DNA of 64,000 nt. Origin: Chaetoderma sp. LZ-2023a. Its lineage: Eukaryota > Mollusca > Caudofoveata > Chaetodermatida > Chaetodermatidae. Each line of letters opens with the position of its first letter. Position 1 is the stretch's first letter. Positions 1 through 64,000 of this stretch are shown here, piece after piece. The notes beneath the pieces were generated by a model. It saw only the letters and a list, made by a program, of their open reading frames with translations, did not search any database and was not told the origin of the DNA. The translations under genes were made by a program, and so were the position numbers. Location of the stretch: contig CM067360.1 of the NCBI GenBank assembly GCA_034401795.1, positions 124,289,901-124,353,900 on the forward strand, read 5' to 3'.

Positions 1-1063
1 CTAACTGCGAGCGCTCTACAAGACGGGGTCCTTCGTCTTCCTCCTGAGCGCAAGCAGTACTAGACGGCGGGTACGCCGATACACCTGGCAAGCCAGGGAA
101 AACATGCGGGCCTGACAGCACCGGCATGAGAATATCACTGGTTTGACCAGGAGCAGGCACCGCGGTAGAGCGCGGGGTATACATAGCCCTACCACGGGCC
201 CGGCCAGCACCAGCTACACTCTCGGCAAGCCGAGGTATGCGGTACCGCTGGCCATCAGCAGCGCCCTGGGCCACCACCTGAACCGCGGACCTTACTCCAG
301 GGTGAGTAATACCGTGGAAAAAAGCGCCTGTATTCCCCGCGAGGGGTGCACAAACGTCTTCATCCATGTCCGCGTCGTCAGACGGCGACCCCAGCAGGTA
401 ATCCTCATCACCCTGGTCAGAAAGATTAGACCCCGGGTCAGCAAAGAGAGCTAACCCGGGCTGACCAGGAGCGGTGCCATAGGAGGTACTGGCCACCGCG
501 GCGTGCGGATACCCCTGGACTGATAAGCAGCCAGCGGGTTCCAGCGACAACCGTCCACGGTCCCCTATCGGCGCGGCAATAAGCCTGCTGCCAGGGCCGT
601 GGAACGCCCCCTCTAATGGGGCCACCTCTGAATCGTCGGACAACGGAAGCGGACTAAGGAAAATCGATCCAGAGGCGGGGATTACCTGCTCCGAAGCCGA
701 TGAAGAGGACAATAAAGGATCTGGTCCAGGAAGCATGCCACGAAGCAACCCTGGAACCAAATCTTTTATTGCCCTCCTCATCTCTCCCAACATCTCGGTC
801 CGAAAGGTCTCCATATCCACCGCGGACGAGACCTTCCCCTTACCCTTCTCACTTACAACCTCTCGTTTCCGCTTCATCTTCTTCTCCTCCACTACCACCT
901 TGTCCGTCGCCTGTAAGCAGCACAAGAATTCGGACATTAATTCGCCCCCCCAGTGCTTACATATGTCACAATTAATCAATGGACCACAAGGGCTACATCT
1001 AAAACACAGATGCGGCCAGAACTTCACAAGCATAAAACGTCCACAGGACGCGCAACCCGGTCC
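1..1063 (-). CDS. DIRS A1 gag-like protein, exon 2 (partial)
   Basis: The frame starts after a pyrimidine-rich acceptor ending in TTTCAG at 1064-1069 on the minus strand and stays open to base 1. Its first residues form the cysteine array also seen in A2, followed by a basic Lys/Arg-rich stretch and an acidic, proline-rich middle region. Compared with A2 it has only substitutions and small in-frame changes. One is a 3-base deletion near 50-60. The rest of the protein lies outside the window. The role is inferred from position as the first ORF of a DIRS element: a nucleic-acid-binding structural protein of the retrotransposition particle. Confidence 0.75.
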
Positions 1064-1824
1064 CTGAAACAGGGCAAAGGACAAGGAGTATGAGCAACTA
1101 GTTAAGCTTAGAAACTCAATCCAACTCAAGGAGAAGGAAAACGATCATAAAGATCAATATACATCAAAAACCAGCCTAGCGCTTGAATTGCTAATAAATA
1201 CATAGCCAGCTGATTATGACGTCATAAATCCCGTGACAGGAAAAATTCGATCCCAACAAAACATCCAAGTGCAAAGACGAATTGTATGCTGAATGGATAA
1301 GTTGACTACACAACCATCAGATACATATAGATAACTCTTTACTGGCAAAAATGTTAATTATCTCCCTTTGATTGTTTACAATAATTAACATCACCACATT
1401 ATCATAACTAGATACCTGACACTTTGTATAGACAAACCATCCAACGTGACGAACCGGAAACTCCACCACCTGCACGCCTCTTAACTCTCTCCACCTCAAG
1501 GGGAAGGAATTGGAACAAGAGGGCAAAGTGAGAAGACCTTTATATCAGGCCTCCAACTCACTGGGCATAATTTTTCATATGGTTAGATAACCTAACAGTG
1601 TTAGTAGGAAATGGAACCATGGTGGAGAGAATACTAATTCTCTGGTACTGTGACGTCACAACCTAGCGTCATACAGACCTGTGGACAGAAACAGAAAGAG
1701 AAATTAGTCCTAGGTAGCACCGAGTTGACCTAAACCAACTAACTAAGGCGCTTATCACGGTAAACGCGAGTCCCGGAAACACAATACACCGGGAAGAAAA
1801 CTCGCTAATTTTACTAGAAGTCAC

Positions 1825-1875
1825 CTGATTTAAAGGTCCTCCGTCCTCCTGTGGCGACGTATTCCTATCCGCCAT
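1825..1875 (-). CDS. DIRS A1 gag exon 1 (17 codons)
   Basis: The ATG is at 1875-1873 and the exon ends in CAG before a GT donor at 1824-1823. The peptide begins MADRNTSP and ends GPLNQ. It is identical to exon 1 of A5 and similar to those of A2, A3 and A4. Joined in phase 0 to exon 2 at 1063, it supplies the start codon that exon 2 lacks. The frame runs on to a stop at 1669, so an unspliced 68-residue product is possible in principle, but nothing in it is recognisable. Confidence 0.65.
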
Positions 1876-1968
1876 CCAAAAAAGTGACTAACACTCCAAA
1901 CAAACACCACTTAAACAGTTTAAGAGAGCGAAAAAGCTATTGAACAAAAAAACATGTGTGATCTCTTT

Positions 1969-2160
1969 GCCAATAATCTAGCAAAGAGGAAGTGCTAGTC
2001 TGCGCATGCGCGGTGGTGGGGCTGGCATCCGCCAGACTACGCTCTGACTCCCTGCCCACTAGGGGCGCCTAACTGTTTTAATCTGAGTGTTTATTGAGTG
2101 AAAGCGAATATTTAGCAATATCAAAAGTATTAGGGAGGTAAGTATACTCTTGAAGTGAAA
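1969..2160 (-). repeat. A1 left inverted terminal repeat
   Basis: About 190 bp matching the left end of A2 at 18481-18673 in reverse complement. It contains the AATAAACACTC and GCGCATGCGC segments common to all family A ends. Confidence 0.85.
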
Positions 2161-2385
2161 AGGCTGGTTTCCATTTTAGAAACAATGTTGCCCCATGAGA
2201 GCAACCGCATACAGCAATGTTGTTTACAAAATGAATACCCGCTATAATCCTGTGAAATGGAATCAAATTTTGAGATCTACTTTTTAGGTCATCTCTGTAT
2301 TAACCTATTAAAGGTGCATATTCACACCAGAATGATTGAAAATAAAATTGTTAAAATTGCATACTTTTATAAGTTTAAATTATGT

Positions 2386-2633
2386 GCCTATATGTAATGA
2401 AACGAAATAAATCTTACCATATGATTATTCCATTCCATATAAATTAATATAACGAAATAAATCTTAACATATGATGATTCCATTCCATATAAATTAATAT
2501 AATTTTTTAAGTTGCGAAATTGAAATAGAGGCACAGGCCTCTATTTCAATTTCGCAACTTAAAAAATTGTATTAATTTATATGGAATGTAATCATCATAT
2601 GTTAAGATTTATTTCGTTTCATTACATATAGGC
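2386..2633. mobile_element. Palindromic foldback MITE (about 248 bp)
   Basis: Two long arms are reverse complements around a 4-base centre near 2537. The ends read GCCTATATGTAATGAAACG and CGTTTCATTACATATAGGC. The left arm carries an extra tandem copy of about 51 bp (near 2399-2449 and 2450-2501) that the right arm lacks. No coding capacity. A non-autonomous DNA element is the simplest reading; the superfamily is not identifiable. Confidence 0.75.
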
Positions 2634-2717
2634 TCACAGTTTAAGCCTCTAAAAGTGGATAATTTAAACAATTTTATTTTCAGAATATTTTTTAATTGGT
2701 TTACCTTTAACAACTTT

Positions 2718-3126
2718 AATGGTCAGATTTGTTAAAAAAAAATGTCAATATTTACTTATTGAATATCCATTTGCAGGCCAAGAGAAGTTATCGAGCCAGT
2801 CATTCTAGTGGTAAATTGTCAAAAATAGTCTTCTCTTGGCCCGCAAATGGACACTCCCAAAGACCATTACGGAGGCTGGTTTTGGCCGTCATCGTCGTGA
2901 AATGGTTAATAGCTAAATTTGGTCAACGATATCAAAATATTTGCTCGTTGAATATCCATTTGCGAGCCAAAGGACGACTATTTTAGAAAATTTCTGACTG
3001 GACGCACTGGCTCGTCTTTCCAATGGTAAGTTTTCAAAAATAGTCTTGTCTTGGCTGGCAAATTGAAATTCCTCAAGACCAAAGCAGAAGCCAGTTTTAG
3101 GTGTATTGGCCTTGAATGGGTTAAGA
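2718..3126. repeat. Short interspersed foldback repeat family C, two degenerate copies
   Basis: Two adjacent copies (about 2718-2913 and 2914-3126) share words such as CCATTTGCAGGCCAAGAG and its complement, plus GAGCCAGTCATTC. The same words recur near 56290, 57010, 58620, 59900, 60760 and 61090. The best-preserved copy, at 61085-61280, is a near palindrome. Probably an old non-autonomous element of this genome. Confidence 0.6.
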
Positions 3127-3152
3127 ACAAACGTCCTGTATTTGTCTTGCAG

Positions 3153-3255
3153 CGGTGAGAGTGGAGCTGGTAAGACGGAGAGCACAAAGTTTATCATTAA
3201 ACAGTTGATGGACCTTTGTAGGAGCAACACACAACTAGAACAACAAATACTCATG
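3153..3255 (+). CDS. Unconventional myosin motor domain, P-loop exon
   Basis: The exon follows a pyrimidine-rich acceptor (TTTGTCTTGCAG at 3141-3152), starts with the last base of a codon, and ends in phase 0 before donor GTACGT at 3256. It encodes the myosin ATP-binding P-loop GESGAGKTES and the following helix, ending LEQQILM. In myosins this loop binds the nucleotide phosphates. The next exon, 53 kb away, continues the expected order with [11 protein letters not shown]. The class (III, VII or another unconventional type) cannot be settled by eye. The last 18 bases of the exon are also the first 18 bases of the tandem repeat that fills the following intron. The upstream exon is outside the window. 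Confidence 0.93.
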
Positions 3256-6200
3256 GTACGTAGCATACTGTAGACATCATGATCTCATCCCATAGTGAAC
3301 AACAAATACTCATGGTACGTAGCATACTGTAGACATCATGATCTCATCCCATAGTGAACAACAAATACTCATGGTACGTAGCATACTGTAGACATCATGA
3401 TCTCATCCCATAGTGAACAACAAATACTCATGGTACGTAGCATACTGTAGACATCATGATCTCATCCCATAGTGAACAACAAATACTCATGGTATGTAGC
3501 ATACTGTAGACATCATGATCTCATCCCATAGTGAACAACAAATACTCATGGTATGTAGCATACTGTAGACATCATGATCTCATCCCATAGTGAACAACAA
3601 ATACTCATGGTATGTAGCATACTGTAGACATCATGATCTCATCCCATAGTGAACAACAAATACTCATGGTACGTAGCATACTGTAGACATCATGATCTCA
3701 TCCCATAGTGAACAACAAATACTCATGGTACGTAGCATACTGTAGACATCATGATCTCATCCCATAGTGAACAACAAATACTCATGGTACGTAGCATACT
3801 GTAGACATCATGATCTCATCCCATAGTGAACAACAAATACTCATGGTACGTAGCATACTGTAGACATCATGATCTCATCCCATAGTGAACAACAAATACT
3901 CATGGTACGTAGCATACTGTAGACATCATGATCTCATCCCATAGTGAACAACAAATACTCATGGTACGTAGCATACTGTAGACATCATGATCTCATCCCA
4001 TAGTGAACAACAAATACTCATGGTACGTAGCATACTGTAGACATCATGATCTCATCCCATAGTGAACAACAAATACTCATGGTACGTAGCATACTGTAGA
4101 CATCATGATCTCATCCCATAGTGAACAACAAATACTCATGGTACGTAGCATACTGTAGACATCATGATCTCATCCCATAGTGAACAACAAATACTCATGG
4201 TACGTAGCATACTGTAGACATCATGATCTCATCCCATAGTGAACAACAAATACTCATGGTACGTAGCATACTGTAGACATCATGATCTCATCCCATAGTG
4301 AACAACAAATACTCATGGTACGTAGCATACTGTAGACATCATGATCTCATCCCATAGTGAACAACAAATACTCATGGTACGTAGCATACTGTAGACATCA
4401 TGATCTCATCCCATAGTGAACAACAAATACTCATGGTACGTAGCATACTGTAGACATCATGATCTCATCCCATAGTGAACAACAAATACTCATGGTACGT
4501 AGCATACTGTAGACATCATGATCTCATCCCATAGTGAACAACAAATACTCATGGTACGTAGCATACTGTAGACATCATGATCTCATCCCATAGTGAACAA
4601 CAAATACTCATGGTACGTAGCATACTGTAGACATCATGATCTCATCCCATAGTGAACAACAAATACTCATGGTACGTAGCATACTGTAGACATCATGATC
4701 TCATCCCATAGTGAACAACAAATACTCATGGTACGTAGCATACTGTAGACATCATGATCTCATCCCATAGTGAACAACAAATACTCATGGTACGTAGCAT
4801 ACTGTAGACATCATGATCTCATCCCATAGTGAACAACAAATACTCATGGTACGTAGCATACTGTAGACATCATGATCTCATCCCATAGTGAACAACAAAT
4901 ACTCATGGTACGTAGCATACTGTAGACATCATGATCTCATCCCATAGTGAACAACAAATACTCATGGTACGTAGCATACTGTAGACATCATGATCTCATC
5001 CCATAGTGAACAACAAATACTCATGGTACGTAGCATACTGTAGACATCATGATCTCATCCCATAGTGAACAACAAATACTCATGGTACGTAGCATACTGT
5101 AGACATCATGATCTCATCCCATAGTGAACAACAAATACTCATGGTACGTAGCATACTGTAGACATCATGATCTCATCCCATAGTGAACAACAAATACTCA
5201 TGGTACGTAGCATACTGTAGACATCATGATCTCATCCCATAGTGAACAACAAATACTCATGGTACGTAGCATACTGTAGACATCATGATCTCATCCCATA
5301 GTGAACAACAAATACTCATGGTATGTAGCATACTGTAGACATCATGATCTCATCCCATAGTGAACAACAAATACTCATGGTACGTAGCATACTGTAGACA
5401 TCATGATCTCATCCCATAGTGAACAACAAATACTCATGGTACGTAGCATACTGTAGACATCATGATCTCATCCCATAGTGAACAACAAATACTCATGGTA
5501 CGTAGCATACTGTAGACATCATGATCTCATCCCATAGTGAACAACAAATACTCATGGTACGTAGCATACTGTAGACATCATGATCTCATCCCATAGTGAA
5601 CAACAAATACTCATGGTACGTAGCATACTGTAGACATCATGATCTCATCCCATAGTGAACAACAAATACTCATGGTACGTAGCATACTGTAGACATCATG
5701 ATCTCATCCCATAGTGAACAACAAATACTCATGGTACGTAGCATACTGTAGACATCATGATCTCATCCCATAGTGAACAACAAATACTCATGGTACGTAG
5801 CATACTGTAGACATCATGATCTCATCCCATAGTGAACAACAAATACTCATGGTACGTAGCATACTGTAGACATCATGATCTCATCCCATAGTGAACAACA
5901 AATACTCATGGTACGTAGCATACTGTAGACATCATGATCTCATCCCATAGTGAACAACAAATACTCATGGTACGTAGCATACTGTAGACATCATGATCTC
6001 ATCCCATAGTGAACAACAAATACTCATGGTACGTAGCATACTGTAGACATCATGATCTCATCCCATAGTGAACAACAAATACTCATGGTACGTAGCATAC
6101 TGTAGACATCATGATCTCATCCCATAGTGAACAACAAATACTCATGGTATGTAGCATACTGTAGACATCATGATCTCATCCCATAGTGAACAACAAATAC

Positions 6201-9200
6201 TCATGGTACGTAGCATACTGTAGACATCATGATCTCATCCCATAGTGAACAACAAATACTCATGGTACGTAGCATACTGTAGACATCATGATCTCATCCC
6301 ATAGTGAACAACAAATACTCATGGTACGTAGCATACTGTAGACATCATGATCTCATCCCATAGTGAACAACAAATACTCATGGTACGTAGCATACTGTAG
6401 ACATCATGATCTCATCCCATAGTGAACAACAAATACTCATGGTACGTAGCATACGTGTAGACATCATGATCTCATCCCATAGTGAACAACAAATACTCAT
6501 GGTACGTAGCATACGTGTAGACATCATGATCTCATCCCATAGTGAACAACAAATACTCATGGTACGTAGCATACTGTAGACATCATGATCTCATCCCATA
6601 GTGAACAACAAATACTCATGGTACGTAGCATACTGTAGACATCATGATCTCATCCCATAGTGAACAACAAATACTCATGGTACGTAGCATACGTGTAGAC
6701 ATCATGATCTCATCCCATAGTGAACAACAAATACTCATGGTACGTAGCATACGTGTAGACATCATGATCTCATCCCATAGTGAACAACAAATACTCATGG
6801 TACGTAGCATACGTGTAGACATCATGATCTCATCCCATAGTGAACAACAAATACTCATGGTACGTAGCATACGTGTAGACATCATGATCTCATCCCATAG
6901 TGAACAACAAATACTCATGGTACGTAGCATACTGTAGACATCATGATCTCATCCCATAGTGAACAACAAATACTCATGGTACGTAGCATACGTGTAGACA
7001 TCATGATCTCATCCCATAGTGAACAACAAATACTCATGGTACGTAGCATACTGTAGACATCATGATCTCATCCCATAGTGAACAACAAATACTCATGGTA
7101 CGTAGCATACTGTAGACATCATGATCTCATCCCATAGTGAACAACAAATACTCATGGTACGTAGCATACTGTAGACATCATGATCTCATCCCATAGTGAA
7201 CAACAAATACTCATGGTACGTAGCATACTGTAGACATCATGATCTCATCCCATAGTGAACAACAAATACTCATGGTACGTAGCATACTGTAGACATCATG
7301 ATCTCATCCCATAGTGAACAACAAATACTCATGGTATGTAGCATACTGTAGACATCATGATCTCATCCCATAGTGAACAACAAATACTCATGGTACGTAG
7401 CATACTGTAGACATCATGATCTCATCCCATAGTGAACAACAAATACTCATGGTATGTAGCATACTGTAGACATCATGATCTCATCCCATAGTGAACAACA
7501 AATACTCATGGTACGTAGCATACTGTAGACATCATGATCTCATCCCATAGTGAACAACAAATACTCATGGTACGTAGCATACGTGTAGACATCATGATCT
7601 CATCCCATAGTGAACAACAAATACTCATGGTACGTAGCATACTGTAGACATCATGATCTCATCCCATAGTGAACAACAAATACTCATGGTACGTAGCATA
7701 CTGTAGACATCATGATCTCATCCCATAGTGAACAACAAATACTCATGGTACGTAGCATACTGTAGACATCATGATCTCATCCCATAGTGAACAACAAATA
7801 CTCATGGTACGTAGCATACTGTAGACATCATGATCTCATCCCATAGTGAACAACAAATACTCATGGTACGTAGCATACTGTAGACATCATGATCTCATCC
7901 CATAGTGAACAACAAATACTCATGGTACGTAGCATACTGTAGACATCATGATCTCATCCCATAGTGAACAACAAATACTCATGGTACGTAGCATACTGTA
8001 GACATCATGATCTCATCCCATAGTGAACAACAAATACTCATGGTACGTAGCATACTGTAGACATCATGATCTCATCCCATAGTGAACAACAAATACTCAT
8101 GGTACGTAGCATACTGTAGACATCATGATCTCATCCCATAGTGAACAACAAATACTCATGGTACGTAGCATACTGTAGACATCATGATCTCATCCCATAG
8201 TGAACAACAAATACTCATGGTACGTAGCATACTGTAGACATCATGATCTCATCCCATAGTGAACAACAAATACTCATGGTACGTAGCATACTGTAGACAT
8301 CATGATCTCATCCCATAGTGAACAACAAATACTCATGGTACGTAGCATACTGTAGACATCATGATCTCATCCCATAGTGAACAACAAATACTCATGGTAC
8401 GTAGCATACTGTAGACATCATGATCTCATCCCATAGTGAACAACAAATACTCATGGTACGTAGCATACTGTAGACATCATGATCTCATCCCATAGTGAAC
8501 AACAAATACTCATGGTACGTAGCATACTGTAGACATCATGATCTCATCCCATAGTGAACAACAAATACTCATGGTACGTAGCATACTGTAGACATCATGA
8601 TCTCATCCCATAGTGAACAACAAATACTCATGGTACGTAGCATACTGTAGACATCATGATCTCATCCCATAGTGAACAACAAATACTCATGGTACGTAGC
8701 ATACTGTAGACATCATGATCTCATCCCATAGTGAACAACAAATACTCATGGTACGTAGCATACTGTAGACATCATGATCTCATCCCATAGTGAACAACAA
8801 ATACTCATGGTATGTAGCATACTGTAGACATCATGATCTCATCCCATAGTGAACAACAAATACTCATGGTACGTAGCATACTGTAGACATCATGATCTCA
8901 TCCCATAGTGAACAACAAATACTCATGGTACGTAGCATACTGTAGACATCATGATCTCATCCCATAGTGAACAACAAATACTCATGGTACGTAGCATACT
9001 GTAGACATCATGATCTCATCCCATAGTGAACAACAAATACTCATGGTACGTAGCATACTGTAGACATCATGATCTCATCCCATAGTGAACAACAAATACT
9101 CATGGTACGTAGCATACTGTAGACATCATGATCTCATCCCATAGTGAACAACAAATACTCATGGTACGTAGCATACTGTAGACATCATGATCTCATCCCA

Positions 9201-12200
9201 TAGTGAACAACAAATACTCATGGTACGTAGCATACTGTAGACATCATGATCTCATCCCATAGTGAACAACAAATACTCATGGTATGTAGCATACTGTAGA
9301 CATCATGATCTCATCCCATAGTGAACAACAAATACTCATGGTACGTAGCATACTGTAGACATCATGATCTCATCCCATAGTGAACAACAAATACTCATGG
9401 TACGTAGCATACTGTAGACATCATGATCTCATCCCATAGTGAACAACAAATACTCATGGTATGTAGCATACTGTAGACATCATGATCTCATCCCATAGTG
9501 AACAACAAATACTCATGGTACGTAGCATACTGTAGACATCATGATCTCATCCCATAGTGAACAACAAATACTCATGGTACGTAGCATACTGTAGACATCA
9601 TGATCTCATCCCATAGTGAACAACAAATACTCATGGTACGTAGCATACTGTAGACATCATGATCTCATCCCATAGTGAACAACAAATACTCATGGTACGT
9701 AGCATACTGTAGACATCATGATCTCATCCCATAGTGAACAACAAATACTCATGGTACGTAGCATACTGTAGACATCATGATCTCATCCCATAGTGAACAA
9801 CAAATACTCATGGTACGTAGCATACTGTAGACATCATGATCTCATCCCATAGTGAACAACAAATACTCATGGTACGTAGCATACTGTAGACATCATGATC
9901 TCATCCCATAGTGAACAACAAATACTCATGGTACGTAGCATACTGTAGACATCATGATCTCATCCCATAGTGAACAACAAATACTCATGGTACGTAGCAT
10001 ACTGTAGACATCATGATCTCATCCCATAGTGAACAACAAATACTCATGGTACGTAGCATACTGTAGACATCATGATCTCATCCCATAGTGAACAACAAAT
10101 ACTCATGGTATGTAGCATACTGTAGACATCATGATCTCATCCCATAGTGAACAACAAATACTCATGGTACGTAGCATACTGTAGACATCATGATCTCATC
10201 CCATAGTGAACAACAAATACTCATGGTACGTAGCATACTGTAGACATCATGATCTCATCCCATAGTGAACAACAAATACTCATGGTACGTAGCATACTGT
10301 AGACATCATGATCTCATCCCATAGTGAACAACAAATACTCATGGTACGTAGCATACTGTAGACATCATGATCTCATCCCATAGTGAACAACAAATACTCA
10401 TGGTACGTAGCATACTGTAGACATCATGATCTCATCCCATAGTGAACAACAAATACTCATGGTACGTAGCATACTGTAGACATCATGATCTCATCCCATA
10501 GTGAACAACAAATACTCATGGTACGTAGCATACTGTAGACATCATGATCTCATCCCATAGTGAACAACAAATACTCATGGTACGTAGCATACTGTAGACA
10601 TCATGATCTCATCCCATAGTGAACAACAAATACTCATGGTACGTAGCATACTGTAGACATCATGATCTCATCCCATAGTGAACAACAAATACTCATGGTA
10701 CGTAGCATACTGTAGACATCATGATCTCATCCCATAGTGAACAACAAATACTCATGGTACGTAGCATACTGTAGACATCATGATCTCATCCCATAGTGAA
10801 CAACAAATACTCATGGTACGTAGCATACTGTAGACATCATGATCTCATCCCATAGTGAACAACAAATACTCATGGTACGTAGCATACTGTAGACATCATG
10901 ATCTCATCCCATAGTGAACAACAAATACTCATGGTACGTAGCATACTGTAGACATCATGATCTCATCCCATAGTGAACAACAAATACTCATGGTACGTAG
11001 CATACTGTAGACATCATGATCTCATCCCATAGTGAACAACAAATACTCATGGTACGTAGCATACTGTAGACATCATGATCTCATCCCATAGTGAACAACA
11101 AATACTCATGGTACGTAGCATACTGTAGACATCATGATCTCATCCCATAGTGAACAACAAATACTCATGGTACGTAGCATACTGTAGACATCATGATCTC
11201 ATCCCATAGTGAACAACAAATACTCATGGTACGTAGCATACTGTAGACATCATGATCTCATCCCATAGTGAACAACAAATACTCATGGTACGTAGCATAC
11301 TGTAGACATCATGATCTCATCCCATAGTGAACAACAAATACTCATGGTACGTAGCATACTGTAGACATCATGATCTCATCCCATAGTGAACAACAAATAC
11401 TCATGGTACGTAGCATACTGTAGACATCATGATCTCATCCCATAGTGAACAACAAATACTCATGGTACGTAGCATACTGTAGACATCATGATCTCATCCC
11501 ATAGTGAACAACAAATACTCATGGTACGTAGCATACTGTAGACATCATGATCTCATCCCATAGTGAACAACAAATACTCATGGTACGTAGCATACTGTAG
11601 ACATCATGATCTCATCCCATAGTGAACAACAAATACTCATGGTACGTAGCATACTGTAGACATCATGATCTCATCCCATAGTGAACAACAAATACTCATG
11701 GTACGTAGCATACTGTAGACATCATGATCTCATCCCATAGTGAACAACAAATACTCATGGTACGTAGCATACTGTAGACATCATGATCTCATCCCATAGT
11801 GAACAACAAATACTCATGGTACGTAGCATACTGTAGACATCATGATCTCATCCCATAGTGAACAACAAATACTCATGGTACGTAGCATACTGTAGACATC
11901 ATGATCTCATCCCATAGTGAACAACAAATACTCATGGTACGTAGCATACTGTAGACATCATGATCTCATCCCATAGTGAACAACAAATACTCATGGTACG
12001 TAGCATACTGTAGACATCATGATCTCATCCCATAGTGAACAACAAATACTCATGGTACGTAGCATACTGTAGACATCATGATCTCATCCCATAGTGAACA
12101 ACAAATACTCATGGTACGTAGCATACTGTAGACATCATGATCTCATCCCATAGTGAACAACAAATACTCATGGTACGTAGCATACTGTAGACATCATGAT

Positions 12201-15200
12201 CTCATCCCATAGTGAACAACAAATACTCATGGTACGTAGCATACTGTAGACATCATGATCTCATCCCATAGTGAACAACAAATACTCATGGTACGTAGCA
12301 TACTGTAGACATCATGATCTCATCCCATAGTGAACAACAAATACTCATGGTACGTAGCATACTGTAGACATCATGATCTCATCCCATAGTGAACAACAAA
12401 TACTCATGGTACGTAGCATACTGTAGACATCATGATCTCATCCCATAGTGAACAACAAATACTCATGGTACGTAGCATACTGTAGACATCATGATCTCAT
12501 CCCATAGTGAACAACAAATACTCATGGTACGTAGCATACTGTAGACATCATGATCTCATCCCATAGTGAACAACAAATACTCATGGTACGTAGCATACTG
12601 TAGACATCATGATCTCATCCCATAGTGAACAACAAATACTCATGGTACGTAGCATACTGTAGACATCATGATCTCATCCCATAGTGAACAACAAATACTC
12701 ATGGTACGTAGCATACTGTAGACATCATGATCTCATCCCATAGTGAACAACAAATACTCATGGTACGTAGCATACTGTAGACATCATGATCTCATCCCAT
12801 AGTGAACAACAAATACTCATGGTACGTAGCATACTGTAGACATCATGATCTCATCCCATAGTGAACAACAAATACTCATGGTACGTAGCATACTGTAGAC
12901 ATCATGATCTCATCCCATAGTGAACAACAAATACTCATGGTACGTAGCATACTGTAGACATCATGATCTCATCCCATAGTGAACAACAAATACTCATGGT
13001 ACGTAGCATACTGTAGACATCATGATCTCATCCCATAGTGAACAACAAATACTCATGGTACGTAGCATACTGTAGACATCATGATCTCATCCCATAGTGA
13101 ACAACAAATACTCATGGTACGTAGCATACTGTAGACATCATGATCTCATCCCATAGTGAACAACAAATACTCATGGTACGTAGCATACTGTAGACATCAT
13201 GATCTCATCCCATAGTGAACAACAAATACTCATGGTACGTAGCATACTGTAGACATCATGATCTCATCCCATAGTGAACAACAAATACTCATGGTACGTA
13301 GCATACTGTAGACATCATGATCTCATCCCATAGTGAACAACAAATACTCATGGTACGTAGCATACTGTAGACATCATGATCTCATCCCATAGTGAACAAC
13401 AAATACTCATGGTACGTAGCATACTGTAGACATCATGATCTCATCCCATAGTGAACAACAAATACTCATGGTACGTAGCATACTGTAGACATCATGATCT
13501 CATCCCATAGTGAACAACAAATACTCATGGTACGTAGCATACTGTAGACATCATGATCTCATCCCATAGTGAACAACAAATACTCATGGTACGTAGCATA
13601 CTGTAGACATCATGATCTCATCCCATAGTGAACAACAAATACTCATGGTACGTAGCATACTGTAGACATCATGATCTCATCCCATAGTGAACAACAAATA
13701 CTCATGGTACGTAGCATACTGTAGACATCATGATCTCATCCCATAGTGAACAACAAATACTCATGGTACGTAGCATACTGTAGACATCATGATCTCATCC
13801 CATAGTGAACAACAAATACTCATGGTACGTAGCATACTGTAGACATCATGATCTCATCCCATAGTGAACAACAAATACTCATGGTACGTAGCATACTGTA
13901 GACATCATGATCTCATCCCATAGTGAACAACAAATACTCATGGTACGTAGCATACTGTAGACATCATGATCTCATCCCATAGTGAACAACAAATACTCAT
14001 GGTACGTAGCATACTGTAGACATCATGATCTCATCCCATAGTGAACAACAAATACTCATGGTACGTAGCATACTGTAGACATCATGATCTCATCCCATAG
14101 TGAACAACAAATACTCATGGTACGTAGCATACTGTAGACATCATGATCTCATCCCATAGTGAACAACAAATACTCATGGTACGTAGCATACTGTAGACAT
14201 CATGATCTCATCCCATAGTGAACAACAAATACTCATGGTACGTAGCATACTGTAGACATCATGATCTCATCCCATAGTGAACAACAAATACTCATGGTAC
14301 GTAGCATACTGTAGACATCATGATCTCATCCCATAGTGAACAACAAATACTCATGGTACGTAGCATACTGTAGACATCATGATCTCATCCCATAGTGAAC
14401 AACAAATACTCATGGTACGTAGCATACTGTAGACATCATGATCTCATCCCATAGTGAACAACAAATACTCATGGTACGTAGCATACTGTAGACATCATGA
14501 TCTCATCCCATAGTGAACAACAAATACTCATGGTACGTAGCATACTGTAGACATCATGATCTCATCCCATAGTGAACAACAAATACTCATGGTACGTAGC
14601 ATACTGTAGACATCATGATCTCATCCCATAGTGAACAACAAATACTCATGGTACGTAGCATACTGTAGACATCATGATCTCATCCCATAGTGAACAACAA
14701 ATACTCATGGTACGTAGCATACTGTAGACATCATGATCTCATCCCATAGTGAACAACAAATACTCATGGTACGTAGCATACTGTAGACATCATGATCTCA
14801 TCCCATAGTGAACAACAAATACTCATGGTACGTAGCATACTGTAGACATCATGATCTCATCCCATAGTGAACAACAAATACTCATGGTACGTAGCATACT
14901 GTAGACATCATGATCTCATCCCATAGTGAACAACAAATACTCATGGTACGTAGCATACTGTAGACATCATGATCTCATCCCATAGTGAACAACAAATACT
15001 CATGGTACGTAGCATACTGTAGACATCATGATCTCATCCCATAGTGAACAACAAATACTCATGGTACGTAGCATACTGTAGACATCATGATCTCATCCCA
15101 TAGTGAACAACAAATACTCATGGTACGTAGCATACTGTAGACATCATGATCTCATCCCATAGTGAACAACAAATACTCATGGTACGTAGCATACTGTAGA

Positions 15201-18200
15201 CATCATGATCTCATCCCATAGTGAACAACAAATACTCATGGTACGTAGCATACTGTAGACATCATGATCTCATCCCATAGTGAACAACAAATACTCATGG
15301 TACGTAGCATACTGTAGACATCATGATCTCATCCCATAGTGAACAACAAATACTCATGGTACGTAGCATACTGTAGACATCATGATCTCATCCCATAGTG
15401 AACAACAAATACTCATGGTACGTAGCATACTGTAGACATCATGATCTCATCCCATAGTGAACAACAAATACTCATGGTATGTAGCATACTGTAGACATCA
15501 TGATCTCATCCCATAGTGAACAACAAATACTCATGGTACGTAGCATACTGTAGACATCATGATCTCATCCCATAGTGAACAACAAATACTCATGGTACGT
15601 AGCATACTGTAGACATCATGATCTCATCCCATAGTGAACAACAAATACTCATGGTACGTAGCATACTGTAGACATCATGATCTCATCCCATAGTGAACAA
15701 CAAATACTCATGGTACGTAGCATACTGTAGACATCATGATCTCATCCCATAGTGAACAACAAATACTCATGGTACGTAGCATACTGTAGACATCATGATC
15801 TCATCCCATAGTGAACAACAAATACTCATGGTACGTAGCATACTGTAGACATCATGATCTCATCCCATAGTGAACAACAAATACTCATGGTACGTAGCAT
15901 ACTGTAGACATCATGATCTCATCCCATAGTGAACAACAAATACTCATGGTACGTAGCATACTGTAGACATCATGATCTCATCCCATAGTGAACAACAAAT
16001 ACTCATGGTATGTAGCATACTGTAGACATCATGATCTCATCCCATAGTGAACAACAAATACTCATGGTACGTAGCATACTGTAGACATCATGATCTCATC
16101 CCATAGTGAACAACAAATACTCATGGTACGTAGCATACTGTAGACATCATGATCTCATCCCATAGTGAACAACAAATACTCATGGTACGTAGCATACTGT
16201 AGACATCATGATCTCATCCCATAGTGAACAACAAATACTCATGGTACGTAGCATACTGTAGACATCATGATCTCATCCCATAGTGAACAACAAATACTCA
16301 TGGTACGTAGCATACTGTAGACATCATGATCTCATCCCATAGTGAACAACAAATACTCATGGTACGTAGCATACTGTAGACATCATGATCTCATCCCATA
16401 GTGAACAACAAATACTCATGGTACGTAGCATACTGTAGACATCATGATCTCATCCCATAGTGAACAACAAATACTCATGGTACGTAGCATACTGTAGACA
16501 TCATGATCTCATCCCATAGTGAACAACAAATACTCATGGTACGTAGCATACTGTAGACATCATGATCTCATCCCATAGTGAACAACAAATACTCATGGTA
16601 CGTAGCATACTGTAGACATCATGATCTCATCCCATAGTGAACAACAAATACTCATGGTACGTAGCATACTGTAGACATCATGATCTCATCCCATAGTGAA
16701 CAACAAATACTCATGGTACGTAGCATACTGTAGACATCATGATCTCATCCCATAGTGAACAACAAATACTCATGGTACGTAGCATACTGTAGACATCATG
16801 ATCTCATCCCATAGTGAACAACAAATACTCATGGTACGTAGCATACTGTAGACATCATGATCTCATCCCATAGTGAACAACAAATACTCATGGTACGTAG
16901 CATACTGTAGACATCATGATCTCATCCCATAGTGAACAACAAATACTCATGGTATGTAGCATACTGTAGACATCATGATCTCATCCCATAGTGAACAACA
17001 AATACTCATGGTACGTAGCATACTGTAGACATCATGATCTCATCCCATAGTGAACAACAAATACTCATGGTACGTAGCATACTGTAGACATCATGATCTC
17101 ATCCCATAGTGAACAACAAATACTCATGGTACGTAGCATACTGTAGACATCATGATCTCATCCCATAGTGAACAACAAATACTCATGGTACGTAGCATAC
17201 TGTAGACATCATGATCTCATCCCATAGTGAACAACAAATACTCATGGTACGTAGCATACTGTAGACATCATGATCTCATCCCATAGTGAACAACAAATAC
17301 TCATGGTACGTAGCATACTGTAGACATCATGATCTCATCCCATAGTGAACAACAAATACTCATGGTACGTAGCATACTGTAGACATCATGATCTCATCCC
17401 ATAGTGAACAACAAATACTCATGGTACGTAGCATACTGTAGACATCATGATCTCATCCCATAGTGAACAACAAATACTCATGGTACGTAGCATACTGTAG
17501 ACATCATGATCTCATCCCATAGTGAACAACAAATACTCATGGTACGTAGCATACTGTAGACATCATGATCTCATCCCATAGTGAACAACAAATACTCATG
17601 GTACGTAGCATACTGTAGACATCATGATCTCATCCCATAGTGAACAACAAATACTCATGGTACGTAGCATACTGTAGACATCATGATCTCATCCCATAGT
17701 GAACAACAAATACTCATGGTACGTAGCATACTGTAGACATCATGATCTCATCCCATAGTGAACAACAAATACTCATGGTACGTAGCATACTGTAGACATC
17801 ATGATCTCATCCCATAGTGAACAACAAATACTCATGGTACGTAGCATACTGTAGACATCATGATCTCATCCCATAGTGAACAACAAATACTCATGGTACG
17901 TAGCATACTGTAGACATCATGATCTCATCCCATAGTGAACAACAAATACTCATGGTACGTAGCATACTGTAGACATCATGATCTCATCCCATAGTGAACA
18001 ACAAATACTCATGGTACGTAGCATACTGTAGACATCATGATCTCATCCCATAGTGAACAACAAATACTCATGGTACGTAGCATACTGTAGACATCATGAT
18101 CTCATCCCATAGTGAACAACAAATACTCATGGTACGTAGCATACGTGTAGACATCATGATCTCATCCCATAGTGAACAACAAATACTCATGGTACGTAGC

Positions 18201-18480
18201 ATACTGTAGACATCATGATCTCATCCCATAGTGAACAACAAATACTCATGGTACGTAGCATACTGTAGACATCATGATCTCATCCCATAGTGAACAACAA
18301 ATACTCATGGTACGTAGCATACGTGTAGACATCATGATCTCATCCCATAGTGGACAACAAATACTCATGGTACGTAGCATACTGTAGACATCATGATCTC
18401 ATCCCATAGTGAACAACAAATACTCATGGTACGTAGCATACTGTAGACATCATGATCTCATCCCATAGTGAACAACAAAT
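3238..18480 (+). repeat. 59-bp tandem array, block 1 (about 258 units) seeded from the myosin exon end
   Basis: The first unit is 3238-3296. It begins GAACAACAAATACTCATG, the last 18 coding bases of the myosin exon, followed by donor GTACGTAGC and intron ending CATCCCATAGT. Units then repeat head to tail with almost no differences. Variants are TATGTAGC instead of TACGTAGC, and a one-base longer 60-bp form reading CATACGTGTAG (clusters at 6450-7000, singly near 7590, 18145 and 18330). The block ends where DIRS A2 is inserted. Unit number is length divided by 59. Short ORFs in the 60-bp units are a by-product of the period and are not annotated as genes. Confidence 0.95.
3256..3261 (+). other. 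Myosin 5' splice site (first of several hundred copies)
   Basis: ATG|GTACGT closes the P-loop exon in phase 0. Using a donor in a later 59-bp unit instead would read into GTACGTAGCATACTGTAG, which brings an in-frame stop inside the first unit. This first donor is therefore the one that keeps the motor domain intact. Confidence 0.8.
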
Positions 18481-18673
18481 TTTCACTTCAAGAGTATACT
18501 TACCTCCCTAATACTTTTGATATTGCTAAATATTGGCTTTCACTCAATAAACACTCAGATTTAAAACAGTTAGGTGCCCCTACTGGGCAGGGAGTCAGAG
18601 CGTAGTCTGGCGGATGCCAGCCCCACCACCGCGCATGCGCAGACTAGCACTTCCTCTTTGCTAGATTATTGGC
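18481..18673 (+). repeat. A2 left inverted terminal repeat
   Basis: It pairs with the right repeat at 25313-25528 apart from the outermost bases, which differ between the two ends (TTTCACTTCAAG on the left, GATTTCGTTTA on the right). Such non-identical ends are typical of DIRS elements. The GCGCATGCGC palindrome lies inside. Confidence 0.9.
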
Positions 18674-18765
18674 AAAGAGAACACACATGTTTTTCAGTCA
18701 TAAGCTTTTCTTGCTCATTAACGTTTTTATTGGTGTTATTTTGGAAGTGATAAGACCTGATTTGG

Positions 18766-18816
18766 ATGGCGGGAGGATACACTTCGCCACCGGAGGACGT
18801 TGGACCTTTAAATCAG
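18766..18816 (+). CDS. DIRS A2 gag exon 1 (17 codons)
   Basis: ATG at 18766, peptide beginning MAGGYTSP and ending GPLNQ, then donor CAG|GTGACT at 18817. Joining to 19580 keeps phase 0. The same short exon occurs at the same distance (about 280 bp) from the element end in every family A copy. The frame stays open to 18972, but the sequence beyond the donor has no recognisable domain. The splice is inferred, not observed. Confidence 0.65.
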
Positions 18817-19096
18817 GTGACTTCTAGTAAAATTAGCGAGTTTTCTTCCCGGTGTATTGTGTTTCCGGGACTCGCGTTTACCGTGATAAGCGCCTTAGTT
18901 AGTTGGTTTAGGTCAACTCGGTGCTACCTAGGACTAATTTCTCTTTCTGTTTCTGTCCACAGGTCTGTATGACGCTAGGTTGTGACGTCTCAGTGCCAGA
19001 GAATTAGTATTCTCTCCACCATGGTTCCATTTCCTACTAACACTGTTAGGTTATCTAACCAAATGAAAAATTATGCCCAGTGAGTTGGAGGCCTGG

Positions 19097-19103
19097 TATA
19101 AAG
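19097..19103 (+). promoter_or_regulatory. TATA-like box inside the gag intron
   Basis: TATAAAG in the context GGCCTGGTATAAAGGTC. It is kept in A1, A3 (38455), A4 (46370) and A5 (62589). If used, transcripts would start downstream of gag exon 1. Motif match only. Confidence 0.3.
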
Positions 19104-19417
19104 GTCTTCTCACTTTGCCCTCTTGTTCCAATTCCTTCCCCATGAGGTGGAGAGAGTTAAGAGGCGTGCTGATGGTGGAGTTTCCGGTTCGTTACGTTGG
19201 ATGGTTTGTCTATACAAAGTGTCAGGTATCTAGTTATTGATAATGTGGTGATGTTAATTATTGTAAACAATCAAAGGGAGATAATTAACATTTTTGCCAG
19301 TAAAGAGTTATCTATATGTATCTGATGGTTGTGTAGTCAACTTATCCATTCAGCATACAATTCGTCTTTGCACTTGGATGTTTTGTTGGGATCGAATTTT
19401 TCCTGTCACGGGATTAA

Positions 19418-19425
19418 TGACGTCA
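19418..19425 (+). promoter_or_regulatory. CRE-like palindrome TGACGTCA
   Basis: A perfect TGACGTCA, the site bound by CREB/ATF factors, in the context GATTAATGACGTCATAATC. It is also present in A1, A3, A4 and A5. A1 and A5 have a second copy just after the exon 1 frame (62475 in A5), which is mutated to TGACGTCT in A2. Confidence 0.35.
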
Positions 19426-19579
19426 TAATCAGCTGGCTATGTATTTATTAGCAATTCAAGCGCTAGGCTGGTTTTTGATGTATATTGATCTTTATGATCG
19501 TTTTTCCTTCTCCTTGAGTTGGATTGAGTTTCTAAGCTTAACTAGTTGCTCATACTCCTTGTCCTTTGCCCTGTTTCAG

Positions 19580-21643
19580 GGACCGGGTTGCGCGTCCTGT
19601 GGACGTTTTATGCATGTGAAGTTCTGGCCGCATCTGTGTTATCGATGTAGCCCTTGTGGTCCATTGATTAATTGTGACATATGTAAGCACTGGGGGGGCG
19701 AGTTAATGTCCGAATTCTTGTGCTGCTTACAGGCGACGGACAAGGTGGTAGTGGAGGAGAAGAAGAAGAAGCGGAAACGAGAGGTTGTAAGTAAGAAGGG
19801 TAAGGGGAAGGTCTCGTCCGCGGTGGATATGGAGACCTTCCGGACCGAGATGTTGGGAGAGATGAAGAGGACAATAAAAGATTTGGTTCCAGGGTTGCTT
19901 CGTGGCATGCTTCCTGGACCAGATCCTTTATTGTCCTCATCATCGGCTTCGGAGCAGGTAATCCCCGCCTCTGGATCGATTTTCCTTAGTCCGCTTCCGT
20001 TGTCCGACGATTCAGAGGTGGCCCCATTAGAGGGGGCGTTCCACGGCCCTGGCAGCAGGCTTATTGCCGCGCCGATAGGGGACCGTGGACGGTTGTCGCT
20101 GGAACCCGCTGGCTGCTTATCAGTCCAGGGGTATCCGCACGCCGCGGTGGCCAGTACCTCCTATGGCACCGTTCCTGGTCAGCCCGGGTTAGCTCTCTTT
20201 GCTGACCCGGGGTCTAATCTTTCTGACCAGGGTGATGAGGATTACCTGCTAGGGTCGCCGTCTGACGACGCGGACATGGATGAAGACGTTTGTGCACCCC
20301 TCGCGGGGAATACAGGCGCTTTTTTCCACGGTATTACTCACCCTGGAGTAAGGTCCGCGGTTCAGGTGGTGGCCCAGGGCGCTGCTGATGGCCAGCGGTA
20401 CCGCATACCTCGGCTTGCCGAGAGTGTAGCTGGTGCTGGCCGGGCCCGTGGTAGGGCTATATGTACCCCGCGCTCTACCGCGGTGCCTGCTCCTGGTCAA
20501 ACCAGTGATATTCTCATGCCGGTGCTGTCAGGCCCGCATGTTTTCCCTGGCTTGCCAGGTGTATCAGCGTACCCGCCGTCAAGCTCTACTGCTTGCGCTC
20601 AGGAGGAAGACGAAGGACCCCGTCTTGTAGAGCGCTCGCAGTTAGCCACGGAGGAGGATTGGTATGACGCTTGCCAGTGGTTGGTGAGCGTTAGGCCTGA
20701 TCTGCCCGTGGAGCAGTCGGCTAGCCACCGTGTTCACACGCCGTGGTTAGCTGGGAAACCAACTGCTAACGCTATGCCTTCTCTGCCGCTGGCGGAGCAT
20801 GTCGTTGACATGTTCAAGGCGGCGGAGGCGTCCATTAACACGAGTGGACGTCTCGCGAAGGCCCCTCGCGAGGTGGCCAGGCGTTGTCGCATCGTGCCCC
20901 TGGACTACCAGCGGTACGGTGTGGTACCCAAGCCCAGCGTGGATGACCGCGCGGCTTTGGGTGAGGATACGCGGCCAGGATCCCGTTCTGACGCGGGGGT
21001 CTTGTGCGCGAACGCGTTGCGTTCGGCGAATACCGCGTTGCGTGATGCGGAGGAGAGTGGGAGGGCTTCGATTGCCGCTCTGTCCCACGTCTCCCAGCTG
21101 TTACAGGGGGTAGTAACGGCATCCGCGTCGCGCCAGCCAGGCCCGCTCGCGGTCCAGCGAACCATCCAGGATGGTATTAACCTGGCGCTGGACTGTATGA
21201 CGCGGGCGGTGACCAGGAGTGTCAGGGCAAGACGCACATTTGCCCTGGACAATCTGTGCCCGTCTCAGGACCTGTATAATAGGCTACTCCATACGCCTAT
21301 GACGGGTCCTGGTCTTTTTGGAGGTGAGGGATGTCGCCACCTCCAGGAGACGGTCACCCTGGTGAATAACCAGAGGGCGCTGCGCGAACAGTTTGAGGTA
21401 CTGCGTCGTGCTAACGTTCGCGCCGCGGCCCCTGCGTATCGTCCCCTGCAGGCTCGAGGTGGTGCTGGCCAAGTCAGAGGCCAGCCGCCGTCGCAGCGCC
21501 GGCCTCGGCCGCGTGCGATTCGGCCAGCAGTGAGGGGGGCGCAGGCTCCTCAGCCGCCGTCAGCCAGGCAGCCGCCCGTGCACCGAGGTGCGCGCGGGGC
21601 GGGGCGGGTCGCGCGAGGATCTGGGCGTGGTTATCGTTCCTGA
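19580..21643 (+). CDS. DIRS A2 gag-like protein, exon 2
   Basis: 687 codons following the TTTCAG acceptor; with exon 1 the product is about 704 residues. Near its N-terminus seven cysteines (residues 21, 24, 37, 40, 43, 49, 52 of the spliced protein) form CX2C-X12-CX2CX2C-X5-CX2C with nearby histidines, probably a zinc-binding module. A Lys/Arg-rich segment that could be a nuclear localisation signal follows. Next come a Ser/Pro/Gly-rich acidic region and a conserved helical part around PSLPLAEHVVDMF. The C-terminus is an RG/RP-rich tail ending RGSGRGYRS, suited to RNA binding. It ends in TGA at 21641-21643, overlapping the RT ORF by 56 bases. The frame could also be read from an ATG at 19439, but A3 and A4 lack that start. 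Particle protein by position; not shown directly. Confidence 0.8.
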   Translation, partial: GPGCASCGRFMHVKFWPHLCYRCSPCGPLINCDICKHWGGELMSEFLCCLQATDKVVVEEKKKKRKREVVSKKGKGKVSSAVDMETFRTEMLGEMKRTIKDLVPGLLRGMLPGPDPLLSSSSASEQVIPASGSIFLSPLPLSDDSEVAPLEGAFHGPGSRLIAAPIGDRGRLSLEPAGCLSVQGYPHAAVASTSYGTVPGQPGLALFADPGSNLSDQGDEDYLLGSPSDDADMDEDVCAPLAGNTGAFFHGITHPGVRSAVQVVAQGAADGQRYRIPRLAESVAGAGRARGRAICTPRSTAVPAPGQTSDILMPVLSGPHVFPGLPGVSAYPPSSSTACAQEEDEGPRLVERSQLATEEDWYDACQWLVSVRPDLPVEQSASHRVHTPWLAGKPTANAMPSLPLAEHVVDMFKAAEASINTSGRLAKAPREVARRCRIVPLDYQRYGVVPKPSVDDRAALGEDTRPGSRSDAGVLCANALRSANTALRDAEESGRASIAALSHVSQLLQGVVTASASRQPGPLAVQRTIQDGINLALDCMTRAVTRSVRARRTFALDNLCPSQDLYNRLLHTPMTGPGLFGGEGCRHLQETVTLVNNQRALREQFEVLRRANVRAAAPAYRPLQARGGAGQVRGQPPSQRRPRPRAIRPAVRGAQAPQPPSARQPPVHRGARGAGRVARGSGRGYRS

Positions 21644-23774
21644 CAGGGCGCTTACCGCGGTAAGGACCACGCCGGTGTGTATGGCGAGGGAGACAGTGCC
21701 GCTCTTGCATGCCTTGTGTCCACCGCGGTCCCTAGGTGGACCGGTGGGAGGCCGGCTAGCCGACCACATGCAAGAGTGGGAACGGTTAACTCAGGACCGT
21801 TTAGTCTTGCGATGGCTTTCCGTGGGGTATCATCCAGAGTGGATGACAGGCCCGCCGTCGCGACTGTCTCTGGTGCCAGTCTGGACTCCCATTCCGAGAG
21901 ATCCAGATCAAAGGTTGTGTATCGAGGAGGAGATAAATTCCCTCGTACAAAAAGGAGCTATTCAGCCGGCACAAAGGTGTCCGGGCTTCTATTCAACCCT
22001 GTTCTTGGTAACAAAACGCACCGGTGGGTGGAGACCGATTCTCAACCTCAAGCCATTGAACAAGTTCATCGAGACGCCCAGTTTCAAGATGGAAACGGTG
22101 CGCTCGGTGTTGGCAGGGTTGGAGAGGGGGATGTGGACGGCGTCGATAGATTTGAAGGACGCTTATTTCCACATCCCCATCCACAGGAGTTTCTGTCGCT
22201 TCCTGAGATTTGCATTCCAGGGCAGACAGTGGGAATTCAGGGTGTTGCCCTTCGGAATTTCCACGGCTTCTCGGGTTTTCACCCGTGTGGTTCTTGCGAT
22301 CACAGCATACCTCCGCAGGAGAAGCATAGCAGTCCACACGTACATAGACGACTGGCTGTTGAAAGCGCACACCCGGGAAAGTTTGTCCGCCAATCTGGAG
22401 ATTGTTTTGAAAATTCTCACAGACTTGGGCTGGATGATCAATTTCCCAAAATCAGAGCTGACTCCATCCCAGAAGTTTGTTTACCTGGGGATGTTCTTCG
22501 ATCTGGAGACAGGATATGTTTATCCTACTCAGGAGAGAGTTCAAATACTCATCTCGTTGATTCAGTCAGTGTGCGACAGTCGTCATGTCCTGGCACGGGT
22601 TTACTTGAGAATGCTGGGGTTGATGGTTTCGTTGGAACCAGTCATTCCTCAGGCCGCCTTACGCAGGCGGCCGATCCAGTTGTTTCTCATGACACAATGG
22701 ACCCAGAGTACAGGTTCGCTGGACTCGAATGTGTCAGTGTTGGCGCCTCTGATTCACCACCTGCAATGGTGGTTGAATACAGAGAATCTCTTACCGGGGG
22801 TTTTGCTAACCCCTCCCCACCCTCAGGTGACTGTGTATACAGATGCATCGATGGAGGGCTGGGGAGCTTGCCTGGAAGAATCCACGATATCAGGGCTTTG
22901 GAATCTGGAACAGTCACAGGAACATATAAATCTACTGGAGCTAAGAGCAGTAGTCCTGGGCCTGGAACATTTCTTACGGAAAGTTCAGGGCAAGATTGTT
23001 CTTATTCGTTCAGACAACTCAACAGTTGTGACTTACATAAACCGCCAGGGCGGAACGAAGTCGCCCAGTCTCTGTATGATGACATGGAAACTGCTTTGTT
23101 GGTGTCTGGATCACCAGATTACCTTGAAAGCAGTTCATATTCCGGGAAGGTTAAACCTGCTAGCAGACTCATTGAGCCGAAGGATGAGTGTTTTACCCAC
23201 GGAATGGCAACTAAATCAATGTGTGGCGGATCGTCTGTTCGACCATTGGGGGAAACCCAACATCGATTTGTTCGCAACGAAGAAGAATGCGAAGATGACG
23301 ACGTACGTCTCTCCGATTCCGGATCCAAGCGCTTTCGCAACAGATGCGTTAGCTATCAGCTGGGGGAGAATGTATGCATACGCATTCCCTCCAGCAATCC
23401 TGATTCCAAAAATTCTTCAGAAAATCAGACAAGAGGAATGCCAAGTGCTTCTGATCGCCCCGGATTGGCCAAGCCGATCATGGTATACGGATCTGCTGGA
23501 CCTTCTGGTCTGCAATCCGGTTCCTCTGCCTCTGATGGACGATATTATCTTCCAGGGCAAGGCCCTTCACAACAATCCGTCAATGTTCAGATTGACTGCA
23601 TGGATGTTGTCAAGGAATCTAGAATTAAGGAGGGCTTTTCTGAGCAAGCAGCCATGTTTATGGCCAAAGCCAGGAGGGGGTCAACCTCCAGAGCATATAA
23701 TTATAAAATCAACAGATTTGCAGAATGGTGCTCAAAAAGATGTATTGATCCAATGGATTCATCTATTCAAGTAG
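21588..23774 (+). CDS. DIRS A2 reverse transcriptase-RNase H-methyltransferase-like protein
   Basis: 728 codons, in the +1 frame relative to gag. Reverse transcriptase motifs: SIDLKDAYFHIPI (186-198, first catalytic Asp in the DLKDAY block), LPFG (220-223) and YIDD (252-255). RNase H follows with TDAS (Asp 419), LLEL (Glu 451), SDNS (Asp 476) and ADSLS (Asp 527). Residues about 550-640 (PNIDLFA, PDP, AYAFPP, APDWP) match the DAM-like methyltransferase region known after RNase H in DIRS elements; whether it methylates anything is unknown. The protein copies element RNA into DNA. The true start is uncertain: the frame begins inside the end of gag, so reinitiation or frameshifting are possible. 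Overlapped by the recombinase frame over nearly its whole length. Confidence 0.93.
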   Translation: MRAGRGGSREDLGVVIVPDRALTAVRTTPVCMARETVPLLHALCPPRSLGGPVGGRLADHMQEWERLTQDRLVLRWLSVGYHPEWMTGPPSRLSLVPVWTPIPRDPDQRLCIEEEINSLVQKGAIQPAQRCPGFYSTLFLVTKRTGGWRPILNLKPLNKFIETPSFKMETVRSVLAGLERGMWTASIDLKDAYFHIPIHRSFCRFLRFAFQGRQWEFRVLPFGISTASRVFTRVVLAITAYLRRRSIAVHTYIDDWLLKAHTRESLSANLEIVLKILTDLGWMINFPKSELTPSQKFVYLGMFFDLETGYVYPTQERVQILISLIQSVCDSRHVLARVYLRMLGLMVSLEPVIPQAALRRRPIQLFLMTQWTQSTGSLDSNVSVLAPLIHHLQWWLNTENLLPGVLLTPPHPQVTVYTDASMEGWGACLEESTISGLWNLEQSQEHINLLELRAVVLGLEHFLRKVQGKIVLIRSDNSTVVTYINRQGGTKSPSLCMMTWKLLCWCLDHQITLKAVHIPGRLNLLADSLSRRMSVLPTEWQLNQCVADRLFDHWGKPNIDLFATKKNAKMTTYVSPIPDPSAFATDALAISWGRMYAYAFPPAILIPKILQKIRQEECQVLLIAPDWPSRSWYTDLLDLLVCNPVPLPLMDDIIFQGKALHNNPSMFRLTAWMLSRNLELRRAFLSKQPCLWPKPGGGQPPEHIIIKSTDLQNGAQKDVLIQWIHLFK

Positions 23775-24613
23775 TAGCTGATTTCCTCTGTCACCTCTAT
23801 GATGCCTATAGCCTCAAGCCTAACTCTATTGCTGGTTATAAGTCAGCATTAATGTCTGTTATTCCTTGCTTGGCTAAGAGGGGAAGTGATGAAGTAAATA
23901 CATTGAATGTATTAATTAAAGGCATGGGCAATCTAAGACCAAGGAATCCTCCTGTGATTCCGTCTTGGAGTTTATCGCTAGTGCTTCAAGTACTAGGTGA
24001 TAAGCCTTTTGAACCACTTAGTTCCATTTCTATGAAACTATTAACACTGAAGACTGTGTTTTTAATTGCTGCGGCCTCGGCTAGGCGTAGGAGTGAGATT
24101 CATGCCTTATCAGCCGAGGATGACCGTTTTGTGGTTTCAGGGGAAGGCCTTAAGCTGCTACCTAGGATTAATTTCTTGGCTAAAAATCAGTCGTTGAAAT
24201 ATCCAGGTCAACCTATTATTTTGCCTGCTTTAACTAGATATGATCCTAATTCTAAAGCATGGTGTCCCGTCCGGGCGCTGCGCCGGTACAAACAACGTAC
24301 GGCGGCATGGCGCACCGACCAGTCAGCGTTATGGTTGTCATATATTGAACCCCATGGGAGGGCTTCTAAGGACACCATTTCCAGGTGGATTGTGGAATGC
24401 ATTCAGTTTTGCCATAAATCCGCCACCGGGAAGCAGGTTGACGTGGCCAAGGCTCACAGTGTCCGCGGCGTAGTGACATCCACGGCCCTATTTAATGGGG
24501 TCCCTGTGGATGATATTATGTCGGTGGCTCAGTGGCACTGTGAGTCAAGTTTTACAGACCATTATCTCCGTGACACCTCTAATCCTCTCGCCTTGTCGGT
24601 TTTGAAAAAATAA
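21677..24613 (+). CDS. DIRS A2 tyrosine recombinase, with long overlap frame
   Basis: The frame is open for 978 codons, but the recognisable domain is only the last 330 or so, from about 23620. It contains the first catalytic Arg in SARRRSEIHAL (24080-24109), the HSVR box (His 24455-24457, Arg 24464-24466), QWH (24530-24538) and the nucleophile Tyr in DHYLRD (24563-24565). Such enzymes integrate the circular DNA made by DIRS elements. The upstream 650 codons overlap RT in the -1 frame and are Ser/Gly-rich with no known domain. This frame is the same as gag, separated from it only by the gag TGA. The real translation start is unknown. Confidence 0.88.
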   Translation: MYGEGDSAALACLVSTAVPRWTGGRPASRPHARVGTVNSGPFSLAMAFRGVSSRVDDRPAVATVSGASLDSHSERSRSKVVYRGGDKFPRTKRSYSAGTKVSGLLFNPVLGNKTHRWVETDSQPQAIEQVHRDAQFQDGNGALGVGRVGEGDVDGVDRFEGRLFPHPHPQEFLSLPEICIPGQTVGIQGVALRNFHGFSGFHPCGSCDHSIPPQEKHSSPHVHRRLAVESAHPGKFVRQSGDCFENSHRLGLDDQFPKIRADSIPEVCLPGDVLRSGDRICLSYSGESSNTHLVDSVSVRQSSCPGTGLLENAGVDGFVGTSHSSGRLTQAADPVVSHDTMDPEYRFAGLECVSVGASDSPPAMVVEYRESLTGGFANPSPPSGDCVYRCIDGGLGSLPGRIHDIRALESGTVTGTYKSTGAKSSSPGPGTFLTESSGQDCSYSFRQLNSCDLHKPPGRNEVAQSLYDDMETALLVSGSPDYLESSSYSGKVKPASRLIEPKDECFTHGMATKSMCGGSSVRPLGETQHRFVRNEEECEDDDVRLSDSGSKRFRNRCVSYQLGENVCIRIPSSNPDSKNSSENQTRGMPSASDRPGLAKPIMVYGSAGPSGLQSGSSASDGRYYLPGQGPSQQSVNVQIDCMDVVKESRIKEGFSEQAAMFMAKARRGSTSRAYNYKINRFAEWCSKRCIDPMDSSIQVVADFLCHLYDAYSLKPNSIAGYKSALMSVIPCLAKRGSDEVNTLNVLIKGMGNLRPRNPPVIPSWSLSLVLQVLGDKPFEPLSSISMKLLTLKTVFLIAAASARRRSEIHALSAEDDRFVVSGEGLKLLPRINFLAKNQSLKYPGQPIILPALTRYDPNSKAWCPVRALRRYKQRTAAWRTDQSALWLSYIEPHGRASKDTISRWIVECIQFCHKSATGKQVDVAKAHSVRGVVTSTALFNGVPVDDIMSVAQWHCESSFTDHYLRDTSNPLALSVLKK

Positions 24614-25146
24614 ATCGGTTTATATTTTTTGAGGTGATTTCCTCATTACTTATATATATCACAATTAATTTATGGAAACACCCACTTTTTTGGGCCTGCA
24701 TCAGTCTTTACCGATGGGAAGATGATGTCAGCAGCCATTTTCAACAAGGTCAGTCTTGTTCATGTGTTGTCCGTTGTTGATTGTATTGTCACGATTACCC
24801 GTTATTAATATGGTGATGGTTTGTGTATTTGTGTGGTTCATTGTTGAGAGTTACGAAAATGGAGCTTTTTCGTCTCTGTCCTGTAGTACATGGCACTTGT
24901 ACGTAGAGAGCGTATAGGACATTGAGGTCAGTCGACTCTTCCTCCCAGGAAGGAGGGGGGGGAGCGCATATGACATTCGGTCATCTCTCATACATCGGTC
25001 GTGTTATCCGATGGTTAGTCAAATCCTGACTGTTTTTTCTTACAGTTTCAGAAGTTTAAGTGCCTTAAACGCAGAAAAGCGTATTGGGATGAGCTGGTCT
25101 TTTGACCTCGCCTCCCTCCCGCCAGATTCACTTTCGAATTCTGGCA
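24614..25146 (+). other. A2 3' untranslated segment
   Basis: About 530 bp between the recombinase stop and the internal complementary region. An AATAAA overlaps the stop codon. A G-run (GGAGGGGGGGGAGC near 24952) is flanked by short inverted sequences. No ORF or RNA gene recognised. A3 has a closely related segment at 43960-44489. Confidence 0.6.
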
Positions 25147-25245
25147 ATATCAAAAGTATTAGGGAGGTAAGTATACTCTTGAAGTGAAATAAACGAAATC
25201 TAGGATTTCTTTTTTCACGAGAGAGTTGATACTTACCTCCCTAGA
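25147..25245 (+). repeat. A2 internal complementary region
   Basis: It holds the complement of the left end (ending CTTGAAGTGAAA at 25189) fused directly to the complement of the right end (TAAACGAAATCTAGG from 25190). This junction is what DIRS replication models require to template both ends and circularise the element. Confidence 0.9.
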
Positions 25246-25312
25246 TACGGACCCGGCCTCTCCACCCCACAGAGGCTCGGTCTTCAGGCTCTTAATAGTT
25301 GCATGTGTGTCA

Positions 25313-25528
25313 GCCAATAATCTAGTCAGAGGAAGTGCTAGTCTGCGCATGCGCGGTGGTGGGGCTGGCATCCGCCAGACTACGCTCTGACTCCCTGCCC
25401 AGTAGGGGCACCTAACTGTTTTAAATCTGAGTGTTTATTGAGTGAAAGCCAATATTTAGCAATATCAAAAGTATTAGGGAGGTAAGTATCAACTCTCTCG
25501 TGAAAAAAGAAATCCTAGATTTCGTTTA
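25313..25528 (+). repeat. A2 right inverted terminal repeat
   Basis: Reverse complement of the left repeat for about 170 bp, then its own terminal 40 bases ending GATTTCGTTTA at 25528. These terminal bases are complementary to the second half of the internal complementary region. Confidence 0.9.
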
Positions 25529-28500
25529 ACTCATGGTACGTAGCATACGTGTAGACATCATGATCTCATCCCACAGTGAACAACAAATACTCATGGTACG
25601 TAGCATACTGTAGACATCATGATCTCATCCCATAGTGAACAACAAATACTCATGGTACGTAGCATACTGTAGACATCATGATCTCATCCCATAGTGAACA
25701 ACAAATACTCATGGTACGTAGCATACTGTAGACATCATGATCTCATCCCACAGTGAACAACAAATACTCATGGTACGTAGCATACTGTAGACATCATGAT
25801 CTCATCCCATAGTGAACAACAAATACTCATGGTACGTAGCATACTGTAGACATCATGATCTCATCCCACAGTGAACAACAAATACTCATGGTACGTAGCA
25901 TACTGTAGACATCATGATCTCATCCCATAGTGAACAACAAATACTCATGGTACGTAGCATACTGTAGACATCATGATCTCATCCCATAGTGAACAACAAA
26001 TACTCATTGTACGTAGCATACTGTAGACATCATGATCTCATCCCATAGTGAACAACAAATACTCATGGTACGTAGCATACTGTAGACATCATGATCTCAT
26101 CCCATAGTGAACAACAAATACTCATGGTACGTAGCATACTGTAGACATCATGATCTCATCCCATAGTGAACAACAAATACTCATGGTATGTAGCATACTG
26201 TAGACATCATGATCTCATCCCATAGTGAACAACAAATACTCATGGTATGTAGCATACTGTAGACATCATGATCTCATCCCATAGTGAACAACAAATACTC
26301 ATGGTACGTAGCATACTGTAGACATCATGATCTCATCCCATAGTGAACAACAAATACTCATGGTATGTAGCATACTGTAGACATCATGATCTCATCCCAT
26401 AGTGAACAACAAATACTCATGGTACGTAGCATACTGTAGACATCATGATCTCATCCCATAGTGAACAACAAATACTCATGGTACGTAGCATACGTGTAGA
26501 CATCATGATCTCATCCCATAGTGAACAACAAATACTCATGGTACGTAGCATACTGTAGACATCATGATCTCATCCCATAGTGAACAACAAATACTCATGG
26601 TATGTAGCATACTGTAGACATCATGATCTCATCCCATAGTGAACAACAAATACTCATGGTATGTAGCATACTGTAGACATCATGATCTCATCCCATAGTG
26701 AACAACAAATACTCATGGTACGTAGCATACTGTAGACATCATGATCTCATCCCATAGTGAACAACAAATACTCATGGTACGTAGCATACTGTAGACATCA
26801 TGATCTCATCCCATAGTGAACAACAAATACTCATGGTACGTAGCATACTGTAGACATCATGATCTCATCCCATAGTGAACAACAAATACTCATGGTACGT
26901 AGCATACGTGTAGACATCATGATCTCATCCCATAGTGAACAACAAATACTCATGGTACGTAGCATACTGTAGACATCATGATCTCATCCCATAGTGAACA
27001 ACAAATACTCATGGTACGTAGCATACGTGTAGACATCATGATCTCATCCCATAGTGAACAACAAATACTCATGGTATGTAGCATACTGTAGACATCATGA
27101 TCTCATCCCATAGTGAACAACAAATACTCATGGTATGTAGCATACTGTAGACATCATGATCTCATCCCATAGTGAACAACAAATACTCATGGTATGTAGC
27201 ATACTGTAGACATCATGATCTCATCCCATAGTGAACAACAAATACTCATGGTACGTAGCATACTGTAGACATCATGATCTCATCCCATAGTGAACAACAA
27301 ATACTCATGGTATGTAGCATACTGTAGACATCATGATCTCATCCCATAGTGAACAACAAATACTCATGGTACGTAGCATACGTGTAGACATCATGATCTC
27401 ATCCCATAGTGAACAACAAATACTCATGGTACGTAGCATACTGTAGACATCATGATCTCATCCCATAGTGAACAACAAATACTCATGGTATGTAGCATAC
27501 TGTAGACATCATGATCTCATCCCATAGTGAACAACAAATACTCATGGTACGTAGCATACTGTAGACATCATGATCTCATCCCATAGTGAACAACAAATAC
27601 TCATGGTACGTAGCATACGTGTAGACATCATGATCTCATCCCATAGTGAACAACAAATACTCATGGTACGTAGCATACTGTAGACATCATGATCTCATCC
27701 CATAGTGAACAACAAATACTCATGGTACGTAGCATACGTGTAGACATCATGATCTCATCCCATAGTGAACAACAAATACTCATGGTATGTAGCATACTGT
27801 AGACATCATGATCTCATCCCATAGTGAACAACAAATACTCATGGTATGTATCATACTGTAGACATCATGATCTCATCCCATAGTGAACAACAAATACTCA
27901 TGGTATGTAGCATACTGTAGACATCATGATCTCATCCCATAGTGAACAACAAATACTCATGGTACGTAGCATACTGTAGACATCATGATCTCATCCCATA
28001 GTGAACAACAAATACTCATGGTATGTAGCATACTGTAGATATCATGATCTCATCCCATAGTGAACAACAAATACTCATGGTACGTAGCATACGTGTAGAC
28101 ATCATGATCTCATCCCATAGTGAACAACAAATACTCATGGTACGTAGCATACGTGTAGACATCATGATCTCATCCCATAGTGAACAACAAATACTCATGG
28201 TACGTAGCATACGTGTAGACATCATGATCTCATCCCATAGTGAACAACAAATACTCATGGTATGTAGCATACTGTAGACATCATGATCTCATCCCATAGT
28301 GAACAACAAATACTCATGGTATGTAGCATACTGTAGACATCATGATCTCATCCCATAGTGGACAACAAATACTCATGGTATGTAGCATACTGTAGACATC
28401 ATGATCTCATCCCATAGTGAACAACAAATACTCATGGTATGTAGCATACTGTAGACATCATGATCTCATCCCATAGTGAACAACAAATACTCATGGTACG

Positions 28501-29554
28501 TAGCATACGTGTAGACATCATGATCTCATCCCATAGTGAACAACAAATACTCATGGTACGTAGCATACTGTAGACATCATGATCTCATCCCATAGTGAAC
28601 AACAAATACTCATGGTATGTAGCATACTGTAGACATCATGATCTCATCCCATAGTGAACAACAAATACTCATGGTATGTAGCATACTGTAGACATCATGA
28701 TCTCATCCCATAGTGAACAACAAATACTCATGGTATGTAGCATACTGTAGACATCATGATCTCATCCCATAGTGAACAACAAATACTCATGGTACGTAGC
28801 ATACTGTAGACATCATGATCTCATCCCATAGTGAACAACAAATACTCATGGTACGTAGCATACTGTAGACATCATGATCTCATCCCATAGTGAACAACAA
28901 ATACTCATGGTACGTAGCATACGTGTAGACATCATGATCTCATCCCATAGTGAACAACAAATACTCATGGTACGTAGCATACGTGTAGACATCATGATCT
29001 CATCCCATAGTGAACAACAAATACTCATGGTACGTAGCATACGTGTAGACATCATGATCTCATCCCATAGTGAACAACAAATACTCATGGTATGTAGCAT
29101 ACTGTAGACATCATGATCTCATCCCATAGTGAACAACAAATACTCATGGTATGTAGCATACTGTAGACATCATGATCTCATCCCATAGTGGACAACAAAT
29201 ACTCATGGTATGTAGCATACTGTAGACATCATGATCTCATCCCATAGTGAACAACAAATACTCATGGTATGTAGCATACTGTAGACATCATGATCTCATC
29301 CCATAGTGAACAACAAATACTCATGGTACGTAGCATACGTGTAGACATCATGATCTCATCCCATAGTGAACAACAAATACTCATGGTATGTAGCATACTG
29401 TAGACATCATGATCTCATCCCATAGTGGACAACAAATACTCATGGTATGTAGCATACTGTAGACATCATGATCTCATCCCATAGTGAACAACAAATACTC
29501 ATGGTATGTAGCATACTGTAGACATCATGATCTCATCCCATAGTGAACAACAAA
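25529..29554 (+). repeat. 59/60-bp tandem array, block 2 (about 68 units)
   Basis: Continues the array in phase after A2 and ends at CAACAAA where element B begins. It is more mixed than block 1: TACGTAGC and TATGTAGC units alternate, 60-bp units are frequent, and CCACAGTG or GTGGACAAC variants occur. Confidence 0.95.
28016..29335 (+). repeat. Higher-order repeat inside block 2 (830-bp period)
   Basis: A specific series of variants recurs 830 bp later, at about 28016-28500 and 28846-29335: three 60-bp units in a row, then TATG units including one with GTGGACAAC, then another 60-bp unit. The spacing equals ten 59-bp plus four 60-bp units, so 14 units were duplicated as a block. Confidence 0.75.
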
Positions 29555-29724
29555 TTCTACTTCGAATAATACTTACCAGATGTACTATTATGATAATGTC
29601 TATTATCTAGTCTAGGTCAAAATAAACAATTAAAACTCCGCACTCTCCTGGTCCTGCCCATACTGTGTCCGGGAATACCATAGCCGCAGGTACCGAGTCT
29701 ATTCCCAATCACTGTCAGATTCGT
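29555..29724 (+). repeat. B left inverted terminal repeat
   Basis: Complementary to 36151-36345 over about 150 bp (for example CCCATACTGTGTCCGGGAAT against ATTCCCGGACACAGTATGGG). The extreme ends differ. Confidence 0.9.
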
Positions 29725-29823
29725 TTATTTTGCGCTTGTTTCAAGTCGCATGTGTTTAGAGTGTCATTTAATTGATAAATTAAGCAGTTTTAGCGCGTGT
29801 TTGGGAAAACCATCGCTGGACTA

Positions 29824-29856
29824 ATGGAGGAACTTGGAAAATCATCACAGGGGCAG
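29824..29856 (+). CDS. DIRS B gag exon 1 (11 codons, predicted)
   Basis: ATG at 29824, peptide MEELGKSSQGQ, then donor CAG|GTTGTA at 29857. Distance from the element end (about 270 bp), terminal Gln codon CAG, phase 0 and the exon 2 cysteine array all parallel family A, although the peptide itself is not similar. It supplies the start codon that exon 2 lacks upstream of its first CX2C. A later ATG-initiated candidate at 30031 does not give a compatible phase. Confidence 0.5.
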
Positions 29857-30376
29857 GTTGTATCAATCTAGAATTTATACATTCGTGCCATAATGCCTGT
29901 TTGAAAATTCCTTAAATTGGCACATTGATTTATAATGGTAGCCATTGTTGGAGTCGCTTCTGTACCCGTTAACTTTTAGTTTTAATTCGGGTACTCGGTT
30001 AATTTTCTCTTGCGACTCGGTTCCTCTAAGATGGATGCGTCCTTAGCCAAGATGGCGGCGCCCATGTAATATGTCGTTATTGGCTTGGGGTATCCAGGCA
30101 CTCTGTTATCGCCGATTTTAGCTCTCGCTTCATTGTCGAGGGTGTTTGTAGTGATCGGCGAGGTTTTCTTGGTTATTTAACGCTAGTTAAAGGCTGAGTT
30201 GTGTTTTGTAAAATTTTCACTCAAAAAAGTTTCAAATATTTCCTGCCTAAGACTTGTTATCATTAATTTAAGAGAAAGTTAATGTGTTTAAGAAATCTTA
30301 ACTATCAAGTCTATTGTGCGTATTGCTCGTCATCACTTGTCATGTGCAGCGTTTTAATTCTCCTCTGTGTTCGCAG
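29857..30376 (+). other. Predicted gag intron of DIRS B
   Basis: 520 bp ending in CTCCTCTGTGTTCGCAG before 30377. An in-frame TAA near 30300 closes the exon 2 frame upstream with no ATG in between. The sequence is not similar to the family A intron by eye. Confidence 0.5.
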
Positions 30377-32353
30377 AAACCGAAGAACCCGGACACTTTG
30401 TGCCAGAAGTGTAATAGGTTCATGAAACGCAAGTATCTTGGACATCACTGTGTGGCGTGTGCGAGGTGTAAGGTCGGCAGTCCGTGTGATGTGTGCGCCA
30501 AGTGGTCGTCGGCAATGGTGGCTGAGTTTGACAGGGATCGACGGGCGAGGCTGGAGCGCATAGAGAAGGATAAGACAGTGAAGCGTCAGCAGGCGTCGTT
30601 GGTTGGACTGGAAGGTCGGCTGAATGAGAGGATGGATTCAGCACTGGGCGTATGGGCGGCCCAGTTCAAGGCCATGTTTGATTCGTTACAGTCCACGGGT
30701 CCGGTGAGGCAAGCTGGTGCAGGGCAACCATTAGGTGGCCCGGCTAGTTTTGCTGAGGGCCATTCACCTGACCTTTCTCTGTCCTCGGCTCAAGAGCCGT
30801 CGGCAGAGGAAGAAGAGTTCCTGTTGATGGAAGATTCCGGCATGCCGGATCTTTCAATGTCGGCAATGCCGAGTACGTCCCAGGGGTCTCCCTCGGGATT
30901 TGTACGGGTTTGCCAGGCGGATGGTGATGTCGACGTTCCGTCGGGCATTTTTCATCCGTCACTTGTGCAACCGGATATGCCGGCGGAGCCGTGGTTTGCG
31001 GTTCCGACGGCTATCCCGACGGCGTTGGGTGCGGCTCCTATCGGAGTTACCGTGCCAGCCGTGATTAAGGCGGTCGTAGTCCCGGATCCCGTGTTGGAGC
31101 CGATGGACTGCGGAGAATCCGTATCCGACGGGTCGTTGGATACTGGTGCCGCCGGTAGTCGCGCTACGGATGCGCTCTGTCCTGGCAGAGACGTTTATCG
31201 TAGCGCTCAGCATGGATCGTCGGTGGCCCTCTCATCTAAGGGTGAGAGGGAAGATGAAAACGGAAGCTCTTTAATGGACGATTCCGCTTTCTGCGCCGAG
31301 GCTGAATGGGTGCAGGTCCTAGGATGGATGACCAATCGTCTCGGGTTGGCATCGGATCTCGGATCTCAGCGCGATCCGGCGATGGAGCGGATGTCAGAGC
31401 GTGCGGCTAGCGCTCTGTCCAGTGGCTCTTCGGCCATGCCTACACTCCCCTTGGACTCGCAGACTTCTGACATGTTGGAAGTTGCGGCATATCGTCTGGT
31501 TCAGCCAGACTATGCATTGCCCAAGGCCCCGAAGGGGATAAGGAGTAGGGTCCGTTTTCCGGAGCAGGCCTATCATCAATACGCCAGGGTTCCACGGCTT
31601 TCCGTTGCGGAACGTGAGGCGCTGAATAGGCCGTTGGCTGGGAAGGCCAAGGGGCGGTCACGTCCCTTGGTTTCCCAGACCAACAAAGACCCGTTTAATG
31701 AGCTCACGCTCATTGAGGATGCGGCTAGGGCGGCCATGGCTGCGCTGTCGCACGGGTGTACCGTCCTGCAGGGTATGCTGGACTGCACGGCGGAAGGCGG
31801 ACAGGTGCCAGAGGCTGCTCCCGGAGTTGTTCGGGACACCATGCGCCTGTCTCAGGATTGCCTGGCCAGGGTGATCACAAGAACTTTAGCAGAGCGACGG
31901 AGAATGGTTCTCGATTGTGTGGAACCAGGACCGGAAATGAGGGCAGCGTTATCTTCTGCGCCTTTCATTGGTCCAGGCTTGTTCGGCGGCTCGGCACGAC
32001 AAGCGCTCTCTAAAGTTGCATCGATGGTGGCGGAGCAAGAGGTGGTCGGCAAGTCGTGGAAGTCGACCAAGAGGACTCAGCCGCAACAGTCCTACCGTCA
32101 ACACAGACAGGACCAGCAGAGGCAGCGTCCTAGATCGCCCTTCCGTCCTTCTGCCCGTGATGCCCATAGGCCATCCGGAGCGCAAGGACCTGGCCGTTCG
32201 TCCACATACAAGCCCTCTAGTAAGAGGCCGTATGAGGACGACAGGAAGGGTGGCGGTTCGGGCCGTGGCGGCTACCGTAAGGATAGTCGCGGCGGCGGTT
32301 CCGGACCGTCATACCACAAGAAGCCGCGGGGCGGCCGTGGGGCTCGTTCCTGA
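30377..32353 (+). CDS. DIRS B gag-like protein, exon 2
   Basis: 658 codons; about 669 residues with exon 1. The cysteines have exactly the family A spacing, CX2C-X12-CX2CX2C-X5-CX2C (residues 20, 23, 36, 39, 42, 48, 51 of the spliced protein). The middle is acidic and Ser/Pro-rich. A conserved C-terminal helical region includes GPGLFGGSARQAL, matching GPGLFGGEGCRHL of family A. The tail is Arg/Gly/Ser-rich with RGG repeats, ending RGGRGARS. It ends in TGA at 32351-32353 in the context TGACGG. Probable RNA-binding particle protein. An in-frame ATG at 30421 would skip the first CX2C. Confidence 0.78.
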   Translation, partial: KPKNPDTLCQKCNRFMKRKYLGHHCVACARCKVGSPCDVCAKWSSAMVAEFDRDRRARLERIEKDKTVKRQQASLVGLEGRLNERMDSALGVWAAQFKAMFDSLQSTGPVRQAGAGQPLGGPASFAEGHSPDLSLSSAQEPSAEEEEFLLMEDSGMPDLSMSAMPSTSQGSPSGFVRVCQADGDVDVPSGIFHPSLVQPDMPAEPWFAVPTAIPTALGAAPIGVTVPAVIKAVVVPDPVLEPMDCGESVSDGSLDTGAAGSRATDALCPGRDVYRSAQHGSSVALSSKGEREDENGSSLMDDSAFCAEAEWVQVLGWMTNRLGLASDLGSQRDPAMERMSERAASALSSGSSAMPTLPLDSQTSDMLEVAAYRLVQPDYALPKAPKGIRSRVRFPEQAYHQYARVPRLSVAEREALNRPLAGKAKGRSRPLVSQTNKDPFNELTLIEDAARAAMAALSHGCTVLQGMLDCTAEGGQVPEAAPGVVRDTMRLSQDCLARVITRTLAERRRMVLDCVEPGPEMRAALSSAPFIGPGLFGGSARQALSKVASMVAEQEVVGKSWKSTKRTQPQQSYRQHRQDQQRQRPRSPFRPSARDAHRPSGAQGPGRSSTYKPSSKRPYEDDRKGGGSGRGGYRKDSRGGGSGPSYHKKPRGGRGARS

Positions 32354-34523
32354 CGGGTTTCCGGCGGAATCAATACCGGCGGCTTTGGAAACAAATGGAG
32401 TCGAGAATCTTCACCCGAGCGATGTAGCGTCTTGTCGGCTAATCTCGACCGACAACTGTGTGCAGATTCCTTCCGTCGGAGGCAGACTTCAGCTATTCCT
32501 AAGCCAATGGGAACAGGTCGTGCGCGACTATTTAGTCTGTCAGTGGATAAGAAACGGCTACGATCCGGACTGGCTCATCCATCAATCGTTAGTTCCGTTA
32601 ACCTCGACTCCAATATGGACTCCTATTCCAAGGGAATTAGACCGTCTAGTTGCCATTCAGTCAGAGATAGAATCGCTTCGTCTGAAGAAGGCGATTCACC
32701 TGGTAGCCGATCAGTCATCACTGGGCTTCTATTCGATTATGTTCCTAGTTCCGAAGCGTACCGGAGGGTGGAGACCAATTCTCAATCTCAAACCGTTGAA
32801 CAAATTTATTCTTTCTCCCAGGTTTCAGATGGAGACGGTAGCAGCTGTGATGGCAGGCCTCAGGAAAGGCATGTGGGCGGTATCAATAGATCTGAAGGAT
32901 GCTTATTTTCATATTCCAATGTCAATTCCCTTTCAGAAGTACCTGCGATTTGCATTCCAAGACAATGTTTGGGAATTCAATGCTCTTCCATTCGGCCTGA
33001 CCACGGCTCCGAGGGTCTTCACCAAGGTGGTTCTCGCCATGACTTCTTTACTTCGCAGGAGAAACATAGCTGTTCACACTTACATAGACGACTGGCTGCT
33101 AAAGGCGGGGAATCCAGTCACTCTGCGCAGCAATCTGGAGGTAGTCCTAGACTTATTGAAGAAGCTAGGATGGATTGTGAATCTAGAGAAATCAGAACTG
33201 ACTCCATCCCAGGAGTTTGTTTATCTGGGAATTTTTTTCAATCTCAGGGACGGCGTAGCTTTTCCGGCGGAGAGCAGAGTCAGAAGCCTGATTGCAGTAT
33301 TGGAGTCAGTTTCTCTAGGAGCCTATCTGACGGCACGTCAATTTCTCAGAATACTCGGTTTGCTAGTATCTCTGGAGAAGGTGGTGCCATATGCGGCGCT
33401 CAGGCGCAGGCCGATTCAGATGTATTTGATGTCGTTCTGGTCACAGAGAACAGATCCGTTATCTCTGAGAATACCAGTGAAAGAACCATTGATATTCCAC
33501 CTTCAGTGGTGGTTGTCGGAACAGAATCTCCTGCGAGGTGTTCCTCTACAACCTCCTCAACCTCAGATGTCCATGTTCACGGATGCGTCGTTGACAGGTT
33601 GGGGAGCGGTATTGGACAATCAGTCAGTGTCCGGGGAATGGGATCGGACCAATGCGCAGAAACATATCAATGTACTCGAGCTATTAGCGGTGGTATTAGC
33701 ACTGCAGAAGTTCGAGGGTCGAGTTCAAGACAAAATTGTCCTAGTAAGGACAGACAACTCAACAGTGGTGTCTTATTTAAACCGCCAAGGCGGGACAAGA
33801 TCACCGGAGTTGTGTATGATGGTTTGGAACCTTCTGCTGTGGTGCCAAGAGAGGAATATTATTCTTCGGGCAGCACACATTCCAGGAAGATTGAACATCT
33901 TAGCGGATGCTCTCAGTCGAAGGACGGTTTGTCGTCCGACGGAATGGCAGCTCAACCAAGTGGTAGCAGAGGTTCTATTCAAACAATGGGGCAAGCCGAA
34001 TGTCGACCTATTTGCGATGAAGTCAAACGCAAAGATGGTCACGTACGTGTCACCGATCCCGGACCCGTTGGCTCTAGCAGTAGACGCACTGGCGATAAGT
34101 TGGAAGGGAATGTACGCGTATGCGTATCCTCCAACAATTCTCATCCCGAAAGTTCTGGCAAAGATAAGAGAGGGGATGTGCCAAGTACTACTGATCGCTC
34201 CTTATTGGCCAGGCCGATCATGGTTTACGGATCTGCTGGACCTTCTGGTCTGCAGTCCAATCCCTCTTCCAGACACAAGAGATGTAATCTCTCAGAACAA
34301 GGGTCTGTACCTTCACGACAGACCAGAAATGTTCAAATTGACTGCATGGATGTTGTCAAGCAGCGTGCAATTGAGGGTGGCTTTTCTGAGCAAGCAGCGA
34401 AGTTTGTTGCTTCGGCCAGAAGAGTTTCTACCACAAAAACATATAATTATAGAATCAACAAATTTGCACAGTGGTGTGAGAGAAGAGATATTGATCCCTT
34501 TTCTGCATCTGTTCAACACGTAG
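31968..34523 (+). CDS. DIRS B reverse transcriptase-RNase H-methyltransferase-like protein
   Basis: The frame is open for 851 codons, but the first 130 or so overlap gag and look like a shadow of it; conserved sequence starts near 32430. RT motifs are DLKDAY (Asp 308 and 311), LPFG and YIDD (372-375). RNase H has TDAS (Asp 539), LELL and TDNS (Asp 596), then ADALS. The methyltransferase-like part keeps NVDLFA, PDP, AYAYPP and APYWP. Frame relations to gag (+1) and recombinase (-1) are the same as in A2. Start codon unresolved. Confidence 0.92.
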   Translation: MVQACSAARHDKRSLKLHRWWRSKRWSASRGSRPRGLSRNSPTVNTDRTSRGSVLDRPSVLLPVMPIGHPERKDLAVRPHTSPLVRGRMRTTGRVAVRAVAATVRIVAAAVPDRHTTRSRGAAVGLVPDGFPAESIPAALETNGVENLHPSDVASCRLISTDNCVQIPSVGGRLQLFLSQWEQVVRDYLVCQWIRNGYDPDWLIHQSLVPLTSTPIWTPIPRELDRLVAIQSEIESLRLKKAIHLVADQSSLGFYSIMFLVPKRTGGWRPILNLKPLNKFILSPRFQMETVAAVMAGLRKGMWAVSIDLKDAYFHIPMSIPFQKYLRFAFQDNVWEFNALPFGLTTAPRVFTKVVLAMTSLLRRRNIAVHTYIDDWLLKAGNPVTLRSNLEVVLDLLKKLGWIVNLEKSELTPSQEFVYLGIFFNLRDGVAFPAESRVRSLIAVLESVSLGAYLTARQFLRILGLLVSLEKVVPYAALRRRPIQMYLMSFWSQRTDPLSLRIPVKEPLIFHLQWWLSEQNLLRGVPLQPPQPQMSMFTDASLTGWGAVLDNQSVSGEWDRTNAQKHINVLELLAVVLALQKFEGRVQDKIVLVRTDNSTVVSYLNRQGGTRSPELCMMVWNLLLWCQERNIILRAAHIPGRLNILADALSRRTVCRPTEWQLNQVVAEVLFKQWGKPNVDLFAMKSNAKMVTYVSPIPDPLALAVDALAISWKGMYAYAYPPTILIPKVLAKIREGMCQVLLIAPYWPGRSWFTDLLDLLVCSPIPLPDTRDVISQNKGLYLHDRPEMFKLTAWMLSSSVQLRVAFLSKQRSLLLRPEEFLPQKHIIIESTNLHSGVREEILIPFLHLFNT

Positions 34524-35371
34524 CAGACTTTATCTGTCATTTATACGAAGTTGACAAACTTGTACCTTCTACCCTAGCAGCATATAAGTCTGCATTAGCT
34601 TCTGTCATTCCTAGTCTCACCATTGGGGGAGTAGAGAATGACACCTTGAATGAAGTTATTAAAGGAATGAGCAATCTGCGACCTAGACAGCCAATTCCTA
34701 TCCCGTCATGGAATCTATCTCTTGTTCTACAGGTTTTAGGGCATGCTCCCTTTGAACCGATTAGAACTATTGACATTAAACTGTTAACTATTAAATCAGT
34801 TTTCTTGGTTGCAGCAGCGTCGGCGAGAAGGAGAAGCGAGATCCATGCGCTTTCTGCCGAACAAGACCGTTTTGTCGTCACGGGTGAAGGTTTAAGATTA
34901 CTTCCACGTCTTTGTTTCCTGGCAAAGAATCAGTCACTTAAATATCCAGGACAGCCGATCAATTTGCCAAGTTTAACTAGACATGACCCAAATTCTTGTG
35001 CTTGGTGTCCTGTCAGATGTCTTAAGATGTATAAGAAACGTACTTCTGAGTGGAGAGACGACCCGAAATCTCTGTGGTTATGTCTCAAAGCTCCCCATTT
35101 ACGTGCTTCGAAAGATACTATTTCTCGTTGGATAGTTGATGCTATTCAGATGTCGCACAAGATCGCTACAGGAAAGCAGATTGATCGTGCGAATGCCCAT
35201 GAGGTCCGAGCACTAGCAGCATCATCGGCCCTTTATAAGGGTGTCTCTTTAGAGCAGGTGATGTCTGTAGCACAATGGCATGCCGAGTCGTCATTCACTG
35301 ATTTCTACCTTCGAGACATCTCCAGCACACTTAATCCAGTAGCCGTCGCCAATCTGTCGAACCTAAACTAA
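32432..35371 (+). CDS. DIRS B tyrosine recombinase, with long overlap frame
   Basis: Open for 979 codons, almost the same length as in A2. The C-terminal domain has SARRRSEIHAL (around 34826), HEVR (His 35198-35200, Arg 35207-35209), QWH and Tyr in DFYLRD (35306-35308). The upstream 700 codons overlap RT without a stop and are Ser-rich. The frame is in register with gag and is open from directly after the gag TGA, so no stop separates the two besides that TGA. The first codon used is unknown; 32432 itself is TTG. Confidence 0.88.
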   Translation: MSANLDRQLCADSFRRRQTSAIPKPMGTGRARLFSLSVDKKRLRSGLAHPSIVSSVNLDSNMDSYSKGIRPSSCHSVRDRIASSEEGDSPGSRSVITGLLFDYVPSSEAYRRVETNSQSQTVEQIYSFSQVSDGDGSSCDGRPQERHVGGINRSEGCLFSYSNVNSLSEVPAICIPRQCLGIQCSSIRPDHGSEGLHQGGSRHDFFTSQEKHSCSHLHRRLAAKGGESSHSAQQSGGSPRLIEEARMDCESREIRTDSIPGVCLSGNFFQSQGRRSFSGGEQSQKPDCSIGVSFSRSLSDGTSISQNTRFASISGEGGAICGAQAQADSDVFDVVLVTENRSVISENTSERTIDIPPSVVVVGTESPARCSSTTSSTSDVHVHGCVVDRLGSGIGQSVSVRGMGSDQCAETYQCTRAISGGISTAEVRGSSSRQNCPSKDRQLNSGVLFKPPRRDKITGVVYDGLEPSAVVPREEYYSSGSTHSRKIEHLSGCSQSKDGLSSDGMAAQPSGSRGSIQTMGQAECRPICDEVKRKDGHVRVTDPGPVGSSSRRTGDKLEGNVRVCVSSNNSHPESSGKDKRGDVPSTTDRSLLARPIMVYGSAGPSGLQSNPSSRHKRCNLSEQGSVPSRQTRNVQIDCMDVVKQRAIEGGFSEQAAKFVASARRVSTTKTYNYRINKFAQWCERRDIDPFSASVQHVADFICHLYEVDKLVPSTLAAYKSALASVIPSLTIGGVENDTLNEVIKGMSNLRPRQPIPIPSWNLSLVLQVLGHAPFEPIRTIDIKLLTIKSVFLVAAASARRRSEIHALSAEQDRFVVTGEGLRLLPRLCFLAKNQSLKYPGQPINLPSLTRHDPNSCAWCPVRCLKMYKKRTSEWRDDPKSLWLCLKAPHLRASKDTISRWIVDAIQMSHKIATGKQIDRANAHEVRALAASSALYKGVSLEQVMSVAQWHAESSFTDFYLRDISSTLNPVAVANLSNLN

Positions 35372-35980
35372 GCCACGTCCGACCACTACTTCGCTCACAT
35401 CACAAAGGACTTCCGCCTACACTGACCAAGCGCTATGCACATGACTGAGTACGACCGTGGATTGGGCCTAGCTCCTGTGATGATCAATAACAGATCGACC
35501 ATTCAAAAATGGTGAGTTTTTACATTAATTAAGTGACTATAAATATGTTTACTTCCAGTCGAAATACCAGACTGAGTAAGTGAATAGTCTGGTACAAGAG
35601 TATATTTATCCTCTCATACAGACATGAGACTCATTCCAATTTGAAAATCTAATCGATATACTGTTAGTTTTTTCAAAGATTTGAAGTTGTAGTAGCTTCT
35701 TTGCACTCTACTGGACTGCCCTAGCTGAGACTTGGGGCTGACACGGGTCTGGTGGGTGTTGCATCCCCATGGACATCCCTCTGGTTTTGTGCGGACAAAA
35801 GAGGGGGGGGGAGCGCGGTCTAGACCATGGAAGTTTAGCACTCTATGAGTCAGATAGCAGAACCCAAGCGTATGCCAGGGTTTTAGTCTCTTCACAACCT
35901 TCTCTGTTGGATGGTTGATGAGTGCTGGTTCGAGCCTCACCTCCTCCCACCGGCATTTCCTGGCTGTCGAAATCCGGAGT
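35372..35980 (+). other. B 3' untranslated segment
   Basis: About 610 bp with no recognisable gene. Contains a short inverted pair around CAGTCGAAATACCAGACTG and a G-run near 35803. Ends where the internal complementary region begins. Confidence 0.55.
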
Positions 35981-36081
35981 TTATCATAATAGTACATCTG
36001 GTAAGTATTATTCGAAGTAGAATCAAAAAAGCATCCGCTTTTGTTTCTACGAGAATTCTTAATACTTACCAGATGTACTAT
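35981..36081 (+). repeat. B internal complementary region
   Basis: The complement of the left end finishes GTATTATTCGAAGTAGAA at 36022 and is fused to the complement of the right end, TCAAAAAAGCATCC from 36023 on. It matches B's own termini, not those of family A. Confidence 0.9.
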
Positions 36082-36150
36082 GGCCCTGCCTCAGCCGCCC
36101 CGCTGAGGTGAGGCTGAGCTGCTTTCGCAGTTTGCCAAGGCAAACATAAG

Positions 36151-36345
36151 ACGAATCTGACTGTGATTGGGAATAGACTCGGTACCTGCGGCTATGGTAT
36201 TCCCGGACACAGTATGGGCAGGACCAGGAGAGTGCGGAGTTTTAATTGTTTATTTTGACCTAGACTAGATAATAGACATTATCATAATAGTACATCTGGT
36301 AAGTATTAAGAATTCTCGTAGAAACAAAAGCGGATGCTTTTTTGA
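36151..36345 (+). repeat. B right inverted terminal repeat
   Basis: Reverse complement of 29555-29724, followed by the right-specific end with GAATTCTCGTAGAAAC and GGATGCTTTTTTGA. Confidence 0.9.
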
Positions 36346-37844
36346 TACTCATGGTACGTAGCATACGTGTAGACATCATGATCTCATCCCATAGTGAACA
36401 ACAAATACTCATGGTATGTAGCATACTGTAGACATCATGATCTCATCCCATAGTGGACAACAAATACTCATGGTACGTAGCATACTGTAGACATCATGAT
36501 CTCATCCCATAGTGAACAACAAATACTCATGGTACGTAGCATACTGTAGACATCATGATCTCATCCTATAGTGAACAACAAATACTCATGGTATGTAGCA
36601 TACTGTAGACATCATGATTTCATCCCATAGTGAACAACAAATACTCATGGTATGTAGCATACTGTAGACATCATGATTTCATCCCATAGTGAACAACAAA
36701 TACTCATGGTATGTAGCATACTGTAGACATCATGATTTCATCCCCTAGTGAACAACAAATACTCATGGCATGTAGAATACTGTAGACATCATGATCTCAT
36801 CCCATAGTGAACAACAAATACTCATGGTATGTAGCATACTGTAGACATCATGATCTCATCCCATAGTGAACAACAAATACTCATGGCATGTAGCATACTG
36901 TAGACATCATGATCTCATCCTATAGTGAACAACAAATACTCATGGCATGTAGAATACTGTAGACATCATGATCTCATCCCATAGTGAACAACAAATACTC
37001 ATGGTATGTAGCATACTGTAGACATCATGATTTCATCCCATAGTGAACAACAAATACTCATGGTACGTAGCATACTGTAGACATCATGATCTCATCCCAT
37101 AGTGAACAGCAAATACTCATGGTATGTAGCATACTGTAGACATCATGATCTCATCCCATAGTGAACAACAAATACTCGTGGTATATAGCATACAGTAGAC
37201 ATCATGATCTCATCCTATAGTGAACAACAAATACTCATGGTATGTAGCATACTGTAGACATCATGATTGCATCCCATAGTGAACAGCAAATACTCATGGT
37301 ATGTAGCATACTGTAGACATCATGATCTCATCCCATAGTGAACAACAAATACTCATGGTATGTAGCATACTGTAGACATCATGATCTCATCCTATAGTGA
37401 ACAACAAATACTCATGGTATGTAGCATACTGTAGACATCATGATCTCATCCCATAGTGAACAACAAATACTCATGGTATGTAGCATACTGTAGACATCAT
37501 GATCTCATCCCATGGTGAACAACAAATACTCGTGGTATGTAGCATACGTGTAGACATCATGATCTCATCCCATAGTGAACAACAAAGCCTCATGGTGTGT
37601 AGCATACTGTAGACATCATGATCTTATCCCATAGTGAACAACAAATACTCACGGTATTTAGCATACTGTTGACATCATGGTCTCATCCCATAGTGAACAA
37701 CAAATACTCATGGTATGTAGCATACTGTATACATCATGATCTCATCCCATAGTGAACAACAAATACTCACGGTATTTAGCATACTGTTGACATCATGGTC
37801 TCATCCCATAGTGAACAACAAATACTCATGGTATGTAGCATACT
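36346..37844 (+). repeat. 59-bp tandem array, block 3 (about 25 units)
   Basis: More diverged than blocks 1 and 2: mostly TATGTAGC, with ATTTCATCC, CCTATAGTG, GGCATGTAG, GTATTTAGC and GTTGACATCATGG variants. The last units before A3 carry a distinctive variant series that also precedes A4. Confidence 0.93.
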
Positions 37845-38034
37845 TTTCACATCAAGAGTACTTACCTCCCTAATACTTTTGATATTGCTAAATATTGGCT
37901 TTCACTCAATAAACACTTAGATTAAAACAGTCAGGTGCCCCTACTGGGCAGGGAGTCAGAGCGTAGTCTGGCGGATGCCAGCCCCACCACCGCGCATGCG
38001 CAGACTAGCACTTCCTCTTTGCTAATTTATTGGC
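37845..38034 (+). repeat. A3 left inverted terminal repeat
   Basis: Pairs with 44658-44872. Two bases are missing relative to A4 (AGAGTACTTACC against AGAGTATACTTACC). Confidence 0.88.
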
Positions 38035-38126
38035 AGAGAGTCTACACATGTTTTTGTGCTAGAGCTTTTCTTGACTCAATTCTTAGTGTTTTTGTGTAAA
38101 TTTGGAAGTGTTTATCCCTGGTAAAG

Positions 38127-38177
38127 ATGGCAGGAAGGATGACTTCGCCAGAGGAGGGCCCAGGACCTTTAAATCAG
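38127..38177 (+). CDS. DIRS A3 gag exon 1
   Basis: ATG at 38127, peptide starting MAGRMTSP and ending GPLNQ, donor CAG|GTGACT at 38178. The intron is 768 bp, to 38945. Identical peptide to A4 exon 1. Confidence 0.62.
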
Positions 38178-38945
38178 GTGACTTCTAGTAAAATTAGCGA
38201 GTTTTGTCCCCGGTGTAATGTGTTTCCGGGACTCGCGGTTACCGTGATAAGCGCCTTGTTTAGTTGGTTTATTTCAACTAGGTGCTATATAATACTAATC
38301 TCTCTTTGTGTTTATGTCCGCAGGTCTGTGTGACGATATGTAATGGACATCACATCAGCAGAGGGTTTGTTTCTCTCCACCATGGTTCCATTTCCTACTA
38401 ATACTGTTAGGTTATCTAACCAAAAATTTTATGTCCAGTGAGTCGGAGGCCTAGTATAAAGGTCTTCTCACTTTGCCCTCTTGATCCAATTCCTTCCCCT
38501 AGAGGTGGAGAGAGTTAAGAGGCGTTCAGTTGGTGGAGTGCTCCAGTTCATCACGTTGGATGGTTTGTCTATACAAAGTGTCAGGTATCTAATTATTGAT
38601 ATGAGGTGATGTTAATTATTTAGAGAGGAAAGGGAGATAATTAACAGTATTTGCCATTGTTATCAGTATATATCTGATGGTTGTGTAGTCGAAATGTCCA
38701 TTCTGCACATGTTCTGGTTAGAGATACAATTCGTCCTTGCACTTGGATGTTTGTTGGGGATCGATTTTGTCCTGTCATAGGATTAATGACGTCATAATCA
38801 GCCTTGCTCTTTATTAACAATTAAAGTTGTCCGAAGCTGGTTTTCTGATGAATATTGATCTTTATGATCATTTCCTTCTCTTGAGTTGGTGAGTTTCTGA
38901 GCTTAACTAGATTGCTCATACTCCTCGTCCTTTGCCCTGTTTCAG

Positions 38946-40802
38946 AGACCTGGTTGTGCGTCCTGTGGACGGTTTTTGAAGGACAAGTTTGTGCCTCATC
39001 TCTGTTATCAGTGTAGCCCCTGTGGTCCCTTGCTTAATTGCGAGATATGTAAGCACTGGGGGAGCGAGCTAATGTCCGAATTCTTGTGCTTGCAGGCGAA
39101 GGACAAGGTGGTGGAGGAGGAGAAGAAGAAGAAGCAGAAAAGAGAGGGTGTGAGTAAGAAGGGTAAGAGGAAGGCCTCGTCCGCGGTGGACATGGAGGCC
39201 TTCCGGACCGAGATGTTGGGAGAGATGAGGAGGACAATAAAGGATTTGGTTCCAGGGTTGCTTCGTGGCATGCTTCCTGGACCAAATCCTTTGCTGTCCT
39301 CATCATCTGCTTCGGAGCAGGTAATCCCCGCCTCTGAATCACCTTTCCTTAGTACGCTTCCGTTGTTCGAAGATTCAGAGGTGGCCCCATTAGAGGGGGC
39401 GTTCCACGACCCTGGCAGCAGGCTTAGTGCCGCGCCGAATAGGGGCCGTGGACGGTTGTCGCTGGAACCCGCGGTCTGCTTATCAGTCCAGGGGTATCCG
39501 CACGCCGCGGGTGCCAGTACCTCCTATGGCACCTTCCCTGGCCAGTCCGGGTTAGCTCTCTTTGCTGACCCGGAGTCTAATCTGTCTGGCCAGGAGGATG
39601 AGGATTACCTGTTGGGGTCGCCGTCTGAGGACGTGGCCATGGATTATGACGTCTGTGCACCCCTCGCGGGGAATACAGGCGACTTATTCCACGGTTCTAC
39701 TCACGCAGGGGTAGAATCAACTGTTCAGACTGTGGCCCTGGGCGCTGAGGGCCAGCGTTACCGCATACCTCGGCATGCCGAGAGTGTCGCTGGTGCTGGC
39801 CGGGGCCATGGTGGGGCGGTATGTGCCCCGCGCTCTACCACGGCGCCTGCTCCTGGTCAAGCCAGTGAGATTAGCATGCCGGTGTTGTCAGGCCCGCATG
39901 CTCTCCCTGGCTTGCCAGGGATATCAGCGTATCCGCCGTCAAGCTCTGTCGCTTGCGTTCAGGAGGAAGACGAAGGCCCCCGTCTTGTAGAGCGCTCGCA
40001 GCTAGCCACGGAGGAGGATTGGTCTGACGCTTGCCAGTGGTTGGTGAGTGTTAGACCAGATCTGCCCGTGGAGCAGTCGGCTAGCCAGCGTGATCACAGG
40101 CCGTGGTTAGCTGGTAAGCCTACTGCTAACGCTATGCCTTCTCTGCCGCTGGCAGAGCATGTCGTTGACATGTTCGAGGCGGCGGAGACGTCCATTAAGT
40201 CGAGTGGACGTCTCGCGAAGGCCCCGCGCGAGGTGGCCAGGCGTTGCCGCATCGTGCCCCTGGATTACCAGCGGTACGGTGTGGTACCTAAGCCGAGCGT
40301 GGATGACCGCGCTGCTTTGGCTGAGGATGCGCGGCCAGGCTCCCGTTCTGACACGGGAGTCTTGTGTTCGAACGCGTTGCGTTCAGCAAATACCGCGTTG
40401 CGTGATGCGGAGGAGAGTGGGAGGGCTTCGATTGCCGCTCTGTCCCACGTCTCCCAGCTGTTACAAGGGGTGGTAACAGCATCCGCATCGCGCCAGCCAA
40501 GTCCGGTCACAGGCCAACGAGCCATCCAGGATGGTATCAACCTGGCTCTGGACTGTATGACGCGGGCGGTGACCAGGAGTGTCCGGGCAAGGCGCACATT
40601 TGCCTTGGACAATCTGTGCCCGTCCCAGGACCTGTACAATAGGCTACTGCGTACGCCTATGACAGGTCCTGGTCTCTTTGGAGGTGAGGGATGTAGGCAC
40701 CTCCAGGAGACGGTTACTCTGGTAAATAACCAGAGGGCGCTGCGCGAGCAGTTTGAGGTGCTTCGTCGTGCTAACGTTCGCGCCGCACCCCTGCAGGCTT
40801 GA
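38946..40802 (+). pseudogene. DIRS A3 gag-like protein, exon 2, truncated
   Basis: Open from the acceptor for 618 codons and keeps the full cysteine array. Near 40788 a 15-base in-frame deletion (relative to A4) is followed by a CGA-to-TGA change, so the stop at 40800-40802 removes the RG-rich tail of about 70 residues. A product lacking the tail could still be made. No ATG lies in frame upstream of the cysteines, which supports the spliced start. Confidence 0.75.
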
Positions 40803-43120
40803 GGTGGTGGTGGCCAGGTCAGAGGCCAACCACCATCGCAGCGTCGGCCTCGGCCGCGTGCGATTCGGCCAGCAGCGAGGGGGGCGCAGGCTCCTCAGGC
40901 GCAGTCAGCCAGGCAGCCGCCCGCGCACCGAGGTGCGCGCGGTGCTGGTCGTGGCGCGCGAGGATCTGGGCGTGGTAATCGTTCCTGATGGGACGGTTAC
41001 CGCGGTGAGAACCGCTCCGGTGTTTCTGGCAAAGGAGACAGTGCTGCTCTTGCACTCCTTATGTCCACCTCTATCCCTAGGTGGACCGGTGGGAGGCCGG
41101 CTAGCCGACCACATGCAAGAGTGGGAACGGTTAACTCAGGACCGTTTAGTCTTGCGATGGCTTTCAGTCGGGTATCATCCCGATTGGATGACAGGCCCGC
41201 CATCGCGACTGTCTCTAGAGCCGATCTGGACTCCAAATCCGAGAGATCCAGAGCAAAGGTTGTGTATCGAGGAGGAAATAAATTCCCTCATACAAAAAGG
41301 AGCTATTCAGCCGGCACAAAGGTGTCCGGGTTTCTATTCAACCCTGCTCTTAGTAACAAAAAACACCGGAGGGTGGAGACCAATTCTCAACCTCAAGCCA
41401 TTGAACAAGTTCATAGAGACGCCCAGTTTCAAGATGGAGACTGTGCGCTCGGTGTTGGCGGGGTTAGAGAGGGGAATGTGGACAGCATCGATAGATTTGA
41501 AGGACGCTTATTTCCACATCCCCATACACAGGAGTTTCCGTCGCTTCCTGAGATTTGCATTCCAGGGCAGACAGTGGGAATTCAGGGTGTTACCCTTCGG
41601 AATTTCCACGGCTCCTCGGGTTTTCACCCGTGTGGTTCTTGCGATCACCGCATACCTCCGCAGGAGAAGCATAGCAGTCCACACGTACATAGACGACTGG
41701 CTGTTGAAAGCGCACACCCAGGAAAGTTTATCGGCCAGTCTGGAGATTGTTTTGAAGACTCTCACAGACTTGGGCTGGATGATCAATTTCCCAAAATCAG
41801 AGCTGACTCCATCCCAGAAGTTTGTTTACCTGGGGATGTTCTTCGATCTAGAGACAGGATATGTTTTTCCTACTCAGGAGAGAGTTCAGAAACTCATCTC
41901 ATTGATTCAGTCAGTGTGCGACAGTCGTCATGTCCTGGCACGGGTTTACTTGAGAATGCTGGGGTTGATGGTTTCATTGGAACCAGTCATTCCTCAAGGC
42001 CGCCTTACGCAGGCGGCCGATCCAGTTATTTCTCATGACACAATGGACCCAGAGTACAGGTTCGCTGGACTCGAACGTGTCAGTGTTGGCGCCTCTGATT
42101 CATCACCTGCAATGGTGGTTGGACACAGAGAATCTCTTGGTGGGGGTTATGCTAACCCCTCCCCACCCTCAGGTGACTGTGTATACAGATGCATCGATGG
42201 AGGGCTGGGGAGCTTGCCTGGAAGAATCCACGATATCAGGGCTTTGGAATCTGGAACAGTCAAAGGAACATATAAATCTACTGGAGCTAAAAGCAGTAGT
42301 CCTGGGCCTGGAACATTTCTTACAGAAAGTTCAGGGCAAGATTGTTCTTATTCGTTCAGACAACTCAACAGTTGTGACTTACATAAACCGCCAGGGCGGA
42401 ACGAAGTCGCCCAGTCTCTGTATGATGACATGGAGACTGCTTTGTTGGTGCCTGGATCACCAGATTACCTTGAAAGCAGTTCATATTCCGGGAAGGTTAA
42501 ATCTGCTAGTAGACTCATTGAGCCGAAGGATGAGTGTTTTACCCACGGAATGGCAACTAAATCAATGTGTGGCGGATCGTCTGTTCGACCATTGGGGGAA
42601 ACCCAACATCGATTTGTTCGCAACGAAGAAGAATGCGAAGATGACGACGTACGTCTCTCCGATTCCGGATCCAAGCGCTTTCGCAACAGATGCGTTAGCT
42701 ATCAGCTGGGGGAGAATGTATGCATACGCATTCCCTCCAGCAATCCTGATTCCAAAAATTCTTCAGAAAATCAGACAAGAGGAATGCCAAGTGCTTCTGA
42801 TCGCCCCGGATTGGCCAAGCCGATCATGGTATACGGATCTGCTGGACCTTCTGGTCTGCAATCCGGTTCCTCTGCCTCTGATGGACGACATTATCTTCCA
42901 GGGCAAGGCCCTTCACAACAATCCGTCAATGTTCAGATTGACTGCGTGGATGTTGTCAAGGAATCTAGAATTAAGGAGGGCATTTCTGAGCAAGCAGCCA
43001 TGTTTATGGCCAAATCCAGGAGGGGGTCAACCTCCAGAGCATATAATTATAAAATCAACAGATTTGCAGAATGGTGCTCAAAAAGATGTATTGATCCAAT
43101 GGATTCATCTATTCAGGTAG
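40753..43120 (+). pseudogene. DIRS A3 RT-RNase H-methyltransferase-like gene, frameshifted
   Basis: The RT part is intact through DLKDAY, LPFG and YIDD, but one extra A at about 41996-41997 (CCTCAAGGCC against CCTCAGGCC) shifts the frame between RT and RNase H. The remainder resumes at 42035 with TDAS, LLEL, SDNS and the methyltransferase-like segment, ending at 43120. After the shift the ribosome would continue in the recombinase frame as far as the stop at 43185. Confidence 0.88.
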
Positions 43121-43959
43121 TAGCTGATTTCCTCTGTCACCTGTATGATGCCTATAGCCTCAAGCCTAACTCTATTGCTGGTTAAAAGTCAGCTTTAATG
43201 TCTGTTATTCCTTGCTTGGCTAAGAGGGGAAGTGATGAAGTAAATACATTAAATGTATTAATTAAAGGCATGGGCAATCTAAGACCAAGGAATCCCCCTG
43301 TGATTCCGTCTTGGAGTTTATCGCTAGTGCTTCAAGTACTAGGTGATAAGCCTTTTGAACCACTTAGTTCCATTTCTATGAAACTATTAACACTGAAGAC
43401 TGTGTTTTTAATTGCTGCGGCCTCGGCTAGGCGTAGAAGTGAAATTCATGCCTTATCAGCCAAGGATGACCGTTTTGTGGTTTCAGGGGAAGGCCTTAAG
43501 CTGCTACCTAGGATTAATTTCTTGGCTAAGAATCAGTCGTTGAAATATCCAGGTCAACCTATTGTTTTGCCTGCTTTGACTAGATATGATCCTAATTCTA
43601 AAGCATGGTGTCCCGTCCGGGCGCTTCTCCGGTACAAACAACGTACATCGGAGTGGCGCACCGACCAGTCGGCGTTATGGTTGTCATATATTGAACCCCA
43701 TGGCAGGGCTTCTAAGGACACCATTTCCAGGTGGATTGTAGAATGCATTCAGTTTTGTCATAAATCCGCCACCGGGAAGCAGGTTGACGTGGCCAAGGCT
43801 CACAGTGTCCGCGGCGTAGTGACATCCACTGCCCTTTTTAATGGGGTCCCTGTGGATGATATTATGTCGGTGGCTCAGTGGCACTGTGAGTCAAGTTTTA
43901 CAGACCATTATCTCCGTGACACCTCTAATCCTCTCGCCTTGTCGATTTTGAAAAAATAA
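41061..43959 (+). pseudogene. DIRS A3 tyrosine recombinase frame, broken
   Basis: The overlap frame is open from the gag region to the 41997 insertion, closes at 42038, and reopens through the shift. A TAT-to-TAA change at 43183-43185 interrupts the N-terminal part of the recombinase domain. From 43198 the last 253 codons are open with SARRRSEIHAL, HSVR, QWH and DHYLRD intact. The catalytic half survives but the DNA-binding half is cut off. Confidence 0.85.
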
Positions 43960-44489
43960 CTAGGCTTATATTTTTGATGGGGTTTCCTCATTGCTTATAT
44001 ATTTCACAATTAATTTATGGAAACAACCACTTTTTTGGGACTGCATCGTTCTTCACCAATGGGAAGAGGATGTCAGCAGCCATTTCAACAAGGTCAGTCT
44101 TGTGCATGGGTTGTCCATTGTTGATTGTCTTGTCACGTTACCCGTTATTAATATGATGATGGTTTTGTGTATTTATGTGGTTCATTGTTGAGAGTATACG
44201 AAAATGGAGTTTTTTCGTCTCTGTCCTGTAGTACATGGCACTTGTACGTAGAGAGCGTATAGGACATTGAGGTCATTCGACTCTTCCTCCCAGGAAGGAG
44301 GGGGGGAAGCGCATATGACATTCGGTCATCTCTCATACATCGGTGGTGTTATCCGATGGTTAGTCAAATCCTGACTGTTTTTTCATACAGTTTCAGAAGT
44401 TTAAGTGCCTTAAACGCAGAAAAGCGTATAGGGATGAGCTGGTCTTTTGACCTCGCCTCCCTCCCGCCGAATTCACTGTTGAATTCTGG
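43960..44489 (+). other. A3 3' untranslated segment
   Basis: Homologous to the A2 segment at 24614-25146. The first 120 bp are shared with A4 up to the point where A4 is cut off. No gene recognised. Confidence 0.55.
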
Positions 44490-44589
44490 CAATATCAAAA
44501 GTATTAGGGAGGTAAGTATACTCTTGATGTGAAATAAACGAAATCAAGGATTTCTTTTTTCACGAGAGAGTTGATACTTACCTCCCTAG
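44490..44589 (+). repeat. A3 internal complementary region
   Basis: Reads CTCTTGATGTGAAA then TAAACGAAATCAAGG. Both differ from A2 by one base, and each difference matches A3's own ends (TTTCACATCAAG and CCTTGATTTCGTTTA). Confidence 0.9.
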
Positions 44590-44657
44590 ATACGGACCCG
44601 GCCTCTCCACCCCACAGAGGCTCGGTCTTCAGGCTCTTAATAGTTGCATGTGTATCA

Positions 44658-44872
44658 GCCAATAAATTAGTCAGAGGAAGTGCTAGTCTGCGCATGCGCG
44701 GTGGTGGGGCTGGCATCCGCCAGACTACGCTCTGACTCCCTGCCCAGTAGGGGCACCTGACTGTTTTAATCTGAGTGTTTATTGAGTGAAAGCCAATATT
44801 TAGCAATATCAAAAGTATTAGGGAGGTAAGTATCAACTCTCTCGTGAAAAAAGAAATCCTTGATTTCGTTTA
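44658..44872 (+). repeat. A3 right inverted terminal repeat
   Basis: Reverse complement of the left repeat, with right-specific end CCTTGATTTCGTTTA at 44872. Confidence 0.88.
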
Positions 44873-45757
44873 GTATACATCATGATCTCATCCCATAGTG
44901 AACAACAAATACTCATGGTATGTAGCATACTGTAGACATCATGATCTCATCCCATAGTGAACAACAAATACTCATGGTATGTAGCATACTGTATACATCA
45001 TGATCTCATCCCATAGTGAACAACAAATACTCATGGTATGTAGCATACTGTAGACATTATAATCTCATCCCATAGTGAACAACAAATACTCATGGTTGTA
45101 GCATACTGTAGACATTATAATCTCATCCCATAGTGAACAACAAATACTCATGGTTGTAGCATACTGTAGACATCATGATCTCATCCCATGGTGAACAACA
45201 AATACTCATGGTATGTAGCATACTGTAGACATTATAATCTCATCCCATAGTGAACAACAAATACTCATGGTTGTAGCATACTGTAGACATCATGATCTCA
45301 TCCCATAGTGAACAACAAATACTCATGGTATGTAGCATACTGTAGACATCATGATCTCATCCCATAGTGAACAACAAATACTCATGGTACGTAGCATACT
45401 GTAGACATCATGATCTCATCCCATAGTGAACAGCAAATACTCATGGTATGTAGCATACTGTAGACATCATGATCTCATCCCATAGTGAACAACAAATACT
45501 CATGGTATGTAGCATACTGTAGACATCATGATCTCATCCCATGGTGAACAACAAATACTCATGGTATGTAACATACGTGTAGACATCATGATCTCATCCC
45601 ATAGTGAACAACAAATACTCATGGCGTGTAGCATACTGTAGACATCATGATCTCATCCCATAGTGAACAACAAATACTCACGGTATTTAGCATACTGTTG
45701 ACATCATGGTCTCATCCCATAGTGTACAACAAATACTCATGGTATGTAGCATACTGT
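44873..45757 (+). repeat. 59-bp tandem array, block 4 (about 15 units)
   Basis: Diverged units, several with CATGGTTGTAGC (two bases shorter) and ATTATAATC. The last few units before A4 copy the variant order found before A3 (CATGGTGAAC, then CATACGTGTAG, then GTATTTAGC with GTTGACATCATGG). Confidence 0.93.
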
Positions 45758-45949
45758 TTTCACATCAAGAGTATACTTACCTCCCTAATACTTTTGATAT
45801 TGCTAAATATCGGCTTTCACTCAATAAACACTCAGATTAAAACAGTTAGGTGCCCCTACTGGGCAGGGAGTCAGAGCGTAGTCTGGCGGATGCCAGCCCC
45901 ACCACCGCGCATGCGCAGACTAGCACTTCCTCTTTGCTAATTTATTGGC
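45758..45949 (+). repeat. A4 left inverted terminal repeat
   Basis: Matches the A3 left end. Its partner is lost with the 3' end of the element. Confidence 0.85.
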
Positions 45950-46041
45950 AGAGAGTCTACACATGTTTTTGTGCTAGTGCTTTTCTTGGCTCAATTCTTA
46001 GTGTTTTTGTGAAAATTTGGAAGTGTTTATCCCTGATAAAG

Positions 46042-46092
46042 ATGGCAGGAAGGATGACTTCGCCAGAGGAGGGCCCAGGACCTTTAAATCAG
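46042..46092 (+). CDS. DIRS A4 gag exon 1
   Basis: ATG at 46042, peptide MAGRMTSP to GPLNQ, donor at 46093; the intron of 766 bp ends in TTTCAG at 46858. An upstream in-frame ATG at 45850 extends the frame into the inverted repeat, but that part is not kept in A2. Confidence 0.6.
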
Positions 46093-46858
46093 GTGACTTC
46101 TAGTAAAATTAGCGAGTTTTGTCCCCGGTGTAATGTGTTTCCGGGACTCGCGCTTACCGTGATAAGCGCCTTGTTTAGTTGGTTTATTTCAACTAGGTGC
46201 TATATCATTCTAATCTCTCTTTGTGTTTATGTCCGCAGGTCTGTGTGACGACAGGTAATGGACATCACATCAGCAGAGGGTTTGTTTCTCTCCACCATGG
46301 TTCCATTTCCTACTAATACTGTTAGGTTATCTAACCAAAAATTTTATGTCCAGTGAGTCGGAGGCCTAGTATAAAGGTCTTCTCACTTTGCCCTCTTGAT
46401 CCAATTCCTTCCCCTAGAGGTGGAGAGAGTTAAGAGGCGTTCAGTTGGTGGAGTGCTCCAGTTCATCACGTTGGATGGTTTGTCTATACAAGGTGTCAGG
46501 TATCTAATTATTGATATGAGGTGATGTTAATTATTTAGAGGAAAGGAAGATAATTAACAGTATTTGCCATTGTTATCAGTATATATCTGATGGTTGTGTA
46601 GTCGAAATGTCCATTCTGCACATGTTCTGGTTAGAGATACAATTCGTCCTTGCACTTGGATGTTTGTTGGGGATCGATTTTTTCCTGTCATAGGATTAAT
46701 GACGTCATAATCAGCCTTGCTCTTTATTAACAATTAAAGTTGTCCGAAGCTGGTTTTCTGATGAATATTGATCTTTATGATCATTTCCTTCTCTTGAGTT
46801 GGTGAGTTTCTGAGCTTAACTAGATTGCTCATACTCCTCGTCCTTTGCCCTGTTTCAG

Positions 46859-48909
46859 AGACCTGGTTGTGCGTCCTGTGGACGGTTTTTGAGGGACAAG
46901 TTTGTGCCTCATCTCTGTTATCAGTGTAGCCCCTGTGGTCCCTTGCTTAATTGCGAGATATGTAAGCACTGGGGGGGCGAGCTAATGTCCGAATTCTTGT
47001 GCTTGCAGGCGAAGGACAAGGTGGTGGAGGAGGACAAGAAGAAGCAGAAAAGAGAGGTTGTGAGTAAGAAGGGTAAGAGGAAGGCCCGTCCGCGGTGGAC
47101 ATGGAGGCCTTCCGGACCGAGATGTTGGGAGAGATGAGGACAATAAAGGATTTGGTTCCAGAGTTGCTTCGTGGCATGCTTCCTGGACCAAATCCTTTGC
47201 TGGCCCCATCATCTGCTTCGGAGCAGGTAATCCCCACCTCTGAATCACCTTTCCTTAGTACGCTTCCGTTGTTCGAAGATTCAGAGGTGGCCCCATTAGA
47301 GGGGGCGTTCCACGACCCTGGCAGCAGGCTTAGTGGCGCGCCGAATAGGGACCGTGGACGGTTGTCGCTGGAACCCGCGGGCTGCTTATCAGTCCAGGGG
47401 TTTCCGCACGCCGCGGGTGCCAGTACCTCGTATGGCACCTTCCCTGGCCAGTCCGGGTTAGCTCTCTTTGCTGACCCGGAGTCTAATCTGTCTGGCCAGG
47501 AGGATGAGGATTACCTGTTGGGGTCGCCGTCTGAGGACGTGGCCATGGATTATGACGCCTGTGCACCCCTCGCGGGGAATACAGGCGACTTATTCCACGG
47601 TTCTACTCATGCAGGGGTAGAATCCACGGTTCAGACTGTGGCCCTGGGCGCTGAGGGCCAGCGTTACCGCATACCTCGGCTTGCCGAGAGTGTCGCTGGT
47701 GCTGGCCGGGGCCGTGGTGGGGCGGTATATGCCCCGCGCTCTACCACGGCGCCTGCTCCTGGTCAAGCCAGTGAGATTAGCATGCCGGTGTTATCAGGCC
47801 CGCATGCTCTCCCTGGCTTGCCAGGGATATCAGCGTATCCGCCGTCAAGCTCTGTTGCTTGCGCTCAGGAGGAAGACGAAGGCCCCCGTCTTGTAGAGCG
47901 CTCGCAGCTAGCCACGGAGGAGGATTGGTCTGACGCTTGCCAGTGGTTGGTGAGTGTTAGACCAGATCTGCCCGTGGAGCAGTCGGCTAGCCAGCGTGAT
48001 CACAGGCCGTGGTTAGCTGGTAAGCCTACTGCTAACGCTATGCCTTCTCTGCCGCTGGCAGAGCATGTCGTTGACATGTTCGAGGCGGCGGAGACGTCCA
48101 TTAAGTCGAGTGGACGTCTCGCTAAGGCCCCGCGCGAGGTGGCCAGGCGTTGCCGCATCGTGCCCCTGGATTACCAGCGGTACGGTGTGGTACCTAAGCC
48201 GAGCGTGGATGACCGTGCGGCTTTGGGTGAGGATGCGCGGCCGGGCTCCCGTTCTGACACGGGAGTCTTGTGTTCGAACGCGTTGCGTTCAGCAAATACC
48301 GCGTTGCGTGATGCGGAGGAGAGTGGGAGGGCTTCGATTGCCGCTCTGTCCCACGTCTCCCAGCTGTTACAAGGGGTAGTAACAGCATCCGCATCGCGCC
48401 AGCCAAGTCCGGTCACAGTCCAGCGAGCCATCCAGGATGGTATCAACCTGGCTCTGGACTGTATGACGCGGGCGGTGACCAGGAGTGTCCGGGCAAGGCG
48501 CACATTTGCCTTGGACAATCTGTGCCCGTCCCAGGACCTGTACAATAGGCTACTGCGTACGCCTATGACAGGTCCTGGTCTCTTTGGAGGTGAGGGGTGT
48601 AGGCACCTCCAGGAGACGGTTACTCTGGTCAATAACCAGAGGGCGCTGCGCGAGCAGTTTGAGGTGCTTCGTCGTGCTAACGTTCGCACCGCACCCCCTG
48701 CGTATCGTCCCCTGCAGGCTCGAGGTGGTAGTGGCCAGGTCAGAGGCCAACCACCATCGCAGCGTCGGCCTCGGCCGCGTGCGATTCGGCCAGCAGCGAG
48801 GGGGGCGCAGGCTCCTCAGGCGCAGTCAGCCAGGCAGCCGCCCGCGCACCGAGGTGCGCGCGGTGCTGGTCGTGGCGCGCGAGGATCTGGGCGTGGTAAT
48901 CGTTCCTGA
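46859..48909 (+). pseudogene. DIRS A4 gag-like protein, exon 2, frameshifted
   Basis: The cysteine array and basic segment are intact, then one base is missing near 47087 (AAGGCCCGTCC against AAGGCCTCGTCC in A3). This sends the frame to a stop at 47137. The rest of gag is open in the other frame from 47095 to 48909 and keeps the RG-rich tail ending RGSGRGNRS. Confidence 0.85.
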
Positions 48910-51040
48910 TGGGACGCTTACCGCGGTGAGAACCGCTCCAGTGTTTCTGGCAAGGGAGACAGTGCCGCTCTTGCACTCCTTATGTCCACCTCTATCCCTA
49001 GGTGGACCGGTGGGAGGCCGGCTAGCCGACCACATGCAAGAGTGGGAACGGTTAACTCAGGACCGTTTAGTCTTGCGATGGCTTTCAGTCGGGTATCATC
49101 CCGATTGGATGACAGGCCCGCCATCGCGACTGTCTCTAGTGCCGATCTGGACTCCAAATCCGAGAGATCCAGAGCAAAGGTTGTGTATCGAGGAGGAAAT
49201 AAATTCCCTCATACAAAAAGGAGCTATTCAGCCGGCACAGAGGTGTCCGGGCTTCTATTCAACCCTGTTCTTAGTAACAAAAAACACCGGAGGGTGGAGA
49301 CCAATTCTCAACCTCAAGCCATTGAACCAGTTCATAGAGACGCCCAGTTTCAAGATGGAGACTGTGCGCTCGGTGTTGGCGGGGTTAGAGAGGGGAATGT
49401 GGACAGCGTCGATAGATTTGAAGGACCCTTATTTCCACATCCCCATACACAGGAGTTTCCGTCGCTTCCTGAGATTTGCATTCCAGGGCAGACAGTGGGA
49501 ATTCAGGGTGTTACCCTTCGGAATTTCCACGGCTCCTCGGGTTTTCACCCGTGTGGTTCTTGCGATCACCGCATACCTCCGCAGGAGAAGCATAGCAGTC
49601 CACACGTACATAGACGACTGGCTGTTGAAAGCGCACACCCAGGAAAGTTTATCGGCCAGTCTGGAGATTGTTTTGAAGACTCTCACAGACTTGGGCTGGA
49701 TGATCAATTTCCCAAAATCAGAGCTGACTCCATCCCAGAAGTTTGTTTACCTGGGGATGTTCTTCAATCTAGAGACAGGATATGTTTATCCTACTCAGGG
49801 GAGAGTGCAGAAACTCATCTCATTAATTCAGTCAGTGTGCGACAGTCGTCATGTCCTGGCACGGGTTTACTTGAGAATGCTGGGGTTGATGGTTTCATTG
49901 GAACCAGTCATTCCTCAGGCCGCTTTACGCAGGCGGCCGATCCAGTTATTTCTCATGACACAATGGACCCAGAGTACAGGTTCGCTGGACTCGAACGTGT
50001 CAGTGTTGGCGCCTCTGATTCATCACCTGCAATGGTGGTTGGACACAGAGAATCTCTTGGTGGGGGTTATGCTAACCCCTCCCCACCCTCAGGTGACTGT
50101 GTATACAGATGCATCGATGGAGGGCTGGGGGGCTTGCCTGGAAGAATCCACGATATCAGGGCTTTGGAATCCGGAACAGTCAAAGGAACATATAAATCTA
50201 CTGGAGCTAAGAGCAGTAGTCCTGGGCCTGGAACATTTCTTACAGAGAGTTCAGGGCAAGATTGTTCTTATTCGTTCAGACAACTCAACAGTTGTGACTT
50301 ACATAAACCGCCAGGGCGGAACAAAGTCGCCCAGTCTCTGTATGATGACATGGAGACTGCTTTGTTGGTGCCTGGATCACCAGATTACCTTGAAAGCAGT
50401 TCATATTCCGGGAAGGTTAAATCTGCTAGCAGACTCATTGAGCCGAAGGATGAGTGTTTTACCCACGGAATGGCAACTAAATCAATGTGTGGCGGATCGT
50501 CTGTTCGACCATTGGGGGAAACCCAACATTGATTTGTTCGCAACGAAGAAGAATGCGAAGATGACGACGTACGTCTCTCCGATTCCGGATCCAAGCGCTT
50601 TCGCAACAGATGCGTTAGCTATCAGCTGGGGGAGAATGTATGCATACGCATTCCCTCCAGCAATCCTGATTCCAAAAATTCTTCAGAAAATCAGACAAGA
50701 GGAATGCCAAGTGCTTCTGATCGCCCCGGATTGGCCAAGCCGATCATGGTATACGGATCTGCTGGACCTTCTGGTCTGCAATCCGGTTCCTCTGCCTCTG
50801 ATGGACAATATTATCTTCCAGGGCAAGGCCCTTCACAACAATCCGTCAATGTTCAGATTGACTGCGTGGATGTTGTCAAGGAATCTAGAATTAAGGAGGG
50901 CTTTTCTGAGCAAGCAGCCATGTTTATGGCCAAAGCCAGGAGGGGGTCAACCTCCAGAGCATATAATTATAAAATCAACAGATTTGCAGAATGGTGCTCA
51001 AAAAGATGTATTGATCCAATGGATTCATCTATTCAGGTAG
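48584..51040 (+). CDS. DIRS A4 RT-RNase H-methyltransferase-like protein
   Basis: An open frame of 818 codons; the part homologous to A2 starts near 48850. YIDD, TDAS, SDNS and the methyltransferase-like segment are intact. The first RT motif reads DLKDPY rather than DLKDAY (near 49420-49432), a Pro next to a catalytic-site Asp, which probably harms activity. The element cannot mobilise itself, but this ORF is unbroken. Confidence 0.88.
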   Translation: MEVRGVGTSRRRLLWSITRGRCASSLRCFVVLTFAPHPLRIVPCRLEVVVARSEANHHRSVGLGRVRFGQQRGGRRLLRRSQPGSRPRTEVRAVLVVAREDLGVVIVPDGTLTAVRTAPVFLARETVPLLHSLCPPLSLGGPVGGRLADHMQEWERLTQDRLVLRWLSVGYHPDWMTGPPSRLSLVPIWTPNPRDPEQRLCIEEEINSLIQKGAIQPAQRCPGFYSTLFLVTKNTGGWRPILNLKPLNQFIETPSFKMETVRSVLAGLERGMWTASIDLKDPYFHIPIHRSFRRFLRFAFQGRQWEFRVLPFGISTAPRVFTRVVLAITAYLRRRSIAVHTYIDDWLLKAHTQESLSASLEIVLKTLTDLGWMINFPKSELTPSQKFVYLGMFFNLETGYVYPTQGRVQKLISLIQSVCDSRHVLARVYLRMLGLMVSLEPVIPQAALRRRPIQLFLMTQWTQSTGSLDSNVSVLAPLIHHLQWWLDTENLLVGVMLTPPHPQVTVYTDASMEGWGACLEESTISGLWNPEQSKEHINLLELRAVVLGLEHFLQRVQGKIVLIRSDNSTVVTYINRQGGTKSPSLCMMTWRLLCWCLDHQITLKAVHIPGRLNLLADSLSRRMSVLPTEWQLNQCVADRLFDHWGKPNIDLFATKKNAKMTTYVSPIPDPSAFATDALAISWGRMYAYAFPPAILIPKILQKIRQEECQVLLIAPDWPSRSWYTDLLDLLVCNPVPLPLMDNIIFQGKALHNNPSMFRLTAWMLSRNLELRRAFLSKQPCLWPKPGGGQPPEHIIIKSTDLQNGAQKDVLIQWIHLFR

Positions 51041-51879
51041 TAGCTGATTTCCTCTGTCACCTGTATGATGCCTATAGCCTCAAGCCTAACTCTATTGCTG
51101 GTTATAAGTCAGCTTTAATGTCTGTTATTCCTTGCTTGGCTAAGAGGGGAAGTGATGAAGTAAATACATTAAATGTATTAATTAAATGTATGGGCAATCT
51201 AAGACCAAGGAATCCCCCTGTGATTCGGTCTTGGAGTTTATCGCTAGTGTTTCAAGTACTAGGTGATAAGCCGTTTGAACCACTTAGTTCCATTTCTATG
51301 AAACTATTAACACTGAAGACTGTGTTTTTAATTGCTGCGGCCTCGGCTAGGCGTAGAAGTGAAATTCATGCCTTATCAGCCGAGGATGACCGTTTTGTGG
51401 TTTCAGGGGAAGGCCTTAAGCTGCTACCTAGGATTAATTTCTTGGCTAAGAATCAGTCGTTGAAATATCCAGGTCAACCTATTGTTTTGCCTGCTTTAAC
51501 TAGATATGATCCTAATTCTAAAGCATGGTGTCCCGTCCGGGCGCTTCTCCGGTACAAGCAACGTACATCGGAGTGGCGCACCGACCAGTCGCCGTTATGG
51601 TTGTCATATATTGAACCCCATGGCAGGGCTTCTAAGGACACCATTTCCGGGTGGATTGTAGAATGCATTCAGTTTTGTCATAAATCCGCCACCGGGAAGC
51701 AGGTTGACGTGGCCAAGGCTCACAGTGTCCGCGGCGTAGTGACATCCACTGCCCTATTTAATGGGGTCCCTGTGGATGATATTATGTCGGTGGCTCAGTG
51801 GCACTGTGAGTCAAGTTTTACAGACCATTATCTCCGTGACACCTCTAATCCTCTCGCCTTGTCGATTTTGAAAAAATAA
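48982..51879 (+). pseudogene. DIRS A4 tyrosine recombinase frame with one nonsense codon
   Basis: Open from the gag stop through most of RT, then TGA at 50530-50532 (CATTGA against CATCGA in A3), then open again from 50704 to 51879 in the same frame. The 391-codon second part holds the whole recombinase domain with SARRRSEIHAL, HSVR, QWH and DHYLRD. If the recombinase starts internally this copy could still make it. Substitutions near 51190-51250 and TISGW for TISRW are private to this copy. Confidence 0.82.
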
Positions 51880-51997
51880 CTAGGCTTATATTTTTGATGG
51901 GGTTTCCTCATTGCTTATATATTTCACAATTAATTTATGGAAACAACCACTTTTTTGGGACTGCATCGGTCTTCACCAATGGGAAGAGGATGTCAGC

Positions 51998-54721
51998 TAT
52001 GTAGCATACTGTAGACATCATGATCTCATCCCATAGTGAACAACAAATACTCATGGTATGTAGCATACTGTAGATATCATGATCACATCCCATAGTGAAC
52101 AACAAATACTCCTGGTATGTAGCATACTGTAGACATCATAATCTCATCCCATAGTGAACAACAAATACTCATGGTGTGTAGCATACTGTAGACATCATGA
52201 TCTTATCCCATAGTGAACAACAAATACTCATGGCATGTAGCATACTGTAGACATCATGATCTCATCCCATAGTGTACAACAAATACTCATGGTATGTAGC
52301 ATACTGTAGACATCATGATCACATCCCATAGTGAACAACAAATACTCCTGGTATGTAGCATACTGTAGACATCATAATCTCATCCCATAGTGAACAACAA
52401 ATACTCATGGTGTGTAGCATACTGTAGACATCATGATCTTATCCCATAGTGAACAACAAATACTCATGGTATGTAGCATACTGTAGATATCATGATCACA
52501 TCCCATAGTGTACAACAAATACTCACGGTATGTAGCATACTGTAGACATCATGGTCTCATCCCATAGTGAACAACAAATACTCATGGTATGTAGCATACT
52601 GTAGATATCATGATCACATCCCATAGTGAACAACAAATACTCACGGTATGTAGCATACTGTAGATATCATGATCACATCCCATAGTGAACAACAAATACT
52701 CCTGGTATGTAGCATACTGTAGACATCATGATCTCATCCCATAGTGAACAACAAATACTCATGGTATGTAGCATACTGTAGACATCATGATCTCATCCCA
52801 TAGTGAACAACAAATACTCATGGTATGTAGCATACTGTAGACATCATGATCTTATCCCATAGTGAACAACAAATACTCATGGTCCGTAGCATTCTTGTAG
52901 ACATCATGATCTCATCCTATAGTGAACAACAAATACTCATGGTGTGTAGCATACTGTAGACATCTTGATCTCATCCCATAGTGAACAACAAATACTCATG
53001 GTGTGTAGCATACTGTAGACATCATGATCTCATCCTATAGTGAACAACAAATACTCATGGTTGTAGCATACTGTAGACATCATGATCTTATCCCATAGTG
53101 AACAACAAATACTCTTGGTATGTAGCATACTGTAGACATCATGATCTCGTCTCATAGTGAAGAACAAATACTCATGGTACGTAGCATACTGTAGACATCA
53201 TGATCTTATCCAATAGTGAACAACAAATACTCATGGTACGTAGCATACTGTAGACATCATAATCTTATCCCATAGTGAACAACAAATACTCACGGTATTT
53301 AGCATACTGTAGACATCATGATCTCATCCTATAGTGAGCAACAAATACTCGTGGTATGTAGCATACTGTAGACATCATGATCTCATCCCATAGTGAACAA
53401 CAAATACTCACGGTATTTAGCATACTGTTCACATCATGGTCTCATCCCATAGTGAACAACAAATATTCATGGTATGTAGCATACTGTATACCACATGATT
53501 ACATCCCATAGTGAACAACAAATACTCATGGTATGTAGCATACTGTAGACATCATGATCTCATCCCATAGTGAACAACAAATACTCATGGTATGTAGCAT
53601 ACTGTAGATATCATGATCACATCCCATAGTGAACAACAAATACTCCTGGTATGTAGCATACTGTAGACATCATAATCTCATCCCATAGTGAACAACAAAT
53701 ACTCATGGTGTGTAGCATACTGTAGACATCATGATCTTATCCCATAGTGAACAACAAATACTCATGGCATGTAGCATACTGTAGACATCATGATCTCATC
53801 CCATAGTGTACAACAAATACTCATGGTATGTAGCATACTGTAGACATCATGATCACATCCCATAGTGAACAACAAATACTCATGGTATGTAGCATACTGT
53901 AGATATCATGATCACATCCCATAGTGAACAACAAATACTCATGGTACGTAGCATACTGTAGACATCATGATCTTATCCAATAGTGAACAACAAATACTCA
54001 TGGTACGTAGCATACTGTAGACATCATAATCTTATCCCATAGTGAACAACAAATACTCACGGTATCTAGCATACTGTAGACATCATGATCTCATCCTATA
54101 GTGAATAACAAATACTCGTGGTATGTAGCATACTGTAGACATCATGATCTCATCCCATAGTGAACAACAAATACTCACGGTATTTAGCATACTGTTGACA
54201 TCATGGTCTCATCCCATAGTGAACAACAAATATTCATGGTATGTAGCATACTGTATACCACATGATTACATCCCATAGTGAACAACAAATACTCATGGTA
54301 TGTAGCATACTGTAGACATGATCTCATCCCATAGTGAACAACAAATACTCATGGTATGTAGCATACTGTAGACATGATCTCATCCCATAGTGAACAACAA
54401 ATACTCACGGTATTTAGCATACTGTTGACATCATGGTCTCATCCCATAGTGAACAACAAATACTCATGGTATGTAGCATACTGTAGACATCATGATCTCA
54501 TCCCATACTGAACAACAAATACTCATGGTATGTAGCATACTGTAGACATCATGATCTCATCCCATAGTGAACAACAAATATTCACGGGATGTAGCATACT
54601 GTAGACATCATGATCTCATCCCATAGTGAACAACAAATACTCCTGGTGTGTAGCATACTGTAGACATCATGATTTAGCATACTGTAGACATCATGATCTC
54701 ATCCCATAGTGAACAACAAAT
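51998..54721 (+). repeat. 59-bp tandem array, block 5 (about 46 units), most diverged
   Basis: Units differ at many sites (CTCCTGG, CTCACGG, GATCACATCC, ATCTTATCC, GTGTGTAGC, GTATACCACATG). Sets of variants recur: a series at 52070-52290 returns near 53605-53815, and one at 53170-53480 returns near 53950-54260. Those are older block duplications. The last unit ends at about 54721. Confidence 0.93.
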
Positions 54722-54811
54722 ATGGCATATGGGACAAGTCAGAAATAGCCTAACATGTTCCCAACTCAAATAGAAACAAAAATAGAACCATGTTAATTAG
54801 TAAGAAATGTT

Positions 54812-54902
54812 CTGTTGAATATTTTGAACATAATTTGATTGGAAGACATTGCTGCCTTATGCAGCAATGTCTCAATATAATTATGTTCAAAATATTCTAC
54901 AG
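54812..54902. repeat. Hairpin element D1 (about 91 bp)
   Basis: Arms CTGTTGAATATTTTGAACAT and ATGTTCAAAATATTCTACAG enclose an inner stem around GACATTGCTGC and GCAGCAATGTC. Related hairpins are at 57353 and 60454. Confidence 0.7.
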
Positions 54903-54946
54903 TACGTTTTATTTTGATTTGGAAACATTCCTTTATTTCTGAGCTG

Positions 54947-54981
54947 TACTGTAGACATACAATCTCGTCTCATAGTGAAAG
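54947..54981 (+). repeat. Isolated relic of the array unit's intron part
   Basis: TACTGTAGACATACAATCTC and CTCATAGTGAAAGTATGG resemble the unit's TACTGTAGACATCATGATCT and CATCCCATAGTGAAC, but without the exon-derived bases. It lies 225 bp after the last true unit. It may be the original single-copy intron from which the array grew. Confidence 0.45.
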
Positions 54982-55679
54982 TATGGGAGTGAGTGATACA
55001 TAGAGATTGTGCTGTCTATCTATGTACATAGAGAAAATGTGGGGTGTTTTTTAGTTTGAATAGGTTTTTGGGGCACATGTCTTCATGCGATCAATCATAC
55101 CATTCATAATACATGAACTTTGACCATATTCAAGATAGCAATGCCTCTTTGACTTGAATTTCACTTTTAAAAAAATCCATTCGCTTATATGGAACTCCCT
55201 TTCTCAACAGCTCAGGTATTTATGCGCCCTTCAGAATTCTTATCAGCTTAGAAAATAACGTTACCTTCAGCACAATCACTGTACTGGTTACACCAAGTGG
55301 GAACATCATCTTCATCCAGCTGCCTGTAGCATCATACCGACTATACTCAATGAGGCAATGAAGAACCTCTCATCATCCAGTCCTGCAATAGAATAACGTG
55401 GTCACTACACAGAACCCTCCTATGACTCATGCAACACATTCACAACTCCTTGCATTCCTAACTCATTCAATTCATCTGGTTTACCACCCAGCCCCATGCC
55501 TTTTGGCCCTTAGTTCCCATCTTTACATGTACCATGAGACGGTCATTTCAACTAAGGCTGTGAGGCTACTACTCCGTACAAGTCAGACTAAGCTGAGTCT
55601 GCCCCAATTATGCCAAAAAGTATTTATGTATAAGAAGAAATATTAGTTACATGTACCCCTCCGGGATGCAGAAATTGTT
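54982..55679. other. Intron sequence without recognised features
   Basis: About 700 bp, AT-rich. Short ORFs here (for example 55398-55646) show no motif or codon pattern suggesting a gene. Confidence 0.6.
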
Positions 55680-56100
55680 TGAGTGGAGCTTTCGTGACCA
55701 TCTCAGTCACTTCTTCAGCACTAACTGATGGTCGCTGGCAACGTCACTCTACTCAGTTCTTGTGGAGTCATGTGACAGCATTGACTGGTAGACTGCTGGT
55801 ATACTGTAGCCCTCCTCTCGGTTCATGGTGGATTGGTGTTTGTAGATTTCGATGGCCTCTTTGACTTTTCATTTAAACAAGTTGGTCTCGATGTTGATGA
55901 CCACGGCATTGGTGGGGATGGTATGGCCAGTGGTTTCTGTGTGTTCTGCCACAGCCGAGTTGGTATTGAGTTGGTATTGATTTTTAGATGTTCTTAGACT
56001 CTGGTGCTGAGAGGCTTTTTTGTTTTGCAGATATATACGTCCCCTCACAATGGTCACATTTGATCTTGTAGATGACTCCAGGGAGGGAGTGCATGAGTGA
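55680..56100 (-). pseudogene. Penelope-like element relic, GIY-YIG endonuclease domain
   Basis: Minus-strand translation from about 56075 gives LPGVIYKIKCDHCEGTYIS, the GIY-YIG start with the cysteine pair usual in Penelope-like retroelements. Further down come SAVAEHTETTGHTI and, after a TGA in place of Arg, VKEAIEIYKHQSTMNREEGY. Deletions and frame changes make it non-functional. The RT part of the element is not visible nearby. The open frame at 55869-56510 mixes this relic with the low-complexity tract beside it. Confidence 0.7.
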
Positions 56101-56228
56101 ATGCGTATGAGGTGGATGGATGGATAGGTTGGTGGATGGATGGATGGCTGGGTAGTGGGTGGGTAGGTGAATGGATAGGCATATGGTGATGAGTGTTTGT
56201 GTGAGTGGATGGATGGATGGATTTGCAT
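56084..56228. repeat. GGAT-rich microsatellite
   Basis: Imperfect GGAT/GGTG/GGTA repeats such as GGATGGATGGATAGG and GTGGGTGGGTAGG. Low-complexity minus-strand frames (His/Pro/Ser-rich) come from it. Confidence 0.85.
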
Positions 56229-56285
56229 GCCAAGAAAGCCAAAATTCTTACCTAGTGAATACCCATAAATTGCAAGAAAAGAGAA

Positions 56286-56360
56286 GAGTGCATTTTCAAA
56301 AGTAGTCTTCTCTTTGCCTGCAAATGGGCCGTCTTGAGAAAAAAACCTTCTTTGCAGTTC
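56286..56360. repeat. Partial copy of repeat family C
   Basis: Contains TTCAAAAGTAGTCTTCTC followed by GCCTGCAAATGG, the right half of the family C palindrome. Confidence 0.55.
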
Positions 56361-56470
56361 ATGTTCATTATAGGATGAATGATAACACGTGTCTTTCCAC
56401 AGTTTAGACCTATCTCTAGCTAATAGTGTAATCAACACATCATGGGTATTTGTTTTGTGTATGTCTTCAG

Positions 56471-56573
56471 GTAAATCCACTGTTGGAAGCATTTGGCAAT
56501 GCACAAACATTAATGAATGACAACTCGAGCAGATTTGGAAAATACATCATGCTGAAATTCGGTGAAGGCAAAG
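56471..56573 (+). CDS. Unconventional myosin motor domain, switch I exon
   Basis: Acceptor TGTCTTCAG at 56462-56470, phase 0 entry, phase 1 exit before donor GTATTT at 56574. Encodes [11 protein letters not shown], then [10 protein letters not shown] and KFGEGK. NxNSSRFGK is the switch I motif that contacts nucleotide in the myosin active site. It joins in frame to the P-loop exon 53 kb upstream (QILM-VNPLL), as expected of myosins, so no exon is missing between them. Confidence 0.93.
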
Positions 56574-57008
56574 GTATTTATCTAATTGTTCTACTTATCT
56601 GTTTCTCTATTGCAAGGTATTTTGGTAAGTACAGGACAAAATATTGTATTGCACATGATTGATATATACATCTACAGTCAAGCATGTCCAAGAGGCCATC
56701 TAGAGACAAAGGCAGAACAAAAGCGAGACAGGCAAATCAAATATGGAACAATCCTACCTTGTAATTAATATAACTAGGATTGTTCCACTTTTGTTTTGTT
56801 TCCATTCTGTTTGTTTTTGTTTCTGTTGTGTATTAGCTTTGTGTTTGTTTCATCTTTGTTTTGTTTTTGCTTTTGTTCTTTTTTTGTCCCAGGACAATGT
56901 AAATTTGATTTGAACTGTACTGTATCTATGGTAACATATTCAATGCAGAATAAGATTGCCTTATTGATGTTTTGTCTCTGGATATCTGCTTTTGGTAATT
57001 CATCATTA
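56574..57008. other. Myosin intron, T-rich stretch, no other feature
   Basis: Contains a T/G-rich run at about 56775-56890 and an AACAATCCTACCTTGTAATT / AACTAGGATTGTT inverted pair near 56750-56780. No gene seen. Confidence 0.5.
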
Positions 57009-57200
57009 TCCCTTTAATGGTCAAAATGTGTCAATAAAATAACGTACAGATTTCTGGGAGAATGTGTCCATTTGCAGCCCAATGGAATGTTTGGCGGGAT
57101 TATCAAGCCACTTATTCCAGTGATTAGTTTTCTCAGATGTTTACCTAGCCTGCAAATGGTCCTTTCTGAAAAACAGTGCGAAAGCAATGGACCTTTCCAG
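57009..57200. repeat. Copy of repeat family C
   Basis: Starts CCCTTTAATGGTCA, contains GTGTCCATTTGCAG and GCCTGCAAATGGTCC in opposite orientation, ends near GGACCTTTCC. Diverged. Confidence 0.55.
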
Positions 57201-57212
57201 AGTAATGATTTC

Positions 57213-57960
57213 ATATGATGTCATAATCAGGTAAGCGGCGTGTAGGATGACATCATAAGCATTACGTCATAAATGATTCTATACGGCCCATCTTTAAATC
57301 TTAATAGTCTGGCACATTGTACAAATTGTATGTCTATTATTTAATAAACCTGCTGTTGAATATTTTGAAACTAATTTGACTAGGCGCTGTGGATGCCATA
57401 GGCAGCAACAGCACCCAGTCAAATCAAAATATTCAACAGCCTACCTGACTGAGTGTATAGTTTTCGGGAAATTGATAGTCAGGGAGTTCAGAGATCGATT
57501 GATCCCAACACGATCGATGTGTGGGCAGAGCTTAGAGATGGACGGGGCATGGCTAAAAATGGAAAGGTCCATTATTGGCCGGCCCAACCATTACCGAGTT
57601 AATGTGATTCTGACTGTGGTATTTCTCCATGCATATAAGACCTGGCTAATACCTGCCACTATACTGGTTAAACAACAGGGTAGACCTTTGGTTACTACCT
57701 AATTACCAACATATATTATGCTATGGTGACTTGGTGTATTAATGGCCCGCCCATCTCTAGCTTAGCTCCACCCACACCTCGATCGTGTTGGGATCGATCG
57801 ATCCATGAGCTCCCTGACTAATGTTTATTAAATAGTAAACGCATACAATTCGTATTTGACTATTTAGCGTTCAAGACAGAGTAAATCAAGTCACGTCATG
57901 ATTATGACTTCGTCCTACGTGTCATGTAGTTGATTATGATGTCATATCACACCATATGAT
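57213..57960. mobile_element. Foldback element with long inverted arms (about 750 bp)
   Basis: The left arm begins TCATATGATGTCATAATCA and contains GATCCCAACACGATCGATG. The right arm, in reverse, contains GATCGTGTTGGGATCG and ends GATTATGATGTCATATCAC. The arms converge on about 57540 and 57745 around a unique centre. The D2 hairpin interrupts the left arm. No ORF with a recognisable domain; probably a non-autonomous DNA element. Confidence 0.65.
57353..57439. repeat. Hairpin element D2 (about 87 bp)
   Basis: CTGTTGAATATTTTGAAAC pairs with TCAAAATATTCAACAG around ACTAGGCGCTGT and ACAGCACCCAGT. It lies in the left arm of the foldback element with no counterpart in the right arm. Confidence 0.7.
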
Positions 57961-58033
57961 GGATAGATAACCTGGAAAGGTGAATTGGTTTTTAACGGTA
58001 AAGATAATCTTCACTCTTCTTTTATCAAAACAG

Positions 58034-58187
58034 TACTTGGTGCTAAAATCTCGGAATATTTATTAGAAAAGTCACGAGTAGTGCGCCAGAGTAAAGGTGA
58101 AAATAACTTCCATATTTTCTACTGGATGCTCGCGGGGAAAACAACGGAGGAGCTTAACAAGCTGCATCTAAAAAAGACAGATTTCAG
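58034..58187 (+). CDS. Unconventional myosin motor domain, exon with [11 protein letters not shown]
   Basis: Acceptor CTTTTATCAAAACAG before 58034, entry phase 1, exit phase 2 at donor GTAATT (58188). Encodes [18 protein letters not shown] and [12 protein letters not shown], the conserved helix and strand that follow switch I in all myosins. Phases fit the exons on both sides. Confidence 0.93.
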
Positions 58188-58460
58188 GTAATTCAAGTAT
58201 TTACTTTATATCAGCCACCATATTTATTTATGGCACATATGTTTCTGGTCGACCATGTCAACTACCCTACACACATACCAGCCCATGTGCCATACTGAGC
58301 AAAGTTAATTATACTCATTAATACACATGCACGCATGCATGCAGGCAATCACGCACGCACAGAGACACACACACTTATATTTCTCTGGGTACAAGGACAT
58401 TAAGGGTGATTATATTACTGGCTAACATCTACTTACTGTACATTTGATTCATTTTTGTAG
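58188..58460. other. Myosin intron with simple repeats
   Basis: Contains CATGCACGCATGCATGCAGG and CACGCACGCACAGAGACAC-type low-complexity sequence at about 58325-58375. Nothing else seen. Confidence 0.6.
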
Positions 58461-58566
58461 ATACCTGTCAAATGGTCTTCAAACTGACAACACTCGAGTT
58501 ACCAGATTCAAGAATGAGTTTGCTGATTTGCAGAATTCTATGGACCTTGTTGGATTTACAGATGAC
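58461..58566 (+). CDS. Unconventional myosin motor domain, exon with RFKNEFADLQNSM
   Basis: Acceptor CATTTTTGTAG, entry phase 2, exit phase 0 at donor GTATGC (58567). Encodes YLSNGLQTDN, RFKNEFADLQNSM and DLVGFTDD. This corresponds to the segment before the conserved LAGVLHLGN helix. Shorter than the usual loop of class V/VII myosins, but colinear. Confidence 0.9.
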
Positions 58567-58619
58567 GTATGCATTGTATTTTTAAAACACTAACGCTCAA
58601 ATTAGTTAAAGAAAATTTT

Positions 58620-58672
58620 AATTTTCTCAGAAAATGTTCATTTGCAGGGCAAGAGTAGATTAAATTTTATAG
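58620..58672. repeat. Fragment of repeat family C
   Basis: AAAATGTTCATTTGCAGGGC and AAGAGTAGATTAAA match the left half of the family. Confidence 0.45.
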
Positions 58673-58679
58673 CCCACCA

Positions 58680-59200
58680 AAAATATTGGCGGGGTATTTG
58701 TTGATGTTTACAGGTGGGTGGGCAGTCGGGTGGGTGGACAGAAGAGTGGTTTCCACACGATAACTCTGCTACCATTTATTGGATCGCTTATAGGATGATT
58801 GGACTATGTCTGAGGAAGAAACCTATCAAAATCGACGATGATCCGAAATCCAATATCGCTGCCAGCCACCGGTGGCCATCTTTAAAATTGGTTTCCGAGT
58901 GGTAACTCTGTTTCTGTTAATGTTTATTGTGTTGCTATGAAACTTCAGAGGGTAGTTGGAATAGGTTTGGGGAAGAAACCTATCGAATATGTCGATTTGA
59001 AATCCAAGATGGCCTCCAGCCATCGGCGGCCATCTTGAAAATTGATTTCTGAGTGATAGCTCCGTTACCGTTTAGCAGATCACTTTGAAACTTCATAGGA
59101 TGACTGGTCTAGTTCTGAGGAAGAAATCATTATTTTCTGATAGCTCTTATTCATTGGTTTGTCATCATGGCGAGGTATTATGCACCGTTTGTGGAGCTCT
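58680..59200. repeat. Degenerate repeat with about three internal copies
   Basis: The series GGATGATTGGACTATGTCTG, GAGGAAGAAACCTATC and ATCCAATATCGCTGCCAGCC recurs with changes (GGGGAAGAAACCTATC and AAGATGGCCTCCAGCCATC; later GATGACTGGTCTAG). Probably an old interspersed repeat; the family is not identified. The ORF at 58714-58905 is a by-product. Confidence 0.5.
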
Positions 59201-59890
59201 TGTTAAATAAAAATAAATCACTGGAATGACTAATCTTGGTCTGCAAAAGAACATTTATCAAGGCGACTGCAAAACCCGATTTTGACCAGCTTAACGGTAA
59301 CGGAGCTAATGTAACAGATGCTTTACTTTTATGGAATATATTGATAAATACTTGGATGGTGTTTGACTGGAAGTTGTTACTCGCAGCCTAACTGCAATTT
59401 CCTGTCGCATCAATTTCTATATTCCTTTTCAAAACTTGTCATTTTCCATTTCACAAACTTGCTGCTTTACTTTCATTTCCATTTCTTAAACTTGCAACAT
59501 CTAAGCTGCATGTACACTAAATACAGTTAATTACATGGGAAAATGTGTACATGTACATTGTACTATTAGTAACCATAAAGCAGGAAGTTAGGCTGGCCAG
59601 AATATGAGTGTAGAATAATTTACAATTTTATGAGAGAATGTCTCATTTCTGGAGAAAACTGCTTTTATCTGATAATTTCCATTTGAATATTATGTTTCCG
59701 TTTGTATTTACAAACGTATTCCAGAAAAATTTACTTTTCTGTTGACTTCTGTTTGAATATCAATTATCTGTTTCTGTAAATTTGGTTCATTTTCCGTTAT
59801 TGTAGGAAAACCCTTGCCACACGGTATTGAGACATTTTCAGAATATCAGGTTTGAAATCGGTAGTAGATAATGTTCTTTACGGTCAACTC
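59201..59890. other. Intron sequence without recognised features
   Basis: AT-rich with scattered TTTCCATTT words. No ORF, RNA gene or clear element. Confidence 0.6.
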
Positions 59891-59896
59891 TGTTTT

Positions 59897-60110
59897 AACT
59901 CTCACGACGAAGCCGGCCAAAACCGGCCTCTGTAGTGGTCTTGGGGAATGTCTATTTGCAGGCCAAGAGAAGATTATTTTTGAAATTTTACCACTGGAAT
60001 GACTGGCTCGATAAATTTTCAAAAATAGTCTTCTCTTGGCTTAAAAATGGACATTCAATAAGTAAATATTTTAATTTTTTTAACAAACTTAGTCATTAAA
60101 GGGTTAACCC
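59897..60110. repeat. Copy of repeat family C
   Basis: Contains GCAGGCCAAGAGAAGATTAT, ACCACTGGAATGACTGGCTC and AATAGTCTTCTCTTGGC. It begins next to TTAA (TTTTAACTCTC) and ends CATTAAAGGGTTAACC. TTAA at both ends and the GGG end hint at piggyBac-type mobility. Confidence 0.55.
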
Positions 60111-60453
60111 CTCTTGCGTCATCACCAGTGCCTCAAAACTCTCAAAATGATCCTATATCAAGTAACCATTTAAAGGATAACTAATCCCATCTCTTGATAG
60201 CTATTCAGGTGATCTAACCCGCCGCTCATAAACTATCCAGGTAATTTTAAGCTTTTTATCATGCCGCTAAGGAAAGATATTCAGGATTTAGTAGTTAAAT
60301 GTTGGTACATTTCTACACCCTATGATGGCTGTCATGATTTACTTTTCAACCAATCAGAAAAACCCTAGTGTGTCTGCCTCGGTATATATGCTCAGTCATA
60401 GAGGCGGCAGCTATAGTTTGGCAATGTGGTATAAAAGCTATCCTACGGGTAAG
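60111..60453. other. Intron sequence without recognised features
   Basis: Mixed AT-rich sequence; nothing recognisable. Confidence 0.5.
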
Positions 60454-60531
60454 CTGTTGAATATTTTGAAACCAATTTGATTGCCATAGGCAGCAACAAC
60501 TTCCAGTCAAATTAGTTTCAAAATATTCAAT
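60454..60531. repeat. Hairpin element D3 (about 78 bp)
   Basis: CTGTTGAATATTTTGAAACC pairs with AGTTTCAAAATATTCAAT; the loop region has GCCATAGGCAGCAACAAC, as in D2. Confidence 0.7.
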
Positions 60532-60754
60532 GGGATGAGCGGTACATAATAAAGAATGCGATGCATTGGAGCTTACATGACATCACACACAATAGTTTGA
60601 GGAGACAAAATGGTGTCGATCGCTGTTCAACATTTACTCGATATTACAAAACAGGTAATTGCGATAGAGATCAGGGAATGTGACAGGATATGAATGATAT
60701 GGAATCCATAAACCATATTCTATCCGTGCATTACAACATTTGAGATGAGATTAG

Positions 60755-60985
60755 CATTGCTTTAATGGTCAGGATTTCTCAAGAAACTTGTGCTCAGTAG
60801 ATGTCCTTTTACAGGCCAAGAAACAAGTATTTTTGGATTTTACCACTGTATTGATTGGCTTGGTCTCAAGCCAGGCATTACAGCGGGATGTTTTAAAAAA
60901 TATGCTCACCTCAGCCTGCAAATGGACATTTAACAGGGGCCATTTAACAGGGGCCAGGTTAGCTGCCTGACCAGTGAAGTGTTAA
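60755..60985. repeat. Copy of repeat family C
   Basis: GCTTTAATGGTCAGG at the left, then TACAGGCCAAGAAACAAG and GCCTGCAAATGGACATTTAA. The GGCCATTTAACAGG motif is duplicated near the right end. Confidence 0.5.
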
Positions 60986-61084
60986 TATTTTAACGCTTGT
61001 AATACCCAGTAGAGTGGAAAATACTGAAATCTTTCTATTGACTTTGTATTGCTGCTTAATCGTTTAATTTGTTTTTAAAAAAGA

Positions 61085-61280
61085 AATTTTCTTATAAAAA
61101 ATGTCCATTTGCAGACCAAGAGAAGACTATTTTTTAATATTAACACTGGAATGACTGGCTCGGTTATCGAGCCAGTCATTCCAGTGGTAAATTTTCAAAA
61201 ATAGTTTTCTCTTGGTCTGCAAATGGACATTTCTCAAGACCACTGCAGAAGCCGTTTTTGACTGATATGAGTGTTAAATG
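61085..61280. repeat. Best-preserved copy of repeat family C, near palindrome
   Basis: Left half ATGTCCATTTGCAGACCAAG to CTGGAATGACTGGCTCGG; right half CGAGCCAGTCATTCCAG to CTTGGTCTGCAAATGGACAT. The centre is at about 61163-61166. It can fold into one long hairpin. Confidence 0.65.
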
Positions 61281-61458
61281 GTTACGGGTATCATTTATTG
61301 TGGGTCTAACGGCGCCAGTTAATTCTTAGTGTATGAACATGAAACCTTAACATGCTTTAAACAATATCAACTAAACATTTAAATTTATTATTTAATAAGA
61401 AATAAAATTGACCCTCGTATTTTCTTTGTGCATTTGTCCATTGTGGTTTATCTTTTAG

Positions 61459-61599
61459 GAAAAGGAGAGCTTATTTACAGCGCTGGCAGGTGTCCTTCAC
61501 TTGGGCAATGTGAAATTTGGCCGCCCGTCACAGAGCAGTGGTGGTGATGATGATGAATTGACCATACTGACCAAAGACGATGCTCTCTTACCTGCTTGT
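61459..61599 (+). CDS. Unconventional myosin motor domain, exon with LAGVLHLGNVKF
   Basis: Acceptor TTATCTTTTAG, phase 0 at both ends, donor GTAAGA at 61600. Encodes EKESLFTALAGVLHLGNVKF, the conserved helix HLGN of myosin motors, then a Ser/Gly/Asp-rich loop and LTILTKDDALLPAC. It follows GFTDD of the previous exon directly. The rest of the motor domain lies beyond the window or beyond A5. Confidence 0.92.
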
Positions 61600-61698
61600 G
61601 TAAGAATTCTGGTTATCACACTACATCCTTTTCGATGATCTTGATATTTGACCTCTTGACCTTGAGTTATCTTACCGGTCAGACAGACAGGCAGGCAG

Positions 61699-61918
61699 AC
61701 ATGATTATTGCGCTATTTTCTCTAGATTAATGAAGATTATTAGCTCACCTGGAGAGAATGGCCAAGTTAGATGGTGACCATCCATCATCCAGCAACAGAC
61801 AGACAGACAGACATGATTATTGCAATATTTTCTCTAGATTAATGAAGATTATTAGCTCACCTGGAGAGAATGGTCAAGTTCGATGCCATGGTGACCATCC
61901 ATCATCCGGCACCCATTT
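61699..61918 (+). repeat. Tandem duplication, about 112 bp twice
   Basis: ACATGATTATTG is followed by CTAGATTAATGAAGATTATT and GCTCACCTGGAGAGAATGG, all repeated 112 bp later. The left copy is preceded by a CAGA-repeat, and another CAGA-repeat sits at the junction, suggesting slippage or unequal exchange there. Confidence 0.8.
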
Positions 61919-61971
61919 GTCATCCATCTACTTTTGATACCAATTTCAGCAAATCTTGAGAGGAATCATCC

Positions 61972-62164
61972 TTTCACTTCAAGAGTATACTTACCTCCCT
62001 AATACTTTTGATATTGCTAAATATTGGCTTTCACTCAATAAACACTCAGATTTAAAACAGTTAGGTGCCCCTACTGGGCAGGGAGTCAGAGCGTAGTCTG
62101 GCGGATGCCAGCCCCACCACCGCGCATGCGCAGACTAGCACTTCCTCTTTGCTAGATTATTGGC
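61972..62164 (+). repeat. A5 left inverted terminal repeat
   Basis: Near-identical to A2 18481-18673 and to the reverse complement of A1 1969-2160. Confidence 0.88.
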
Positions 62165-62257
62165 AAAGAGATCACACATGTTTTTTTGTTCAATAGCTTT
62201 TTCGCTCTCTTAAACTGTTTAAGTGGTGTTTGTTTGGAGTGTTAGTCACTTTTTTGG

Positions 62258-62308
62258 ATGGCGGATAGGAATACGTCGCCACAGGAGGACGGAGGACCTT
62301 TAAATCAG
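62258..62308 (+). CDS. DIRS A5 gag exon 1
   Basis: ATG at 62258, peptide MADRNTSP to GPLNQ, donor CAG|GTGACT at 62309; the intron of 762 bp ends at 63070. Same peptide as A1. Confidence 0.65.
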
Positions 62309-63070
62309 GTGACTTCTAGTAAAATTAGCGAGTTTTCTTCCCGGTGTATTGTGTTTCCGGGACTCGCGTTTACCGTGATAAGCGCCTTAGTTAGTTGGTT
62401 TAGGTCAACTCGGTGCTACCTAGGACTAATTTCTCTTTCTGTTTCTGTCCACAGGTCTGTATGACGCTAGGTTGTGACGTCACAGTACCAGAGAATTAGT
62501 ATTCTCTCCACCATGGTTCCATTTCCTACTAACACTGTTAGGTTATCTAACCAAATGAAAAATTATGCCCAGTGAGTTGGAGGCCTGGTATAAAGGTCTT
62601 CTCACTTTGCCCTCTTGTTCCAATTCCTTCCCCATGAGGTGGAGAGAGTTAAGAGGCGTGCAGATGGTGGAGTTTCCGGTTCGTCACGTTGGATGGTTTG
62701 TCTATACAAAGTGTCAGGTATCTAGTTATTGATAATGTGGTGATGTTAATTATTGTAAACAATCAAAGGGAGATAATTAACATTTTTGCCAGTAAAGAGT
62801 TATCTATATGTATCTGATGGTTGTGTAGTCAACTTATCCATTCAGCATACAATTCGTCTTTGCACTTGGATGTTTTGTTGGGATCGAATTTTTCCTGTCA
62901 CGGGATTAATGACGTCATAATCAGCTGGCTATGTATTTATTAGCAATTCAAGCGCTAGGCTGGTTTTTGATGTATATTGATCTTTATGATCGTTTTCCTT
63001 CTCCTTGAGTTGGATTGAGTTTCTAAGCTTAACTAGTTGCTCATACTCCTTGTCCTTTGCCCTGTTTCAG

Positions 63071-64000
63071 GGACCGGGTTGCGCGTCCTGTGGACGTTTT
63101 ATGCATGTGAAGTTCTGGCCGCATCTGTGTTATCGATGTAGCCCTTGTGGTCCATTGATTAATTGTGACATATGTAAGCACTGGGGGGGCGAGTTAATGT
63201 CCGAATTCTTGTGCTGCTTACAGGCGACGGACAAGGTGGTAGTGGAGGAGAAGAAGAAGAAGCGGAAACGAGAGGTTGTAAGTGAGAAGGGTAAGGGGAA
63301 GGTCTCGTCCGCGGTGGATATGGAGACCTTCCGGACCGAGATGTTGGGAGAGATGAAGAGGACAATAAAAGATTTGGTTCCAGGGTTGCTTCGTGGCATG
63401 CTTCCTGGACCAGATCCTTTATTGTCCTCATCATCGGCTTCGGAGCAGGTAATCCCCGCCTCTGGATCGATTTTCCTTAGTCCGCTTCCGTTGTCCGACG
63501 ATTCAGAGGTGGCCCCATTAGAGGGGGCGTTCCACGGCCCTGGCAGCAGGCTTATTGCCGCGCCGATAGGGGACCGTGGACGGTTGTCGCTGGAACCCGC
63601 TGGCTGCTTATCAGTCCAGGGGTATCCGCACGCCGCGGTGGCCAGTACCTCCTATGGCACCGTTCCTGGTCAGCCCGGGTTAGCTCTCTTTGCTGACCCG
63701 GGGTCTAATCTTTCTGACCAGGGTGATGAGGATTACCTGCTAGGGTCGCCGTCTGACGACGCGGACATGGATAAAGACGTTTGTGCACCCCTCGCGGGGA
63801 ATACAGGCGCTTTTTTCCACGGTATTACTCACCCTGGAGTAAGGTCCGCGGTTCAGGTGGTGGCCCAGGGCGCTGCTGATGGCCAGCGGTACCGCATACC
63901 TCGGCTTGCCGAGAGTGTAGCTGGTGCTGGCCGGGCCCGTGGTAGGGCTATATATACCCCGCGCTCTACCGCGGTGCCTGCTCCTGGTCAAACCAGTGAT
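63071..64000 (+). CDS. DIRS A5 gag-like protein, exon 2 (partial)
   Basis: Begins GPGCASCGRF after the TTTCAG acceptor and is open to the window edge. Cysteine array and basic segment as in A2. Seen differences from A2 are a few substitutions (for example Lys to Glu near 63285, Glu to Lys near 63772). The remainder and the other ORFs are outside the window. Confidence 0.75.

Follow-up and report, generated by a model that had tools for sequence, protein, structure and literature searches.

A myosin exon-intron boundary repeated in about 412 tandem copies within one intron that also holds four DIRS-type elements

The window analysed here, a whole stretch of 64,000 nucleotides, contains exons of a myosin motor gene on the forward strand. 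Five exons and the splice site that precedes the intron of interest are arranged as follows.

3153..3255, + strand: myosin P-loop exon, encoding GESGAGKTESTK...EQQILM; its 18 last bases (3238-3255) open unit 1 of a tandem array
3256..3261, + strand: true 5′ splice site, in unit 1 (GTACGT), phase-0 join to 56471 in frame
56471..56573, + strand: next exon, 103 nt, joined in frame to 3255
58034..58187, + strand: downstream myosin exon
58461..58566, + strand: downstream myosin exon
61459..61599, + strand: downstream myosin exon

When the five exons are joined the frame is intact and the product matches Pfam Myosin_head (E 1.8e-62). Six further stretches of the same myosin motor were found, three upstream and three downstream. 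Among seven paralogous loci with the motif, three have an AG acceptor at the same intron position, and in one of these three the exon ends at the same codon, before an ordinary donor, GTGAGA. No second near-identical copy of the gene appeared among 23 matches. An earlier note on this DNA had taken the first repeat unit (3238-3296, with exon bases 3238-3255 and the donor from 3256) to be the real junction. The in-frame join of 3255 to 56471, the gapless alignment to other myosins of the protein across it, and the intron position common to three paralogs support that claim and rule out a wrong exon boundary.

The repeat unit of 59 bp comprises the last 18 coding bases of the myosin P-loop exon, followed by 41 intron bases that begin with the GT donor. 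Its copies form five blocks, separated by four transposable elements.

3238..18480, + strand: array block 1, 258.2 copies of 59 bp, 0.16% divergence
18481..25528, + strand: DIRS-type element A, RT frame 21588-23774
25529..29555, + strand: array block 2, 68.0 copies, 1.3% divergence
29556..36344, + strand: DIRS-type element B, RVT_1 E 2.9e-23, RT_RNaseH above cut-off
36345..37844, + strand: array block 3, 25.4 copies, 4.2% divergence
37845..44872, + strand: DIRS-type element C, 92% identical to A, assigned by DNA and inverted termini
44873..45757, + strand: array block 4, 15.0 copies, 4.1% divergence
45758..51997, + strand: DIRS-type element D, 98% identical to C, 3′ end missing
51998..54721, + strand: array block 5, 45.5 copies up to 54673, then a broken end; 5.7% divergence, with internal duplications 13 and 26 units long
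54947..54979, + strand: diverged remnant of the unit's intron portion, about 225 bp past the array end

The copies in each block were counted by TRF, which gives 412.1 in total across 3238..54721; a separate parse of the array yields 408 full units. The composition, coordinates and approximate copy number (412) first proposed for the array are thereby confirmed. The 51.5-kb stretch does not form a single array, however; its repeats lie in five blocks (24,331 bp) split by four DIRS-type elements (27,105 bp). Similarly, the copies were called near-identical, which fits the first 258 full units (0.16% off the main unit) but not the last 45 (5.7%).

Exact copies of the unit's core are confined to this locus: a search of the 2.44-Gb genome for 27 bases of it gives 334 matches, every one of them inside the window. 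The core is absent from 100 shuffles, against 334 matches in the real window, so the array is no chance match. A dispersed satellite that merely resembles the exon was likewise rejected on the local position of 334/334 exact matches, an exact search being one that misses diverged copies elsewhere. Of four flanking stretches tested for relics, 54947..54979 alone stood out, with a local alignment score of 42, whereas 200 shuffles never exceeded 30. It is very unlikely that the assembly has inflated or garbled the copy number. Long stretches of identical units, with as many as 90 in a row (5.3 kb) at 10149-15458 in block 1, are hard to assemble, but the DIRS copies between the blocks differ from one another and the units of blocks 3 to 5 have many private variants. 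The array itself is not in question; doubt is confined to the length of block 1, whose exact copy number is a statement about the assembly, verifiable by long reads only. In the same assembly, the two COX1-family matches both sit on contig C18, in surroundings that look bacterial.

DIRS elements are characterized by a reverse transcriptase/RNase H, a tyrosine recombinase, inverted termini with an internal complementary region, and the lack of a target-site duplication. Element A matches RVT_1 (E 4.5e-21), with RT_RNaseH below cut-off. Overlapping its RT frame is a second frame (21677-24613) without a Pfam match of its own, the C-terminal part of which resembles, by eye, the integrase-like frame of D. 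A weak match to an N-terminal SAM-like integrase domain, below curated cut-offs, was found in B and in frame 50704-51879 of D; the tested frames of A and C gave no integrase match, and a catalytic domain was matched in none of the frames scanned. Inverted termini and an internal complementary region are present in A, B and C (in A, for example, 18496-18673 versus 25489-25313 and 25190-25248 versus 25528-25471), and D is without its right end. At A nothing of the target is repeated, the unit phase running from 10 to 11; at C no duplication was seen by eye (phase 31 to 32), provided that one unit variant is accepted which the automated comparison did not accept; the target junction of B is ambiguous by 2 bases. 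Element B belongs to a different family: where it aligns with A, C and D, identity is about 70-72%. Its insertion place within the 59-bp unit is the same as that of A. C and D, at 98% identity, are each preceded by the same rare unit variant. The elements resemble DIRS retrotransposons in their RT (matched in A and B), inverted termini, internal complementary region and lack of target duplication, and perhaps in an overlapping frame with a weak integrase-like domain. Set against the general features given above, the peculiarity here is that a single intronic satellite houses four copies of two families, each oriented like the gene. Derivation of C and D from one insertion copied along with the array was considered and thought unlikely, their sites being two bases apart within the unit. 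The earlier account of the array mentions neither the four DIRS elements nor the age gradient described next.

Divergence from the main unit increases away from the exon, being 0.16% in the nearest block and 5.7% in the most distant one, which makes the exon-side copies look youngest. With donor position +4 left out, differences per unit in blocks 1-5 are 0.004, 0.119, 1.54, 1.43 and 2.44. Such a gradient might instead result from fragmentation, in which DIRS insertions cut off small blocks that then exchange more rarely and drift apart, with unequal exchange keeping the largest block homogeneous. This possibility, somewhat unlikely on balance, agrees with the most uniform block being the largest (258 copies), followed by the 68-copy block, and with the trend of divergence by position reaching p 0.05 in none of the five blocks. 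It is at odds with the greater divergence of the 45-copy block than of the 15- and 25-copy blocks; moreover unit 1, at the edge where exchange is expected to be least effective, is identical to the main unit over 59/59 bases. In simple simulations, a strictly defined exon-edge burst arose in 0/270 and 0/360 runs of uniform duplication and deletion and in 1/720 runs of edge-biased growth. Under a looser definition, a far end at least 20 times more diverged, it arose in 3/360 uniform and 22/720 edge-biased runs. If it reflects age, the gradient would allow the birth of a satellite to be followed from a coding exon.

Donor position +4 is T in 74/83 full units of blocks 3 to 5 and C in 244/258 full units of block 1; the gene's own donor likewise has C. 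The C-to-T change is too frequent relative to other sites for simple CpG decay, which suggests that the two forms represent two unit lineages. Since the gene's donor carries C, the dominant form in the young copies next to the exon, satellite sequence may have replaced that of the gene's working donor and perhaps still does so, with selection holding the coding bases of unit 1, which in turn re-seed the array. This sequence of events is unlikely; if it took place, the concerted evolution of a satellite would have come to include a functional splice site in a conserved gene.

GT is kept in 401/408 full units (4 of these without the next base), GC is found in 6 and neither in 1, and an exact ATG/GTACGT or ATG/GTATGT occurs in 369/408. 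A plausible donor in every unit, as the earlier note had it, is thus borne out by GT for 401 of the 408. A stop codon lies shortly beyond the first of these donors.

3271..3273, + strand: in-frame TAG, read on use of any later donor

Translations with 1 to 7 extra units include this TAG each time, in keeping with the prediction that a later donor leads to it. Scored on a donor-strength matrix, the unit 1 donor reaches 7.0 and the four other exon donors of the gene 3.1 to 8.5. On the same matrix, 12/402 GT sites in the non-array intron stretches score at least as high as unit 1, so strong unused GTs are ordinary in this gene. In the old units the five donor positions are mutated at 6.8 and 7.1% (figures inflated by internal duplications), exon-derived positions at 1.6 and 3.1%, and intron-derived positions at 2.5 and 4.4%; an excess of donor mutations is not claimed because of that inflation.

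How donor 1 might be singled out can be approached through RNA structure. The array donors could pair mutually through a self-complementary TACGTA core and be hidden from U1, leaving donor 1, which is flanked by other units on a single side, more open. In the predicted structures the donor six-mer is 3.9 times more open in unit 1 than in inner units, and donor cores are predicted to pair with cores in other units. However, 12% of 300 shuffled units give a ratio of at least 3.9, which is not significant, and inner donors are equally or more closed in 44% of the 300; these shuffles retained the donor palindrome, so the palindrome itself lies outside their test. Mutual pairing is accordingly a highly improbable basis for donor choice.

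The array is probably an intronic minisatellite that arose by tandem duplication across the exon-intron boundary, with donor 1 used by exon definition and the array tolerated and functionless. A short duplication would have created a second donor, after which recombination or replication slippage, with the latest burst at the exon-side edge, would have expanded the array to about 412 copies. Exon definition and the example of human ABCA7 suggest that donor 1 is used because the acceptor at 3152 is paired with it across an exon of 103 nt. No such partner would exist for the remaining donors, which would be mostly inert pseudo-sites. Some transcripts may take the unit 2 donor, reach the TAG and undergo nonsense-mediated decay (NMD); use of donor 1 with some leak to this pathway is what the human analogy leads one to expect. 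Greater array length would chiefly slow or weaken splicing to exon 56471-56573. The array would have no function of its own, and minisatellites are common here: arrays with a period of at least 10 and at least 4 copies occupy 19,711/189,901 bases across 19 stretches of the genome.

The array might alternatively serve as a functional, length-dependent brake, its U1 sites or the transcription delay reducing the joining of 3153-3255 to 56471-56573 and thereby tuning the amount of myosin. Exon-19 skipping increases with array length in ABCA7, where exon 19 follows the array (PMC5954066), and enzyme activity is lower with longer arrays in human CBS (PMC5188458). Skipping of exon 56471-56573 would shift the frame because the exon is 103 nt long. 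An effect is not a function, however; nothing shows selection on array length, and minisatellites abound in the sampled stretches of the same genome, so that a braking role is doubtful. Within the preferred reading of a functionless minisatellite, "tolerated" may nevertheless be too mild a word, given the lower activity that accompanies longer CBS arrays.

The locus offers a natural test of donor choice by the spliceosome where hundreds of near-identical sites lie in cis and differ mainly in their distance from the exon. Several known systems bear on it, as described in the accessible parts of the sources cited. The gigantic introns of Drosophila Y-linked genes are also satellite-filled, transcribed and spliced out, but they are of megabase scale, and no mention of splice-junction-derived satellites was found in that part of the source (PMC6508621). 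Large or polymorphic intronic minisatellites occur in other non-mammalian genes, namely earthworm metallothionein (intron 1) and seabream growth hormone, whose repeats are not stated in the available text to include a splice donor (PMC12783039, PMC3045353).

Closer counterparts exist in human genes. In the IFI6 (6-16) minisatellite, repeat units act as alternative donors, two downstream units being used to give three mRNA species (PMC4526556). The 31-bp CBS VNTR, c.1444_1467+7(16_21), lies at the exon 13-intron 13 boundary (PMC2630376, PMC5188458). As we read these coordinates, its unit consists of 24 exon and 7 intron bases and hence includes the donor, making it, as here, a tandem unit of exon end and intron start. 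It differs in size (31 bp, 24 + 7, in 16-21 copies, versus 59 bp, 18 + 41, in 412 copies); the review terms the stretch non-coding, and the accessible text does not mention retrotransposons (PMC5188458, PMC2630376). In a further human duplication, a 68-bp insertion in CBS that carries an intron 7/exon 8 junction, splicing strongly prefers the more distal site of the two (PMC2630376), so that "first wins" is no general rule.

The human ABCA7 intron-18 VNTR begins with the exon-18 donor and comprises 12 to about 427 copies of a C-rich 25-bp unit, spanning at most 10.7 kb (PMC5954066). This refutes the claim that no case of a donor amplified on such a scale has been described. The question of how the first donor prevails over hundreds of competitors is a real one, but not without precedent: the second-unit donor of ABCA7 accounts for about 2% of steady-state transcripts, independently of length in cell lines (PMC5954066). 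This value understates leakage, because frameshifted isoforms rise when NMD is blocked (PMC5954066). The two arrays are alike in starting at the donor of the preceding exon, and use of unit 2 leads to a frameshift and NMD in ABCA7. ABCA7 differs in that its unit is without coding bases, its array is polymorphic in people and its splicing has been measured. The present array shares two features of this kind of repeat, a tandem unit that spans a 5′ splice site and a plausible donor in nearly every copy. Since CBS and ABCA7 hold shorter arrays of the same sort, it does not found a new kind but adds a large member to one already known; its repeats by themselves, leaving out the retrotransposons, exceed the longest ABCA7 array more than twofold in length. 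It also extends to another animal a type of repeat known from three human genes.

The myosin reading frame runs without interruption across the junction from which the array departs, on the following features:

3153-3255, plus strand: myosin exon, ending at the junction
56471-56573, plus strand: myosin exon
58034-58187, plus strand: myosin exon
58461-58566, plus strand: myosin exon
61459-61599, plus strand: myosin exon

The five joined exons encode an open frame of 202 residues that matches the Pfam myosin motor (E 1.8e-62) and solved myosins (1.9e-47). A 17-residue peptide spanning the junction aligns without gaps to all 16 relatives aligned (taken from 120 listed of 5,422 matches), and the same motor continues in three more stretches upstream and three downstream. 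The closest named records among the matches listed go by the names MYO3B, VIIb or IIIb-like. Judged by its sequence, the exon-intron junction at 3255/3256 is genuine, and the earlier note was right to take the first unit for the real junction.

The 59-bp tandem repeat occupies five blocks between 3238 and 54721 (258.2 + 68.0 + 25.4 + 15.0 + 45.5 = 412.1 copies), bearing out the earlier count of about 412 copies of an exon end and its donor. Four elements of 6.2-7.0 kb interrupt it, one between each pair of blocks. Across the intron (3256-56470; 53,215 bp), repeats total 24,331 bp, of which 18 bases are exonic, and DIRS elements 27,105 bp. An exact search of the whole 2.44-Gb assembly with a 27-base core of the unit returned 334 matches on one strand and 0 on the other, all 334 inside the window (G000:C2:124289901-124353900, assembly and contig); diverged copies elsewhere would escape such a search.

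By their sequence the interrupting elements, A (18481-25528), B (29556-36344), C (37845-44872) and D (45758-51997), are probable retrotransposons of DIRS type; no hit to the catalytic domain of the recombinase came up in the frames tested. Reverse transcriptase is found in A and B, RNase H above the cut-off in B only, weak N-terminal integrase-like domains in B and D, and inverted termini with an internal complementary region in A, B and C. Identity is 92% between A and C and 98% between C and D. Where both ends are readable, no target duplications were seen: A plainly lacks one, C lacks one on inspection by eye, and in B two bases stay ambiguous. Two further copies lie at the edges:

1-2160, minus strand: A-family DIRS copy, opposite direction, cut by the window edge
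61972-64000, plus strand: A-family DIRS copy, cut by the window edge

Six DIRS elements are thus in or bordering the 64 kb. A and B, of two different families, sit at the identical place in the unit, after GAACAACAAAT, and C and D lie 21 and 23 bases beyond it. An insertion-site preference within the unit is possible; with four insertions, coincidence would not be rare. The reverse transcriptase frame at 21588-23774 matches a JGI record (P0122) at 98% identity, and its best organism-named match is Pinctada imbricata (47%). Several of its matches are labelled Sedimenticola and are probably host DNA in symbiont bins. On contig C18 of the same assembly (loci L050, L051) lie what read as a cyoABC-like oxidase operon of bacterial origin and another oxidase gene of bacterial type; a bacterial symbiont or contaminant thus seems to be part of the assembly. 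By eye, two kinds of element are repeated in the introns, at 54800-54905, 57350-57440 and 60450-60530: short palindromic, MITE-like elements with common ends (CTGTTGAATATTTTGAA...) and a second inverted-repeat family (...AATAGTCTTCTCTTGG...).

The exact main unit accounts for 257 of the 408 full units, and mean divergence from it in blocks 1 to 5 is 0.16, 1.26, 4.17, 4.12 and 5.69% (258, 67, 24, 14 and 45 full units). The earlier description of the copies as near-identical does not hold uniformly. With position +4 of the donor left out, divergence and position have a rank correlation of 0.66 over all units, and no trend inside any single block reaches p 0.05. A diverged relic of the unit's intron part persists at 54947-54979, ~225 bp past the array end. 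The simplest reading of these sequences is that the newest copies adjoin the exon. The gradient did not emerge from simple models of growth, and its origin through fragmentation of the array by the DIRS insertions is a live alternative.

An 11-residue motif just past the junction is present in seven paralogous loci. Three (L029, L031/L032, L034) have an AG acceptor immediately ahead of it, in L037 an acceptor-like AG lies a little beyond this point, and in three (L022, L026, L038) coding runs through with no intron at this point. The L034 paralog ends its exon at the same codon, with an unrepeated donor, GTGAGA. Its same intron holds a different array (L043:4168-8577; 29 bp x 152.5 copies) that begins ~119 bp past the donor, lacks GT in its consensus unit on the gene strand, and is directly followed by its reverse complement (L043:8578-9145). 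Intronic arrays close to exons are therefore no rarity here. None of the 23 matches is a near-identical further copy of the myosin gene in the window. Minisatellites take up 19,711 of 189,901 bases in 19 stretches of ~10 kb from the surroundings of the gene and its paralogs; the stretches were picked for the gene, not at random. With so many minisatellites in the sampled stretches, an array engulfing a splice site is not unexpected here. One 34-bp minisatellite of ~50 copies (L015:9034-10000 and L016:1-733), with TATTCAG in most units seen, stops ~48 bp ahead of the acceptor that precedes a further exon of the myosin gene.

GT is kept in 401 of the 408 full units and GC stands in 6, in keeping with the proposal that each unit offers a plausible 5' splice site. 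Every donor except the first brings in the TAG, as predicted and as translation of seven cases confirmed. Nothing significant in predicted RNA folding explains why donor 1 would win. By analogy, human ABCA7 would be the best guide to how donor 1 gets picked. A 25-bp array starting with the exon-18 donor varies there from 12 to ~427 copies (PMC5954066), so that the earlier statement that no donor amplification on this scale had been described does not stand. Retention of one unit affects ~2% of ABCA7 transcripts, a share that array length does not change in cell lines, and transcripts with premature stops increase when NMD is blocked; long alleles show more skipping of the next exon, 3.2-fold from one extreme sample to the other and 4.1-fold where two alleles of the same person are compared (PMC5954066). 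From this behaviour, donor 1 would be expected to be fixed by exon definition and part of the transcripts to be lost to NMD, a loss that steady-state RNA would understate. Joining to exon 56471-56573 may possibly be poorer, and skipping of that exon would shift the reading frame. A 68-bp junction duplication in CBS, in which the more distal splice site is preferred (PMC2630376), counts against a simple rule of donor choice.

The literature holds further kin. By the coordinates of the human CBS 31-bp VNTR, written c.1444_1467+7(16_21) (PMC2630376), each unit takes 24 bases from the exon and 7 from the intron, laid out like the unit here; a review relates more repeats to lower CBS activity and terms the stretch non-coding (PMC5188458). 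In IFI6, repeat units serve as alternative donors (PMC4526556). Among open-licence papers, judged mostly from their listed entries, no non-human case came to light, and the passages on the intronic minisatellites of earthworm metallothionein and seabream growth hormone (PMC12783039, PMC3045353) report no donor in the repeat. Given CBS, ABCA7 and IFI6, the array is a new, very long case of an already known repeat type; what is special to it is its length, its single exon-anchored locus, its gradient and the four retrotransposons inside it.
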